Shown piece by piece: positions 1 to 49,528 of a stretch of DNA of 49,528 nt. Positions within the stretch are counted from its first letter, which is position 1. Every line of letters starts with the position of its first letter. Under the pieces are notes generated by a model, which did no database searches, was not told the DNA's origin, and worked only from the letters and a program-made list of their open reading frames with translations. The DNA is from Rhodovulum robiginosum (GTDB lineage: Bacteria > Pseudomonadota > Alphaproteobacteria > Rhodobacterales > Rhodobacteraceae): NCBI RefSeq assembly GCF_003944755.1, contig NZ_RWGU01000034.1, positions 1 to 49,528 on the forward strand, read 5' to 3'. Both the position numbers and the translations under genes were made by a program.

Positions 1-212
1 CCACCCCCGCCCCAGCCCCGCGCGGCACCGCCGGGCCGGTGCCGGCCGGGGTGTCGGCCAAGCTGGCCCAGGGGGCCGGGCGGGCGGCCAACCCGTCCAA
101 ACCGCCCAACCCCACCCCGCCCTCCAGCCCGTCCAAGCCGACCAAGCCCGCCGATCAGACCAAGGCGGCCGCGATCTATCGCACCGTCAACAGCCAGGGG
201 GGCAAGGGCTAG
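1..212 (+). CDS. C-terminal tail of the type I secretion ABC ATPase that begins at 47761 (gene crosses the linearisation point)
   Basis: The frame read from base 3 has no start and ends at TAG 210-212. It encodes a 69-residue low-complexity tail rich in Pro, Ala, Ser and Lys, ending in TVNSQGGKG. The last base of the window (49528) plus bases 1-2 make one Ala codon (gcc), and the frame of the gene starting at 47761 then continues exactly into this tail. The joined product is 659 residues. The next gene, an HlyD-type fusion protein, starts 3 nt after this stop, the usual ATPase-then-adaptor order of type I secretion operons. What is seen is the frame match and tail composition; circularity is the inference. 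The tail is longer than in typical PrtD-like ATPases, and its role is unknown. Confidence 0.85.
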   Translation, partial: TPAPAPRGTAGPVPAGVSAKLAQGAGRAANPSKPPNPTPPSSPSKPTKPADQTKAAAIYRTVNSQGGKG

Positions 213-215
213 GCC

Positions 216-1526
216 ATGACCGACCACGCCGCCCCCGCCCTGCATACCGGGCTGCGCCCGCTCTCGCTGATCGGCGGGGTGGCCGGGCTGGTCTTTCTGG
301 TACTCCTGGTCGCCTGGGCCGCCTTCACGCCCATCGCCGGGGCGGTGATCGCCCCGGGCCAGGCGGTGGTGCGCGGCCAGCCCAAGCTGGTGCAGAGCCT
401 CGACGGCGGCCGGGTCGAGGCGATCGCGGTGAAATCCGGCGACCGGGTGGCGGCCGGGCAGGTTCTGTTGCGGCTCGATCCCACCCTCCTGGAGGTCAAT
501 CTCGAGATCGCCCGGGCGCGGCTGGCCGAGGCGCTGGCCCGCCAGGCGCGCCTCAGGGCCGAGCATCTGGGCCTCGCCGCGCCGCGCTTCGATTACCCGC
601 CCCTGCCCTTTACGCCGCCCGGCACCGTCGAGCAGGAAGAGGGGCAGCGCCAGATCTTCGCCGCAAGGGCCGAGCTTCTGGCCGGGCGCGCCGCCCAGCT
701 TCAGGAGCGGCGGGCCCAGCTCAACGCCCAGACCGGCGGCATCGCCGGGCAGCTCGATTCGAAACGCGCCCAGCTCGGCTATATCGAGGAAGACCTCGGC
801 AACATCGCCGCGCTGGCCGAAAAGGGGCTGGCGCGCGACAGCCAGCGGCTGGAGCTGCAGCGCAGCCGGGCCGAGCTTCTGGGCCAGATCTCGGCGCTGG
901 AGGCCGACCGGGCACGGCTGGTCAACACCATCCGCGATGCCGAGATCGAGGCGCTGCAGCGGCAGCGCGAGTTCAAGGAACAGGTGGTGACCGAGCTGCG
1001 CGAGGTGACCGCCGAGATAGAAGAGCTGATCCCGCAGATCGTGATCACCGAGACCCGGCTCGACCAGGTCGTTATCCGCGCCCCGGTCGCCGGCGTGGTG
1101 CATGAGATGGCGGTCAGCACCGTGGGCGGCGTGGTGCCGCCGGGCGAGACGATCCTGCAGGTGATTCCGCTGGAACAGGGTCTGGATTTCGAGGTCCGGC
1201 TCGACCCGCGCGCGGTCGACCGGGTGCATCCGGGCCAGCCGGCGCAACTGGTGATGGCCGCGCTCGACCCCAAGGCCACGCCGCGGCTGAAGGGCCATGT
1301 GCGGCGCGTCTCGCCGGGCACCGTCACCGACCCGGCCACCGGCCAGGCGTTTTACCGGGTGGTGCTGGACGTGACCCCCGAAGAGCTGGCGCGCCTCGGC
1401 CCCGAGGTGGCGCTGGTGCCCGGGATGCCGGTCGAGGCCTTCCTGGAGACCGGCGAGCGCACGGTGCTGCGCTATCTGCTCAAGCCGCTCTCCGCCCAGT
1501 TCGAGCGTGCTTTCCGCGAGGACTGA
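216..1526 (+). CDS. HlyD/PrtE-family type I secretion periplasmic adaptor (membrane fusion protein)
   Basis: This 436-residue protein bridges the inner-membrane ABC ATPase and the outer-membrane channel. It has a short cytoplasmic N-terminus and one membrane span at about residues 19-41. A biotinyl-lipoyl-like half follows (LDGGRVEAIAVKSGDRV, about 64-80), then a long Ala/Glu/Arg-rich coiled-coil hairpin (about 85-285). The second lipoyl half carries the family motif VIRAPVAGVVHEM, and the protein ends in beta-barrel segments. The length is normal for the family. It starts 3 nt after the ATPase stop and is followed after 166 nt by an outer-membrane factor, so all three parts of a type I exporter are together. 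The likely cargo on this plasmid is the RTX glycoside hydrolase at 29024-32023, which is an inference. Confidence 0.93.
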   Translation: MTDHAAPALHTGLRPLSLIGGVAGLVFLVLLVAWAAFTPIAGAVIAPGQAVVRGQPKLVQSLDGGRVEAIAVKSGDRVAAGQVLLRLDPTLLEVNLEIARARLAEALARQARLRAEHLGLAAPRFDYPPLPFTPPGTVEQEEGQRQIFAARAELLAGRAAQLQERRAQLNAQTGGIAGQLDSKRAQLGYIEEDLGNIAALAEKGLARDSQRLELQRSRAELLGQISALEADRARLVNTIRDAEIEALQRQREFKEQVVTELREVTAEIEELIPQIVITETRLDQVVIRAPVAGVVHEMAVSTVGGVVPPGETILQVIPLEQGLDFEVRLDPRAVDRVHPGQPAQLVMAALDPKATPRLKGHVRRVSPGTVTDPATGQAFYRVVLDVTPEELARLGPEVALVPGMPVEAFLETGERTVLRYLLKPLSAQFERAFRED

Positions 1527-1692
1527 CTGAGCCCTTCAGGGCACAAACACGCCCGGATCGGCCCGGTTTCGCGGTGCGGGGCTTGCCCGGTGCGGGGGGT
1601 CCCGGCATGCTGAGCGCCACAGGCAGGCCCCGCGCGGGGCCGCGTAAAGCCACCGCCGCGAAGGCGGGGCGCGAGATGAGGCAAGGCAGGCC

Positions 1693-3114
1693 ATGACAGG
1701 GCGGCCACAGATCCGCCGGCGCGCCGCGCCGGTGCGCGGCGTGCGCGGGGCACTCGCCCTCGGCGGGGCGCTGGTGCTGAGCGGCTGCATGGCCCCCACC
1801 CCCTATGACGCGCCGCGCTTTCCCTTTCGTGCCGCCTACAAGGACGCGCCGCAAGCCCGGCCGGTGCTGCTCAGCAACGCCGCCTGGTGGCAGCGGCTCG
1901 AGGACCCGGTGCTCGACGCGCTGGTGGCGCGCGCGCTGGCCGGCAACCTGTCGATCAAATCGGCCCGCGCCCGGCTGCAAGAGGCCCGCGCCAGCCGCGC
2001 CGCGGTGCCCGGGAACGCGACGCTGACCTCTTCGGCCGCGCTCAACGCCGAGGGCACCGACGATCGCGGCCCCGACGGCGTGGGCGAGCTGGACCTGGGC
2101 CTGAACTGGCTGCTCGACCCCTATGGCGGCCGCGCCGCCGAGCGCCGCGCCGCCGACGCGCGCATCGAGGTGGCCGATGCCGAGACCGACGCGGCGCGGC
2201 TGCTGGTGCTGTCGGACATCGCCCGGGCCTATCTCGACCTGCGCTACCGCCAGCGGCTGCTGGCGTTGCGCTCGACCGAGCTGGCCGGCCGCCGGCGCAC
2301 GCTGGGGCTGACCCGCGACCTTGCCTCGGCCAGTTCCGCCACCCGGCTCGACATCGCGCGGGCCGAGGCGCGGGTGGCCGAGATCCAGGCCGAGATACCC
2401 CAGGTGCGGGCCGATATCGCGTCGGCCAAGGCCCAGATCGCGGTGCTGGCCGGCAGCCGGCCCGGCGCGCTGGAGATCGGCCTCGCCCCCGGGCCCCAGC
2501 CGCGGGCCGGCCTCGCGCCCGAGATGGGCATCCCCGCCGACCTGATGCGCAACCGCCCCGATATCCGCATCGCCGAGCGGCGCTATTACGCCGCCGTCGC
2601 CGAGATCGACGTGGCGCGGGCCGCGCTTTACCCCTCGTTGTCGCTGACCGGCGAGATCACGCTGAACGCGCTGGAGGGCGGCCAGGGCGCGGCGGCCTAT
2701 GTGCTGGGCCCCGCGCTGCGCTTTCCGGCGCTGCCCACCGGGGCGGCCAGCGCGGCGGTGCTGGCCGGCCATGCCCGGGCGCGGCAGGCGCATCTGGAGT
2801 GGTCGTCGACGGTTCTGGGCGCGCTCAGGGATGTCGAGACGGCGCTGGTCGATTACCGCGCCGGCACCGAGGCGCTGAGCGCCGCGGCCCGCGCGGCGCG
2901 GCTTTACGGCGAGGCGGTGACGCTGACCCGCGCGGTCTTCGACCGGGGCGAGGCGACGCTGAGCGACCTGATCGATGCCGAGAACGATGTCTCGGACGCC
3001 AATGACAGGCTGGCGCTGACGCTCTACCGGCAGGCGCTGGCCTTTGTCGATCTCAACGTGCAGCTCGGGTCGGGCAGCGCGATCGAAGGCTCTAATCCGG
3101 CCCCCGAGGGCTGA
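1693..3114 (+). CDS. NodT-family outer-membrane efflux lipoprotein (TolC-like outer-membrane factor)
   Basis: This 473-residue product has an N-terminal signal ending in the lipobox LVLSGC with Cys32, so it should be a lipoprotein. Two outer-membrane-efflux repeats follow, rich in long Ala/Arg/Glu helices. Family landmarks include a PADLMRNRPDIRIAERR-type segment, a YPSLSLTGEI strand and a C-terminal RGEATLSDLIDAEN helix. NodT/OprM-like proteins form trimeric channels through the outer membrane. Here it most likely serves the type I exporter encoded just upstream, although this lipoprotein subfamily more often pairs with RND pumps. Using it in place of classical TolC is therefore slightly unusual. 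Its 3' end overlaps the convergent rhomboid gene by 23 nt. Confidence 0.9.
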   Translation: MTGRPQIRRRAAPVRGVRGALALGGALVLSGCMAPTPYDAPRFPFRAAYKDAPQARPVLLSNAAWWQRLEDPVLDALVARALAGNLSIKSARARLQEARASRAAVPGNATLTSSAALNAEGTDDRGPDGVGELDLGLNWLLDPYGGRAAERRAADARIEVADAETDAARLLVLSDIARAYLDLRYRQRLLALRSTELAGRRRTLGLTRDLASASSATRLDIARAEARVAEIQAEIPQVRADIASAKAQIAVLAGSRPGALEIGLAPGPQPRAGLAPEMGIPADLMRNRPDIRIAERRYYAAVAEIDVARAALYPSLSLTGEITLNALEGGQGAAAYVLGPALRFPALPTGAASAAVLAGHARARQAHLEWSSTVLGALRDVETALVDYRAGTEALSAAARAARLYGEAVTLTRAVFDRGEATLSDLIDAENDVSDANDRLALTLYRQALAFVDLNVQLGSGSAIEGSNPAPEG

Positions 3115-3769
3115 TGCGCGGGTCGCGGTCGAGCAGCAGGATCGCCCCCCAGCCGGCCATGAACCCGCCCAGATGGGTCTGCCACGCCAGCCGCCCGCCC
3201 ATCGCCCAGTACATCGCCGCGTTGAGCGCGATCAGCCCCAGCAGCGTCAGCGCCAGCGCCGCCAGCGCGCGCCCGGTCTCGATCCCGTCATCGGCCAGCC
3301 GGTCGGCGAGATCGCTGCCGATCAGGGCGCCCGCCAGCCCGAACAGCGCCCCCGAGGCGCCCACCATCGGCTGCGGCGTATCGGACAACAGCGCATAGCC
3401 CGCCGCGCCGCCCAGGGTAGAGAGCGCCCAGAGCACCAGGAACCGGGCCTGCCCCAGCCGCGCGGCCAGCGGCGTGCCCAGCGAAAACAGCGTCGCCATG
3501 TTCAGCACGAAATGCCACAGCCCGGCATGGAGAAAGCCGTAGCTGAGAAACATCGCCGCCGCCTGGCCCGGGTAGTTCGGCCGCCAGTTGCCCAGAAGCC
3601 CCGGCCAGAAGGCGCCGTATTGATAGACCATGTTGCGCCAGTGGGCGGTGCCCCACAGCCCCGCATCGGCCCCCAGAAGCACCAGCTCGGGCAACAGGCA
3701 AAGCGCGAAGATCGCCAGAATCGCGCCGGCGGGGCGCCGGCGCGGCAGGGGGGGCGCTGGGTCGGTCAT
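3092..3769 (-). CDS. Rhomboid-family intramembrane serine protease
   Basis: This 225-residue polytopic membrane protein carries the rhomboid signature. GASG gives Ser139 as nucleophile, a later QTHLGG gives His199 as the base, and the HAGLWHFVLN helix holds the conserved His/Asn pair (H81/H86, N90). Rhomboids cut transmembrane segments inside the bilayer. The ATG at 3769 was chosen because upstream in-frame codons would run into the preceding gene. It lies 13 nt downstream of the beta-barrel gene and is probably the last gene of the minus-strand EPS operon. Rhombosortases (GlyGly-CTERM sorting) belong to the same superfamily, but no GlyGly-CTERM protein was recognised here, so a general rhomboid role is the safer call. 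It overlaps the convergent efflux gene by 23 nt. Confidence 0.88.
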   Translation of the reverse strand: MTDPAPPLPRRRPAGAILAIFALCLLPELVLLGADAGLWGTAHWRNMVYQYGAFWPGLLGNWRPNYPGQAAAMFLSYGFLHAGLWHFVLNMATLFSLGTPLAARLGQARFLVLWALSTLGGAAGYALLSDTPQPMVGASGALFGLAGALIGSDLADRLADDGIETGRALAALALTLLGLIALNAAMYWAMGGRLAWQTHLGGFMAGWGAILLLDRDPRISPRGPD

Positions 3770-3782
3770 ATGCGCGAGCGGC

Positions 3783-5168
3783 TCAGGGCCGGATCGAGAA
3801 GTTGCGCCTGATCGTGACGAAGACCGCGTTCGAGTGCGCGTCGGGGTTGCCTTCCTCGCGGTCGAGCCGGTGCTCGACGCCCGCCGACAGCCGCCAGTCC
3901 TGGGCCAGCAGACGGTTGTAGGCCAGCCGCAGATTGGCCCGTTCGCGTTCGGTCGTATCGCCGGTGCCGCCATCCTCGATTTGGGCATAGCCCATGTCGA
4001 GCGACAGCGAGGACAGCGCGCCGATCTCGTGCTCCCAGCCGGCATTCAGCCGGGTGCGCAGCACGTCCTCGTCGTCGTCGCTGGTCGAGACCGCGCGCGA
4101 CAGGCCAAGCCGCAGCCCGCCGCGGGGCAATTCGTGGGTATAGCCGACCTCGCCGACCAGCGCGGTCTCGCCGGCCTCGCCTTCCGTGGCGCCGACGCTG
4201 ACCGACAGCCCGCCGCGCGGCAGTTCGAGAGACCGGCCCAGACGCAGCGTGTCGCGGCTGCCGGTCGTGGTGGTGTCATGCGTGTAGGACAGCCGCGCCC
4301 GGCCGTTGGACAGCTCGCGCGACAGGCTCAGGCTGGCGTCCAGCCCCTCGTCCACGTCGGTGCGGCGCACCCCGCCGGTGGTTTTCTCGGTTTCGATCCG
4401 CACGGTGTCGATCTCGGCCTCGAAAACCGTCGCGGCGTCGATCGCGTGATCGAGCCCGATCCCGAGCCGCCGCGTTTCGCGGTCGGTGTCGGGAGTGTCC
4501 TCGGCCGAGAACAGGCGCTGGCTGGCGGTGACATAGCCGGTGGTCACCGGCGAGAACCGCAGCCGCAGCCGGGCCGAGAGGCTGTTGCTCTCGCGGTCGT
4601 AGTAATCGGGGTCGACCGTGTCGGAATAGCGCAGCGCGTTGTGCCGGGCGGTCAGCACCAGCCCCAGCGGCGTGTCGAGGCCGGTCTCGAGGCGCAGGCC
4701 CAGATCGGCGCGCTCGCGGTTGCCCGGGTCGGAGACGAGGAACGGCTCTCCGGTCTCCTCGTCGAGGATCAGCACCGGGTCGGAGAAGGGCGACAGGAAG
4801 CGGATATCGGCCTTTTCCCAGTTCGCGTCGACGGAGATCCGGCTGCGCGCGCTCTCGCGCGTATAGGACAGCCGCGCGCTTGGCGCCTCGAACCCGCTTT
4901 CCGAGCTGTCGGGAAACTCGGCCAGCCTTGCGGTGGTGCCCAGGTCGAGCGCCAGCCGCGCGGTGCGGGTTTCCGAGACAAGGCCAAAGCTCAGCCGCGT
5001 GTCCCACAGCGTCGTGTGCCCGTCGGCATCCGGGTCAAGCTCGAAATTGTCGTCGCTGCGCAGGGAGGATTCCACCCCGAAGACCATGCGCAGCCCGCCC
5101 GTCTCCTGGGCCGGCGCGGTGCCGGCCATCAGGAGGATCATGCCGGCCAGAGCACCGGCCCGCGTCAT
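3783..5168 (-). CDS. Outer-membrane beta-barrel protein of the exopolysaccharide locus (EpsL-like)
   Basis: The product has 461 residues. An N-terminal signal peptide (about residues 1-21, ending APAQE) precedes a chain of alternating amphipathic strands rich in Arg, Asp, Thr and Leu. Typical strand patterns are ARLSYTRESARSRISVDANW and TTGYVTASQRLFSAED, and the C-terminus ends in FSIRP with an aromatic near the end. This is a large barrel of the kind found in exosortase-linked EPS loci (PEP-CTERM 'outer membrane protein'/EpsL group). The ATG at 5168 is preferred over 5186 because AGGAAG precedes it and the signal peptide fits better. It lies 25 nt after the Wza-like gene. A role in moving or anchoring polymer at the outer membrane is inferred, and the exact family is uncertain. 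Confidence 0.75.
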   Translation of the reverse strand: MTRAGALAGMILLMAGTAPAQETGGLRMVFGVESSLRSDDNFELDPDADGHTTLWDTRLSFGLVSETRTARLALDLGTTARLAEFPDSSESGFEAPSARLSYTRESARSRISVDANWEKADIRFLSPFSDPVLILDEETGEPFLVSDPGNRERADLGLRLETGLDTPLGLVLTARHNALRYSDTVDPDYYDRESNSLSARLRLRFSPVTTGYVTASQRLFSAEDTPDTDRETRRLGIGLDHAIDAATVFEAEIDTVRIETEKTTGGVRRTDVDEGLDASLSLSRELSNGRARLSYTHDTTTTGSRDTLRLGRSLELPRGGLSVSVGATEGEAGETALVGEVGYTHELPRGGLRLGLSRAVSTSDDDEDVLRTRLNAGWEHEIGALSSLSLDMGYAQIEDGGTGDTTERERANLRLAYNRLLAQDWRLSAGVEHRLDREEGNPDAHSNAVFVTIRRNFSIRP

Positions 5169-5193
5169 GCTTCCTGCCCCCTGCATCGGCGGT

Positions 5194-5796
5194 CTACTCG
5201 AACAGGCGGCGTTCGGGCACCACGATCACATCGCCGTCCTGCAGCACGGTCGAGCCGGGAATGCCGCCCCCGCGGTAGCTGAACGTATAGATCTGCTCGG
5301 TGCCCGAGGCCGGGTCGGTGCGGTGCAGTTCCACCCGCTTGGACGCGGCGAACTTGGTAAAGCCGCCGGCCGAGGCCAGCGCCTGCAACAGCGTGGTGCC
5401 GCGCGGCAACTCGAACCGGCCGGGCTTGGCGATCTCGCCCATCGTGAAAATGTCGATCGCCGCGGCGGCCGCGGGGCTGCTGGACCGCCGCTGGGACAGC
5501 TGGCCGACCGAGACATAGACATTGGGGGGCGCGGCGAAATTCGAGGCCAGCCCCGAGGTCAGCGCCGTGCGCACCTCGTCGACGCTGCGCCCGGCGGCCT
5601 GCATCGTGCCGACGAAGGGAAAGCTGATGGTGCCGTCGGGCAGCACCAGAACGCTTCGGTTGAGGCTGGAATCCTCCAGAACCTCGACCTGGAGAACATC
5701 GCCGCTGCGGATCGCGTAGCGCGACTGGGCGGCGGCGGCTGTGGCGGACAGGGCGGCCAGAAGGGCAAAAATCAGGCCGATCAATCGTCTGTGCAT
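5194..5796 (-). CDS. Polysaccharide export protein, Wza-like (Poly_export plus SLBB)
   Basis: This 200-residue protein has a signal peptide (about 1-22, ending AAAAQ). The Poly_export domain follows, starting YAIRSGDVLQVEV and continuing VLPDGTISFPFVG. An SLBB-type beta-grasp comes next (FTMGEIAKPGRFELPRGTTL), and the protein ends in DGDVIVVPERRLFE. It would form the periplasmic/outer-membrane exit channel for the polymer. There is no lipobox cysteine and no long C-terminal amphipathic helix, so it is shorter than E. coli Wza, as is usual in exosortase-type EPS loci. The ATG at 5796 has a well-placed GAAGG ribosome site. It follows the TPR gene after 148 nt and is closely followed by the beta-barrel gene, consistent with one export operon. 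Confidence 0.9.
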   Translation of the reverse strand: MHRRLIGLIFALLAALSATAAAAQSRYAIRSGDVLQVEVLEDSSLNRSVLVLPDGTISFPFVGTMQAAGRSVDEVRTALTSGLASNFAAPPNVYVSVGQLSQRRSSSPAAAAAIDIFTMGEIAKPGRFELPRGTTLLQALASAGGFTKFAASKRVELHRTDPASGTEQIYTFSYRGGGIPGSTVLQDGDVIVVPERRLFE

Positions 5797-5944
5797 GGGG
5801 GTACCTTCACCATGAAGCCTCGGATTGCGCATGATCCTAAGCGAAATAAGGGGCTGAAAAAATGATGCTTGTATAAAATTATCCACAAGTATCCCGAATG
5901 CCGCGGTCGCGGGGGCGCGGCCGTGCCGATCCCCCGCGATCCGG
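5797..5944 (-). promoter_or_regulatory. AT-rich leader upstream of the Wza-like gene containing a consensus DnaA-box sequence
   Basis: This 148-bp gap between the TPR gene and the Wza-like gene contains an AT-rich patch (about 5840-5890) that contrasts sharply with the surrounding GC-rich coding DNA. Bases 5879-5887 read TTATCCACA on the plus strand, a perfect match to the DnaA-box consensus. The patch probably also holds a promoter for the Wza-like gene, but no clear -35/-10 pair stood out. It could equally be a spacer within one transcript. Confidence 0.4.
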
Positions 5945-8398
5945 TCAGTTCTCGCCGCCGTCGCCGCTCTCCAGCTCTTGCACCGCCGCGGCGATGCGCG
6001 CGCGCAGATCGCCATAGTCGCGGCTGCTGGCCGCAAGCCGCTCGCGCGCCTTGTCGTACTGGGCGCGGGCGTCTTCGGTGCGGCCCTGGGCGGCATAGAC
6101 CCGGCCCAGGTGGTATTGCACCAGCGGGTCGGCGAGCGCCGCGGCGGCCGGTTCGAGATGGGTCAGCGCCTCGTCGATCTCGCCCTGGCGGAAGGCGATC
6201 CAGCCATAGGTGTCCTGGAAGGCGGGCACCTCGCTGCCGCGCAGCCGCCGGGCGACGGTAAAGGCGCGTTGCAGGCTCTCGGGGTCGTCGCGCACCGTGC
6301 TCAGCAGGCTGGCCAGGTTGTTGGCGACCACCGGGACATCGCTGTTTTCGGCGTAAAGCGCCTCGTAGATCGCGATCGCGCCTTCGGCATCGCCCTGCCG
6401 TTCCAGATGGCCGGCGCGCACCCATTTGAGGTTGCGGCTTTCGGGCAGCGCGGCCTCGGCCTCGGCCAGCACGGCCCCCGCGGCCTCGGTCTCGCCGCGC
6501 TGCATCAGCAGGGCATAGAGCGTGGTCCAGGCGGGTTCGAGCCGCGGTTCCTCGTCGACGAGGCTGCGCAGCTCGGTTTCCGCCGCTTCGCCCTGGCCGG
6601 CCAGGAACAGCACCGAGGCATGGATGAAGCGCGCGGCGAGATCCTCGGGGTTGTTCTCCAGCAGCGCGGTCGCGCGCTCCAGCGCCTCGTCGATCTGGCC
6701 GTTCAGGATATGGGCGCGGATCACCGCCGCTTCGGCCCCCTGCCCCGCGGTGTCGGAGTCGGCGCGTTCCTCGAGGAAGCTCATCAAATCGTCCGACTTG
6801 CGCTGGCTGGCGAAGATCTGGGCCTGCAGCTCGTCGGCCGCGGCGCGGCTTTGCGCCGTGTCCAGCTCGCGCAGCCGGGCGATGTCCTGCTCGGCCCGCG
6901 GCCAGTCCTCCATGCCCAGATGGGTCTGGCCGAGGGCGGTCAGGATCGCCACATTGGTGGGCGCGAGGCGCAGCGACTCGATCAGCACGTCCTCGGCGCT
7001 GCGCCAGTTGTCGTCCTGCATCAGGAACTTGGCATAGCGCAGCGTTTCCTCCGGCGCGCGGTTCGAGGCCTCGACCGCCAGCGACAGCATCTCGGCCATC
7101 AGCTCGCGATTGCCCTCGCGCTCGTAGGCGCGCGCCAGGAGCGTCATGATATCGGCATCCCGCGGCGCAGCGCCGAGCGCCGCGCGCAGCGCGACGATGG
7201 CGTCACCCGTCTTGTCGTCGTCGATCAGCCAGCCGGCCTTGAGCTTGAGCGCGCTCACATGGCCGGGGTCGCGTTCCAGCACCTCTTCGACCAGCGATCG
7301 TGCACCCACCTGGTTGCCCGTGGCCGCCCGCATCCGGGCGAGCGAGACCTTGATGCCGTCGGTCTCTTCCGAGGGTTCGGCGCCGGCGAGGGTCTCTTCC
7401 AGCTCGCGCATCGCACGCTCGCGCGCGCCGGTGGCGAACAGAAAGCCCGCGCGCAGGGCGCTGAACTGGTTGCGGTTGTTGGCCACGTCCGCCGGCGCCG
7501 GGTCGGCGGCCAGGATCTCTTCCAGCTCGGCCAGCGCCGCCCCGGCGCCGCGCAGCTCGGCCAGGAAGCGGATCAGCGTCAACCGCGGCTCGGGGTTGTC
7601 CGACCCCTCGCGGATGCGTCCGCGCAGCCAGGCCTCGGCCGCGTCCAGCCGGTCTTCGGAGACGTACCAGCGCACCAGCGTGGCGCCCATCGTCGCGTCG
7701 TCGGGGAAGATCTCGGTCATGCGCACCAGCTGCGCCTCGATCGCCGACTGGTCGCCCAGCTGGTCGAGTACACCGATGCGAAGCCCGTGCAGGGCGCGCT
7801 CCTGCGGGTTGATCTCCAGCCCCTTGTCGATGGCCGTCAGCGCCGCCGGCCAGTCGGATTCGGACAGAAGCTGGGCGATCGCCACGCGCCGCGCGGCGTA
7901 GAGCGTCGGGTCGGTTTCCAGCAGCGCCCGGGCGCGGGCCACCGCGTCGGCGCGCGCGACCGCATCGTCGGCCTCGACCGCATCGTTGAAATCGAGCGCG
8001 GTGTCGATGGCGCCCAGCAGCGGGTCGCCGGGGGCCAGGGAGAGCGCCTTGTCGGCATAGCGGCGCGCCTCTTCGGGGTTGCCGCCCTCCAGCGCCAGGT
8101 CGGCAAGCGCCCGGTTGGCCTCGAGATCGTTGGGATACTGTTCGGCCACGCGCTTGTACTGGCGATAGGCGCCGCGCTGGTTGCCCTGCTCGCGCACCGT
8201 TTCCGCGTAGAGCAGCCGCGCGTCGCGGTGCTGGCCGTTCAACTGGAAGACGTTGCGCAGCTCGACCAGGGCGCGGTCGACATCGCCCTCGGCAAGCAGG
8301 GCGACGGCGGTTTGATAATGGTTTTCGGCACGTTCCTCGGCACTGTCGCAGCCGGCGACGGCCAGGCACAGCAAGGCGGCGGAAATCAGACGTTTCAA
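5945..8398 (-). CDS. TPR-repeat lipoprotein of the exosortase-type EPS system (PrsT-like)
   Basis: This 817-residue protein starts with a lipoprotein signal (MKRLISAALLCLAVAGC, Cys17). The rest is almost entirely degenerate tetratricopeptide repeats, for example AVALLAEGDVDRALVELRNV, ALALEGGNPEEARRYADKAL-type repeats, and AVYAAQGRTEDARAQYDKAR-like repeats near the end. Long TPR lipoproteins of this type are standard members of PEP-CTERM/XrtA-type EPS clusters, where they are thought to scaffold export proteins at the membrane. It lies downstream of the sugar transferase across a 125-bp gap holding a perfect dyad, and upstream of the Wza-like gene. The precise partner is unknown; the TPR and lipoprotein features are clearly visible. 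Confidence 0.88.
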   Translation of the reverse strand: MKRLISAALLCLAVAGCDSAEERAENHYQTAVALLAEGDVDRALVELRNVFQLNGQHRDARLLYAETVREQGNQRGAYRQYKRVAEQYPNDLEANRALADLALEGGNPEEARRYADKALSLAPGDPLLGAIDTALDFNDAVEADDAVARADAVARARALLETDPTLYAARRVAIAQLLSESDWPAALTAIDKGLEINPQERALHGLRIGVLDQLGDQSAIEAQLVRMTEIFPDDATMGATLVRWYVSEDRLDAAEAWLRGRIREGSDNPEPRLTLIRFLAELRGAGAALAELEEILAADPAPADVANNRNQFSALRAGFLFATGARERAMRELEETLAGAEPSEETDGIKVSLARMRAATGNQVGARSLVEEVLERDPGHVSALKLKAGWLIDDDKTGDAIVALRAALGAAPRDADIMTLLARAYEREGNRELMAEMLSLAVEASNRAPEETLRYAKFLMQDDNWRSAEDVLIESLRLAPTNVAILTALGQTHLGMEDWPRAEQDIARLRELDTAQSRAAADELQAQIFASQRKSDDLMSFLEERADSDTAGQGAEAAVIRAHILNGQIDEALERATALLENNPEDLAARFIHASVLFLAGQGEAAETELRSLVDEEPRLEPAWTTLYALLMQRGETEAAGAVLAEAEAALPESRNLKWVRAGHLERQGDAEGAIAIYEALYAENSDVPVVANNLASLLSTVRDDPESLQRAFTVARRLRGSEVPAFQDTYGWIAFRQGEIDEALTHLEPAAAALADPLVQYHLGRVYAAQGRTEDARAQYDKARERLAASSRDYGDLRARIAAAVQELESGDGGEN

Positions 8399-8498
8399 GG
8401 CGTTTGTCCCGGTTCAGCTCGGTTCACGGTGTACGATACCAGCCGCGCCGGGGGCTGTCTTCCCTCTCATGTGTGCTGTCGTTGCCCGCCAGCGTCCG

Positions 8499-8525
8499 GA
8501 TCGGGAAAAACTGTTTTTCCCGATC
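8499..8525. other. Perfect 12-bp inverted repeat with 3-nt loop
   Basis: The arms 8499-8510 and 8514-8523/8525 are exact reverse complements (GATCGGGAAAAA / TTTTTCCCGATC) around CTG. The dyad touches the stop codon of the sugar-transferase gene (TGA on the minus strand, 8524-8526) and lies about 100 bp upstream of the TPR gene. A/T tracts sit inside the stem rather than after it, so it is not a textbook intrinsic terminator. It could act as an attenuator, an mRNA-end stabiliser or an operator for the downstream genes. Confidence 0.6.
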
Positions 8526-9222
8526 AGCAGCCGGTGCCGCGCAGGACCACGCTCACGGTGCGGGCGAGGATGCGCAGATCGGTCCAGAAGCTGAGCCGCG
8601 CATGGTATTCGGCATCGAACACGGCGCGGTCGGCAAAGGTGGAATGGTTGCGGTCGGAGACCTGCCAGAGCCCGGTGATGCCCGGGCGCATCCTGTAATA
8701 GGCGCGGCCGGGATAGAGCGCCTTCTGGTTCTCCATCATCGGGCGCGGGCCGACGAGGCTCATCTCGCCCTTCATCACGTTCCACAGCTGCGGCATCTCG
8801 TCGAGCGAGGATTTGCGCAGGAACTGGCCGAAGCGGGTGATGCGCGGGTCGCTGCGCAGCTTTTGCAGGCTGCCCCATTCGGCGCGCGCGGCCGGGTCGG
8901 CCTCGAGATGCGCCTGCAGGCGGGCGTCGGCATCGGGCACCATGGTGCGCACCTTGAGCATGTCGTAGACGCGCCCGTCGCGGCCCACCCGGCGCTGGCG
9001 ATAGATCGGCGAATGCCCGTCGAGCGCGACGATGCCGAGGATCAGCAGAAAGAGCGGCACCAGGATCGGCGCGGCCAGCACCAGGACGCCGACCACGAAA
9101 ACGATGTCGAAGACACGCTTGAGGCGATCGGCGTAAATCGCGCCGCCGGCAGGCGCCGTGACCTCGACGCGGGCCGTTTCGGCCGGCTCGGCGAGGGGAA
9201 GGTCACGAAGATAAAGGGTCAT
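8524..9222 (-). CDS. Polyprenyl-phosphate sugar-1-phosphate transferase (initiating sugar transferase, ExoY/WbaP type)
   Basis: This protein starts EPS repeat-unit assembly by moving a sugar-1-phosphate from a nucleotide sugar to undecaprenyl phosphate. Visible landmarks of the bacterial sugar-transferase family are the entry helix RLKRVFDIVFVVGVLVLAAP, YRQRRVGRDGRVYDMLKVRTM, the catalytic-core LRKSSLDEMPQLWNVMKGEM, VGPRP and RMRPGITGLWQVSDR. It has a single hydrophobic hairpin rather than the long five-span N-terminus of WbaP, so it is ExoY-like. The ATG at 9222 (232 residues) is preferred. An upstream ATG at 9342 has a GAGG site, but the intervening 40 codons show poor third-position GC and look non-coding. 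The gene heads the minus-strand operon that diverges from the ATPase gene at 9795. Confidence 0.92.
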   Translation of the reverse strand: MTLYLRDLPLAEPAETARVEVTAPAGGAIYADRLKRVFDIVFVVGVLVLAAPILVPLFLLILGIVALDGHSPIYRQRRVGRDGRVYDMLKVRTMVPDADARLQAHLEADPAARAEWGSLQKLRSDPRITRFGQFLRKSSLDEMPQLWNVMKGEMSLVGPRPMMENQKALYPGRAYYRMRPGITGLWQVSDRNHSTFADRAVFDAEYHARLSFWTDLRILARTVSVVLRGTGC

Positions 9223-9794
9223 GACAGCAGCTTTCGGGGTCAAATGCGGTTTGGTGTTGGATGGTGGGGCTGAAAAAAGCCGATGCCCCGGAGCAGACAC
9301 GTTCCCGGAAATCGCAGGAAGACTGGGTAAGGAAATCTTCATGGCACATGCCTCATTCGTGCGCCTTGTCTGCCCAAAAGTAAACGAAATCTTTTGTTAA
9401 AGTGCCATAATTTGGCCATTAACAGACTGTTTCCAGACACTTTTCCGAACGACGCCCGAAACGCGGCCCGAACGGCCCGCGCCGCTTTGTCCGCGAATCG
9501 ATACCAATCTCCCGGAAAGCGTGCAGATTGTAGAAGCCCGCCGGACGGCGCGGCGGCTGGCCGCAGGCAGAGAATCGCATCCCGGCCCCGCCCGCGCCCC
9601 GCGGCGATGCATAATCCGGGCGGTTCGCAGGGATTGGCCTGCCGATTTTCAACATGTTCAGCGAATCGCGACGTTTTTGGCCCGGGGCGGCGGCGCCCTC
9701 TTTATCCGCTTGCGGGCTGCCCGTATTGAAAGGGGACGAAGGTGGACGCGTTTAGGCGCCGCGGCCTGACCGACAGGACAAGAACGGCGGAATT
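9223..9794. promoter_or_regulatory. 572-bp divergent control region between the two EPS export operons
   Basis: No convincing gene lies here. The stretch separates the sugar-transferase operon (minus) from the ATPase/Wzz/kinase operon (plus) and is less GC-rich than the coding DNA. It contains an imperfect 30-bp dyad (9395-9424) and a direct repeat CAGAC-N5-CAGAC (9424-9438), with GTCTG at 9368-9372 facing it. An AT-rich core lies at about 9375-9425. Promoters for both directions are expected here, but I could not fix clear -35/-10 pairs. Confidence 0.6.
9395..9424. promoter_or_regulatory. Imperfect 30-bp inverted repeat, candidate operator
   Basis: The outer arms TGTTAA (9395-9400) and TTAACA (9419-9424) are exact reverse complements, and inner GCCA / TGGC (9404-9407 / 9413-9416) nearly share the same centre. 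It is the most AT-rich spot in the divergent EPS control region, about 170 bp upstream of the preferred sugar-transferase start. TTAA half-sites recall CtrA-type sites of alphaproteobacteria, but the spacing differs from the TTAA-N7-TTAA consensus, so the regulator is unknown. Confidence 0.45.
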
Positions 9795-10649
9795 ATGGCG
9801 ACGGAATCCATGTATGCGGAGTTCTTCGGGCTGAAGGAGCGTCCCTTCACGCTCTTGCCCGATCCCGAATTCCTGTTCTGGTCCCGCCAGCACCTGCGCG
9901 CCTTTTCGGTGCTGGAGTTCGGTATCCTGTCGCGGTCGCCGATCACGATGGTCACCGGCGAGATCGGCTCGGGCAAGACGACGCTGGTGCAGGCGCTTCT
10001 GGCCCGCATGGAGGACGAGCTGACCGTGGGGCTGATCTCGAACGCGCAGGGCGGCCGGGGCGAGCTGTTGCAATGGGTGCTCAACGCCTTCGGCATCGAG
10101 TTCCCCGACAGCCAGAAGAGCTATGTGCGGATGTTCCAGACCCTGCAGGATTTCCTGGTCGCCGAATATGCCGCCGGGCGGCGCGTGGCGCTGATCATCG
10201 ACGAGGCGCAGAACCTTTCGGTCGAGGGGCTCGAAGAGATCCGCATGCTGACCAACATCAACGCCAACAAGGACGAGCTGATCCAGCTGGTCCTGGTCGG
10301 CCAGCCCGAGCTGCGCGACACCATCCGCCGGCCCGAGATGCGCCAGCTCGCCCAGCGGGTGGCGGCGAGCTTTCATATCGGGCCGATGGATCTGGAGACG
10401 GTGAAGGAGTATATCGCCCACAGGTTGCGCGCCGCAGGCGGGTCGGGGGCGGAATTCACGCCCGAGGCGGTCGAACTGATCCAAGAACAGACCGGGGGCG
10501 TGCCCCGCCTGATCAACCAGCTTTGCGATTTCTCCATGCTCTATGCCTGGAGTGGTGAAACACCCGCGGTCACCGTCGAGACGGTGCGCGGGGTTATTTC
10601 GGACGGTGTCTATTTCGGCACCGGAAGTGATGTGGAGGACGCCGTCTGA
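9795..10649 (+). CDS. ExeA/GspA-like AAA ATPase of exosortase-type EPS loci
   Basis: This 284-residue AAA+ protein begins MYAEFFGLKERPFTLLPDP, the typical opening of the PEP-CTERM-associated ATPase group. Walker A is GEIGSGKTT (55-63, Lys61) and Walker B is ALIIDEAQN (Asp136/Glu137). A sensor/arginine-finger region (RPEMRQLAQRV) and a C-terminal lid (TGGVPRLINQLCDFSM) follow. There is no signal peptide or membrane span, so it is cytoplasmic. It is the first gene of a plus-strand operon and its TGA overlaps the ATG of the Wzz-like gene by one base. It is thought to energise or regulate polymer export; the substrate is unknown. Confidence 0.9.
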   Translation: MATESMYAEFFGLKERPFTLLPDPEFLFWSRQHLRAFSVLEFGILSRSPITMVTGEIGSGKTTLVQALLARMEDELTVGLISNAQGGRGELLQWVLNAFGIEFPDSQKSYVRMFQTLQDFLVAEYAAGRRVALIIDEAQNLSVEGLEEIRMLTNINANKDELIQLVLVGQPELRDTIRRPEMRQLAQRVAASFHIGPMDLETVKEYIAHRLRAAGGSGAEFTPEAVELIQEQTGGVPRLINQLCDFSMLYAWSGETPAVTVETVRGVISDGVYFGTGSDVEDAV

Positions 10650-12193
10650 TGTCGGATTTCCGGTACTATCTCTCGATTTTCCTGCGCCGCCTGCCGCTGT
10701 TTCTGGTGGTTGCGGGGCTGATTTCGGGGGTGGCGATCGCGGTGGCGCTGACCTTGCCGCCGGCCTATGTCAGCCAGACGCGCCTTCTGGTGGAATCGGC
10801 ACAGATCCCCGACCGGCTGGCGACATCCACCGTGCAGATGGAGCCCCAGGAACAGCTGCAGATCTTCGAGACGCGGTTGCTGACCCGGGCCAACCTGCTG
10901 GGGATCGCGCGTCAGCTGGACGTGCTCGAAGACCAGGACAAGATGAACCCCGACGAGATCGTCGCGGCGATGCGGGCGCGCACCAGCATCCGGCGCTCGT
11001 CGCGGCGCGACGCGGCGACGCTGATGACGATCAGCTTCGAGGCGCCCCGGGCACAGACCGCGGCTGGGGTGCTGAACGAGTACCTGACCCTGATCCTGCA
11101 GGAAAACGCCGAGTTCCGCACCCGGCGGGCGGCGCAGACCCAGCAATTCTTCCAGCAGGAGGTGGCGCGGCTGAACGAGGAACTGGACGCCCAGAGCGCG
11201 CAGATCCTCCGGTTCAAGACCGAGAATGCCGATGCCCTGCCCGAGAGCATGGAATACCGCCGCAGCCAGCAGGTGGCCCTGCGCGAACAGGTGGCGCAGA
11301 TCGACCGCGACGTGGCCACGCTGCGCGACCAGCGCGGCCGGCTGCGCCAGATCTTCGAGGCGACCGGGCGCATCGAGGGGCTGGACGGCACCGGCCAGCT
11401 CAGCCCCGAGGAACAGGAACTGGCCAGGCTGGAGCGCGAGCTGGCCGACGCGCTGCTGGTCTATTCCGAGGAAAACCCGCGCATCAAGCTGTTGCGCGGC
11501 CGGATGGAACAGGCGCGGCGGCGGCTGCTCGAGGCACAGTCCGGGGCCGCGCCGGAAACCGGCACCGACCCGGCCCGCTCGATGTTCGATCTCCAGATGG
11601 CCGAGATCGACGCCCGGATCGAAACGCTGCAGGCGCGCAAGACCGACCTCGAGGCCGAGCTGGCCGAGCTGGCGGAGTCGATCGCGCGGACCCCGGCCAA
11701 CGCCATCACCCTGGAGGCGCTGGAGCGCGACTACGCCAATATCCGCGACCAGTACAACACCGCCGTGGGCCGGCTGGCCACCGCCTCGACCGGCGAGCGG
11801 ATCGAAAACCTGTCCCGCGGTCAGCGGGTGACGGTGATCGAACAGCCCGCCGTACCGTCCGAGCCGACGCGGCCCAACCGCGTCAAGCTGGCGGGCATGG
11901 GCGTCGGGCTGGGCCTGGGGGCGGGTATCGCGCTGATCGTGCTCATGGAACTTTTGAACAGCACCGCGCGGCGGCCGGCCGATCTGGTCAACCGGCTGGG
12001 CATCACGCCGCTGGCGACGATCCCCTACATGCGCACCCGCGGCCAGCGCGGCCGCCGCCGGGCGCTGATGGTCGTCACGGTGCTGGCCATCCTGGCCGCG
12101 ATTCCGGCCGCGATCTACGCGGTGCATACCTATTACCTGCCGCTCGACCTGATCGCCGAGCGGGTGATGAACAAGCTGGGGGTGCGGGGCTGA
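10649..12193 (+). CDS. Wzz-type polysaccharide chain-length determinant (polysaccharide co-polymerase)
   Basis: This 514-residue inner-membrane protein has an N-terminal span (about 14-37, LPLFLVVAGLISGVAIAVAL). A large periplasmic, mostly coiled-coil region follows (about 150-370, with QFFQQEVARLNEELDAQSAQ). A second span sits near 410-432 after the family motif PAVPSEPTRPNR, and there is an unusual third hydrophobic segment near 470-492. It belongs to the exosortase-linked chain-length family. It controls polymer length together with the Wzy-like polymerase (23302-24822) and the BY-kinase-like protein encoded next. It starts within the stop codon of the ATPase gene (TGATG), indicating translational coupling. 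Confidence 0.92.
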   Translation: MSDFRYYLSIFLRRLPLFLVVAGLISGVAIAVALTLPPAYVSQTRLLVESAQIPDRLATSTVQMEPQEQLQIFETRLLTRANLLGIARQLDVLEDQDKMNPDEIVAAMRARTSIRRSSRRDAATLMTISFEAPRAQTAAGVLNEYLTLILQENAEFRTRRAAQTQQFFQQEVARLNEELDAQSAQILRFKTENADALPESMEYRRSQQVALREQVAQIDRDVATLRDQRGRLRQIFEATGRIEGLDGTGQLSPEEQELARLERELADALLVYSEENPRIKLLRGRMEQARRRLLEAQSGAAPETGTDPARSMFDLQMAEIDARIETLQARKTDLEAELAELAESIARTPANAITLEALERDYANIRDQYNTAVGRLATASTGERIENLSRGQRVTVIEQPAVPSEPTRPNRVKLAGMGVGLGLGAGIALIVLMELLNSTARRPADLVNRLGITPLATIPYMRTRGQRGRRRALMVVTVLAILAAIPAAIYAVHTYYLPLDLIAERVMNKLGVRG

Positions 12194-12221
12194 CCCCCCG
12201 TCGCACAAGGAGGAAAGACAA

Positions 12222-13049
12222 ATGGAACGGCTCCAGATCGCGTTGGAAAAGGCCCGCGCCAGCCGCCGCGCGGCGACGTCTTCGGGGACGCCCGGCGGCG
12301 AGACCGCCCCGATGTCCCGTTCCGGCCGGGGGCCGCGAGGCAACTGGATCGCGATGGAGCCGCTGGAAATCCACCAGGCGCTGCTGGCGCGCAACCGTGT
12401 CGTGCCCTTCGGCGGCGACAGCGCGGCAGCCCCGTTCGACCTGTTGCGCACCCGGGTGCTGCAGCAGATCCGCGAGCCGGGCTGGCGGCGCATCGCGGTG
12501 GTCTCGCCCAGCCCCGGCGCGGGCAAGACGACGATGGTGGCCAATCTCGCCTTCGCGCTCGGCCGGCAGAGCGATACGCATACCATCGCGCTCGATTTCG
12601 ACCTGCGCCGACCGACCCTGGCCAAGACGCTCGGCCATATGCCCCGCCACAACATGGCGGCGGTGATCGAGGGGCGGGTGCCCTTCGCCGATCACGGGCT
12701 GTGCCATGGGGACAACCTGATCTTCGGCCTGAACCACGAGGCTGCGCGCAAGTCCTCCGAGCTGTTGCAGAGCAGGCGCACGGCCGACCTGCTGGCGGAA
12801 CTGGAGCAGGCCTATGCGCCCGATACCCTGCTGTTCGACATGCCGCCGCTTCTGGGCTCCGACGACGCGATCGGCTTTCTGCGCCAGGTCGATTGCGCGC
12901 TGATCGTGGCCGAGGCCGAGCGGACGCCGATCAGCCAGCTCGACGCGATCGAGCGCCAGGTCGCCGATATCACGGCCGTTCTCGGCGTGGTGCTGAACAA
13001 GTGCAATTTCGCGGGCGACTCCTACGGCAGCGATTACGGTTATTACTGA
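12222..13049 (+). CDS. Cytoplasmic BY-kinase-like ATPase (CpsD/CapB/ExoP-type, EPS tyrosine autokinase)
   Basis: This 275-residue P-loop protein of the MinD/BY-kinase group has Walker A SPSPGAGKTT (95-104), Walker A' IALDFDLRR (122-130) and Walker B LLFDMPP (203-209). The C-terminus carries a Tyr cluster, YGSDYGYY, with tyrosines at 268, 272, 274 and 275, as expected for an autophosphorylating kinase. The membrane activator is a separate protein, the Wzz-like product immediately upstream, a split arrangement also seen in Gram-positives and many exosortase loci. A strong AGGAGG site lies 8 nt before the ATG, 28 nt after the Wzz gene. It probably controls polymerisation and export by cycling phosphorylation. 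No dedicated Wzb-type phosphatase gene was seen on the plasmid. Confidence 0.9.
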   Translation: MERLQIALEKARASRRAATSSGTPGGETAPMSRSGRGPRGNWIAMEPLEIHQALLARNRVVPFGGDSAAAPFDLLRTRVLQQIREPGWRRIAVVSPSPGAGKTTMVANLAFALGRQSDTHTIALDFDLRRPTLAKTLGHMPRHNMAAVIEGRVPFADHGLCHGDNLIFGLNHEAARKSSELLQSRRTADLLAELEQAYAPDTLLFDMPPLLGSDDAIGFLRQVDCALIVAEAERTPISQLDAIERQVADITAVLGVVLNKCNFAGDSYGSDYGYY

Positions 13050-13139
13050 ACGGCGATCCCGGGGGCCGGGGTGACGAAAACCTTTTACCGGCCGCGCGGG
13101 GCGGCCCGCCGCGCCGGGCACAGATCGAGCGGGGCCGAC

Positions 13140-14060
13140 ATGGATCTGATCACGACCACGCGCATCCTGTGGCGCACGGCGGACCGGTCCCTGCCGCGCC
13201 GGCGGCCGGGCGATGCCCGCAACCGGGCGCGGCTGGTCGCGGCCGGGCTGGCCCATCGCGGCCGGGTCGTCCGGATGCTCGAGGCCCCGCCCGACGGGGC
13301 CCTGGGCCGGGTGCTGGCCGAACGGCCCGAAACGCTGGGCGTGCTGATCTGGCCCTATCTCTGCGCCGGCTGGGGCGTGGCCGAGCGGCTGGACCGCATG
13401 ACCGCCCATTACGCCGAGATCGACCAGCTGGGCCTGCCGTTTCCCTTTTCGATCGACCAGCGCCTGGTCCTGGCCGACCTGGACGCGCTCTATCCCGGCC
13501 TGCGGATCGTTCTGGACCAGCCGCGCTGGCTGATGCGCGAGGGGGTGCTGTCGGTCAACCTGTTCGTCGGCAGTTTCCGCGCCTTCTCGATCGCCTTCGC
13601 GCCCGAGCGCGCCGCGGACGGGCGGCGGCGGGTGCTGATCGGCGGCGTGCAGGGGCGCAACCGCGAGGGCGTGACCGACCTCTACCGCGACCTGACCAAG
13701 GCCGCCCACGGGCTGCGGCCGCGCGACTTCACGCTGGAGCTGGTGCGCATCCTGTGCCGCTACATGCAGGCCGATACCCTGCTGGGCGTCAGCGAGGCGA
13801 TGCGCCACCACCGCCATCCCTATTTCGGCAAGACCCAGTTTCCGCAGGATTACGACGCGATCTGGCAGGACCGGGGCGGGGTGCCCGACGGGCCGGAGTT
13901 CTACCGCCTCTCGGCCACCCCCGAGCGGCGCGACATGGACACGCTGAAGGCCAAGAAACGCTCGCTCTACCGCCGCCGCTACGCCTTTCTCGACGCGCTC
14001 GAGGCGCAGGTCCTGGCCGATCTGCCGGGGCTCGTCCCGGTCTGTTTTCCCGACAGTTGA
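13140..14060 (+). CDS. VirK/YbjX-family protein (DUF535)
   Basis: The 306-residue product shows the DUF535 pattern: RLDRMTAHYAEIDQLG near the start, then LDQPRWLMREGVLSVNLFVG and LIGGVQGRN, followed by DLTKAAHGLRPRDFTLELVR and LLGVSEAMRHHRHPYF. Members include Shigella VirK and E. coli YbjX, linked to surface-protein and outer-membrane stress phenotypes, but no biochemical activity is established. No signal peptide or membrane span is visible. The ATG at 13140 is preferred over a GTG at 13071, whose extra 23 residues look unlike the family. It follows the BY-kinase gene by 90 nt and may be the last gene of the plus-strand operon. Its presence suggests a role in surface assembly, but that is guilt by association. 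Confidence 0.85.
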   Translation: MDLITTTRILWRTADRSLPRRRPGDARNRARLVAAGLAHRGRVVRMLEAPPDGALGRVLAERPETLGVLIWPYLCAGWGVAERLDRMTAHYAEIDQLGLPFPFSIDQRLVLADLDALYPGLRIVLDQPRWLMREGVLSVNLFVGSFRAFSIAFAPERAADGRRRVLIGGVQGRNREGVTDLYRDLTKAAHGLRPRDFTLELVRILCRYMQADTLLGVSEAMRHHRHPYFGKTQFPQDYDAIWQDRGGVPDGPEFYRLSATPERRDMDTLKAKKRSLYRRRYAFLDALEAQVLADLPGLVPVCFPDS

Positions 14061-14069
14061 CCGGCGCGC

Positions 14070-14828
14070 TCAGCCCGCCTGCGGCGGCCAGTCCAGCCCG
14101 GCTGCGCGTTCCAGCGCGGGGTCGATCTGGCTGTCGATAAAGGCCATGTCCGCGTCGGAAATCTCGATCGGGCCGGGGCCCAGCCATGCCTTGCGCTCGT
14201 TCCAGACCCAGCCGAAATGACCCTCGGGCACGGTGAAGCCGGGTTTCCTGCTCAGCCCGAACGTGCCGGCCAGCTCTTCGATCAGCGCCTCGGGGTTCTG
14301 GGTCAGCTCGGCATGGGTGCGAAAGACGACCTTGGCGCCGCGCGTCTTCAGCCCCAGCATGGCGCGCATCTTCATGCCCCTCATTTCCAGGATGTTGGCA
14401 AAGCGCGACCCGTCCAGCGGGTTGCGGTCGTATTGCAGGGGCAGCCCGGCGCGCTTGTCGTCCTCTTCCAGCGCGAACCAGCCGGGCTTGTCGATGGTCG
14501 CGTCCCATTCGGCCCGGATGAAGTCGGAAAACGCCAGCGCGCGCAGCGCCTCGGTACTGTGCCAGGGTTTTTGGTACATGCTTTTCAGCCAGGGCAGCGC
14601 CTCGCGGAACATCACCACGAAAACCACGTCGCGCGGGGCGGCGATGAACAGCGGAAAGCCATGCTTCCAGCCATAGGCCTGGCAGGGGTTGTTGGTGACA
14701 TTGGCGCGGATCAGGTGATGCGCGAAATTGGTGCCCGAGCAGCGTTCGCCCACGACCTGGAACTTCATCGCCGGGTCGTATCGCATCCGGCGCACCGCGC
14801 GGCGCAAGGCGCGCTCAATCCTGCTCAT
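14070..14828 (-). CDS. Sulfotransferase-like P-loop protein (1 of 8 on the plasmid)
   Basis: This 252-residue soluble protein has a P-loop-like PAPS-binding motif near the N-terminus (VVGERCSGTNFAHHL) and a VVFVVMFREALPWLKSMY strand-helix that fits the 3'-phosphate-binding Arg/Ser motif (R...S). A central region rich in aromatic and basic residues follows. The GERCSGTNF form differs from the GxxKxGT loops of its neighbours, so it is a more distant member. The ATG at 14828 has a GAGGACAGG site. It is transcribed alone, convergent with the VirK-like gene (9 nt apart) and divergent from the spike-base gene. A sulfotransferase acting on a saccharide is the best reading; the acceptor is unknown. 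Confidence 0.7.
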   Translation of the reverse strand: MSRIERALRRAVRRMRYDPAMKFQVVGERCSGTNFAHHLIRANVTNNPCQAYGWKHGFPLFIAAPRDVVFVVMFREALPWLKSMYQKPWHSTEALRALAFSDFIRAEWDATIDKPGWFALEEDDKRAGLPLQYDRNPLDGSRFANILEMRGMKMRAMLGLKTRGAKVVFRTHAELTQNPEALIEELAGTFGLSRKPGFTVPEGHFGWVWNERKAWLGPGPIEISDADMAFIDSQIDPALERAAGLDWPPQAG

Positions 14829-15022
14829 TCACCTGTCCTCGCCCGTTTTCCGGCCGCGGGCGGCACCCGCGCGCCCCTTCTCTACTCAACGCCCCACCCC
14901 AAGCCAAGCGTGCCGGGCGGGGGCGTGCGGTGGCTTTGCGCCCCGTTCACCGGCCGGTGCCTAGCCTTGTGCGCATGCCCGGGCCCCGCGCGCGGCCCGG
15001 CCCATCCTGCGGAGACAGCCCG

Positions 15023-15286
15023 ATGCCCCACGACGCCTTCCTCGACTTCCAGCCCGGCCTGCAGAGCCCCGCCCTGCATCTCGAGCCGATCACCCCCAGC
15101 GACACCGCCGATCTGGCCCGGGTGACGCGGGCGCTGAACGTGGCCGGCGCGGGCAGCGTGCGGGTGGTGACCGTGACCGGCCAGACCGGCGACATCCATG
15201 TCGCCGCCGGCATTCCCTTTCCGATCCGGGTGGTGCGGGTGCTGGCCACCGGGACCACGGCGACGGGCATCACCGGCCTGTCCTGA
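15023..15286 (+). CDS. Small protein of the RCAP_Rcc01079 family (GTA/phage head-spike base protein)
   Basis: This 87-residue protein reads LESPALHLEPITPSDTADL-like, then RVTRALNVAGAGSVRVVTVTG and IPFPIRVVRVLATGTTATGITGL. That pattern matches the small spike-base family named after R. capsulatus Rcc01079. In the RcGTA particle, Rcc01079 forms the base of head spikes, and the spikes bind capsular polysaccharide on recipient cells (established for RcGTA). Here it stands alone among EPS genes, with no capsid or tail genes nearby. A GGAGA site precedes the ATG at 15023. It could be a remnant of a prophage or GTA, or a reused trimeric beta adaptor that carries a polysaccharide-binding or -cleaving tip. 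I recognise the family from memory of its pattern and could not run a search. Confidence 0.75.
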   Translation: MPHDAFLDFQPGLQSPALHLEPITPSDTADLARVTRALNVAGAGSVRVVTVTGQTGDIHVAAGIPFPIRVVRVLATGTTATGITGLS

Positions 15287-15394
15287 GCGGCGCCCCGCCC
15301 GCCGGGCGACAGGGTGATCCGGCCGGGATAGGGCCTGATTTCGCGCCGCCCGGGGCTGCGCTGCAAGATCGCGCAGGGGAACCTCCGCGCCGGA

Positions 15395-16789
15395 TCAGAC
15401 CGCCAGGTAAACAAGCGCCGCGGCGGCCACCGCCGCGACGAACCAGGCGGTATCGAACAGGATCTGGCGCGCGCCCAGGACGGGGCGCAGCAGGGCCAGC
15501 GTGTAGGGCGCGGTCAGCAGCTGGTTGAGGCTGGCCGCCAGGATCGCGCCCTCGATCCCCAGCAGATGAAAGCCCAGGGGCACCGTCAGGCAGATCGCGA
15601 CCCCGCGGACCATCGCGATCAGCATGATCGCCCGGGTATTGCCGGTATTCATCACCAGACCGTTCAGGGTCTGGAAGCGCATCACCAGAAAGGCGATGGA
15701 CATCAGCTGCACATACTGCCCGGCGACCGCGTATTGCTCGGTATAGAGAAAGTTCATCATCTGCCGCCCGAGGAAGAAGAAGGCCAGGAAAGCGCCGAGG
15801 CAGAAGAGGTCGATCACGGTCTGGAACTTGCGGTAAAGACGCGGCAGGTCCTGCGGGCGGTCGCGCATGATCTCGCTGACGGCGGGAAAGCCGACATGGT
15901 TGCTGAGCCGGTTGATCAGCTGGCGCCCCGCCATGACCCAGATCTGGGCGATGACATAAAGCCCGAAGGTCCCCGCCCCCAGAAGGCTGCCCAGGATCAG
16001 CTTGTCGGCGTGGTTCGACAGGAAGGAAAAGACCGACGATCCCATCAGGAACTTGCCGAAGGTCCACAGCCGCCGGGCGATCTCGGCGTCCCATTCAAAG
16101 CGCATCCGGGGGCCGGGATAGAAGATGTGCGAGGCGATGAGCACGAACAGGCTTTTCGACAGCATCCCGGCCATCAGCGCCCAGACCGTCGGGCTGAGCT
16201 GGGCAAAGCCGAGCATGCACAACAGCGACAGGGCCTGCGAGGCGATCATCACCAGCGCGTAGCGCCGGTTTTCCAGCCGCCGCAGCGTCAGGTCGCGGCA
16301 GGTCGAGACCCCGCCCAGCATCAGCGGCGACAGCGCCGACAGCGCCGACAGCGCGATCAGACCGGGCAGCCGCGGGTCGGCATAGACGGTGCCGGGCGGC
16401 GCCAGGCCGGGGGCCAGCAGCGCCAGCGCCCCGGCCGCCAGCAGCACGGCGATGGCGATCACCGCGAAGCGCCCCATCTTGACCACCCAGGCCACGCGCA
16501 GGAAATGCGGATCGTCGCCGTCGCGTTCGCGCATGATCGACCGGTCGATGCCGATTTCCGAAAACAGGCTGAAGGCGGTCAGCACCGTGCCGACCATGGC
16601 CATCAGGCCGAAGGCCTCGGGCAGCAGCAGCCGGGTCATGATCAGGTTGCTGACCAGGCGGAAGGTATGGGTCGAGAGGATCTGCACCATGCTCCAGCCG
16701 CCGGCCCGGAACACCCGCCGGCCCAGCGAGTTCCGGCCCGGCATCAGGCCCGCGATCCGGTATTTTGCAAACATCTGCGGCAGCCTCAT
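15395..16789 (-). CDS. Oligosaccharide flippase (Wzx-type, MOP superfamily)
   Basis: This 464-residue protein has about 12 hydrophobic segments and the usual opening for the family: GWSMVQILSTHTFRLVSNLI, then TRLLLPEAFGLMAMVGTV. Charged loops (RRLENRRYALVM, DKLILGSLLGAGTFGLYV) match polysaccharide transporters that flip undecaprenyl-linked repeat units to the periplasm. Its ATG overlaps the stop of the upstream glycosyltransferase by 4 nt (ATGA), so it is the last gene of a coupled glycosyltransferase - sulfotransferase - glycosyltransferase - flippase operon. Together with the polymerase at 23302-24822 and the Wzz-like protein it defines a Wzx/Wzy pathway. The 108 bp downstream show no clear terminator. 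Confidence 0.92.
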   Translation of the reverse strand: MRLPQMFAKYRIAGLMPGRNSLGRRVFRAGGWSMVQILSTHTFRLVSNLIMTRLLLPEAFGLMAMVGTVLTAFSLFSEIGIDRSIMRERDGDDPHFLRVAWVVKMGRFAVIAIAVLLAAGALALLAPGLAPPGTVYADPRLPGLIALSALSALSPLMLGGVSTCRDLTLRRLENRRYALVMIASQALSLLCMLGFAQLSPTVWALMAGMLSKSLFVLIASHIFYPGPRMRFEWDAEIARRLWTFGKFLMGSSVFSFLSNHADKLILGSLLGAGTFGLYVIAQIWVMAGRQLINRLSNHVGFPAVSEIMRDRPQDLPRLYRKFQTVIDLFCLGAFLAFFFLGRQMMNFLYTEQYAVAGQYVQLMSIAFLVMRFQTLNGLVMNTGNTRAIMLIAMVRGVAICLTVPLGFHLLGIEGAILAASLNQLLTAPYTLALLRPVLGARQILFDTAWFVAAVAAAALVYLAV

Positions 16790-17763
16790 TTGTATTCGAT
16801 CAGGCGGGCGGGGCGCCCGAGCCCGCGGCGCCAGTGATACTCGGCGATCCCCTGGGCCTCTGCAAATTTAGACAGCGTGACCAGCGCGGCCCATTGCCAG
16901 TCGGCGCGGCGGCCGCCCGCGCGCAGCGCCAGCCGGACGACCTGGGCGGGATAGAGCGCCAGCAGCGCCAGCGCCCCGGGGCCGGCCAGCAACGCCAGCG
17001 CCAGGATACCGGCCGGCAGCGCCGCCCCCCAGGCCAGCGCCCGGCGCATCCCGGCCACGCCGTGGCGTTCGGGCGGCCGCCCGTGCAGCGCCGCGCCCTC
17101 GGCCCAGGCGTGGCCGGCGCGGCGGGCGCGGTTCCAGAACTGCCCCAGCCGGGTCATCGCCGCGTCGTGCAGGGTCATTTCCGCGTCCAGCCGCCAGATC
17201 TGCCAGCCCTGCGCGCGCAGCCGCACGCACAGCTCCGGCTCTTCGCCGGCGATCAGCCGCGGATCGAACCCCCCGACCGCGTCGAGCGCCGTCCGGCGCA
17301 TCAGCGCATCGCCGCCGCAGGCCTTGGTCTGGCCCACGGGCGTGTCCCATTCCCGGTCGCACAGGCGGTTGTAGACCGACGCGTCGGGAAAGCGTTCGCG
17401 CCGCCGCCCGCAGGCCACGGCCGCCTGCGGATGGGCCTGCAGAAAGGAAAGCGCGGTGTCGATCCAGCCCGGCTGCAGCTCGCAATCGCCGTCGATGAAC
17501 TGCACGAAATCGGGCGGGTCGCCGGCGCCCAGGCGTGCCAGCCCCGCATTGCGCGCCCGCGCCGCGGTAAAGGGGGCGGCCAGGTCGAGCTCGACCACCT
17601 CGGCGCCGGCCGCCCGCGCCGCGGCGACCGAGCCGTCGGTGGAGCCGGAATCGACATAGACGATGCGCCCCACCTGCCCGCAGAGCGCCTCCAGGCCGCG
17701 CAGCAGCCGGGCGCCTTCGTTGCGGCCGATCACGACGGCTGCGATGGCGGGCCGCGCGCTCAT
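16786..17763 (-). CDS. Glycosyltransferase family 2
   Basis: This 325-residue enzyme has a GT-A fold N-terminus: AAVVIGRNEG, IVYVDSGSTDGS for nucleotide-sugar binding, and the metal-binding QFIDGDCEL. A GEEPELCVRLRAQGW acceptor-side motif follows. Near the C-terminus are two hydrophobic segments (ALAWGAALPAGILALALLAG and GALALLALYPAQVV) that should anchor it to the inner membrane. ATG 17763 overlaps the upstream sulfotransferase stop by 4 nt (ATGA), a better choice than the GTG 12 nt upstream. It adds one sugar of the repeat unit; donor and linkage cannot be told from sequence. Confidence 0.9.
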   Translation of the reverse strand: MSARPAIAAVVIGRNEGARLLRGLEALCGQVGRIVYVDSGSTDGSVAAARAAGAEVVELDLAAPFTAARARNAGLARLGAGDPPDFVQFIDGDCELQPGWIDTALSFLQAHPQAAVACGRRRERFPDASVYNRLCDREWDTPVGQTKACGGDALMRRTALDAVGGFDPRLIAGEEPELCVRLRAQGWQIWRLDAEMTLHDAAMTRLGQFWNRARRAGHAWAEGAALHGRPPERHGVAGMRRALAWGAALPAGILALALLAGPGALALLALYPAQVVRLALRAGGRRADWQWAALVTLSKFAEAQGIAEYHWRRGLGRPARLIEYK

Positions 17764-18602
17764 GGCTGGAGGCACGTGTAGCAGTCGGCCAGGTCGGGCC
17801 GGCCGGGAAACAGCGCCATCAGCCGGTCGCGGTCCTCGGCGAAGACGGCCTTCGCCCGGGCCAGATCCCGGGCCGGGATCTCGGGGCGGGTCTGCATCTG
17901 CCGGGCCGCCTTGACCCGGTCGCGCAGGGCCTGGGGCACCATTGTCCGGCGCAGCGCGGTGGCTAGCGGATTGTCGACGAGAAGCCCGTGCAGCGGCAAG
18001 CGCCGGATGCGCTCGGCCGAGGCGTTCACGCGGCCCAGATCGGCCTGCCAGACCAGCCCGGGGCGGTCCAGGAAGGCGCCGACCCGATCCAGGAAGCGCT
18101 GGGGGTTACGCTGCATCTCGTTCAGCGTGCCGACAAAGACCCTGTCACGCCCGAACCGTGCGATCCAGGGCGCGATCTGCATGCCGTAGCAGCCATAGGA
18201 AACCAGCTCGGGATGGTGCGTCAGCGCCGGGCCGATCTCGTCGGCGATCTCGCCCATGCTCCAGCCGTGGATGTAATGCGACACGGCACGCGCCACCGGG
18301 TCGCGGATCAGGTAGATCAGCTTTGGCGCCTCGAGCATGGCGGCGAGCCGCGCCAGCGTGTCGGGATGGGTGGGCAGCTTGGTGTAATGGGTGCTGGCCT
18401 CGCCTTTCAGGTCGCCGGGCGCGGCGGCGTCGAACAGCGCCTCGTACCAGCCCGGGCCGCGGGCAAAGACCGCGTCGTCGGAAAAGAAATTCGGCTCTTT
18501 CGGGGTGGTCATGAACATCCCCGGCTGCGCCTCCAGCTGGGCCGCCAGCGTGCTGGTGCCGCATTTCATCGCGCCGATGATCAGGTAATCGGGCAACGCC
18601 AT
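17760..18602 (-). CDS. Sulfotransferase (PAPS-dependent, Sulfotransfer_1-like; 2 of 8)
   Basis: This 280-residue protein opens LPDYLIIGAMKCGTSTLAAQ, a clear 5'-phosphosulfate loop. It continues TPKEPNFFSDD and GEASTHYTKLPTHP, then LIYLIRDPVARAVSHYIHGW, the 3'-phosphate-binding Arg/Ser motif. This is the pattern of heparan-sulfate-like and bacterial saccharide sulfotransferases. It is 4 nt after the upstream glycosyltransferase, with an AAGGGAG ribosome site, and 4-nt overlapped with the downstream one, so it is embedded in a repeat-unit assembly operon. That placement makes sulfation of the lipid-linked oligosaccharide likely. It is closest in pattern to the product of 41756-42607. Confidence 0.9.
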   Translation of the reverse strand: MALPDYLIIGAMKCGTSTLAAQLEAQPGMFMTTPKEPNFFSDDAVFARGPGWYEALFDAAAPGDLKGEASTHYTKLPTHPDTLARLAAMLEAPKLIYLIRDPVARAVSHYIHGWSMGEIADEIGPALTHHPELVSYGCYGMQIAPWIARFGRDRVFVGTLNEMQRNPQRFLDRVGAFLDRPGLVWQADLGRVNASAERIRRLPLHGLLVDNPLATALRRTMVPQALRDRVKAARQMQTRPEIPARDLARAKAVFAEDRDRLMALFPGRPDLADCYTCLQP

Positions 18603-18606
18603 CGCC

Positions 18607-19599
18607 TCAGCTCCCTTCCGGTGCGCGCCGGTCGCCCAGCGGGTGGCGGACGTTGATCCAGATGTCGCGCGCCTCGGCCTCCACGGCGCGCGGCCGCGGC
18701 TTGCCGGCCAGCACCCGCAGCTGCGCCAGGGCGCGGCCGAAGTGCCAGGCAAGGTTGGCCGCGACCGGCCCCGCCGGCCCGTGGGCCTGGCGCAGGAAGC
18801 GGCTGCGCGAAGCGTAGAAATAGGGCGGCAGGCGCCGGCGCGCCTTGGCCAGGCTCTTGACCGGGGCGCTGCCGCCGCGGAAATGCACCGCGCGCGCCTC
18901 GGGCACATAGCGGATCGACCAGCCCGCGCGCCGCGCCCGCAGGCAGTATTCGGCATCCTCGAAATAAAGGAAGTACCCCTCGTCCATCGGGCCGATCGCG
19001 GCCACCATCTCGGCGCGCAACAGGATGCAGGCAAAGCTGGCCCAGCCGATCCGGTCGGCGGCGGGGGGCATGTCGAGCGGCACGTCGTAGCGCGCCAGCA
19101 GCCTGGTCACCGGGCCGGTGCAGGCGCCGCGGATCAACTCGCTCATCGGGCAGGGAAAGCGGAAGCAGCTGATCTGCCCGGTGCCGTCCTCGTCTTCCAG
19201 CCGGGGCGCGAAAAGCCCGGCCGCGGGTGCCGCGTCCGCCGCGGCCAGGATCGCGGCGAAGAAGCCCGGGCGCAGCACCGCGTCGGAATTCAGCACCAGG
19301 TAGAAGCGCGCCGCCCGCGCCGCGATGCCCTGGTTGTGCCCGCCCGAAAACCCCGAATTGGTGGGCGAGCGCACCAGCGTGACCGGCAGATCGGGCCCCT
19401 GCCCCGCGATCCAATCGGCGATGACCGCATCCGACCCGTCGCCCGAGGCGTTGTCGACCACGACCACATGGGCCGCAAGCCCCGGGGTGCGGGCGATGTC
19501 GGCCAGCACCGAGGCCACGCAGTCCAGCGTCAGCCGCGCGGTGCGGTAATTGATGATCGACACAACCAGGTCGAGCGTATTTCGGGATGACTCGGTCAC
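18607..19599 (-). CDS. Glycosyltransferase family 2, WbbL/rhamnosyltransferase-like
   Basis: This 330-residue GT-A enzyme has LVVSIINYRTARLTLDCVAS, VVVDNASGDGSD, SPTNSGFSGGHNQGI and the DxD-equivalent LVLNSDAVL. The acceptor-side GPMDEGYFLYFEDAEYCLRA follows. This arrangement is typical of WbbL-like rhamnosyltransferases, but donor specificity is not provable here and no rhamnose-synthesis genes are present. The GTG at 19599 is chosen because a GGAGG site lies 5 nt before it; upstream codons fall in a non-coding divergent region. It is the first gene of the operon leading to the flippase. Confidence 0.9.
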   Translation of the reverse strand: MTESSRNTLDLVVSIINYRTARLTLDCVASVLADIARTPGLAAHVVVVDNASGDGSDAVIADWIAGQGPDLPVTLVRSPTNSGFSGGHNQGIAARAARFYLVLNSDAVLRPGFFAAILAAADAAPAAGLFAPRLEDEDGTGQISCFRFPCPMSELIRGACTGPVTRLLARYDVPLDMPPAADRIGWASFACILLRAEMVAAIGPMDEGYFLYFEDAEYCLRARRAGWSIRYVPEARAVHFRGGSAPVKSLAKARRRLPPYFYASRSRFLRQAHGPAGPVAANLAWHFGRALAQLRVLAGKPRPRAVEAEARDIWINVRHPLGDRRAPEGS

Positions 19600-19939
19600 G
19601 GCACCTCCGTCCGGCGGTCGCCCGCTTCGGCCGCTTCGCCCACTTCGGCCGGTGCGGCCGGCCGCGCCGCATGGGCCCGGAACGGGGCGGCGGTGCCGCA
19701 ATTGACGATGATGACCGAAATTTCGGCCGCTGGCAGCCCTGCAGCTTTGTCCATGAATCCGGTTGACCGAGGCAATCTGTTGGGTCGGGCTTAGCACAGC
19801 TGTTGGGCCTTCGGCAGTCCATTCTGGGACGATATTCCGGCAGCCGGAGCGCCCCCGCCGCGCGCCCCGCGCCTGCCCGATTGCGGCACCGCGGCGCTGT
19901 GCTAAGGTGCCCCCGACGCCACGGATTTCAGCCCCTCCC
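19600..19939. promoter_or_regulatory. 340-bp divergent promoter region between two glycosyltransferase operons
   Basis: There is no gene here. An 11-bp motif GCTGTGCTAAG occurs twice as a widely spaced inverted pair: minus strand 19790-19800 and plus strand 19896-19906, one pointing at each flanking operon. The plus copy forms an extended -10-like TGCTAAGGT with a TTGCGG about 16 bp upstream (19881-19886). This suggests similar promoter cores for both directions. A short C/T-rich imperfect repeat (CTTCGGCCG) lies near 19630-19655. Confidence 0.5.
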
Positions 19940-20668
19940 ATGCCCCACCACGCCCTGCTGTCGCGGACCGACGCCGTCTATGTGATCAACCTGCCCGAGC
20001 GCGGGGATCGCCGGGACGAGATGGCGGCCGAGCTGGCGCGGGTGGGCCTGTCGCTCGACGCCCCCCCCGTGGTGCTGTTTCCCGCGGTGCGGCCCGAGGC
20101 CCCGGACGGCTTTCCCTCGATCGGCGCGCGGGGCTGTTTTCTCAGCCACCTGGGCATTTTGCGCGACGCGCTGCAGCGCGGGCTGGCGCGGATCGTCATC
20201 CTCGAGGACGACGCCGATTTCACCGACGCCTTCGTGGCGATGGGCGCGGACCGGGCAGAGGCGATAGACCGCGCCGGGTGGGACATCGTCTATTTCGGCT
20301 ACGAGGCGCGCAAGCCGATCGCCGGGGTCGGCGCGCCGGGCGACGATTTCGTCCCTGTTCCGGCCGAAACCGGGCTGGGCACGACCCATGCGATGATGCT
20401 GCGCCAGAGCGCGATCGCCCGGCTGGTGCCCTATCTCGAGGCCATGCTGGCCCGCCCGCCCGGCGACCCCGACGGCGGCCCGATGCATGTGGACGGCGCC
20501 TATAGCTGGTTTCGCCGGCAGGCGCCGGAGCTGCGCACCCTGGCCGCGCGCGAGCAGCTGATCGTGCAGCGGTCGTCACGGACCGATATCGGAGAGCGGA
20601 AATGGCAGGACAGGCTTCCCTTCGCGGCGCGGCTGCGCAAACTGCGCAACCGGCTGCGCCCCCATTGA
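19940..20668 (+). CDS. Glycosyltransferase family 25 (LPS/LOS-type)
   Basis: This 242-residue protein has the family-25 opening AVYVINLPERGDRRDEM, then GARGCFLSHLGILRDAL, the catalytic-core ARIVILEDDADFTDAF and WDIVYFGYEAR, and a late GGPMHVDGAYSWF. GT25 enzymes transfer hexoses, often galactose, to surface glycans. Starts further upstream would run through the promoter region, so the ATG at 19940 is used. It is 50 nt upstream of two coupled sulfotransferase genes, with which it may form a three-gene operon. That would link sugar addition and sulfation. Confidence 0.9.
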   Translation: MPHHALLSRTDAVYVINLPERGDRRDEMAAELARVGLSLDAPPVVLFPAVRPEAPDGFPSIGARGCFLSHLGILRDALQRGLARIVILEDDADFTDAFVAMGADRAEAIDRAGWDIVYFGYEARKPIAGVGAPGDDFVPVPAETGLGTTHAMMLRQSAIARLVPYLEAMLARPPGDPDGGPMHVDGAYSWFRRQAPELRTLAAREQLIVQRSSRTDIGERKWQDRLPFAARLRKLRNRLRPH

Positions 20669-20718
20669 CCCGGCCCGGCGCCGGCCCCCGGAACTGACCC
20701 CAAGGCGGCAGGAGAGAC

Positions 20719-21498
20719 GTGCGCATACATCATGAAATCGCCTTTCGGGCGCTGCGGCCCGTCCTGCCCGGGGCCGGCCGGCGGCCGCGGACGATCTTCG
20801 TCATCGGCTGCATGCGGTCGGGGTCGTCGATGCTGAGCCATGTGCTGATCGCCAATGACGGCATCGCGGGCTATGGCGAATCCCACGTCCACTACACCGA
20901 CCCGCGCAGCATTTCCGAACTCGGCTACTGGATCTTCCGCTTTGGCGGGCGGCTGCCCCGGCGCGACATCTACATGCTCGACAAGGTGCTGCACCGTTCG
21001 CACATGCCGCATCCCGAGCGGGTGGTGCCCTGGTGCGACCCGAAATTCGTCTTCATGCTGCGCCGGCCCGAGGGCAACATCGTCTCTCTGGCCCGGCTGT
21101 TCTATGACGGCGCCCCGCCCGACGAGGCGAAACTGGCCCATGCCGCGGATTACTACATCAACCGCCTGGGCGAGATCTGCGCGTTCATCGGCGCGCTGCC
21201 GGCCGGCCTGCCCTGCCTGACGGTGCGCTACGACAGCCTCGTCGCCCATCCACAAGAGGATCTCGGGCGGCTAACCGCCTTTCTGGGCCTCCGCCAGCCG
21301 CTGAGCGAACAGTACCGCCTCACCTCGACCACCGGCAAATGGGGGGTCGGCGACGGGTCGGAGAATATCAGGTCCGGCCGGATCCTGCGCCGCGAGGCGG
21401 CCGCGCAAGACGCCCCGGACATTCCCCGGCTCGACGAGGCGCGCGCCGCCCATGACCGGGTCACGGCCCTTTTGCAGGCGCGTGGGGGGCGGCCATGA
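20719..21498 (+). CDS. Sulfotransferase (3 of 8)
   Basis: This 259-residue protein has the P-loop TIFVIGCMRSGSSMLSHVL (GCMRSGSS, 5'-phosphosulfate loop). KFVFMLRRPEGNIVSLARLF serves as the 3'-phosphate motif (R...S), and LTVRYDSLVAHPQEDLGRL is a common late sulfotransferase motif. The start is GTG with GGAGAGAC just upstream. The gene overlaps the next sulfotransferase gene by 4 nt (ATGA). The acceptor is presumed to be the EPS repeat unit because it sits between a GT25 gene and the polymerase/glycosyltransferase operon. Confidence 0.88.
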   Translation: MRIHHEIAFRALRPVLPGAGRRPRTIFVIGCMRSGSSMLSHVLIANDGIAGYGESHVHYTDPRSISELGYWIFRFGGRLPRRDIYMLDKVLHRSHMPHPERVVPWCDPKFVFMLRRPEGNIVSLARLFYDGAPPDEAKLAHAADYYINRLGEICAFIGALPAGLPCLTVRYDSLVAHPQEDLGRLTAFLGLRQPLSEQYRLTSTTGKWGVGDGSENIRSGRILRREAAAQDAPDIPRLDEARAAHDRVTALLQARGGRP

Positions 21499-22262
21499 CC
21501 GGCCCCGAGACCGGCCCCGGACCCCAGGGGCGCAGGATGCTCTTCGTGGTCGGCCTGCACCGAAGCGGGACCACGCTCTTGTCGAAACTGCTGGCGCGGC
21601 ACAGCCAGGTTTCGGGGCTGCAGGACACCGGCGCCCCGATGGACGAGGGGCAATACCTGCAAGACGTGATCCCGAGGATCGGCGGCGTCGGCGCGCTGGC
21701 GTTCAGGAAAGGGTTTCACCGTACCGAGGCATCGCCCCTGGCCACCCCCGAGGCGGCGCGGCAGCTGTGGCAGGCCTGGGCGCCGCACTGGAACCTGGAA
21801 AAACCCGTCCTGCTGGAAAAATCCCCGCCCTACATCACGGCCACGCGCCTGCTGCAATACTATTTCCCCGACGCGGCCTTCGTCTTGATCACACGACATC
21901 CCTTCGCCCAGGCGATGGCGATTTCGAAATGGTCGGCCAACCGGCCGGCCTTCCAGTTCGTGACGAACTGGCTGATCTGCCACGAGGTCTTCGCCGCCGA
22001 TTCCCGCCATTTGAAACAGAGCATGACGATCCGCTACGAGGATTTCTGCGCCGCCCCCGAAGACGGGCTGCGGCGGATCTGCGCCTTTGCCGGCCTGCCG
22101 CCCGAGGATCTGCTGGACCGGGAGATCCGGTCGAGCAATGCAAAGTATTTCGCGCAATGGAACGATCCCGCGCGCTTGCGGCTGGGGCGCGCGCAGACGG
22201 CGGCGATCCGGCTGGCCTATGGCCGGCGGCTGGCGCGCTGGGGCTATGACACCCGGGTCTGA
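21495..22262 (+). CDS. Sulfotransferase (4 of 8)
   Basis: This 255-residue protein has LFVVGLHRSGTTLLSKLLARH, a canonical GLHRSGTT PAPS loop. VLLEKSPPYITATRLLQYYFP, AAFVLITRHPFAQAMAISKW (3'-phosphate motif) and MTIRYEDFCAAPEDGLRRIC follow. The start codon overlaps the previous sulfotransferase stop (ATGA), so the two are translationally coupled, suggesting two sulfation positions on the same polymer. Its 3' end overlaps the convergent glycosyltransferase gene by 19 nt. Confidence 0.9.
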   Translation: MTGPETGPGPQGRRMLFVVGLHRSGTTLLSKLLARHSQVSGLQDTGAPMDEGQYLQDVIPRIGGVGALAFRKGFHRTEASPLATPEAARQLWQAWAPHWNLEKPVLLEKSPPYITATRLLQYYFPDAAFVLITRHPFAQAMAISKWSANRPAFQFVTNWLICHEVFAADSRHLKQSMTIRYEDFCAAPEDGLRRICAFAGLPPEDLLDREIRSSNAKYFAQWNDPARLRLGRAQTAAIRLAYGRRLARWGYDTRV

Positions 22263-23305
22263 CCGGGCCCGTCCTGCAGCGCCCCCTGCCCCGCCGCGAT
22301 CGCCTGGCGCAGCCGCGCCAGGTCGGCCTCCAGCGCGGGGGCGTGCAGGCCCATGCGGTCGGCCAGCGCCTTGATGCGCCAGCGCCAGTCCAGCCGGCGC
22401 AGGGCCTGAACATGGTTGTTCAGCGCCGCCGACGGGCCCCGCTCTGCCACCGCCGCGCGCAGCTGCGCGACATTCTCGGCCAGGTCGATCCGGTCGAAAT
22501 CGAGCGTGGCGCCGGGCCAGTCGACCAGGTCCAGGTCGCTGCGCGGCTGGCATCCGGCCACCGAGGCGCCGGCCGCCAGGGCGTCGGTCCAGCGGGCGGT
22601 GATGTATTCCTTGGAAGGGTGGGTGTAGGGCGCCGGTGCGGCCAGGTTGGAATGGGCGATCACGAATTTCGTGCGGGCATACCAGCCCATCAGGTGCGGC
22701 AGCGCCGCTTCGGGCCGCTCGGCGAAGGGCGGGCGGCCGTGAAAGCGCAGCCCGGCCGCGGCACAGGCCGCTTCGCTGCGCGTGTCGTCCTCCCAGGCCG
22801 GGGGCTGGCGCCCGACGCGCAGCACGTCGAAGGGCCGCGCGGCCATCGCCGGGGCGCCGCAGGCCGCGGCGCCGAGATCCAGCGCATCGCTCCCCCAGCC
22901 CAGCTGCAGCGCGCGGGTGCCGAACAGCCGTTCGTAATGGGCCCGGTCGTAGCCCTGGGAAAACCCGATCGTGTCGAAGCCGCGCAGCACCGGGGCGGGG
23001 GGCAGGAACTGGGTGTCGAAACTGTCGATGATCCAGACCGCCCGGTGCCGGTGCGGCCGGCCGAGGGCACCGAGATCTGCGAGAAGGTCCAGCTCCAGGG
23101 CGCCGCGCGCCAGCACGATGGCGATGTCCTCGCCGCCGCGCGGCATCGGCCGCAGCGCCAGGCGCAGCTGCTTGCGCCAGCCCCGCCGCATCGGCGGCAG
23201 ATCGCGCAGCTCCGCGTCCAGCAGGCGGGCCATGAGCCGCGCCAGATGCGTGACCGGCGCCCAGGCCGGTTTCGGGGTGGGGGTGGCGTAAACGGTGACC
23301 GTCAT
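22244..23305 (-). CDS. Putative glycosyltransferase (GT-B type, CgeB/GT1-like)
   Basis: The product has 353 residues with no signal peptide. A Rossmann-like N-terminal half contains HRAVWIIDSFDTQF, FDTIGFSQGYDR and LQLGWGSDAL. The C-terminal half reads FDVLRVGRQPPAWED and FVIAHSNLAAPAPYTHPSKEYIT, then RWTDALAAGASVAGCQP. The latter resembles the donor-site region of CgeB-like glycosyltransferases, where a glutamate and small residues contact the nucleotide sugar. Assignment rests on general pattern and on its position, coupled by a 4-nt ATGA overlap to the polymerase gene upstream. It is the last gene of the minus-strand operon from 27957. Confidence 0.65.
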   Translation of the reverse strand: MTVTVYATPTPKPAWAPVTHLARLMARLLDAELRDLPPMRRGWRKQLRLALRPMPRGGEDIAIVLARGALELDLLADLGALGRPHRHRAVWIIDSFDTQFLPPAPVLRGFDTIGFSQGYDRAHYERLFGTRALQLGWGSDALDLGAAACGAPAMAARPFDVLRVGRQPPAWEDDTRSEAACAAAGLRFHGRPPFAERPEAALPHLMGWYARTKFVIAHSNLAAPAPYTHPSKEYITARWTDALAAGASVAGCQPRSDLDLVDWPGATLDFDRIDLAENVAQLRAAVAERGPSAALNNHVQALRRLDWRWRIKALADRMGLHAPALEADLARLRQAIAAGQGALQDGPGQTRVS

Positions 23306-24822
23306 GTTCGCTGTCTCGACCCTGCCGCCTGCCGGTCCCGCCCGCTGCGGCGGCGGGCATATGCCGGCGGCCCGCGCGGGGCCGTCTCAGGGCCCGCGGC
23401 CGGGTCCGACGCCCGCACCCGCTCGCACCGGCCGAGCAGCGCGCCCGCCACCAGCCAGAGCAGCGGCGACATCGAGGAATTGGGGACGAGATCGACGAGA
23501 TTGGCCGCCAGAATCAGGGCCAGCCCGGCCGAAACAGGGTCTAACCTGGCCTGTTCGCGGCGCCGGGCCAGCATCAGCACCGGCAGCGCCAGAAGCCCGA
23601 AGCGCGCCAGGTAGCCGACCCATCCGTGCCCCCCCATGACCAGGATCCACGAGCCATCGGTGGTGCTGATATCGGTCCCGCTCCGCGGGTCGTAGAGACG
23701 CGACCGCCCCCAGATGCCCCAGCCGAAAACCGGTTTTCGGTTGGCATGTTCCAGCAGGCTTTGCTCTTGCCGCAGGCGGAACCCGAACGATCCCGCGCGC
23801 TCGGCATCGACGGTGGCGATCGCCTGTTCCACGGCCTGGACGGGGATCACGCCGCCGCCGCGCAGCGCCGGGTAGACCAGCACCGTCCCGGCCAGCAGCG
23901 CGGCCACCACGACCTGGCTGCGCGGCCCCGTCAGCAGCGCGACCGGCAGCAGCGCCAGCATGATCAGCGTCGCGCCGAAATTCTTCGAGATCAGCAGGAT
24001 GACGAAAAGCCAGAGCGCGGCGAGCAACCATCGCACCGCCCCGCCCGGATGCGCCCGCCGATCCGGCCCCGCACCGGCGGAAACGGGAGCCGCGCGCGCC
24101 GTGCGGAAAAGCGCGAGCGCGGCCAGGCAGCACATGGCGATGAAGATCCCCACCCGCAGCCCGTGCTGCAAGAACACCATCGGGCGATAGTCCCCGCCCC
24201 GGATATGCTGGATGAACTGGTGCTGGTGAAAGCCGTAGAGCATGCGGTGCAATTGCGGGCTGATCCGGATCTCGACCAGCATCAGCAGCGAATAGGCAAG
24301 CGCGCCGAACACCAGCGCCTGCAACAGCGCGATCTGCGCCTCGCGGCTGTCGAGATACCGCCGCGCCAGGAAGAACGGCAGCAGCAGGATCGCGGTGTTC
24401 ATCACCATCGCGCCGGCATCGTAAAGGGTGAGCCCGCGCAGATAGCGCGGCCCGACGATCAGCGGCTCGGTATTGGTCAGCATGGTCAGCACCGGCGCGC
24501 ACAGCATCACCACGAGAAGCGTCGCGGAAATCCGCCCCCAGCGCCGCGGCGGCGCCACCTCCTTGCGCGCGCCCGTCGCGCGCTGCACCGCCCGCTCCCG
24601 GCGCGTCACGATCAGGCACATGATCGCCGCCGGCAGGCTGGCGGCCAGCGCCTTGTTCCAGGTCGGCAGCAGCGGCAGGTTGACGACGGTGTCCTCGGGC
24701 AACAGCAGGTAGCCGCCGAGGAGCGACCAGACCAGCGCCTTGGGCAGCGGCAGCCGCATGAACAGCACGGCCACGACCAGCGGCCAGGCGAACAGGGCGA
24801 TATAGGCGAAGGTGTTGGGCAT
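23302..24822 (-). CDS. O-antigen/EPS polymerase-like membrane protein (Wzy-type)
   Basis: This 506-residue protein has about 10-12 hydrophobic segments and a large loop. The central region reads FHQHQFIQHIRGGDYRPMVF, then ISKNFGATLIMLALLPVALL. The periplasmic loop near the C-terminal half contains RQEQSLLEHANRKPVFGWG, and the end holds WVGYLARFGLLALPVLMLARR. Wzy/WaaL-family proteins share this topology with little sequence identity, and the FGWG motif after a charged loop is typical. It would polymerise flipped repeat units in the periplasm. It is coupled to the downstream glycosyltransferase gene by a 4-nt overlap. A ligase function is less likely because the locus is of EPS type. Confidence 0.85.
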   Translation of the reverse strand: MPNTFAYIALFAWPLVVAVLFMRLPLPKALVWSLLGGYLLLPEDTVVNLPLLPTWNKALAASLPAAIMCLIVTRRERAVQRATGARKEVAPPRRWGRISATLLVVMLCAPVLTMLTNTEPLIVGPRYLRGLTLYDAGAMVMNTAILLLPFFLARRYLDSREAQIALLQALVFGALAYSLLMLVEIRISPQLHRMLYGFHQHQFIQHIRGGDYRPMVFLQHGLRVGIFIAMCCLAALALFRTARAAPVSAGAGPDRRAHPGGAVRWLLAALWLFVILLISKNFGATLIMLALLPVALLTGPRSQVVVAALLAGTVLVYPALRGGGVIPVQAVEQAIATVDAERAGSFGFRLRQEQSLLEHANRKPVFGWGIWGRSRLYDPRSGTDISTTDGSWILVMGGHGWVGYLARFGLLALPVLMLARRREQARLDPVSAGLALILAANLVDLVPNSSMSPLLWLVAGALLGRCERVRASDPAAGPETAPRGPPAYARRRSGRDRQAAGSRQRT

Positions 24823-24864
24823 CTGGGCGGTCTGACGGTCTTTCCTGTGATGCGGGCGGCGGGG

Positions 24865-25785
24865 CTAGTTGCCGTCCTCGAAACGGGTCCGGGCGGTGCG
24901 GTAGATGCGCCGGCGGTCGTCGGGGCTGAGCGGATGGGTCGATTGCACGGCCAGCGCGACCTGGCCTTCGCGCAGCGTGGCGAGTTGGTCGTCGAGCGAA
25001 AACGGCGCATCCTCCTGCCCCGGCCAGAACGAGCTGCAAAACGAGACATCGGTGGGCGCGAGCCCGGCCTCGCCCTGCAGCCGGTCGACGAAGAGGCCGT
25101 AGAGATAATATTCCGACAGGGCCGGTTCGCCCAGCACGGCGCGGTGCCAGGGCTGGCCATGCACCGCCTCGATGCGGTCGGTCAGGGCACGGGCGACGGC
25201 GCTGCTCCAGGGGACGCAGTTTTCCACGTAGTGCCGGGCATGGGGGGTGCCGGGGGGCAGCCCCAGCAGCCGCGCGGCGGCGTCGATCCAGGTCTGGTGC
25301 GCGGGGTTGGCCGGCACGCCGTCGATGCGAAAGAACGGGGGCCGGCCCCGTGTAAAGGCGTCCGCAGCCTGCAGCGGGCGGAAAAAGAAGACATCGCTGT
25401 CCACATGCAGCAGCGCCGCCTCCCGGGCGGTGCGCGCCATCTCGATCTTGAGAAGCTGCTGCAGGATCCAGCCGCGGACCAGTTTCAGCCGCCGGTCCAG
25501 GTAGATCGGCCGGCGGAAGGTGCCGGCCAGCGGCGCGAGGTATTTCAACGCCGCCGGCAGCTTGACCACGCGCATCGGCAGCACGTCTTCCTGGGCAATG
25601 ATCTCGCGCCGGGCAGAGCCGAAGCGGCGGAACGTGGCGATATCGGCGCCGGGCACGACCACCCGGTGGCGGATCTGCGCATCCACGCAGGCATCGACGC
25701 TGTCGGCAAGAAGCGCGAAGAGCTCCACATCGCGGGCCATGGAGCATGTCAGAAGCGCCAGCTTCCCGGTCTCGCCTTCGCTCAT
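24865..25785 (-). CDS. DUF6492-like protein, possible glycosyltransferase
   Basis: This 306-residue soluble protein has KLALLTCSMARDVELFALLADS, HRVVVPGADIATFRRF, then LKYLAPLAGTFRRPIYLDRR and the DxD-containing ALLHVDSDVFFFRPL. FSLDDQLATLREG follows. Similar proteins in polysaccharide loci are annotated as DUF6492 and have a GT-A-like look, with DSD as a likely metal-nucleotide motif. The ATG at 25785 has a strong AAGGGGGA site. It sits between GT4 and polymerase genes in one minus-strand operon, supporting a role in repeat-unit assembly, but the activity is not established. Confidence 0.7.
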   Translation of the reverse strand: MSEGETGKLALLTCSMARDVELFALLADSVDACVDAQIRHRVVVPGADIATFRRFGSARREIIAQEDVLPMRVVKLPAALKYLAPLAGTFRRPIYLDRRLKLVRGWILQQLLKIEMARTAREAALLHVDSDVFFFRPLQAADAFTRGRPPFFRIDGVPANPAHQTWIDAAARLLGLPPGTPHARHYVENCVPWSSAVARALTDRIEAVHGQPWHRAVLGEPALSEYYLYGLFVDRLQGEAGLAPTDVSFCSSFWPGQEDAPFSLDDQLATLREGQVALAVQSTHPLSPDDRRRIYRTARTRFEDGN

Positions 25786-25816
25786 CGCGGTCCCCCTTCC
25801 TGGTCCCGTTGCCGCC

Positions 25817-27118
25817 TCAGGCGGCGCTTTCGGTCCCGCCTTGTGCCTCCGGGCGCAGCCCGGCGGGCAGCGCACCGGCCTGCTGGCCGGCGAAAAGCCG
25901 CGCCAGCCAGGCCGCCTCGCGGTCGATGTCGAACGCGGCCTCGACCTGGCCGCGCCCCGCCGCGCCCATGCGCCGGCACAGCTCGGGGTCGGACAAAAGC
26001 CTGTCGAGCCGTTCGGCCAGGCTATCGACGTCTCCGGGCGGAATTATGAAACCGCTGCGGCCATCCTCGACCAGTTCGCCGACCCCGGCGACCTGGCTGG
26101 CGATGACCGGGATGCGGCTGGCCATCGCCTCCATCAGCACCACCGGCACGCCCTCGGCAAAGCTCGGCAGGACCAGCATGTCGGCCTCTTCCAGAAGCGC
26201 CGCGACCTCGGCCTGCGGGCGGTAGCCCAGAAACACCGACGCGGGGTCCAGCCCCAGGGCGCGGGCCTGCTGCTCCAGCGCGGCGCGGTGCGGCCCGTCG
26301 CCGATGATGCACAGCGTGGCCCCGGGATGGGCCGGCCGCAGCCGCGCGAACGCCTCCAGCAGCAGCGGCACGCCCTTGACCGCGTCCAGCCGGCCGATGA
26401 ACAGCACCCGCTGGCCGAAGCCGGCGCGCGGGCGCTGGCCGTAGCGGGCCGGGTCGACCCCGCAATGGACGATGCGCAGCCGGTCCCAATGCGCCCGGTC
26501 GGAAAAGAACATCGCCTGCGAGCGGCAGAAATGGCTGATGCAGGACACGAAGGCGGCGCGCGCGATCTTCTCGTCGATGCGCCAATACATCGGCTCGAAG
26601 AAGATCGCGGGCCCGTGCAGGGTAAAGCTGAACGGGATGCCCGACATCTCCGAGGCCAGCATCGCCACCGAGCAGCTGGAATTGGCGAAATGGTTGTGCA
26701 GATGGGCCGCGCCCTTGCGGCGCAGATACTGCGCCAGCACCGCCGCCTCGAGGAAATAGAACACCTGCCAGAGCGCCGCCCTGCCCCCCGGCGGACAGCT
26801 CGTCCACGCCAGGCGCAGCGCCGAGAACCAGCGCCGCGGCGCACGCAGCAGCGCCGACAGATGCGCCCAGAGCAGGCGGAGCGGGTTCTTGGCGGCCTCC
26901 AGCACGCACCAGGTGGCGCGTTGCTCGGCCTTCTGGTCCTCGCCGACCACGTCCCTTTCGGGGGCCCGGCGAATGGTGCAGGTGATTACCTCCTGGCCGG
27001 TGGCGCGCAGCGCGGCGATCTCGCGCTGGATGAAGGTGTGCGAGACCTTGGGATACTCGCCGGTCAGATAGGCCACGGGGGCGGTTTTGTGCATGACTCG
27101 TGCCTTTTTCCCGGTCAT
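25817..27118 (-). CDS. Glycosyltransferase family 4
   Basis: This is a GT-B enzyme of about 433 residues. It opens APVAYLTGEYPKVSHTFIQRE, then LHNHFANSSCSVAMLASEM, FSFTLHGPAIFFEP, SCISHFCRSQAM, the donor-site VLFIGRLDAVKGVPLLLEAF, and the EX7E-type motif SFAEGVPVVLMEAMASRIPV. The closing GRSGFIIPPGDVDSLAERL is typical. ATG 27118 overlaps the upstream GT2 stop by 4 nt and has GGAG ahead; an alternative ATG at 27094 would shorten the product by 8 residues. It belongs to the five-gene minus-strand operon 22244-27957. Confidence 0.92.
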   Translation of the reverse strand: MTGKKARVMHKTAPVAYLTGEYPKVSHTFIQREIAALRATGQEVITCTIRRAPERDVVGEDQKAEQRATWCVLEAAKNPLRLLWAHLSALLRAPRRWFSALRLAWTSCPPGGRAALWQVFYFLEAAVLAQYLRRKGAAHLHNHFANSSCSVAMLASEMSGIPFSFTLHGPAIFFEPMYWRIDEKIARAAFVSCISHFCRSQAMFFSDRAHWDRLRIVHCGVDPARYGQRPRAGFGQRVLFIGRLDAVKGVPLLLEAFARLRPAHPGATLCIIGDGPHRAALEQQARALGLDPASVFLGYRPQAEVAALLEEADMLVLPSFAEGVPVVLMEAMASRIPVIASQVAGVGELVEDGRSGFIIPPGDVDSLAERLDRLLSDPELCRRMGAAGRGQVEAAFDIDREAAWLARLFAGQQAGALPAGLRPEAQGGTESAA

Positions 27119-27957
27119 CGGCCGCGGCTCCAACCCGGTTCCTGCGGCCGCGTGCGCACCGCCAGATGCACCGCCATATAGGCGGCGAACCCGGCCGGGT
27201 GGCGGCCTGCCAGGCGCAACAGGCGCCCCGCCGTCAGCGGCGCCTTGGCCTCGTTTTCCATCAGCCCGGGCATGCGGGCGCGCAGCTCGTCCACCCCGGC
27301 ATCCTGGCGCCGGCGCACCCGCACCAGCCGCGAGAACCCTTCCACCATCGGCCAGTGATAGCGGGCGGGCACCTCGATCCGCTCGGCCGGGGCGAAGTGG
27401 AGCCGCACGAACGTGTCGTCGGAAATGATATCGGGAAAGGCGCCCCAGCGCGCCCGGCCCGCGGCGTTGACCGCGAACAGCCCCGCCCCCACCGCGCCGC
27501 CCTGCACGAAGGGCAGCCCCGCCCAGAACCGCGCATAGGCGCGGGTAAAGCGGCTGGCGGCCGGCGCGATGGCAAGCGTTCCGGTGGCATAGAGCGGCCG
27601 GTCGGCGGCCAGCGCCGCGCGCAGCTGGCCGAACAGGCCGGTATCGCAGACCACGTCGGCGTCGAGATAGGCGCGCAAGGCGCCCGCCGCCGCCGCCTCG
27701 GCCCGGTTCAGCGCATTGGTCTTGCCCGGCGCGGCGATCGAGAGACAGGTCAGGTCCCAGCCGCGGGCGGCGAAATCGGGCACCATGGCCTGCACGATGT
27801 CTTCGGTTCCGTCGGTGCAGGCATTGGCGGCCACGATCGCCTGAACCGGGCCCGCCGCCGCGTCCTGGGCCAGCAGCGCCGACAGACAGGCCCGGATATG
27901 GCCCGCCTCGTTGTTGGCGGGCAGGATCACGCTGAACAAGGCCGGATCGGGCGTCAT
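27115..27957 (-). CDS. Glycosyltransferase family 2
   Basis: This 280-residue GT-A enzyme has FSVILPANNEAGHIRACLSA, AIVAANACTDGTEDI, GKTNALNRAE and the DxD motif AYLDADVVCD. A later segment FPDIISDDTFVRLHF contains the acceptor-side ED/DD equivalent. There is no strong membrane segment. It is the first gene of the operon running to the CgeB-like gene and diverges from the WecG-type gene across 238 bp. Sugar specificity is unknown. Confidence 0.9.
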   Translation of the reverse strand: MTPDPALFSVILPANNEAGHIRACLSALLAQDAAAGPVQAIVAANACTDGTEDIVQAMVPDFAARGWDLTCLSIAAPGKTNALNRAEAAAAGALRAYLDADVVCDTGLFGQLRAALAADRPLYATGTLAIAPAASRFTRAYARFWAGLPFVQGGAVGAGLFAVNAAGRARWGAFPDIISDDTFVRLHFAPAERIEVPARYHWPMVEGFSRLVRVRRRQDAGVDELRARMPGLMENEAKAPLTAGRLLRLAGRHPAGFAAYMAVHLAVRTRPQEPGWSRGR

Positions 27958-28075
27958 GGAAACGGGGGGGATTCCTCGGGGTGGAAAGGCGGTCGCGAGC
28001 GGCCGGGGGCCTTGGGTGATTTCTATACGCCCCTGCCCGGCATCGCACGGATTTTCGGCCTCTCCCGCCAGGGCG

Positions 28076-28105
28076 TTGACAAAACCATGGATGCGGCGCG
28101 ACTAT
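28076..28105 (+). promoter_or_regulatory. Candidate sigma-70-type promoter for the WecG/TagA-family gene
   Basis: A perfect -35 TTGACA lies at 28076-28081, followed after 18 bp by a weak -10, GACTAT (28100-28105). It points to the WecG-like gene starting at 28196, leaving a leader of about 85 nt. The good -35 and its position in a 238-bp divergent intergenic space support it; the -10 is poor. Confidence 0.5.
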
Positions 28106-28195
28106 CCCGGCGGCCCGTCCGGGCCACCCCGGACCTGGGCGACATCAGCGCCACAGCACCATCCAAGAGCCGACACAAGCGAGCGGAGCGATGCT

Positions 28196-28978
28196 TTGAC
28201 CGACGCGATCTCCTTCGGCGCAGCGGCGGCGGATGACTCTGCGGCGACAGTGCGGATCACCGCCCCCACCCGCGCCGCCCTGATGACCGATCTCGAGGCG
28301 CGGCTGCGCGCGGGCCGGGGGTTTACGCTCGCCACGCTCAATCTCGACCATGCGGTCAAGCTGCGCCGCGACCCCGCCTTTCGCGCCGCCTATCTGGCGC
28401 ACAGCCATGTGGTGGCCGACGGCAACCCGATCGTCTGGCTGTCGCGGCTGGCCGGGCGGCGGGTCGAGCTGGTGCCCGGCTCCGAACTGGTGCAGCCGCT
28501 GGCCGGGCTGGCGGGGCGGCTGGGCGTGCCGGTGGCCCTGATCGGCGCGACGCAGGAAACGCTGGACAGCGCCGCGGCACGGCTGGCCGCCGATCATCCG
28601 GGGCTCGGCATCGTGGCCCGGATCGCGCCGCCCTTCGGATTCGACCCCGATGGGGCCGAAGCCGGTGCGGTGCTGGACACCGCCGCGGCGGCCGGCGCGC
28701 GGCTGTGCTTTCTGGCGCTCGGGGCGCCGAAACAGGAACGCCTGGCCGCCCGCGGGGCCGCGCGCCTGCCGGGATGCGGGTTCGTCTCGATCGGGGCCGG
28801 GCTCGACTTCATCGCCGGCAGCCAGCGGCGGGCGCCGGTCTGGGTGCAGCGCCTCGCGCTGGAATGGGCCTGGCGGATGCTGGGCGACCCGGGCCGCCTG
28901 GCGGGGCGCTACGCGGCCTGCGCGGCGGCGCTGCCCGGGCTGGGCCTGTCGGCGCTACGCGCCCGCGGGCGCGGCTGA
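28196..28978 (+). CDS. WecG/TagA/CpsF-family glycosyltransferase (GT26)
   Basis: This product of about 260 residues has the family landmarks TLATLNLDHAVKLRRDPAF, AHSHVVADGNPIVWLSRLAG, VPVALIGATQETL, GFDPDGAEAGAVLD, LCFLALGAPKQERLAARG and FVSIGAGLDFIAGSQRRAP. These match N-acetylmannosaminyl- or glucosyl-transferases acting on undecaprenyl-linked sugars. The start is a TTG at 28196 with GGAG 8 nt upstream; no in-frame ATG gives a complete N-terminus. It is a single-gene unit. Its stop codon lies inside four tandem 8-bp repeats (28973-29004). Confidence 0.9.
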   Translation: MTDAISFGAAAADDSAATVRITAPTRAALMTDLEARLRAGRGFTLATLNLDHAVKLRRDPAFRAAYLAHSHVVADGNPIVWLSRLAGRRVELVPGSELVQPLAGLAGRLGVPVALIGATQETLDSAAARLAADHPGLGIVARIAPPFGFDPDGAEAGAVLDTAAAAGARLCFLALGAPKQERLAARGAARLPGCGFVSIGAGLDFIAGSQRRAPVWVQRLALEWAWRMLGDPGRLAGRYAACAAALPGLGLSALRARGRG

Positions 28979-29004
28979 AGGGCTGAAGGGCTGAACGGCT
29001 GAAC
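28973..29004. repeat. Four tandem copies of an 8-bp unit GGCTGAA(G/C) at the end of the WecG-like gene
   Basis: Copies start at 28973, 28981, 28989 and 28997; the first two end in G and the last two in C. Each contains TGA. Because 8 is not a multiple of 3, the repeat supplies stop codons in all three plus-strand frames. The native stop of the WecG-like gene is the TGA in copy 1. It lies between the convergent ends of this gene and the RTX glycosidase gene. Confidence 0.85.
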
Positions 29005-29023
29005 CGCCGTGCCCGGGTCGGTG

Positions 29024-32023
29024 TCATGCGGCGGGATAGATCCAGCCGATATCGTTGATGCCGAGCCCGGAAAGGGTGATCTGGTCCTCGCCGTTGGACA
29101 GCACCAGATCGCCCGACACCTCCTGGACCGCATCGGAAACGCTTTGGGACGGGCCCAGGAAATCGCCCAGGTCCAGCGTGTCTTCGGCGCTGAAATCGGT
29201 CACCGTGTCCCGGCCGCAGCCGGCCGCGAAGACGAAGAGGTTCTGGCCGGCGCCGCCGGTAAGCGTGTCGTTGCCGGCACCGCCTTCCAGGGTGTCGTCG
29301 CCGGCGCCGCCGCTCATCAGGTCGTTGCCGGCGCCGCCGAACAGGGCGTCGTCGCCGGCGCCGCCATTCATGACGTCGCGGCCCCCCTCGCCATGGAAGG
29401 TGTCGTCCTGCTGCCTGCCCGAGAAGCTGTCGTTCAGCTCCGTGCCGACGATCTCAAGGCGGTCGGCCGAGGTCACCACCGAGCCGAAGCTCAGCGCGGT
29501 CTTGAACGCATCGTCCGACAGTTGCGGGCCGTCGGGCCCGGCGCGGTTGTCCTGCATCGACCAGTAATTGCCGCGCACATCGACCCCGTCGAACGCGATG
29601 CTCACGCCGCGTTCATGCGCGACATAGGCCCAATCGTTCTCGCCGTCGCGCAGCGACAGCGCGTCGCCGAGCGGACTCCACGGGTTGACCGCCTCGAAGC
29701 GCACGCCGCGCGTGGCGTCTTCGGGGTGCCCGAGTTCGACCACCGCGCTGGTTTCGAAGACCAGATGATCGCCGCTCAGCGCGACATGCGTGAGCGGGCC
29801 GGGCTGAGCGGTCTCATCGGCCTCGGTCCTGTCCTGATCCTCGGCGTCGTCGGCGCCGCCGGGAACGGGGTCCGCGGGCGTCTCGGTGTCCTCGGGTTCC
29901 GGGGCGGTCTGTTCGGTCTCCGGGGGCAGGGTCTCCCCGCCACTGTCCGCTTCCTCCGTCGTATCGCCGGGGATCGGGGGAGAGAGGTCGAGCATCTCCG
30001 CGAGGCTCAATTCCACATCGTCGTCGAAGCGCAGACGCTCGACATCGACCAGCCGGTCCGACCCATCGGGGCCGACGAGGCGATAGCCGCCCTTCTCTTC
30101 GGCCAGGGCGTAGTCTTCGGCGCGGCCCGACAGGATGAGCGTGTCGACCCCGTCGCCGCCGTTGATGCCGTCATCGCCGGCGCCGGCCACGAAGGTGTCG
30201 TCGCCGCCGGCGCCGATCAGGTAATCCTCCTGCAGGGTGCCGACCATCAGCTCGGCCTCGTCGCTGCCCTGGACGGTCACGCCCTGCTGGTAATGGGTGC
30301 CGCCCTCGGCCCCGTCCCACCAGGGCTCGGAGGTCTCGTTCAGCTCGTTCAGCCGCTGCAAGCGCGGGTTGTCGTCATCCAGCGACTGGGACAGACCCCA
30401 CGACCCCCACCTGTCCTGGCCGGAGACCTCGCCGAACTGCATGTAGGGCCCGTCGCTCACCTGCGACCAGGACTCCCAGGAGGCCTCGTAGAGATCGGCC
30501 ATTTGCTCGCTGCGGACGAAGTCGCTCATGAAATCGGTGAGCAACTCGGTCTCTTCTTCGGTGAGCGTGCGAATGGCGAAGGAGTGATGCACGTGCTGGC
30601 CGCCCTCATAGGCGACGATGTTCAGCCCCCGCTCGGCGGCGAATTCGGCATGGCGCTCGAGTTTCAGCTGCCGCGCCGGGATCGAGCCGCCGTAATCGGG
30701 GTCCATCAGCTTCTCGGCCAGATAGTCCATCGCATCGACATCCGGGTCCTGGATCGCCGCCAGCAACTCGGCCCGGTGCGTCTGGTTCTTGACGATCGAC
30801 GCTCCGAAATAGGTGGTGACGGCCACCTCCTCGAAAACGGTGGTCGGATCGACGAAGCCGTCGGGATCGTTTTCCTGCCAGACCCGGGCCTCGAGCAGGC
30901 GCTTGGTGATGTTCGGAATCCCGGTATGGGTGCCCAGCACGTTGACCAGCCGGTCCTCGGCCGCATCGCCGAACACCTCTTCCCAGATCAGTGCGGTCTG
31001 GGTCGCCTTCATCGCGTGATAGGCATAGATGTCGGGGGTGCCCCACTCTTCCAGCGCCTGGCGCTTCAGCCAGCTCGTCTGGTCGAAGGCCCAGTTCCAG
31101 ACCTCGTTGGAATATTCGACGCGCACCGTCAGCTCGGGGTCGAGATTGTCGCGCACATAGGTGGCGAACTGGCGGATATAGTCATCGTCCGCCATGTGCG
31201 GCATGGTAAACCACGGATCGGTGCCGATCTCGTTGGCCAGTTGCACCATGTATTCCACCGGCACGCCCTGGTCGCCCCAGGCCCCGCCGGGCCGGCTGCG
31301 ATCCTCCCAGGAGACGGCGTGGGAATTGTTGGTGTCGCCCCAGTCCATGAAGCGGATCTGGCGCGCGTCCTCGATGAGATCCAGCCAGTCGGGGTTGAAT
31401 CGCGCGCCGGCCTCGTAGAGGTCGAGATTTTCCTCGGCGACGATCGCGATATCGCGGAGGTAGTCGCCGGTGCCCTCGGGGTCGGTCTCGAAGATGTTCA
31501 GGGCGAAGCTGCGGCCTTCCTCGCTCTCGAAGACGATCCGGCCCTGCTCCTCGCTGAGGATGCGGGCGTCGCCGTTGAGCTCGAGCCGCCCCTCGCCCTC
31601 GTAGGTCAGCACGTAGACGCCCTTGCGGGCCTCGGCGAATTCCGGCTGGCCGGACCATTGCCAGAGCGTGCCGACCTTCTCGATCCCCTCGGGGATCTCG
31701 GTGACCCAGCCGCTTTCGTCGAGATAGCCGCCCTCGCGCAGATCGCTCTGCTTCATATCCCCGAACGACCCGGGCTCGTGCCCGCGCCACTGGCGCATGA
31801 GGTCCATGAGGTTGAGAAACTGCATGCCGGGGCCATAATCCGTCGGCGTTCCGAGATTGAAGGCCAGGGTCGGATTGCTCAGGCCGGTCGCGGTGGTTGC
31901 CGCGTCCGCAGTGCTCAGCGTGCTCATCAGGCATAGCCCCGTGATTAGGCGCAGGACATGGCCCAGGATGACCGAGTGAAGCCTTCCCCAGAGCCGCCCC
32001 TGCGCGGTTGATGCGTATCTCAT
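29024..32023 (-). CDS. RTX-type secreted glycoside hydrolase (probable type I secretion substrate)
   Basis: This 999-residue protein has a TIM-barrel-like catalytic half (about 45-570) with VRVEYSNEVWNW (Asn306-Glu307, the NE acid/base pattern of clan GH-A enzymes) and IVAYEGGQHVHH, giving Glu473 as probable nucleophile. An RTX block follows (YLIGAGGDDTFVAGAGDDG, about 601-630). Next come an acidic Pro/Glu/Asp linker (about 695-765) and a beta-rich domain. The main RTX array, GGAGDDALFGGAGNDLMSGG and onward, comes next, then a C-terminal type I secretion region ending GINDIGWIYPAA. The partner is presumably the exporter at 47761-3114. Rhizobial PrsDE-secreted glycanases that trim EPS are the obvious parallel. 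The start has an AAGGAA site; a start at 31927 would remove a signal-like N-terminus. Confidence 0.85.
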   Translation of the reverse strand: MRYASTAQGRLWGRLHSVILGHVLRLITGLCLMSTLSTADAATTATGLSNPTLAFNLGTPTDYGPGMQFLNLMDLMRQWRGHEPGSFGDMKQSDLREGGYLDESGWVTEIPEGIEKVGTLWQWSGQPEFAEARKGVYVLTYEGEGRLELNGDARILSEEQGRIVFESEEGRSFALNIFETDPEGTGDYLRDIAIVAEENLDLYEAGARFNPDWLDLIEDARQIRFMDWGDTNNSHAVSWEDRSRPGGAWGDQGVPVEYMVQLANEIGTDPWFTMPHMADDDYIRQFATYVRDNLDPELTVRVEYSNEVWNWAFDQTSWLKRQALEEWGTPDIYAYHAMKATQTALIWEEVFGDAAEDRLVNVLGTHTGIPNITKRLLEARVWQENDPDGFVDPTTVFEEVAVTTYFGASIVKNQTHRAELLAAIQDPDVDAMDYLAEKLMDPDYGGSIPARQLKLERHAEFAAERGLNIVAYEGGQHVHHSFAIRTLTEEETELLTDFMSDFVRSEQMADLYEASWESWSQVSDGPYMQFGEVSGQDRWGSWGLSQSLDDDNPRLQRLNELNETSEPWWDGAEGGTHYQQGVTVQGSDEAELMVGTLQEDYLIGAGGDDTFVAGAGDDGINGGDGVDTLILSGRAEDYALAEEKGGYRLVGPDGSDRLVDVERLRFDDDVELSLAEMLDLSPPIPGDTTEEADSGGETLPPETEQTAPEPEDTETPADPVPGGADDAEDQDRTEADETAQPGPLTHVALSGDHLVFETSAVVELGHPEDATRGVRFEAVNPWSPLGDALSLRDGENDWAYVAHERGVSIAFDGVDVRGNYWSMQDNRAGPDGPQLSDDAFKTALSFGSVVTSADRLEIVGTELNDSFSGRQQDDTFHGEGGRDVMNGGAGDDALFGGAGNDLMSGGAGDDTLEGGAGNDTLTGGAGQNLFVFAAGCGRDTVTDFSAEDTLDLGDFLGPSQSVSDAVQEVSGDLVLSNGEDQITLSGLGINDIGWIYPAA

Positions 32024-32195
32024 CGGGATTGTTTCCTTACGGGATGGCAGGTTTTCGGGAAAAGTAAGGCGCTTTCGGGGCTGCCCGCGCGAATTTTCCG
32101 CAAGCGCAGCCCGGCGGCGCGGATTGTCGCCGATCCGGTATCGTTTTCAGAACGGCGATGATCGCACCCGGATCAGGCGCGCGTCAGGAGGCGCG

Positions 32196-33794
32196 TCAGG
32201 CGTCGGGCACGAAGCGCGGCAGAACCTCGACGGTTTCGAGAAACACCTCTTTCAGGCGGTCTTCGGCGGCGGCCTCGGTCTCGTCCTCGGCGATGGGGGT
32301 GATCAGCCGCACCAGCGCACCGTCGGTGCGCCCCATGGTGATGCCGTCGACCAGCAGGTAGAACTTGGCGGCGAAGTCCCAGGCGACGTGGCGGCCGTGC
32401 TGTTCGAACCAGTAATAGACCAGCATCCGGACCTCGCCCTTCTGGATCACCGCCCGGTTGAGGTTGTAGGGCGCGTCGAGGCCGACCTCGGGGGCGATGT
32501 CGACCCGTTCCAGCCAGGCGATCTCCCAGCCCGAGCCGGGCAGGCAGATCTCGGGGGAATGGGTGCCGCCCTTGGTCTGGTCCTCGTACCAGGCCACGAA
32601 CAGCTCGACCGGGGCCTTGTGGCCGGGATGGGCGAAGGAAACCGAGTGGTAATCGTCGGCGGCCAGCGATTTCTCGATGCCGGGGCCGAGGGTCTTGGGC
32701 GCCGAGGACACCCACTCGCCCATCCGGCGCGGGAACAGGGTGAAGGGCTCGCGCGCGACGGCCTGGGTGGCGATCTCGGGGCGGACCTGCCAGGTCAGCG
32801 CGCCCGCGCTCAGCAGCAGCGCGCCCAGGATCAGCGCCGCAGAGGGGCGCACCAGGCGCAGCCGGGCGGCCTGGGCGGCCAGCCCGTGGGTGTCGAGATC
32901 CAGCGCCTCGGCGAGGCCGGGCCGGTCGGGATGCAAGAACAGCATCAGCCAGGCCAGGAAGAACAGGATCAGCACGCAGGACATGAAGATCACCCAGCCC
33001 TCGAAGAAGTGGCTGAACCCCTCGACATGCTCGATCCCCCAGGTGTCGACGATGTAGCCGGCGATGGCGATGCGCACCGCGTTCATGAACACGGTGATCG
33101 GCGCCGCCGAGATCAGAAGCACCGCCTTGTGCCACATCGGCCCGCGATAGAGCACCGCGAAGATGTAGGAAAACGACAGGATCGGGAACAGATAGCGCAG
33201 CCCCGAACAGGCCTCGGCCACATGCAGCTTGTAGACGCCGAGGTCGATGATGTTGCCTTCGAGATAGACCGAAACGCCGATGAGATACAGAAACCACACG
33301 CCGAGCTCGGACGAGATCATCTGCAGGAAGGTCGACAGCTTGTAATACAGCACCCCCGGCAGCGGCAGCATGTAGACCAGGTGCAGCACCGGCGGCCAGA
33401 AGGCGCGCCCGGTTTTCCAGCCGAAGGAAATCAGCAGGATCGCGCCGACCCACAGGATCAGCGCATAGGCCACCACGTCGTCGATCTCGGCCAGCTTGCC
33501 CAGAAGGCCGAAGGCCATGGCAAAGACCAGCAGCGCCACGCCCGGCCAGCGGTCGGAGACCGGGCCGGGCTGAACCGGGACGTATTTCAGCTGGCGCAGG
33601 AACAAAAGCGCCGACAGCACCGGGATCAGCGGCCCGTGGCTGTATTCGGGCATCTGCCAGGCCTCGAACAGGGCGTTCAGCCCCTCCTGGAAAAAGACGG
33701 CGGCGGCCAGAACGGCGACAAGCAGCCAGAACGGACCCATCAGGTTGGTCTGGCTGGCAAAACGGCGCGGAGACGTATCGCTGGTCAGGGACAT
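32196..33794 (-). CDS. xrtD: VPLPA-CTERM-specific exosortase XrtD with fused EpsI domain
   Basis: This 532-residue integral membrane cysteine transpeptidase family protein has an exosortase core of about 8 spans. The catalytic triad is visible: VAEACSGLRYL (Cys196), NAVRIAIAG (Arg241) and GFSHFFEGW (His262). The C-terminal EpsI domain (about 330-530) carries THSPEICLPGSGW. Core plus EpsI in one chain is characteristic of XrtD of Rhodobacterales, which recognises VPLPA-CTERM tails. A candidate substrate is encoded at 45699-46634. The stop lies in a 12-bp tandem duplication (32179-32202), so a second in-frame TGA follows 12 nt later. The RTX glycosidase gene is 172 nt downstream on the same strand. 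Confidence 0.93.
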   Translation of the reverse strand: MSLTSDTSPRRFASQTNLMGPFWLLVAVLAAAVFFQEGLNALFEAWQMPEYSHGPLIPVLSALLFLRQLKYVPVQPGPVSDRWPGVALLVFAMAFGLLGKLAEIDDVVAYALILWVGAILLISFGWKTGRAFWPPVLHLVYMLPLPGVLYYKLSTFLQMISSELGVWFLYLIGVSVYLEGNIIDLGVYKLHVAEACSGLRYLFPILSFSYIFAVLYRGPMWHKAVLLISAAPITVFMNAVRIAIAGYIVDTWGIEHVEGFSHFFEGWVIFMSCVLILFFLAWLMLFLHPDRPGLAEALDLDTHGLAAQAARLRLVRPSAALILGALLLSAGALTWQVRPEIATQAVAREPFTLFPRRMGEWVSSAPKTLGPGIEKSLAADDYHSVSFAHPGHKAPVELFVAWYEDQTKGGTHSPEICLPGSGWEIAWLERVDIAPEVGLDAPYNLNRAVIQKGEVRMLVYYWFEQHGRHVAWDFAAKFYLLVDGITMGRTDGALVRLITPIAEDETEAAAEDRLKEVFLETVEVLPRFVPDA

Positions 33795-34096
33795 TCGGGA
33801 AACGGACCTTGTAAATACTCAACAGACGAAAGATGGATCGCGTGGCTATGCATGCGACACAATAGCCGATCCGCGGCGCGCCAAACAGGCCGCTCACTTA
33901 AAATTAAGCGTTTCCGCCAAAGCGGTTTCTGCGCCGGGCACACTGACGCGCATCCGGGCCCGATTGCCGGGCCTGCAGAAACGGTGGCGGGTATCATCGC
34001 GCGTCTTCGACAGCACGATGCCGGCAGCCGGCAGCCCGTTTCGGGAATGCCATCGCGGCGGCTGCACCCATGCTGTGACCCGATCTTGCGCATCGG
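33795..34096. promoter_or_regulatory. 302-bp non-coding region upstream of xrtD
   Basis: No gene is seen. On the minus strand this is the leader of xrtD, and the sulfotransferase gene at 34097 ends at its far side. It holds an inverted repeat GGCTAT / ATAGCC (33844-33849 and 33862-33867, 12-bp spacer) within 75 bp of the xrtD start, and an AT-rich spot CTTAAAATTAAG near 33898. Either could be part of a promoter or operator; no confident -35/-10 pair was found. Confidence 0.4.
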
Positions 34097-35035
34097 TCAT
34101 ACCACATATCCGAACCGGCCCAGATCGACTCCGATTCGTTGCGCAAGCTCCCGGTTCGAGGCCGCATATTCGTCGCCGATCTCTCGGCGGATCATGTCCA
34201 TCCGCGCCGCACGCATCCGGCGTTTCAGGACAGCCGGGGTCAGCCGGTCGATGCGCGCGGCCATCGCATTGGCACCCAACCGCCCGCCCGGACGCTGCCA
34301 GCGCGAATCCTGGCTGTTGAACCGGTTGAGATGGCGCAAGGCCCCGTAGGCCAGGTCGGACCAGGCAGGGTTGGCGACGCTGTCTCGCGCCTGCTTTCGA
34401 AGCGGCGGCAGAGACGTGCCCAATCGGGCGTTCAACCGCTCTGTAAAGGCATCGGGATCGGCGAAAAACCATTCCGATGGCGCCACCATGACCCGCTCGC
34501 GCGGGAAGACCTCCTCGTACAAGTTCAGCAACCGCGCATAGTCGTAAAACGCCCGGTTCAGCACCGGCTGAAAGGATGAATCGGGCGGCGGGCGCTGCAG
34601 GAACTCCGAAAGGCTGCTCGTATAGCCGAAACGCAGGTATTGGCCGTACATGGAATAGATGATCGCCGCCTGTTCCCGCAGGGTGATCAGAATATGGGCT
34701 TCGGGAAAGGTCTTGGCGATCCGCGCGGCCGTGACCTCGCGCATGTGCCTGGCATGAAACGGCCGGCCGCCCAGGTTTTCGCCGGACACCAGTATCGCCT
34801 GGCGCCCCTCGATCTTCGGCGCCCACCAGTCGCAGAACGCGGCCCGCGTCCGGTCGGGCGAGAATTCCTGCTCATCGGGCACAAGGAACTGCCGGTAGAT
34901 GAAACCGATATCGCCGCAGAACGCGAGATCGCGTTGATACCTTGGCCCGGACAGTTGCCCCTGCAGCCATGTCGTGCCTGTCTTGTGCAGTCCCACATGG
35001 ATGACAAGCGGCCTCTCAAGCGTACGATCGGCCAT
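34097..35035 (-). CDS. Sulfotransferase (5 of 8), paralogue of 35349-36284
   Basis: This 312-residue protein opens RPLVIHVGLHKTGTTWLQGQL, a clear HKTGTT PAPS loop. It continues ILVSGENLGGRPFHARHM, then AHILITLREQAAIIYSMYGQYLR (3'-phosphate motif), and ends EYAASNRELAQRIGVDLGRFGYVV. The same plan, including the DSNR...GYV ending, is found in the divergent neighbour at 35349-36284, so the pair arose by duplication. It lies beside xrtD and repA rather than in a glycosyltransferase operon. A saccharide acceptor is likely but not shown. Confidence 0.88.
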   Translation of the reverse strand: MADRTLERPLVIHVGLHKTGTTWLQGQLSGPRYQRDLAFCGDIGFIYRQFLVPDEQEFSPDRTRAAFCDWWAPKIEGRQAILVSGENLGGRPFHARHMREVTAARIAKTFPEAHILITLREQAAIIYSMYGQYLRFGYTSSLSEFLQRPPPDSSFQPVLNRAFYDYARLLNLYEEVFPRERVMVAPSEWFFADPDAFTERLNARLGTSLPPLRKQARDSVANPAWSDLAYGALRHLNRFNSQDSRWQRPGGRLGANAMAARIDRLTPAVLKRRMRAARMDMIRREIGDEYAASNRELAQRIGVDLGRFGYVV

Positions 35036-35348
35036 GCGCCGGGCCCCTCATCTGCCTCTGCCACGATCCTGGTCCGTCCGTTCCATCGGCACGGCCATAA
35101 AGGCCGTGTTTGCAATGGCATCCCGATCCGGAGCGGGCGGGGCCGGGCAGATCCTGCCTGTAAAGCGTGGTCAAATCTCGGCCCCTCTATGGCACATTCC
35201 CGCACCGCCGCGAACCCCGCCCCCGACCGCGCCGCGCCGCAAAGACGGCGCGACAAGACCATGCAAAAGCCCAGGAGAATCGCATAAGACGGCGCTGGAG
35301 ACAGTTGCGGCATGGCCAGGACCGGCCCTTCGCAAATCGAAAGACGGA
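35036..35348. promoter_or_regulatory. 313-bp divergent region between two paralogous sulfotransferase genes
   Basis: There is no gene here. A perfect stem-loop, CACGGCC-ATAAA-GGCCGTG (35090-35108), lies about 55 bp upstream of the minus-strand gene and is followed by TTTG on the plus strand. It resembles a short terminator or an operator dyad. Promoters for both genes must lie here, but none is clear enough to place. Confidence 0.4.
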
Positions 35349-36284
35349 ATGGACATGGCCAGCCGGGCGGCGCCCCTCATCCATATCGGCTATCACAAGA
35401 CCGGAACCAGCTTCCTGCAGGCCGCGGTCTTCACCGACGCGGACCGCTACTGCCTGCCCTGGGGCCGCCAGGCCGGGCAGGCCGTGGAATGGTTCGTGCT
35501 GGCCCATCCGCAGCGGTTTTCCGGCGCCGCGGTGCGCGCGGCCTTCGACCGTGCCGCCGGCGATTGCGGGGCGCGGGTGCCGGTGATCTCGCACGAGGCG
35601 CTGTCGGGCCACCCGAACAACGGGGTCTATTACCTCGACCGCGTCGTGGGGCGGCTGGCCGAGACCTTTCCCGACGCGCGCATCATGATCGGCACGCGCG
35701 AACAAAAGGCGCTGCTGGTGTCGCTTTATTACCAGTATGTCCGCCGCGGCGGCACCCTGGGCATCGACGCCTTCCTGCCCCCCGAGGCGCCGCGGCCGGC
35801 CTTTCGCCCGCGGGTGCGGCTGGACCATTTCGAATACGATCTCACGCTCGAGGCCTATGCCACCCGGTTTGCGCGGGAAAACCTGCTGGTGATGCCGATG
35901 GAACTGCTGCAGCGCGATCCCGATGCCTATATCGCCCGGCTCTGCGGCTTCCTGGGCATCGACCCGCCCGCGGCCGCGCCGGCGCAAAAGGTCAATGCCA
36001 GCAGCCCCGACACGGTGATGCGTCTGGAACGCGTGCTGAACCGCTATCTGCCGCCGCCCAGCCCGCGCCCCGCGGACTACGCCGACTTTCCGCTGCCGTT
36101 CCGCATCCGAACGCGGCTTTTGCGGCTACTCGGGCAAAGCGGCCCGGTCCGCCGGTCGGGCAGCGCCGAGCGGGCCCGCATCAAGGCCCATGTCGCGGCG
36201 GTGGTGGGCGATCACTTCGCGGACTCGAACCGGCGGCTCGACGCGCTGGTGGATCTCGACATGCGCGCCCTGGGCTATGTCTGA
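35349..36284 (+). CDS. Sulfotransferase (6 of 8), paralogue of 34097-35035
   Basis: This 311-residue protein has APLIHIGYHKTGTSFLQAAV (PAPS loop), VPVISHEALSGHPNNGVYY, ARIMIGTREQKALLVSLYYQYV (3'-phosphate motif) and an end HFADSNRRLDALVDLDMRALGYV. The ordered motifs match the divergent neighbour closely, giving a paralogous pair. ATG 35349 is used; another ATG two codons later is possible. The 3' end overlaps the convergent repA gene by 10 nt. Its position next to the replication module suggests the pair may have been acquired as a unit. Confidence 0.88.
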   Translation: MDMASRAAPLIHIGYHKTGTSFLQAAVFTDADRYCLPWGRQAGQAVEWFVLAHPQRFSGAAVRAAFDRAAGDCGARVPVISHEALSGHPNNGVYYLDRVVGRLAETFPDARIMIGTREQKALLVSLYYQYVRRGGTLGIDAFLPPEAPRPAFRPRVRLDHFEYDLTLEAYATRFARENLLVMPMELLQRDPDAYIARLCGFLGIDPPAAAPAQKVNASSPDTVMRLERVLNRYLPPPSPRPADYADFPLPFRIRTRLLRLLGQSGPVRRSGSAERARIKAHVAAVVGDHFADSNRRLDALVDLDMRALGYV

Positions 36285-37303
36285 GCGCGGCCCCTGCCCT
36301 TGCCCCGGCCCCGCGCCCTGAGCCAGCCCAGAAACGCCCGGTCGGCCGAGCGCAGGTGCGGCCGGCCCGAGCGCGCCCAGTAGCCGCGCCATTCGGCCTC
36401 GAGCGCGTAGATATCGGCGCCCGGGGCCAGCGCGCGGGCCTCGTCCAGCGTCTCGGGGGCCAGCGGCGGCGCCTCGGGCGCATCCAGCACCGCGGCGCGG
36501 GGGGTGACGCGGATGATGTCGCCCGGCTCTTCCTCCAGCCGGTAATCGGGCAGGGTGTCGGCGCGGATGATCTCGCGCAGCATGGCGCGGAACACGCGCC
36601 GGGGACTGGCCGAGCCGGATTTCTTGCACAAGGTCTCGACCGAGACGCGCCATTCGGGCTGGCGCCCGCAATGCTTGCGCGCCAGTTCGTAGAGCCGGCG
36701 CTCAAGCGGCTTTCTGAGGCTGAAATAGTCTCGAGAGAGCGTGAGCACCGACCGCGACAGCACCGCCTGGTAGAGCCAGTCCGAAAGCGTCACCGAGACG
36801 CTGACCATGCGCCCCGCGCGGGTGCGGCGGACGATCTCCCAGGCCTCGATCAGGCCGAAGCCGCTGGTCGTCTCGGTATCGCCGGTCACGATGTTGGTGG
36901 TGATCCGGGTCCCCGCCAGCCGCTCGAAGGCGTCGCGCAGCCGGCGGTAGCCGTCGCCCGAGGTCTCGCGCCCGGTCGCGGTCAAGAGGTCGTGGGCGGT
37001 CAGCGTCAGCCGGCGCGAGGTGGGCCGCCCGGCATTGAGCGCGGCCACCAGCTGGGAGATGCAGAAGATCAGGATATCGGCGTCGAAGATCGTCGCCCGG
37101 CCCTTGACCGAGGGGGTGACGGTGACCTCGACGCCGTTATGGGCATAGTCCAGCACCCGCCGGTCGGGCCGGGTCGAGAGCGAGAAGATCGGGTGTTCCA
37201 TCGAGGCGATGTCGTGCTTGGGCATCGCCGCGAGGATGTCGCAGACGAAGAAATCGCGGATCGCGGCCGGGCGCGCGCCCCCTGCCCCGCTCACCGGAAA
37301 CAC
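36275..37303 (-). CDS. repA: Plasmid replication initiator RepA (RPA family)
   Basis: This protein of about 342 residues opens with the conserved RDFFVCDILAAMPKHDIASMEHP and FSLSTRPDRRVLDYAHNG. VTPSVKGRATIFDADILIFC, LTAHDLLTATGRETSGDGYR, a winged-helix region RLRDAFERLAGTRITTN and YFSLRKPLERRLYELARKHC follow. This is the replication initiator A family that defines Rhodobacterales RepA-type plasmids. The start is probably GTG 37303 because the RDFFVCDI segment is conserved; ATG 37225 would remove it. It is divergent from parAB, as usual for these replicons. Three 22-bp iterons lie 150-216 bp upstream and are its likely binding sites. Confidence 0.93.
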   Translation of the reverse strand: MFPVSGAGGARPAAIRDFFVCDILAAMPKHDIASMEHPIFSLSTRPDRRVLDYAHNGVEVTVTPSVKGRATIFDADILIFCISQLVAALNAGRPTSRRLTLTAHDLLTATGRETSGDGYRRLRDAFERLAGTRITTNIVTGDTETTSGFGLIEAWEIVRRTRAGRMVSVSVTLSDWLYQAVLSRSVLTLSRDYFSLRKPLERRLYELARKHCGRQPEWRVSVETLCKKSGSASPRRVFRAMLREIIRADTLPDYRLEEEPGDIIRVTPRAAVLDAPEAPPLAPETLDEARALAPGADIYALEAEWRGYWARSGRPHLRSADRAFLGWLRARGRGKGRGRAQT

Positions 37304-37453
37304 TCCCGTGGCTTTGCCATCTGCCTGTCCTGTCCGCTCGTCCCGGTCTTTTTGCCGGATGTCTCTGCCCGGCCGGGACTGCCGCCCGGCTTCGTCGTTT
37401 CATTGACACCCACGCTAGGCGAGCCGGTGCGCCCGGTCCAGCCCCCGCTTCGG

Positions 37454-37519
37454 GGGATCGGAGTCGGTCCGACGTGGGATCGGAGTCGCCTCATCGTGGG
37501 ATGAGAGTCGCCCCCTTTT
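37454..37519 (+). repeat. Three 22-bp iterons
   Basis: Copies start at exactly 22-bp steps (37454, 37476, 37498). Each begins GGGAT and contains GAGTCG: GGGATCGGAGTCG in copies 1 and 2, GGGATGAGAGTCG in copy 3. A helical-turn-compatible 22-bp period upstream of repA is the classic layout of RepA-binding iterons. Copy 1 overlaps the right arm of a GC hairpin. Confidence 0.8.
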
Positions 37520-37712
37520 CGGCACGTGCCCAGAACATCCTGTTTTCAGGCGCATTTTTCAGGGGTTTTCAAAATCAGGCCGCTCTGTAACTATCAAATA
37601 ACATAAAAAATAACGGGCAGGTTTTTTCAACAACGCCTCGACCCCCCGCCCGGACAAGGGCGACACCCCCCGGAATTGCTGAGAAAAGCTGAGGGATGTA
37701 TCGAAAAATCTT

Positions 37713-37758
37713 GCATGTTACGCCTTTTGGGGTACCCTGAAGAAAACATGTAACATGC
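37713..37758. promoter_or_regulatory. 9-bp inverted repeat flanking the likely parA promoter
   Basis: GCATGTTAC (37713-37721) and GTAACATGC (37750-37758) are exact reverse complements 28 bp apart. The right arm ends 8 bp before the parA ATG (37767), and the left arm overlaps a weak TTGCAT -35-like sequence at 37712-37717. Autorepression by ParA or ParB through such arms is typical of partition operons; a centromere role is also possible. Confidence 0.55.
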
Positions 37759-37766
37759 GAGGCGCC

Positions 37767-39158
37767 ATGAGCAGTGACAGCCCGCCCCCCTATTTCAATC
37801 TTTCCCCGGACAGGGCGCTGGCCGCGCTCTCCGAGCCCGAGGGCACCGAGGGGTTTGCCACCATCGCCCAGGCCTGCCGCGCGGGGCGCGACGACCTCGC
37901 CGGGCGGGGGCTGTCGGAGGGTGGCGCGCGCAAGCTGCGCCTCTTTTCGACATGGGAGATCACCAAGTACCTGATCCCGGTCGCGCCCGCGCATTTCCGC
38001 CGGGTGCTGCGGCAGAACCCCGACCTGCCCCAGGGCCGCACCGAGACCGAGGGCGGCGCGAAATGGTTCACCTTCGAGGAGGTGCTGCGCCTGCGCGCGC
38101 ATTTCGCCGCCGAAGGGTCCAAGGCCAAGAACTACCTGCCCTACCGCCCCGAGGGGCTGCCCGCCAAGATCGTCGCGGTGGCCAATTTCAAGGGCGGCGT
38201 CGGCAAGACCTCGACCTGCGCGCACCTGGCGATGTCGGCCGCGCTCGACGGCTACAAGGTGCTGATGGTCGATCTCGACAGCCAGGGCTCGATGACGTCG
38301 ATCTTCGGCGGCAGGATCGAGGATGAATGGTCCACGGTTTTCCCACTGCTCGCGCGCCACTACGCCACCCACCTGCGGGGCGAGAACCAGCGCCGGCTCG
38401 ACCGGGGCGAGGCCCCCCTGCCCCTCGACGAGCCCCTCTCCGAGGCGCTGGGGATCGCCGCGGGGGACGTGATCCGCCCCACCCACTGGCCCAATATCGA
38501 CCTGATCGGGGCGCAGCTGAACCTCTACTGGGCCGAGTTCCAGATCCCCGTCTGGCGCATGCAGTCGCGCGGCTGGAAGCTGTGGGACGCGCTCGGCGAC
38601 GCGCTGGAGGCCGACGGGGTGCTGGACGGCTATGACCTGATCTTTCTCGATACGCCCCCGGCGCTGGGATACCTCACGATCAACGGGCTGGCGGCGGCCG
38701 ATATCCTGCTGGTGCCGCTGGGCGCCAGTTTCCTGGAGTTCGATTCCACCGGGCGCTTTTTCGACATGCTGCATTCGACCTTTTCCTCGATCGAGGAGAG
38801 CGAGAACATCGCCGCCCGCGCGCTGGGGCGCGAAGAGCTGGTCTTCGAATGGGACGCGGTGCGCGCGCTGATCACCCGCTACGACGGCGCCCAGCAGGCC
38901 GAGATGGCCGCGCTGATCCAGGCCTATATGGGCCAGCGGCTGTCGCCCCACCGGCAGGATTTCACCGCGCTGATCGGCCAGGCCGGCGAAAGCGTGAACG
39001 GCATCTACGAGGCCGATTACCGCGATTTCAACCGCGACACCTATGCCCGCGGGCGGGCGACCTTCGACCAGACCTATGCCGCCTTCAAGGAACTGCTGAT
39101 CGGCATCTGGCGCCGCGACGAGCAGGCCGCGAAACGGGCCGCGGAGAGCGCGGCATGA
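37767..39158 (+). CDS. parA: Plasmid partition ATPase ParA
   Basis: This 463-residue protein has an N-terminal DNA-binding extension (residues 1-130, with LFSTWEITKYLIPVAPAHFRRVL as HTH-like region). The deviant Walker A is FKGGVGKTST (141-150), Walker A' is VLMVDLDSQGSMT, and Walker B is YDLIFLDTPPALGY. The long N-terminus marks type Ia-like / RepABC-RepA-like partition ATPases that also repress their operon. ATG 37767 with a GAGG site 4 nt away is preferred over ATG 37755. It is followed by a parS-like dyad and parB. Confidence 0.95.
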   Translation: MSSDSPPPYFNLSPDRALAALSEPEGTEGFATIAQACRAGRDDLAGRGLSEGGARKLRLFSTWEITKYLIPVAPAHFRRVLRQNPDLPQGRTETEGGAKWFTFEEVLRLRAHFAAEGSKAKNYLPYRPEGLPAKIVAVANFKGGVGKTSTCAHLAMSAALDGYKVLMVDLDSQGSMTSIFGGRIEDEWSTVFPLLARHYATHLRGENQRRLDRGEAPLPLDEPLSEALGIAAGDVIRPTHWPNIDLIGAQLNLYWAEFQIPVWRMQSRGWKLWDALGDALEADGVLDGYDLIFLDTPPALGYLTINGLAAADILLVPLGASFLEFDSTGRFFDMLHSTFSSIEESENIAARALGREELVFEWDAVRALITRYDGAQQAEMAALIQAYMGQRLSPHRQDFTALIGQAGESVNGIYEADYRDFNRDTYARGRATFDQTYAAFKELLIGIWRRDEQAAKRAAESAA

Positions 39159-39227
39159 GCGTCGCGGCGGCGTTTTCCGGAGATGCGGAGAAAAAAAGTT
39201 TTATTTTCAATGCCTTAAATGCCGCGC

Positions 39228-39243
39228 GTTTCGCGTGCGAAAC
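39228..39243. other. parS-like centromere palindrome between parA and parB
   Basis: The 16-bp site GTTTCGCGTGCGAAAC is a palindrome with 7-bp arms around GT. It resembles both the chromosomal parS core (GTTTCACGTGAAAC) and the GTT-N8/10-AAC palindromes of alphaproteobacterial repABC plasmids. It lies 33 bp before the parB ATG, next to an AT-rich run (39190-39220). No second copy was noticed elsewhere in the window. Confidence 0.7.
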
Positions 39244-39275
39244 AGGGCGGGACAAGACCGGAGGGGGAGGGGCCC

Positions 39276-40322
39276 ATGGCCAAGCGTAAGAGACTGACCC
39301 CGGCGCGCAACCTTGCCACCGCGCCCTCGCCCGAGCCCGCCGCCGACGCGGCGGCGCGGCCGATCCTGCCGGGGGCCGGGCGGGGCGCTGCGCCCATCGC
39401 CCGCGTCGCCGGCGAAAGCGCCAGCGAGGCGGCGCTGCGCGACCTGGCCGAGGATGTGCGCCGCGCCCGCGACGAGGGGCGCATGGTGCAGGCGCTGCCG
39501 CTCGAGGCGGTCGACGCGGGCTATCTGGTGCGCGACCGGATCCTGGCCGACGATGCCGAGCTGGAGGTGCTGATCGACAGCCTCCGCGACCGCGGCCAGC
39601 AGACCCCGATCGAGGTGGTCGACCTGGGCGCGGGGCGGTTCGGGCTGATCTCGGGCTGGCGGCGGCTGACGGCGCTGCGCCGCCTGGCCGCGGAGGATGC
39701 CGCGCGCTTCGGCACGGTCAAGGCGCTGCTGCGCCGCCCCGAGACCGCCGCCGAGGCCTACCGTGCCATGGTCGAGGAAAACGAGATCCGGGTCGGGCTG
39801 AGCTATTACGAGCGCGCCCGGATCGTCGCCCGCGCGGCGGGGCAGGGGGTCTACCCCGATGTCCAGGCGGCGCTCTCTGGGCTCTTCGCCGCGGCCAGCC
39901 GGGCGAAACGGTCCAAGATCGGCAGCTTTCTGAAAATCCACGACGCGCTCGACGACCGGCTGCGCTTTGCCGCGGCGATCCCCGAACGGCTGGGGCTTGC
40001 GCTGTCGCGCGCGCTCGAGGCGGATGCCGAGTTGGCGCCGCGGCTGCGCGAACGCCTGCGCAAGGGCGCGCCGGCCGATGCCGCCGCCGAGCTGGCGCTT
40101 CTGGAGCGGGCGCTGACGGGGCAGGGCAGGGGGGCGGCGGCCAAGGCGCCGGGGCAGGGCAGGGCGGCCCCGTCCGCGGACGGCAGGCCCGTCGAGGGCC
40201 CCGGCGGTATCCGGATGCAGGCCGCACCGGGGCGCATCACCCTGACCGGAGAGGGCGTCACGGAGGCGTTCAGGGCCGATCTTGCGGCCTGGCTGGCCGG
40301 GCGGGGCGGCGGTGCGGCGTGA
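39276..40322 (+). CDS. parB: Plasmid partition protein ParB
   Basis: This 348-residue protein has the ParB/RepB N-terminal nuclease-like domain (LEAVDAGYLVRDRILADD, IDSLRDRGQQTPIEVVDL, FGLISGWRRLTALRRL). The box-III-type motif MVEENEIRVGLSYYERARIV and a central HTH-containing region (KRSKIGSFLKIHDALDDRLR) follow. An Ala/Gly/Pro-rich linker leads to a C-terminal dimerisation segment. A strong GGAGGGGGAGG site precedes ATG 39276. It should load on the parS-like site 33 bp upstream and cooperate with ParA. Confidence 0.93.
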   Translation: MAKRKRLTPARNLATAPSPEPAADAAARPILPGAGRGAAPIARVAGESASEAALRDLAEDVRRARDEGRMVQALPLEAVDAGYLVRDRILADDAELEVLIDSLRDRGQQTPIEVVDLGAGRFGLISGWRRLTALRRLAAEDAARFGTVKALLRRPETAAEAYRAMVEENEIRVGLSYYERARIVARAAGQGVYPDVQAALSGLFAAASRAKRSKIGSFLKIHDALDDRLRFAAAIPERLGLALSRALEADAELAPRLRERLRKGAPADAAAELALLERALTGQGRGAAAKAPGQGRAAPSADGRPVEGPGGIRMQAAPGRITLTGEGVTEAFRADLAAWLAGRGGGAA

Positions 40323-40405
40323 CGGCCGGCCCGGAGGACTGGACAGGACCGGAGGCCGTTGCCGCCATTGCGCCAAAGCCGGCAGACCGGGAAGGCGATG
40401 AGGCC

Positions 40406-41611
40406 ATGACCGACCAGTCCCCCGCAGTGGCGCCGGCGATCCGCGGCCGCAGGTTGCTGATTTTCCAGAATGGCGATTACGGCGCTGCCTTCCGGCGGCT
40501 GCGCGACGGCGGCGAAGAGACCTACCGCGACCAGCGCCGGTCGGTCGAGTTCGTCGCCCGCCTGTCGCACGAGATGCCGGTGGTTGTCGTGGCGATGTGC
40601 GACCGGCCGCACCGCGAAGAGCTGGCGCCGGGGCTGACATCGATCGGCATTCCGCCCGGGGCGGGCCACGACCCGGCGAAGATCCTGCCGCTGCTCGACG
40701 AGATCGCCCCCGAGGTGCTGATCTGCCGCTCGCCGAACCGGTTCGTGCTGGGCTGGGCGCGGCGCCGCGGCCTGCCGGTGCTGCCGGTCTTTGCCGATAT
40801 CTTTGCCAATGACGGCCTGCGGCAGGCCTGGCGAAACCTGCGGCTGCGCGCCCAGCTGGGCGGGGCAGGGACGGTCTGCGTGGCCAATCACAGCCTCAAC
40901 GCCTCGCGGTCGGTGGGGCGTGCGCTGCTCTACCCGGCCGGGCGGATCGTGCCCTGGGACTGGTCGCGCCTGCCCACCGAGCCCGATCCCAAATCCGCGC
41001 CCGACGGGCCCTGGCGGGCCTTCTTCGCCGGGGCGATATCGGATGCCAAGGGCGTCGGCGACTGCCTGGAGGCCGTGGCCCTGCTGAAGGCGCGCGGGCT
41101 CTGGCTGGGTTTCGACCTGGCGGGGGGGCGCGACCTGGCCCCCTGGCAGGCCCGGGCCGCGCGGCTGGGCATCGACGACCGGGTGCGCTTTCTGGGCATG
41201 CTGCCCCATGCCGAGGTACGCGCGCGGATGCGGGCGGCCGACCTGGTCGTCGTGCCCTCGCGCCACGATTACGCCGAGGGTCTGCCGAACACGATCTACG
41301 AGGCGCTGGCCTCGCGCTCGCCGCTGGTGATCTCGGATCATCCGGCCTTTGCCGGGCGCCTGCGCGACGGCGCCGATTGCCTGGTGTTTCGCGCCGCGTC
41401 CCCCGATGCGCTCGCCGATCGCGTCGCGCACCTGATGCAGTCGCCCGATCTCTACCGGGCGCTGTCGGAACAGTCCGCCGCCGCCCATGAAAGGCTCTAT
41501 ATCGGCCTGGAATGGCTCGATCTCGTGTCGACCTTCCTGCGCGATCCGGGCAACGAAACCGGCTGGGTCGCACGGAACGCGCTGGCGCGCCTGACCGGCC
41601 GGGGGCGGTGA
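40406..41611 (+). CDS. Glycosyltransferase family 4/1
   Basis: This 401-residue GT-B enzyme has RRLLIFQNGDYGAAFRRLRDG and LICRSPNRFVLGWARRRGLP. RAFFAGAISDAKGVGDCLEA (donor-domain start), LGIDDRVRFLGMLPHAEVRARM and the EX7E-type segment PSRHDYAEGLPNTIYEALAS follow. ATG 40406 with GATGAGG ahead is preferred; a GTG overlapping the parB stop (40319) would add 29 residues without family features. It is the first gene of a plus-strand group (glycosyltransferase, sulfotransferase, acyltransferase) downstream of parB. Confidence 0.9.
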   Translation: MTDQSPAVAPAIRGRRLLIFQNGDYGAAFRRLRDGGEETYRDQRRSVEFVARLSHEMPVVVVAMCDRPHREELAPGLTSIGIPPGAGHDPAKILPLLDEIAPEVLICRSPNRFVLGWARRRGLPVLPVFADIFANDGLRQAWRNLRLRAQLGGAGTVCVANHSLNASRSVGRALLYPAGRIVPWDWSRLPTEPDPKSAPDGPWRAFFAGAISDAKGVGDCLEAVALLKARGLWLGFDLAGGRDLAPWQARAARLGIDDRVRFLGMLPHAEVRARMRAADLVVVPSRHDYAEGLPNTIYEALASRSPLVISDHPAFAGRLRDGADCLVFRAASPDALADRVAHLMQSPDLYRALSEQSAAAHERLYIGLEWLDLVSTFLRDPGNETGWVARNALARLTGRGR

Positions 41612-41755
41612 CGTCTTGCATTCCGGCGGGGGCGCCGCGATTGTTCGGCGCGACCCGTTGGCTGTATCGCGGAGGAGGCCGTCGTTGCCCTGCGCCCAGT
41701 TTCCTGCCCTATTCCGCCTGAACCGGGCCGCGGCGCGGCCGGTGGGCGGTGGATC

Positions 41756-42607
41756 ATGAGCGCGGGCGCGGATCCCGCGAAGCCCGATTTCGTGGTGCTC
41801 GGCGCGATGAAATGCGCCACCTCGACGGTTTGCAAGTATCTCGAGGAGCATCCGGAGGTCTACATGGCGCCGCGCTGCGAGCCCAACTATTTCAGCGATG
41901 ACGCGAATTACGCCAAGGGGCCGGAGTGGTATGCCCGGTTTTTCGCGCCGCGGCAGGGCGAGGCGATCTGCGGCGAGGGCTCGAACGACTATGCCGCCGG
42001 GGCGATGTACCCGCATTCGGCCGAACGGATGGCGCGCGATTTGCCCGAGGCCAGGCTGATCTTCATGGTGCGCCACCCGCTGCGGCGCATCGTGTCGGCC
42101 TGGGTGCAGAACCGGGTGGACATGGGCGATGCGGTGCCACCCACGCTGGAGGCGGCGGTGCGCGAGATGCCCGCGCGCTTCGTCGACCAGAGCCTTTACT
42201 GGAAAAACCTCTCGCGCTACCGCGCGCTTTATCCCGACGCGCAGATCTTCATCGGCTTCATGGAGGATCTCTCGCGCGATAGCGACGCGTTTTTCGGCCG
42301 GCTTTGTGCCTTTCTTGGGGTGGAACCGTACAGCGTCGACGCAGGTTTGCATGTCAATCCGAGCGCGGGCAAACGCGTGCCCGCGGGGCTTTATACCCGG
42401 CTGAACAGCGCCGGCCCGGTGCGTCTGGCCAAGCAGGTGCTGCCCAAGGGGGTGACCCGGGCGGTCAAGGATCGCCTGCTCAGCCGGCCGGCCGCGGAGA
42501 TGCGGCTGCCGCCCGAGATCGAGGCCGAACTGGCCGAAGAGCTGCGCCCGGATGCACAGGCGCTGCTGGCCCATTGCGGCAAACCCGGAGATTTCTGGGC
42601 GCTCTGA
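41756..42607 (+). CDS. Sulfotransferase (7 of 8)
   Basis: This 283-residue protein has FVVLGAMKCATSTVCKYLEEH (PAPS loop), CEPNYFSDDANYAKGPEWYAR and CGEGSNDYAAGAMYPHSAERM. ARLIFMVRHPLRRIVSAWVQN is the 3'-phosphate motif. The order and wording of motifs parallel the protein of 17760-18602 (GAMKCGTST, EPNFFSDDAVFARGPGWYE), so the two are close relatives placed in different operons. It is 144 nt downstream of the GT4 gene. A saccharide acceptor is probable. Confidence 0.9.
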   Translation: MSAGADPAKPDFVVLGAMKCATSTVCKYLEEHPEVYMAPRCEPNYFSDDANYAKGPEWYARFFAPRQGEAICGEGSNDYAAGAMYPHSAERMARDLPEARLIFMVRHPLRRIVSAWVQNRVDMGDAVPPTLEAAVREMPARFVDQSLYWKNLSRYRALYPDAQIFIGFMEDLSRDSDAFFGRLCAFLGVEPYSVDAGLHVNPSAGKRVPAGLYTRLNSAGPVRLAKQVLPKGVTRAVKDRLLSRPAAEMRLPPEIEAELAEELRPDAQALLAHCGKPGDFWAL

Positions 42608-42618
42608 ATCGCTCTGCG

Positions 42619-42647
42619 TTGCCGCGATGCAGCAAGCGGTGTAAAGT
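42619..42647 (+). promoter_or_regulatory. Candidate promoter for the acyltransferase gene
   Basis: TTGCCG (42619-42624) and TAAAGT (42642-42647) are separated by exactly 17 bp in the 77-bp gap before the acyltransferase gene. Each matches the sigma-70 consensus at 4 of 6 positions. The leader would be about 30 nt. Confidence 0.45.
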
Positions 42648-42684
42648 GTCGCCTTAAAGGTGTTAGCAGGGCGAGGAATACAGC

Positions 42685-43740
42685 TTGAGCGGGTTAAAGC
42701 CCCCCCCGACGGAGCGCCGGCGTGACGATATCGACACGATCCGCGCCATCGCCTGTATTGCGCTGGTCTTTTATCACGTAGTCGGCAGCGGGCCCGCGAA
42801 GGGGCTGGAGGTTCCGGCGGAGCATTGGCTGCACACGATCAACGACAGTTTCTCCAACGTCAGGATGCCGCTTTTCAGTTTCCTGTCAGGGTTCGTGTTC
42901 GTGCCGGCCGCGCCGGCGGTCGCGGATATGCGCAAACGCATCCTGTCCAAGGCGCGGCGGCTGTTGGTCCCGATGGTTTGCGTCGGTTCGCTGTTCTGGC
43001 TGATCCGCGCAGCGGCGGGCATCGAGCAGGGGCCGTTCCTGCGGATCTTCTTTCAGCCTTACGCGCATTTCTGGTTTCTGCAGGCCACCTTTCTGATCAT
43101 GACGGTTTTCACCCTGGGGGTATGGCTGGGTGGCGGCCGGGTGCGGGCGGCGGCCTGGGTGCTGCTGGGTGGCGGCGCGGTCTGGTGGTGGGGCCTGCCG
43201 CTGGTGCCGGGTAACTGGTTTTCGATCAACAACGCGCTGTTCCTGATGGCCTTTTTCATGGCCGGCCATCTGCTTGCGCGCGGTGACGGCGGGCGCGGGG
43301 CAGGGGCGCGCATGCTGGGGGCCGCGGCGGTCGCCGCAGCGGTGCTGCTGGGCGCGGCGCTGGCGCTCGGCGTCGTCGAGACCGGGGGAGAGCTGCGGCG
43401 CGGCCTGGCCCTGGGGATCGGGATGATGTCCTGCCTGGGGCTGTATTTCCTGCGCCCGCGGCAGGCGCTGCTGGCCCGGCTGGGCCGGCAGTCCTATGCG
43501 ATCTACCTGTTCCATGTCTTCTTTACCGCCGGAACGGTTAGCGCGCTCAAGGCGATCTGGCCCGATATCGACCCTGTTGCGGCGCTTTTGCCGGTTTTTT
43601 GCGCAGGGCTGTTCGGTCCGATCCTGGCGCAGAAGGCGCTGCAGGAGACCCGCTACGGCGGGTTTTTGTTCCTGGGTCTGCGGCTGCGACCGGGCCGGCC
43701 CGCCGTCGCCCCCGCGCTGGGGCAGGGCAGCGTACGCTAG
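42685..43740 (+). CDS. Acyltransferase 3 family membrane protein (EPS O-acetyl/acyl modification)
   Basis: This 351-residue protein has about 10 membrane spans. The N-terminus reads DIDTIRAIACIALVFYHVVG, with the conserved Arg20 and His31 of acyltransferase-3 enzymes. MPLFSFLSGFVF and the later LARLGRQSYAIYLFHVFF complete the family pattern. It should transfer acetyl or succinyl groups from the cytoplasm to periplasmic polysaccharide. The start is TTG 42685 with a GAGGA site 8 nt upstream. It is preceded by its own promoter-like sequence and followed after 64 nt by an SGNH hydrolase gene; an acylation and possible deacylation pair is attractive but unproven. Confidence 0.9.
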   Translation: MSGLKPPPTERRRDDIDTIRAIACIALVFYHVVGSGPAKGLEVPAEHWLHTINDSFSNVRMPLFSFLSGFVFVPAAPAVADMRKRILSKARRLLVPMVCVGSLFWLIRAAAGIEQGPFLRIFFQPYAHFWFLQATFLIMTVFTLGVWLGGGRVRAAAWVLLGGGAVWWWGLPLVPGNWFSINNALFLMAFFMAGHLLARGDGGRGAGARMLGAAAVAAAVLLGAALALGVVETGGELRRGLALGIGMMSCLGLYFLRPRQALLARLGRQSYAIYLFHVFFTAGTVSALKAIWPDIDPVAALLPVFCAGLFGPILAQKALQETRYGGFLFLGLRLRPGRPAVAPALGQGSVR

Positions 43741-43804
43741 GCTTACCGGTTGGCAGCCATTTCTGTTTCAGCCTGTTGCGCGATGACGCGACAGGAGCCC
43801 GGCT

Positions 43805-45106
43805 ATGCAGATTGGATTCGGCCTCGACACGGTTTCGGTTCTGTCCGGCAGCGGCGATATCGCGGCACCGGCGGGGATCGCGCCGCTTTCGGGATTGCTC
43901 GAGGCCGAGAACGTTGTGGTTCTCGGCGCCTCGATCATGGACGGCTCTTTCGGGTCGCCCGCGATCAACGCCGCCTTGCAGCCCTTTGCGGCCGCCATCG
44001 GGTTTACCGGCACTCTCGTCACTTATTCGGCCTCGGGCGACGAGATTTCCAACACGATCGCGCGGCTGTCCACGGCCAAGACCGACCTCGCCGCGAGCGC
44101 CGGTTCCAACCTCTATATCGTCCATTCGGGCGGCAACAACGTCAGCAATAATCGGCCCTATCCCGGCGGAAAGGCCGTTTTCCAGACCGATTACACGGCG
44201 CTGATGGATGCCATCGTGGCCGACGGCGACAAGGTGGTTCCGCTGCCGCTGACCAAGCGGTTCTACGTCGAGGCGCCCCTCGTGGTCGAAGGTGACGACG
44301 CCACCGAGGCCAACGGCTCGCTGCCCTACAACGAGAACATCATCCACCCGGCGATCAGCGCCTATGCGCCCGGGTTCATGGTGGACGGGGCGCCCTACGC
44401 GAACCCCTACGCGTTTGCCGACCGCTGGAATGACTACATCGGCGGCGACGGCATTCACGGGCTGGGCAAGTGCCTGGCGCATTACATCCTGATGCGCGTG
44501 GCCGGGCGCGCGCTGGGGCTCAGTGACGGCGCGCGGGCGGGCCGGACGCTGATCTATTCGCTGAAGAACGGCCAGCCTTACGAATACCTGCCCGGCGCCG
44601 CCTATAACGAGCTGACGAGCTATTCCACCGGCGCCAACGATCCGGTGTTCGTCGGCGCGCTCGACACCGCGGGCCTGCTGGACCCGTTCATCGAGGTCGA
44701 GGCCGGGCCGTTCTCGACCTCGGCCAACGTGACGCTCGATGACGCGGATTTCCGCGACCGCCTCGCGGACAGCCGGTTTCATGACATCGACATGATGCAA
44801 TCGCTGATCGGCGTGTCAGGTACGGACGTGCTGACGCTCACCTTCACCGGGCTGTATCCGGGCGATCTGGTGACGGTAAAGGTCGCGGCCCAGCACGCCT
44901 TCGGCAACACCACAGCCCGCGTCGGCGACGTGACGCTGAACGGCGGCGAGACCGTGCAGGTCAACGCCGGCTCCGGCGCTCTCAGCAACCAGGCCGAGTT
45001 CGCGCAGATCGCCGTGCCGGCCGATGGCAAGCTGGTGCTGGATCTCGCCGTCGCGCCGGGCGCCAATTATGGCTATCTCGGCGCGGTGCTGCTGGATTTT
45101 GCCTAA
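43805..45106 (+). CDS. SGNH/GDSL-family hydrolase with C-terminal beta-sandwich, no signal peptide
   Basis: This 433-residue protein has SGNH landmarks: ENVVVLGASIMDGSFG (Ser43 nucleophile, block I), LVTYSASGDEI (Gly of block II), NLYIVHSGGNNVSNN (Asn of block III) and GGDGIHGLG (Asp215 and His218, block V). A Gly/Val/Thr-rich C-terminal third (about 330-433), ending NYGYLGAVLLDFA, looks like a beta-sandwich. The N-terminus MQIGFGLDTVSVLSG has no secretion signal, and there are no RTX repeats, so its location is unclear. It follows the acyltransferase gene and has an AGGAG site. It may be a carbohydrate esterase or a spike-tip-like protein. Confidence 0.8.
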   Translation: MQIGFGLDTVSVLSGSGDIAAPAGIAPLSGLLEAENVVVLGASIMDGSFGSPAINAALQPFAAAIGFTGTLVTYSASGDEISNTIARLSTAKTDLAASAGSNLYIVHSGGNNVSNNRPYPGGKAVFQTDYTALMDAIVADGDKVVPLPLTKRFYVEAPLVVEGDDATEANGSLPYNENIIHPAISAYAPGFMVDGAPYANPYAFADRWNDYIGGDGIHGLGKCLAHYILMRVAGRALGLSDGARAGRTLIYSLKNGQPYEYLPGAAYNELTSYSTGANDPVFVGALDTAGLLDPFIEVEAGPFSTSANVTLDDADFRDRLADSRFHDIDMMQSLIGVSGTDVLTLTFTGLYPGDLVTVKVAAQHAFGNTTARVGDVTLNGGETVQVNAGSGALSNQAEFAQIAVPADGKLVLDLAVAPGANYGYLGAVLLDFA

Positions 45107-45153
45107 ATAATTAACATAACATAACTTATGCGACTAATGAGGCGCGGCCCGTT

Positions 45154-45702
45154 TCAACTCTGCTGAAGCGACGTGACGATTTCCAGCAGGCGCAGCTCTA
45201 TCCGCCGAAACCGTTGCAGCGCGTCGATGTCGGGCCGGGCCGCGCTGGCAAAGGCGCTGCCCTCGACGGCCACGGACAGGGCGCAGCCGGGCAGAGACAG
45301 TGACAGAAAGCTGGTCGGCGCATCGGCGACGGCATGGATCTGCGCCGGCCCGTCGGTGCCGGCCGGTGCCTCGAGCGCGCGCCGGATGGCGCCACCGTCG
45401 ATGGAGGGCAACCCCTGCTCGGTCACGATCTCTTCGATCAGGTGCAAGAGGTCCGCGCGGGACATCCTGCCCCGCTTGATGCCATCGCCCATGCGCACGG
45501 CGATGCCGCCGTCCGAGTCGATTTCCAGCAGCGGCGGATGCCGCGGCGCCCGCGCATCGGCGACATCGAACGACAGAACGCTCTGCGCCTCCCCCGGCGG
45601 TGGAAGCGCGAGACATGCAGCCATCGGCGCGGTCGCTCCTAGCAGGGCCACGGAGGACGCAGCGCCCCAGAGCAGGACGCTGCGCCGCCGAAAGGCGATC
45701 AA
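45154..45702 (-). CDS. Small secreted protein of unknown function, coupled to the metallopeptidase gene
   Basis: This 182-residue product is unrecognised. It starts with FRRRSVLLWGAASSVALLGA, a signal-peptide-like segment ending near TAPMAACLALPP (possibly lipoprotein-like, MAAC). Then come LEIDSDGGIAVRMGDGIKRG and a helical region (MSRADLLHLIEEIVTEQGLPS), and it ends FRRIELRLLEIVTSLQQS. The TTG at 45702 overlaps the metallopeptidase stop (TTGA, 4 nt), and codon usage is coding-like throughout. That arrangement suggests co-translation with the peptidase and a partner role, for example inhibitor, chaperone or anchor. The convergent SGNH gene ends 48 bp away across an AT-rich spacer. Confidence 0.65.
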   Translation of the reverse strand: MIAFRRRSVLLWGAASSVALLGATAPMAACLALPPPGEAQSVLSFDVADARAPRHPPLLEIDSDGGIAVRMGDGIKRGRMSRADLLHLIEEIVTEQGLPSIDGGAIRRALEAPAGTDGPAQIHAVADAPTSFLSLSLPGCALSVAVEGSAFASAARPDIDALQRFRRIELRLLEIVTSLQQS

Positions 45703-46634
45703 GCCGGCGCGCGGCGGCGTCGGCGCGACACGGCGCCGAGCGCGGCAAAGGCGGACAGACCGAGCGCCAGGGCCGGCGGCACCGGAACCGGTGCCATCGG
45801 GTCGGTCACGATCGTCGTGTAGCCGATATCGGCGAACGAGGCGATCGTGGTGTCGGACAGCGTGGTGGCCACCAGCGGCGAATCGGCCAGGAGCGTGGGG
45901 CCGCCGATGAACCCGGTCATCAGGTCCAGCCCCGACCCGTCGCCGAAGAGCGTCTCGTCCCAGTGCGCGTTCCGCGTGCCGGGCCCGGACACGATATCGA
46001 CGGGCACGAAGCTTGCCGCCGGGCTGAACTCGGCCTTGTAGGTGTCCAGCGCGTAGCTGCCCGTGTATTGCCCCGACTCGTCGGTATAGACGCTTTGCGT
46101 GCCGGCCAGCGCCGGCGAGAGCGACGGCGCATCCCAGAGCGTGCCGAAGCCGATCACATGCGCCATCTCGTGCACGATCACGTCGAACAGCGTGCCGGCC
46201 GCCTCCAGGGCGCCGAGGTCGGCGGAATCGAATTGCATGATCCCGGTATCGGCATAGGCGTAATCCTGCGGGGCGCCGTTGGTGCGCACCAACGTTTGCG
46301 GCCCGGCCTGGCCAAGGATGCCGCCGACCCCGTCGATGGCCACGCCCGCCGCGCTGATCACGAGATCGGGGAGGGCCAGGTCGTAGCGATTGCCGGTGAT
46401 GATGCTTTCCCAGAAATTTTCGGCGCTGGAGAAAACCGTCTGCTGCGTCGCGCTCAGCCCGCCGGTGAAATTCACCACGATATTGAAGGGGTTCGTGGCC
46501 GTGCTGGCCATTTCGGCGTCCACCGGAATCGACTCGGAGAGGCTTACTGTCGTCGTGGCCCAGGCGGACCCCGATATCATCGCGGCCGATAGCACGGCGC
46601 CCGCGCACAGACCTTTTGCGATATGGGTCTTCAT
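45699..46634 (-). CDS. Leishmanolysin-like (M8) metallopeptidase with VPLPA-CTERM-type sorting tail
   Basis: This 311-residue protein has a signal peptide (1-26, ending GSAWA). The zinc site is HEMAHVIGFGTLW (His155, Glu156, His159), with third ligand probably His224 in NAHWDETLFG and a Met-turn at GLDLMTGF (Met239), as in leishmanolysin-type peptidases. The tail at 281-311 has the motif APVPVPPALA, then a hydrophobic span and RRRRR, the tripartite plan of VPLPA-CTERM proteins with VPVPPA in place of VPLPA. It is therefore a likely substrate of XrtD (32196-33794). ATG 46634 is preferred over TTG 46655. A good promoter lies at 46763-46791. Confidence 0.9.
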   Translation of the reverse strand: MKTHIAKGLCAGAVLSAAMISGSAWATTTVSLSESIPVDAEMASTATNPFNIVVNFTGGLSATQQTVFSSAENFWESIITGNRYDLALPDLVISAAGVAIDGVGGILGQAGPQTLVRTNGAPQDYAYADTGIMQFDSADLGALEAAGTLFDVIVHEMAHVIGFGTLWDAPSLSPALAGTQSVYTDESGQYTGSYALDTYKAEFSPAASFVPVDIVSGPGTRNAHWDETLFGDGSGLDLMTGFIGGPTLLADSPLVATTLSDTTIASFADIGYTTIVTDPMAPVPVPPALALGLSAFAALGAVSRRRRRAPA

Positions 46635-46762
46635 TGTCCTATTCCCTCTGTTCAAATCATTTTTCCCCTTACCCCCTCAGGAGCGCGGGACATCTGCGCG
46701 CAAGGCGCGGTCCGGTCCCGCGTCGGCCGTGCCTGACCTAACGGCAGACATGGCCTGATGGC

Positions 46763-46791
46763 ATTATGTCTCACAGGGTCCCGGTTGTCAG
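46763..46791 (-). promoter_or_regulatory. Sigma-70-type promoter for the VPLPA-CTERM metallopeptidase
   Basis: On the minus strand, CTGACA (46786-46791) and CATAAT (46763-46768) each match consensus at 5 of 6 positions with 17-bp spacing. It is one of the strongest promoter matches in the window. Transcription would start near 46756, giving a leader of about 120 nt before ATG 46634. Confidence 0.7.
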
Positions 46792-46871
46792 CAATTCTGC
46801 CACTATGCGCGCGCGACAGCGCCTTTGATGCGCGGGACAGACCTGCGCCGGGGCGGGGTCTCGGGGCCGGT

Positions 46872-47495
46872 TCAGGCCCCCGGGTCGTAGCCCAGCACCC
46901 GGAAATCCTCGGCATAGCGCCAGCGGATGATCCAGCGATGCAGCCGGGAGAGGCCCTTGCGGGCCAGGTCCGGCCGCTTGTCCGAGACGTTGCGCGCGGG
47001 CAGCGCGCGCCGCTGGCCGAGTGCGCGCTCGAACACCTCGGGCATTTCCTCGGCCAGACGTTCGAATCGGATCACCCGGTCGACCAGCAGCCGCCCCTGC
47101 CCGTCATGCAGAAACCGCACCTGCGGCACGCGGTGGCGGACAGGGTCTTTCCAGTCGTCGCGCCAGGGCTTGAGCAGGAACCACCACAGCGGCGTGCGCC
47201 GGGGGTTGCGGTAGCGGTATTCCGACAGCAGCCGGTCATAGGGGTTCCGCACGATCGCGAACTTGAAATAGCTGTCGAACTCGGCCTGGGTGACATGCCC
47301 GCAGGCGACGTATTCGCGGGCATAGAGATGGGCCAGCCGCGTCGGGCCCTGGCTGCGGTCGTCGTTGCGGCGCAGCAAAAGCGGCGCGCGGCTGTCCCAG
47401 TCGAGCCCGCACTCCTGCAGGAAGACATGCTCCACGCTCTGGCCGGCGGCCTTCGGGATGTGGACGAAGATCGTCTTGTGCTTCCTGGAAATCAT
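46872..47495 (-). CDS. Sulfotransferase family 2 protein (Sulfotransfer_2-like; 8 of 8)
   Basis: This 207-residue protein has KHKTIFVHIPKAAGQSVEHVF, the HIPKAAG PAPS loop of carbohydrate sulfotransferase family 2 (chondroitin/HNK-type). FKFAIVRNPYDRLLSEYRYR (3'-phosphate motif), VRFLHDGQGRLLVDRVIRFE and a C-terminal YAEDFRVLGYDP follow. This is a different subfamily from the other seven, with different loop wording. ATG 47495 is chosen because the family motif begins a few residues later; an in-frame TTG at 47552 would add 19 residues. It lies between the metallopeptidase unit and the type I secretion operon. Confidence 0.9.
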   Translation of the reverse strand: MISRKHKTIFVHIPKAAGQSVEHVFLQECGLDWDSRAPLLLRRNDDRSQGPTRLAHLYAREYVACGHVTQAEFDSYFKFAIVRNPYDRLLSEYRYRNPRRTPLWWFLLKPWRDDWKDPVRHRVPQVRFLHDGQGRLLVDRVIRFERLAEEMPEVFERALGQRRALPARNVSDKRPDLARKGLSRLHRWIIRWRYAEDFRVLGYDPGA

Positions 47496-47760
47496 CGCCG
47501 GTCGGTTCTGGCAAAAGCTTCCGTCCGCTAGCAGATGCCCGATGAAAGTCAACTGCGCCGGCGGGCCCGGCCGCGGTGCGAGGCGGCGTTAACATCTGCC
47601 ATGCTATGGCGCGGGGGCGAGGCGTGCAGGACACAGCCCCCGCCCCCGCCCCCGGCCCCGCGCGGCGCGGCTGGACCGTGTGCAGGTTGCGGGGTATGTA
47701 TTTCCTGCGCGCCCCATAAGACGACATAACGCGAACGGGCTGCGCCAGAGGCACGGGCAG

Positions 47761-49528
47761 ATGCACAGGACCACAGGGGCTGCGGGCGAGGCGCCCTCAT
47801 CCAATCCCTATCGGGCGGCGCTCCGGCGGCTGCGCCCGTCCCTGGGCGTGGCGGGGCTGTTCAGCGCCGCGGTCAACGTGCTGATGCTGACCGGGTCGAT
47901 CTACATGCTGCAGGTCTACGACCGGGTGCTGGCCTCGGGCTCGATCCCGACGCTGCAGGGGCTCTTTGCCATCGTCGTGGTCTGCTACGCCTTCCTCGGC
48001 ATCTACGAGTTCCTGCGCGGGCGCCTGCTGGCGCGGGTGGCGGTGCGGCTTGCGCTCGACCTGGGTCCGCGGGCCTTCGGGCGCGGCATCGCGGCCGGCG
48101 CCGCGCAGGGGCCCGGCGGGCGGCTGTTGCGCGATCTCGACACGGTCCGGGCGTTCCTGTCGGGGCCGGCGGTGACCGGGCTCTTCGACGCGCCCTGGGT
48201 GCCGATCTACCTGGCGATCCTGTTTCTCGTGCATCCCTGGTTCGGCTGGCTGACCGTCGCCGGCGCCGCGGTGATCACCGGGGTCGCGCTGATCAACCGG
48301 GCGGTCACCAGCGCGCCGATCGGGCGCGCCGCCGCGCTGGAGGCGGCCGAGCGCGAGTTCGCCGATCAAAGCCGCCGCGGCGCCGAGGCGATCCGCGCGA
48401 TGGGCATGGAAGGCCCGGTGACGGCGACCTGGCTGGACCGGCACAAGACGACGCTGGCCGCGCACCAGGCCGGCAGCGACCCGGCCCAGGCCTTTTCGTC
48501 GGGCTCGCGCGCCTTCCGGATGCTGCTGCAATCGGCGATCCTGACGCTCGGCGCCTTCCTGGTGCTGCGCCAGGAGATCACCGCGGGCATGATCATCGCC
48601 TCCTCGATCATCGCCGGCCGGGCGCTGGCGCCGGTCGACCAGGTGATCGGGCAATGGCGCGCCATCGGCCGCGCGGCCGATTCCCATCGCCGGCTGATCG
48701 AGGCGTTCGACGCCGATCCGGGCGAGCCAGAGACGATCGACCTGCCCGCGCCCACCGGCCGCATCACCGCCAGCCGGCTGACCAAATTCGCCCCGGGCCA
48801 GCCCGGCACCGACCGGCCGCGCATCCTGACCCAGGTCAGTTTCGAGCTCGAGCCCGGCGACGGGCTGGGGGTGATCGGCAATTCCGCGTCCGGAAAATCG
48901 ACGCTGGCGCGGCTGCTGGTGGGCGCCTGGCGGCCCGACGCGGGCGAGCTGCGCTTTGACGGGGCCACGCCCCAGCAATGGGCCCCGGCCGCCCTGGGCC
49001 GCGAGATCGGCTATCTGCCCCAGCAGGTGCACATGCTGCCCGGCACGATCCGCGAGAACATCGCCCGCTTCGACCCCAACGCGCGCGATGTCGACGTGAT
49101 CGCCGCGGCCAGGCTGACCGGCGTGCACGACATGATCCTGGCCCTGCCCGATGGTTATGCCACCCGCATCGGCGGGCCCGACTCGCCGCTCTCGGGGGGG
49201 CAGGTCCAGCGGCTGGGGCTGGCCCGCGCGATCTATCACGAGCCCCGGATCATCGTGCTCGACGAGCCCAATTCCAACCTCGACGTGGCCGGCGACGACG
49301 CGCTGACCGCCACGATCAAGACGCTCAGGGCGCGGGGCTCGACGGTGATCGTGATGGCGCATCGCCCCTCGGCCATCGCCGCGGTCAACAAGGTGCTGAT
49401 GCTGCAGCAGGGCACGGTGGTGAAGTTCGGGCCGAAGGACGAGGTGCTGTCGGCGGTGCTGCAGCCCGGCACCCATCCGGCCGCGCAGCGCCCCGCCGCA
49501 CCGGCCCCCGCCCGCGCCGTGCCGCCTG
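47761..49528 (+). CDS. Type I secretion system ABC ATPase/permease (PrtD/HlyB class), continues at base 1
   Basis: The first 589 codons are here; the gene continues across the window edge to 212 for 659 residues. The N-terminal half is a transmembrane exporter domain (LGVAGLFSAAVNVLMLTGSI, MLQVYDRVLASGSIPTLQGL, and FDAPWVPIYLAILFLVHPWF). The ATPase domain has Walker A VIGNSASGKST (about 375-385), signature LSGGQVQRLGLARA (about 477) and Walker B IIVLDEPNSNLD (about 497). The switch His is in VIVMAHRPSAI. No C39 peptidase or CLD domain precedes the membrane domain, so it is PrtD-like and should export RTX proteins uncleaved. It is followed by hlyD-type and outer-membrane genes at 216-3114. Confidence 0.95.
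   Translation, partial: MHRTTGAAGEAPSSNPYRAALRRLRPSLGVAGLFSAAVNVLMLTGSIYMLQVYDRVLASGSIPTLQGLFAIVVVCYAFLGIYEFLRGRLLARVAVRLALDLGPRAFGRGIAAGAAQGPGGRLLRDLDTVRAFLSGPAVTGLFDAPWVPIYLAILFLVHPWFGWLTVAGAAVITGVALINRAVTSAPIGRAAALEAAEREFADQSRRGAEAIRAMGMEGPVTATWLDRHKTTLAAHQAGSDPAQAFSSGSRAFRMLLQSAILTLGAFLVLRQEITAGMIIASSIIAGRALAPVDQVIGQWRAIGRAADSHRRLIEAFDADPGEPETIDLPAPTGRITASRLTKFAPGQPGTDRPRILTQVSFELEPGDGLGVIGNSASGKSTLARLLVGAWRPDAGELRFDGATPQQWAPAALGREIGYLPQQVHMLPGTIRENIARFDPNARDVDVIAAARLTGVHDMILALPDGYATRIGGPDSPLSGGQVQRLGLARAIYHEPRIIVLDEPNSNLDVAGDDALTATIKTLRARGSTVIVMAHRPSAIAAVNKVLMLQQGTVVKFGPKDEVLSAVLQPGTHPAAQRPAAPAPARAVPP

Follow-up and report, generated by a model that had tools for sequence, protein, structure and literature searches.

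Heavily sulfated polymers are better known from seaweeds and animals. Sulfated polysaccharides of bacteria with sulfotransferase (ST) genes have also been published, as in the case of synechan and the products of Vibrio KMM 8419, Cobetia and Pontiella; those parts of the reports that state a number give between one and three STs for a cluster (PMC8205485, PMC11641403, PMC7356697). In the relevant passages of the synechan paper of 2021, its authors note abundant STs in the cyanobacterium Trichodesmium and describe STs as, to their knowledge, unreported in other bacterial exopolysaccharide (EPS) clusters (PMC8205485). The Synechocystis xss cluster for synechan, a sulfated EPS, resembles the locus investigated here, a 49,528-bp contig of Rhodovulum robiginosum that we refer to as the window, in being plasmid-borne and in combining a Wzx/Wzy pathway with glycosyltransferase (GT) and ST genes. 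It differs in its cyanobacterial origin and, as far as the cluster is described in these passages, in pairing eight GTs with two STs, whereas the window contains eight GTs above the Pfam cut-off and eight STs; also, the word exosortase is absent from the main text of that paper, while the window encodes the exosortase XrtD (PMC8205485).

Two other bacterial systems share the presence of STs in a polysaccharide cluster. In Vibrio sp. KMM 8419 the sulfated product is proven but, in the portion of the report covering the cluster, the capsule depends on an ABC transporter, three STs (one assigned to the O-antigen) are found in 80 genes and PAPS genes are part of the cluster (PMC11641403). In Pontiella sulfatireligans, a member of a different phylum, a sulfated product was detected, and the account of its glycosaminoglycan (GAG)-like exopolymer mentions three genes for putative GAG STs, of which one belongs to the GT-rich cluster (PMC7356697). 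Hence, the expectation of the earlier note that such dense sulfation would be rare in bacterial EPS holds in degree, with eight STs against one to three, but not in kind.

Closer counterparts are found on plasmids of Rhodobacterales. Plasmid unnamed6 of Jannaschia sp. W003 (NZ_CP083545.1, 63 kb) is, like the window, an EPS plasmid with XrtD, and both share a GT2a-ST2-GT2b module, Wzy and WecG. The genome scan assigns six STs to it, and one further ST is annotated as Stf0. It is larger, and a protein comparison covering 50 of its 63 kb revealed counterparts of only ST2 (61%) and ST7 (34%) among the STs. The Roseobacter plasmids pTB2, pRLO149_63 and pROLI127 also combine XrtD with polysaccharide genes and a RepA of about 78% identity but, unlike the window, they carry annotated PAPS synthase and sugar-nucleotide genes of their own and only one or two STs each at the Pfam level.

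The plasmid and its exopolysaccharide pathway

The window comprises the entire contig and, with an ABC ORF running continuously over its ends, very probably closes on itself as a circular molecule. It contains an RPA-type initiator next to partition genes (Table 1), as found in RepA-type replicons, with a weak model match for ParB; RepA, ParA and ParB also adjoin one another on the Jannaschia and Roseobacter plasmids. The assignment as one 49.5-kb plasmid is thus borne out. A paper by Michael from 2016 is said to define the Roseobacter biofilm plasmid with a rhamnose operon. We rejected this label for the window, as no member of the rhamnose (rfb/rml) family was detected among the 40 window proteins scanned.

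Table 1. Coordinates of plasmid features (positions in the window).
Feature	Position	Strand	Remarks
Poly_export/SLBB outer-membrane export protein	5194..6096	-	
PrsT-like TPR protein	5945..8398	-	below NCBIfam cut-off
Priming sugar transferase	8524..9342	-	PF02397
XrtA-type ATPase	9795..10649	+	below NCBIfam cut-off
Wzz/XrtA-type chain-length determinant	10649..12193	+	PF02706 and TIGR03007 matches, below both cut-offs
Tyrosine autokinase-like	12222..13049	+	below NCBIfam cut-off
ST1, putative divergent ST-superfamily protein	14070..14828	-	GERCSGTN loop, R75/S83
Wzx-type flippase	15395..16789	-	
GT2a, GT family 2	16786..17775	-	59-67% identity at 15 of 101 XrtD loci
ST2	17760..18602	-	Sulfotransfer_1/3; nearest solved 3rnl and heparan sulfate 3-O-sulfotransferase; flanked by two GT2 genes; start corrected (424-aa frame begins within neighbouring GT2)
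GT2b, GT family 2	18607..19605	-	start approximate
GT25 family GT	19940..20668	+	start approximate
ST3	20719..21498	+	Sulfotransfer_3; GT25 upstream
ST4	21495..22262	+	Sulfotransfer_3 (99 bits); 4-bp overlap with ST3
Possible GT	22244..23305	-	weak, E 0.019
Wzy-type polymerase	23302..24822	-	Wzy_C
GT4	~25817..27109	-	start approximate; replaces ORF 26022-26909 (wrong frame)
GT2	27115..27957	-	
WecG/TagA/CpsF GT	27911..28978	+	true start probably later
XrtD	32196..33794	-	VPLPA-CTERM exosortase fused to EpsI domain; TIGR04152 664.4 bits, cut-off 400
ST5	34097..35035	-	Sulfotransfer_3 type (PF13469); divergent to adjoining ST6
ST6	35349..36284	+	Sulfotransfer_1 type (PF00685, 24.4 vs cut-off 22); 31% to ST5; inside larger frame 34974-36284
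RepA replication initiator	36275..37303	-	RPA, PF10134 336 bits
ParA	37755-39158	+	above cut-off
ParB-like	39219-40322	+	weak model match only
GT4	40319..41611	+	upstream of ST7
ST7	41756..42607	+	Sulfotransfer_1/3; nearest solved 3rnl (E 1.7e-22) and heparan sulfate 3-O-STs; GT4 before, acyltransferase after
Acyltransferase family 3	42685..43740	+	
Candidate sorting-signal protein	45699-46655		VPVPPA near end, hydrophobic stretch, Arg run (by eye); no sorting-signal model match
ST8	46872..47495	-	Sulfotransfer_2 (PF03567, 58 bits)

All components expected of a Wzx/Wzy cluster are encoded, namely a priming transferase, GTs, flippase, polymerase, a polysaccharide co-polymerase (PCP), whose matches remain below the cut-offs, and an outer-membrane exporter (OPX). 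PAPS synthesis genes, proposed as a cluster hallmark in the pertinent passage of the Vibrio report (PMC11641403), were not detected on the plasmid; APS kinase gave a single match in the genome scan, a 589-aa frame on another contig (C11).

We read the molecule, with a probability of about three in four, as a Rhodobacterales plasmid of the RepA type that mainly carries a single XrtD-class (VPLPA-CTERM) Wzx/Wzy EPS pathway dedicated to a sulfated heteropolysaccharide, with cytosolic STs acting on the lipid-linked repeat unit prior to export. In such a pathway, the priming transferase and about seven other GTs would assemble this unit at the cytosolic face, where the soluble STs would sulfate specific sugars with PAPS supplied by an ATP-sulfurylase/APS-kinase whose gene lies outside the plasmid. 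Wzx would then flip the sulfated unit for polymerization by Wzy, while control and export of the polymer would fall to proteins of the Wzz-like, OPX and TPR types. We infer three of its features, the EPS as acceptor, sulfation before flipping and the modification of several positions.

Families and residues of the sulfotransferases

All eight ST frames are present, at or near the positions given in the earlier note, and intact. Seven of the encoded proteins exceed a Pfam ST cut-off, with two models each for ST2, ST4 and ST7 and a single one for ST3, ST5, ST6 and ST8, whereas ST1 was placed only through its relatives, profile comparison and a structural model. The eight fall into about five sequence groups, ST2 and ST7 (31-32% identity), ST5 and ST6 (31%), ST3 and ST4 (weak, 20%) and the single members ST8 and ST1. 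The claim of eight ST-like proteins from at least three subfamilies is thus sustained, with ST1 as distant member. Glycan-modifying heparan sulfate 3-O-STs are among the nearest solved relatives of ST2 and ST7, which we counted for the sulfation of an EPS. The nearest ones of ST4 are, weakly, CurM and tyrosylprotein STs, and ST8 has no match in the PDB at E<=1. None of the eight STs contains a hydrophobic window of membrane strength, and they are predicted to be soluble and cytosolic.

PAPS-dependent STs bind the cofactor with a 5' loop and an R-x7-S pair contacting its 3'-phosphate. This pair, whose residues are the sole invariant columns across 41 ST candidates of families other than that of ST1, is kept at the expected place in seven of the eight proteins, the exception being ST4, where an alignment to 4gbm shows Ala replacing Ser. 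Some STs may therefore be redundant or inactive. An extended version of this view, which we consider a serious possibility though not the expected outcome, holds that only few of the eight contribute, with others being redundant, differently regulated or decaying, and that the repeat unit carries one or two sulfates as in synechan. Besides the altered residue in ST4, it finds support in the wide variation of ST number among relatives and in Synechocystis, where, in the mutant analysis as presented, one of two ST mutants (xssE) caused no substantial change in bloom formation or EPS accumulation (PMC8205485). It is opposed by the intact frames and by the fact that no two STs exceed 32% identity over long alignments, and thus are not recent copies.

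ST1 lacks any direct sequence match in Pfam, NCBIfam or the PDB; a PDB search with its 23-sequence profile returned nothing useful, and a scan of genome contigs with its sequence alone revealed no relative. A five-row family alignment used as query identified 51 loci. The underlying alignments contained 22 of 29 fetched relatives (A1, leaving out truncated or stop-containing sequences) and 37 of the 51 loci (A5, leaving out L070, L109 and 12 Chlamydiae-type bins). In an alignment of 38 members, 13 match Sulfotransfer_3 (PF13469) at E<=1 (best 3e-5) and eight Sulfotransfer_1 (best 6e-5), while comparison by hhalign relates the family to the ST2/7 alignment with an E of 1.5e-5 at a probability of only 80% and to that of ST5/6 with 4e-4 at only 35%. 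In a Foldseek search with the AF2 model (pLDDT 92), the top eight matches are all PAPS STs, with E values of at least 0.035, none at E<=0.001, and TM-scores of 0.32-0.42. Collectively, relatives, profiles and model suggest that ST1 is a distant member of the ST superfamily. The low similarity would also fit a P-loop protein devoid of ST activity, a verdict that might extend to others of the eight, but we regard this as quite improbable since the family preserves a GER-SGTN loop and the R-x7-S spacing and since some relatives match Pfam STs.

Sulfotransferases near XrtD and the putative product

A single whole-genome Pfam scan with three ST families, applied to the plasmid and the remaining genome alike, found six STs on the former and seven on the latter, thus placing 6 of 13 within 1.33% of the DNA (63-fold density, binomial 9e-9); as it overlooks ST1 and ST6, the latter found by protein scan, it may have missed others elsewhere too. 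We dropped the idea that the window is richest in STs by count, since two other XrtD contigs, Jannaschia unnamed6 and G050:C15, equal its six in the same scan.

Around XrtD genes we found 39 STs in 23 of 80 loci (of 111 places outside the window, chiefly the highest-scoring ones rather than a random choice, and including relatives of the same genus), compared to 2 in 2 of 49 control stretches (Fisher 4e-4), which were ordinary genome regions at fixed coordinates and not matched EPS loci (60 attempted, 11 contigs too short). The 25 genomes scanned for STs were a chosen set, consisting of all 23 in which an ST occurs close to XrtD and two of the window's genus, and their ST counts differ widely. 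No ST is located within about 9 kb in 57 of the 80 loci nor, by three Pfam families, on 7 of 21 XrtD plasmid records (those of 24 with >=80% cover, omitting H4, H5 and H17 as near relatives of included ones). Sulfation is consequently no constant component of XrtD systems, and we rejected the proposition that these are always sulfated. With the patterns applied, viral contigs yielded no XrtD.

Four of the eight STs (ST2, ST3, ST4 and ST7) are embedded in or coupled to GT genes, as the earlier note had observed for several. The connection is tightest in ST2, which is separated from GT2b by 4 bases and shares 16 with GT2a. The GT2a-ST2-GT2b arrangement is also present at the XrtD loci L011, L012, L013 and L191 (two being closely related Rhodovulum plasmids), with ST2 at 57-61% identity, and these are four of the five other loci having GT2a and a close GT2b; the 101 XrtD loci compared include duplicates, with at least L128/L021 and L175/L018 being the same molecules. 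ST1, ST5, ST6 and ST8 reside outside GT operons, as would be expected if some or most STs were merely co-carried and acted on other acceptors such as lipids, LPS, secreted or sorted proteins or small molecules. The weak relationship of ST4 to CurM and tyrosylprotein STs and the O-antigen assignment of one Vibrio ST, in the part of the report concerned (PMC11641403), point in the same direction. We consider this unlikely, as most genes identified on the plasmid serve EPS production, secretion or replication, GT genes adjoin ST2, ST3/4 and ST7, and the surroundings of XrtD EPS loci are enriched in STs.

A sulfated EPS as product is well supported by context, comprising the complete Wzx/Wzy pathway with its eight GTs, the GT-ST-GT synteny, the soluble STs and the PAPS synthase that three XrtD plasmids of Roseobacter carry. 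As it pairs a complete slime pathway with eight enzymes of a sulfate-attaching kind, the plasmid probably makes a heavily sulfated slime. The proposal of a polysaccharide sulfated at many positions, initially drawn from ST density, is thus supported in part, by gene context for the sulfated EPS, whereas the many positions are suggested by eight divergent STs.

As a tentative extension, which we regard as less likely than not, Rhodobacterales XrtD plasmids might add exchangeable ST cassettes to a pathway for the glycan backbone that they have partly in common, with each ST travelling together with the GT responsible for its acceptor sugar. As STs are gained and lost, strain-specific sulfation would then arise within a single family of glycosaminoglycan-like polymers from bacteria, with the present plasmid, among the most heavily equipped found, perhaps targeting at least five different positions.

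We thus describe an alphaproteobacterial plasmid with eight STs, in an order where multi-ST loci recur near XrtD. If its polymer is polysulfated, chemistry resembling that of glycosaminoglycans would be available from a compact bacterial source, together with position-specific STs for polysaccharides that could be characterized. A connection between EPS systems of the exosortase type and the sulfated matrices of marine biofilms would then also be open to testing.

The replicon and its sulfotransferase density

Contig C9, the 49,528 bp of which make up the entire window (assembly of 3.71 Mb in 51 contigs), encodes ParA, a weakly ParB-like protein and an initiator of RPA type (PF10134 match) that is 70–81% identical to the 40 best listed plasmid initiators, from Phaeobacter, Roseobacter, Rhodovulum, Leisingera and other Rhodobacterales. 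An ABC-transporter frame starting at 47680 crosses the contig end and runs for 686 codons without interruption to a stop ending at 212, 3 bases ahead of an HlyD-type gene. Since this frame is continuous across the contig ends, C9 is very probably a closed circle and, in combination with the initiator and ParA, the designation as plasmid in an earlier note is borne out. The type I secretion set spans the contig ends, and an RTX-repeat protein of 999 aa encoded away from it may be its substrate.

Features of the plasmid
Feature	Position	Strand
ST1	14070–14828	-
ST2	17760–18602	-
ST3	20719–21498	+
ST4	21495–22262	+
ST5	34097–35035	-
ST6	35349–36284	+
ST7	41756–42607	+
ST8	46872–47495	-
GT2a	16786–17775	-
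GT2b	18607–19605	-
XrtD, VPLPA-CTERM exosortase	32196–33794	-
Type I secretion set (ABC, HlyD, OEP/TolC)	47680–49528 + 1–212, 216–3114	
RTX-repeat protein	29024–32023	
Rhomboid protease	3092–4045	
DUF535 protein	13071–14060	
DUF6492 protein	24865–25875	
Weakly metalloprotease-like protein	45699–46655	

A single whole-genome scan with three Pfam sulfotransferase (ST) families, applied alike to the plasmid and the remaining genome, recovered six of the eight plasmid STs (ST2, ST3, ST4, ST5, ST7, ST8) and seven STs elsewhere, placing 6/13 within 1.33% of the DNA (63-fold; binomial 9e-9). Because the scan misses ST6, which is seen at the protein level, and ST1, the counts elsewhere may be too low.

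Families and predicted PAPS-binding residues

Seven of the eight proteins that had been described as PAPS-loop STs were recovered above Pfam cut-offs, ST2, ST4 and ST7 by two ST models each and ST3, ST5, ST6 and ST8 by one, whereas ST1 is probably a distant member. The sole NCBIfam matches among the eight are weak ones of ST3 and ST4 to NoeE. Pairwise identities group ST2 with ST7 (31–32%), ST5 with ST6 (31%) and ST3 with ST4 (20%), with ST8 and ST1 each standing alone, in agreement with the proposed minimum of three subfamilies. The nearest solved structures of ST2 and ST7 are the bacterial sulfotransferase 3rnl and heparan sulfate 3-O-sulfotransferases; ST4 weakly matches CurM and tyrosylprotein sulfotransferases, ST5 and ST6 weakly match 3rnl, and among solved structures ST3 has no significant match and ST8 none. 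Seven of the STs have, where expected, the R-x7-S spacing, which we take to mark the 3'-phosphate pair of PAPS sulfotransferases; the exception is ST4, whose alignment to 4gbm shows alanine in place of the serine. Across 41 ST candidates from other loci, this arginine and serine constitute the only invariant columns. All six Pfam families matched by these candidates are sulfotransferase families (PF13469 in 28/41, PF00685 in 22/41).

ST1 has no direct match in Pfam, NCBIfam or PDB sequence searches. Its family is present in 69 of 390 Rhodobacterales genomes, including its own, and 23 aligned sequences share, among others, invariant G27, E28, R29, T33, N34, R75 and S83; in a wider alignment of 38, R75 is still invariant and S83 almost so. 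Of these 38 members, 13 match Sulfotransfer_3 (best 3e-5) and 8 Sulfotransfer_1 (best 6e-5) at E≤1, along with weak matches to a few unrelated models. In hhalign comparisons, the family aligns to ST2/7 with an E-value of 1.5e-5 (probability 80%), to ST5/6 with 4e-4 (35%) and to ST4 alone with a probability of 6%. An AlphaFold2 model (mean pLDDT 92) retrieves PAPS sulfotransferases as Foldseek PDB matches 1–8 and as 21 of the first 25, with a best E-value of 0.035 and TM-scores of 0.32–0.42. Profiles and predicted fold together provide good but not decisive support for ST1 as a distant member of the sulfotransferase superfamily. The family is widespread in Rhodobacterales, Planctomycetota, Verrucomicrobia and others (loci L061–L111), and in the 20 plasmid matches listed, all from Phaeobacter, its members are annotated as hypothetical.

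Sulfotransferases at other XrtD loci

A scan of 390 genomes detected XrtD in 110. We retrieved 80 XrtD neighbourhoods, each at most 20 kb long; 23 of these loci contain 39 ST genes, compared to 2 genes in 49 control stretches from the same genomes (25.2 vs 2.1 per Mb; Fisher test on loci 4e-4), which together make up the 41 candidates described above. The other 57 neighbourhoods hold no ST within about 9 kb on either side. On 21 XrtD plasmid records scanned in full, PF13469 and PF00685 exceed cut-off on 12 each and PF03567 on 6, with at least one ST on 14. Scans of 25 chosen genomes showed further XrtD contigs with several STs: six (G050:C15, 59 kb), five (G386:C13, 55 kb; G218:C3, inside 17 kb; G083:C39, inside 18 kb) and, in the genus of the window, four (G312:C19). 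Like for like, the six STs of the window are equalled by G050:C15 and by plasmid unnamed6 of Jannaschia W003, which carries an additional annotated Stf0 protein, and the density on the window, 0.121 per kb, is the highest of the three (0.101 and 0.095, respectively).

Among described systems, the synechan cluster contains 2 STs and 8 glycosyltransferases (GTs); its authors knew of no STs in other bacterial EPS clusters, and the same paper reports them in many cyanobacterial ones, abundantly in Trichodesmium (PMC8205485). Pontiella is described with three putative GAG STs, one within a cluster (PMC7356697), a Vibrio KMM 8419 polysaccharide cluster with three among 80 genes (PMC11641403), and Cobetia as another bacterial case (PMC11766843). 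The R. litoralis genome paper ascribes importance in cell envelope biosynthesis to pRLO149_63 and pTB2, its main text not containing the word 'sulfotransferase' (PMC3141670). In the open-access literature searched, we found no description of multi-ST XrtD plasmids.

EPS pathway and predicted sulfation

The plasmid encodes a priming transferase, Wzx, Wzy, a chain-length protein, a kinase, an ATPase, an OPX export protein, a PrsT-like TPR protein, an acyltransferase and XrtD (664 bits, cut-off 400). Beyond the priming transferase, seven GTs exceed Pfam cut-offs (three GT2, two GT4, GT25 and WecG), and one further candidate matches weakly. DUF535 and DUF6492 proteins sit within the EPS region. 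A rhomboid protease adjoining the EPS export genes possibly belongs to the XrtD/EPS system, since relatives occur in 25 of 101 XrtD loci, some of them duplicated. The weakly metalloprotease-like protein, whose VPVPPA-hydrophobic-Arg tail was recognized by eye, is a possible XrtD substrate; it has no relative in the 101 loci at the threshold used.

The coupling of STs to GT genes, claimed for several, holds for four: ST2 begins 4 bases past GT2b and shares 16 bases with GT2a, and ST3, ST4 and ST7 lie in the co-directional runs GT25-ST3-ST4 and GT4-ST7-acyltransferase, whereas the other four are located outside GT operons. Order and spacing of GT2a, ST2 and GT2b are kept in Jannaschia W003 (L011), two related Rhodovulum plasmids (L012, L013) and a locus of the window's genus (L191), with identities of 57–61% for ST2 and 63–67% for the GTs. 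No remaining GT2a locus has an ST2 relative above 34%; a close GT2b is also present at two more loci, L177, which has both GTs (56–60%) with nothing of ST type between them, and L018, which has GT2b (58%) without GT2a and an ST2 relative of only 30%. This pattern of co-occurrence suggests that ST2 might modify the sugar added by GT2b.

The Vibrio KMM 8419 paper regards the joint presence of PAPS and ST genes within a polysaccharide cluster as a hallmark of sulfated polysaccharide synthesis (PMC11641403). The only APS kinase match in the genome lies in a frame of 589 residues on contig C11, and the plasmid has none; three Roseobacter XrtD plasmids (L010, L017, L021) carry their own annotated bifunctional sulfate adenylyltransferase/APS kinase, a plasmid-borne PAPS supply. 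None of the eight STs contains a hydrophobic window of membrane strength, which is present in Wzx, Wzy, XrtD and the priming transferase. Because the STs are soluble and PAPS is cytosolic, sulfation would take place in the cytosol, before the repeat unit is flipped; the close packing of ST and GT genes fits the growing lipid-linked unit as its target. With the anatomy and relatedness of STs and EPS genes established here, we predict from sequence the EPS as acceptor, a sulfated product and sulfation at several positions.
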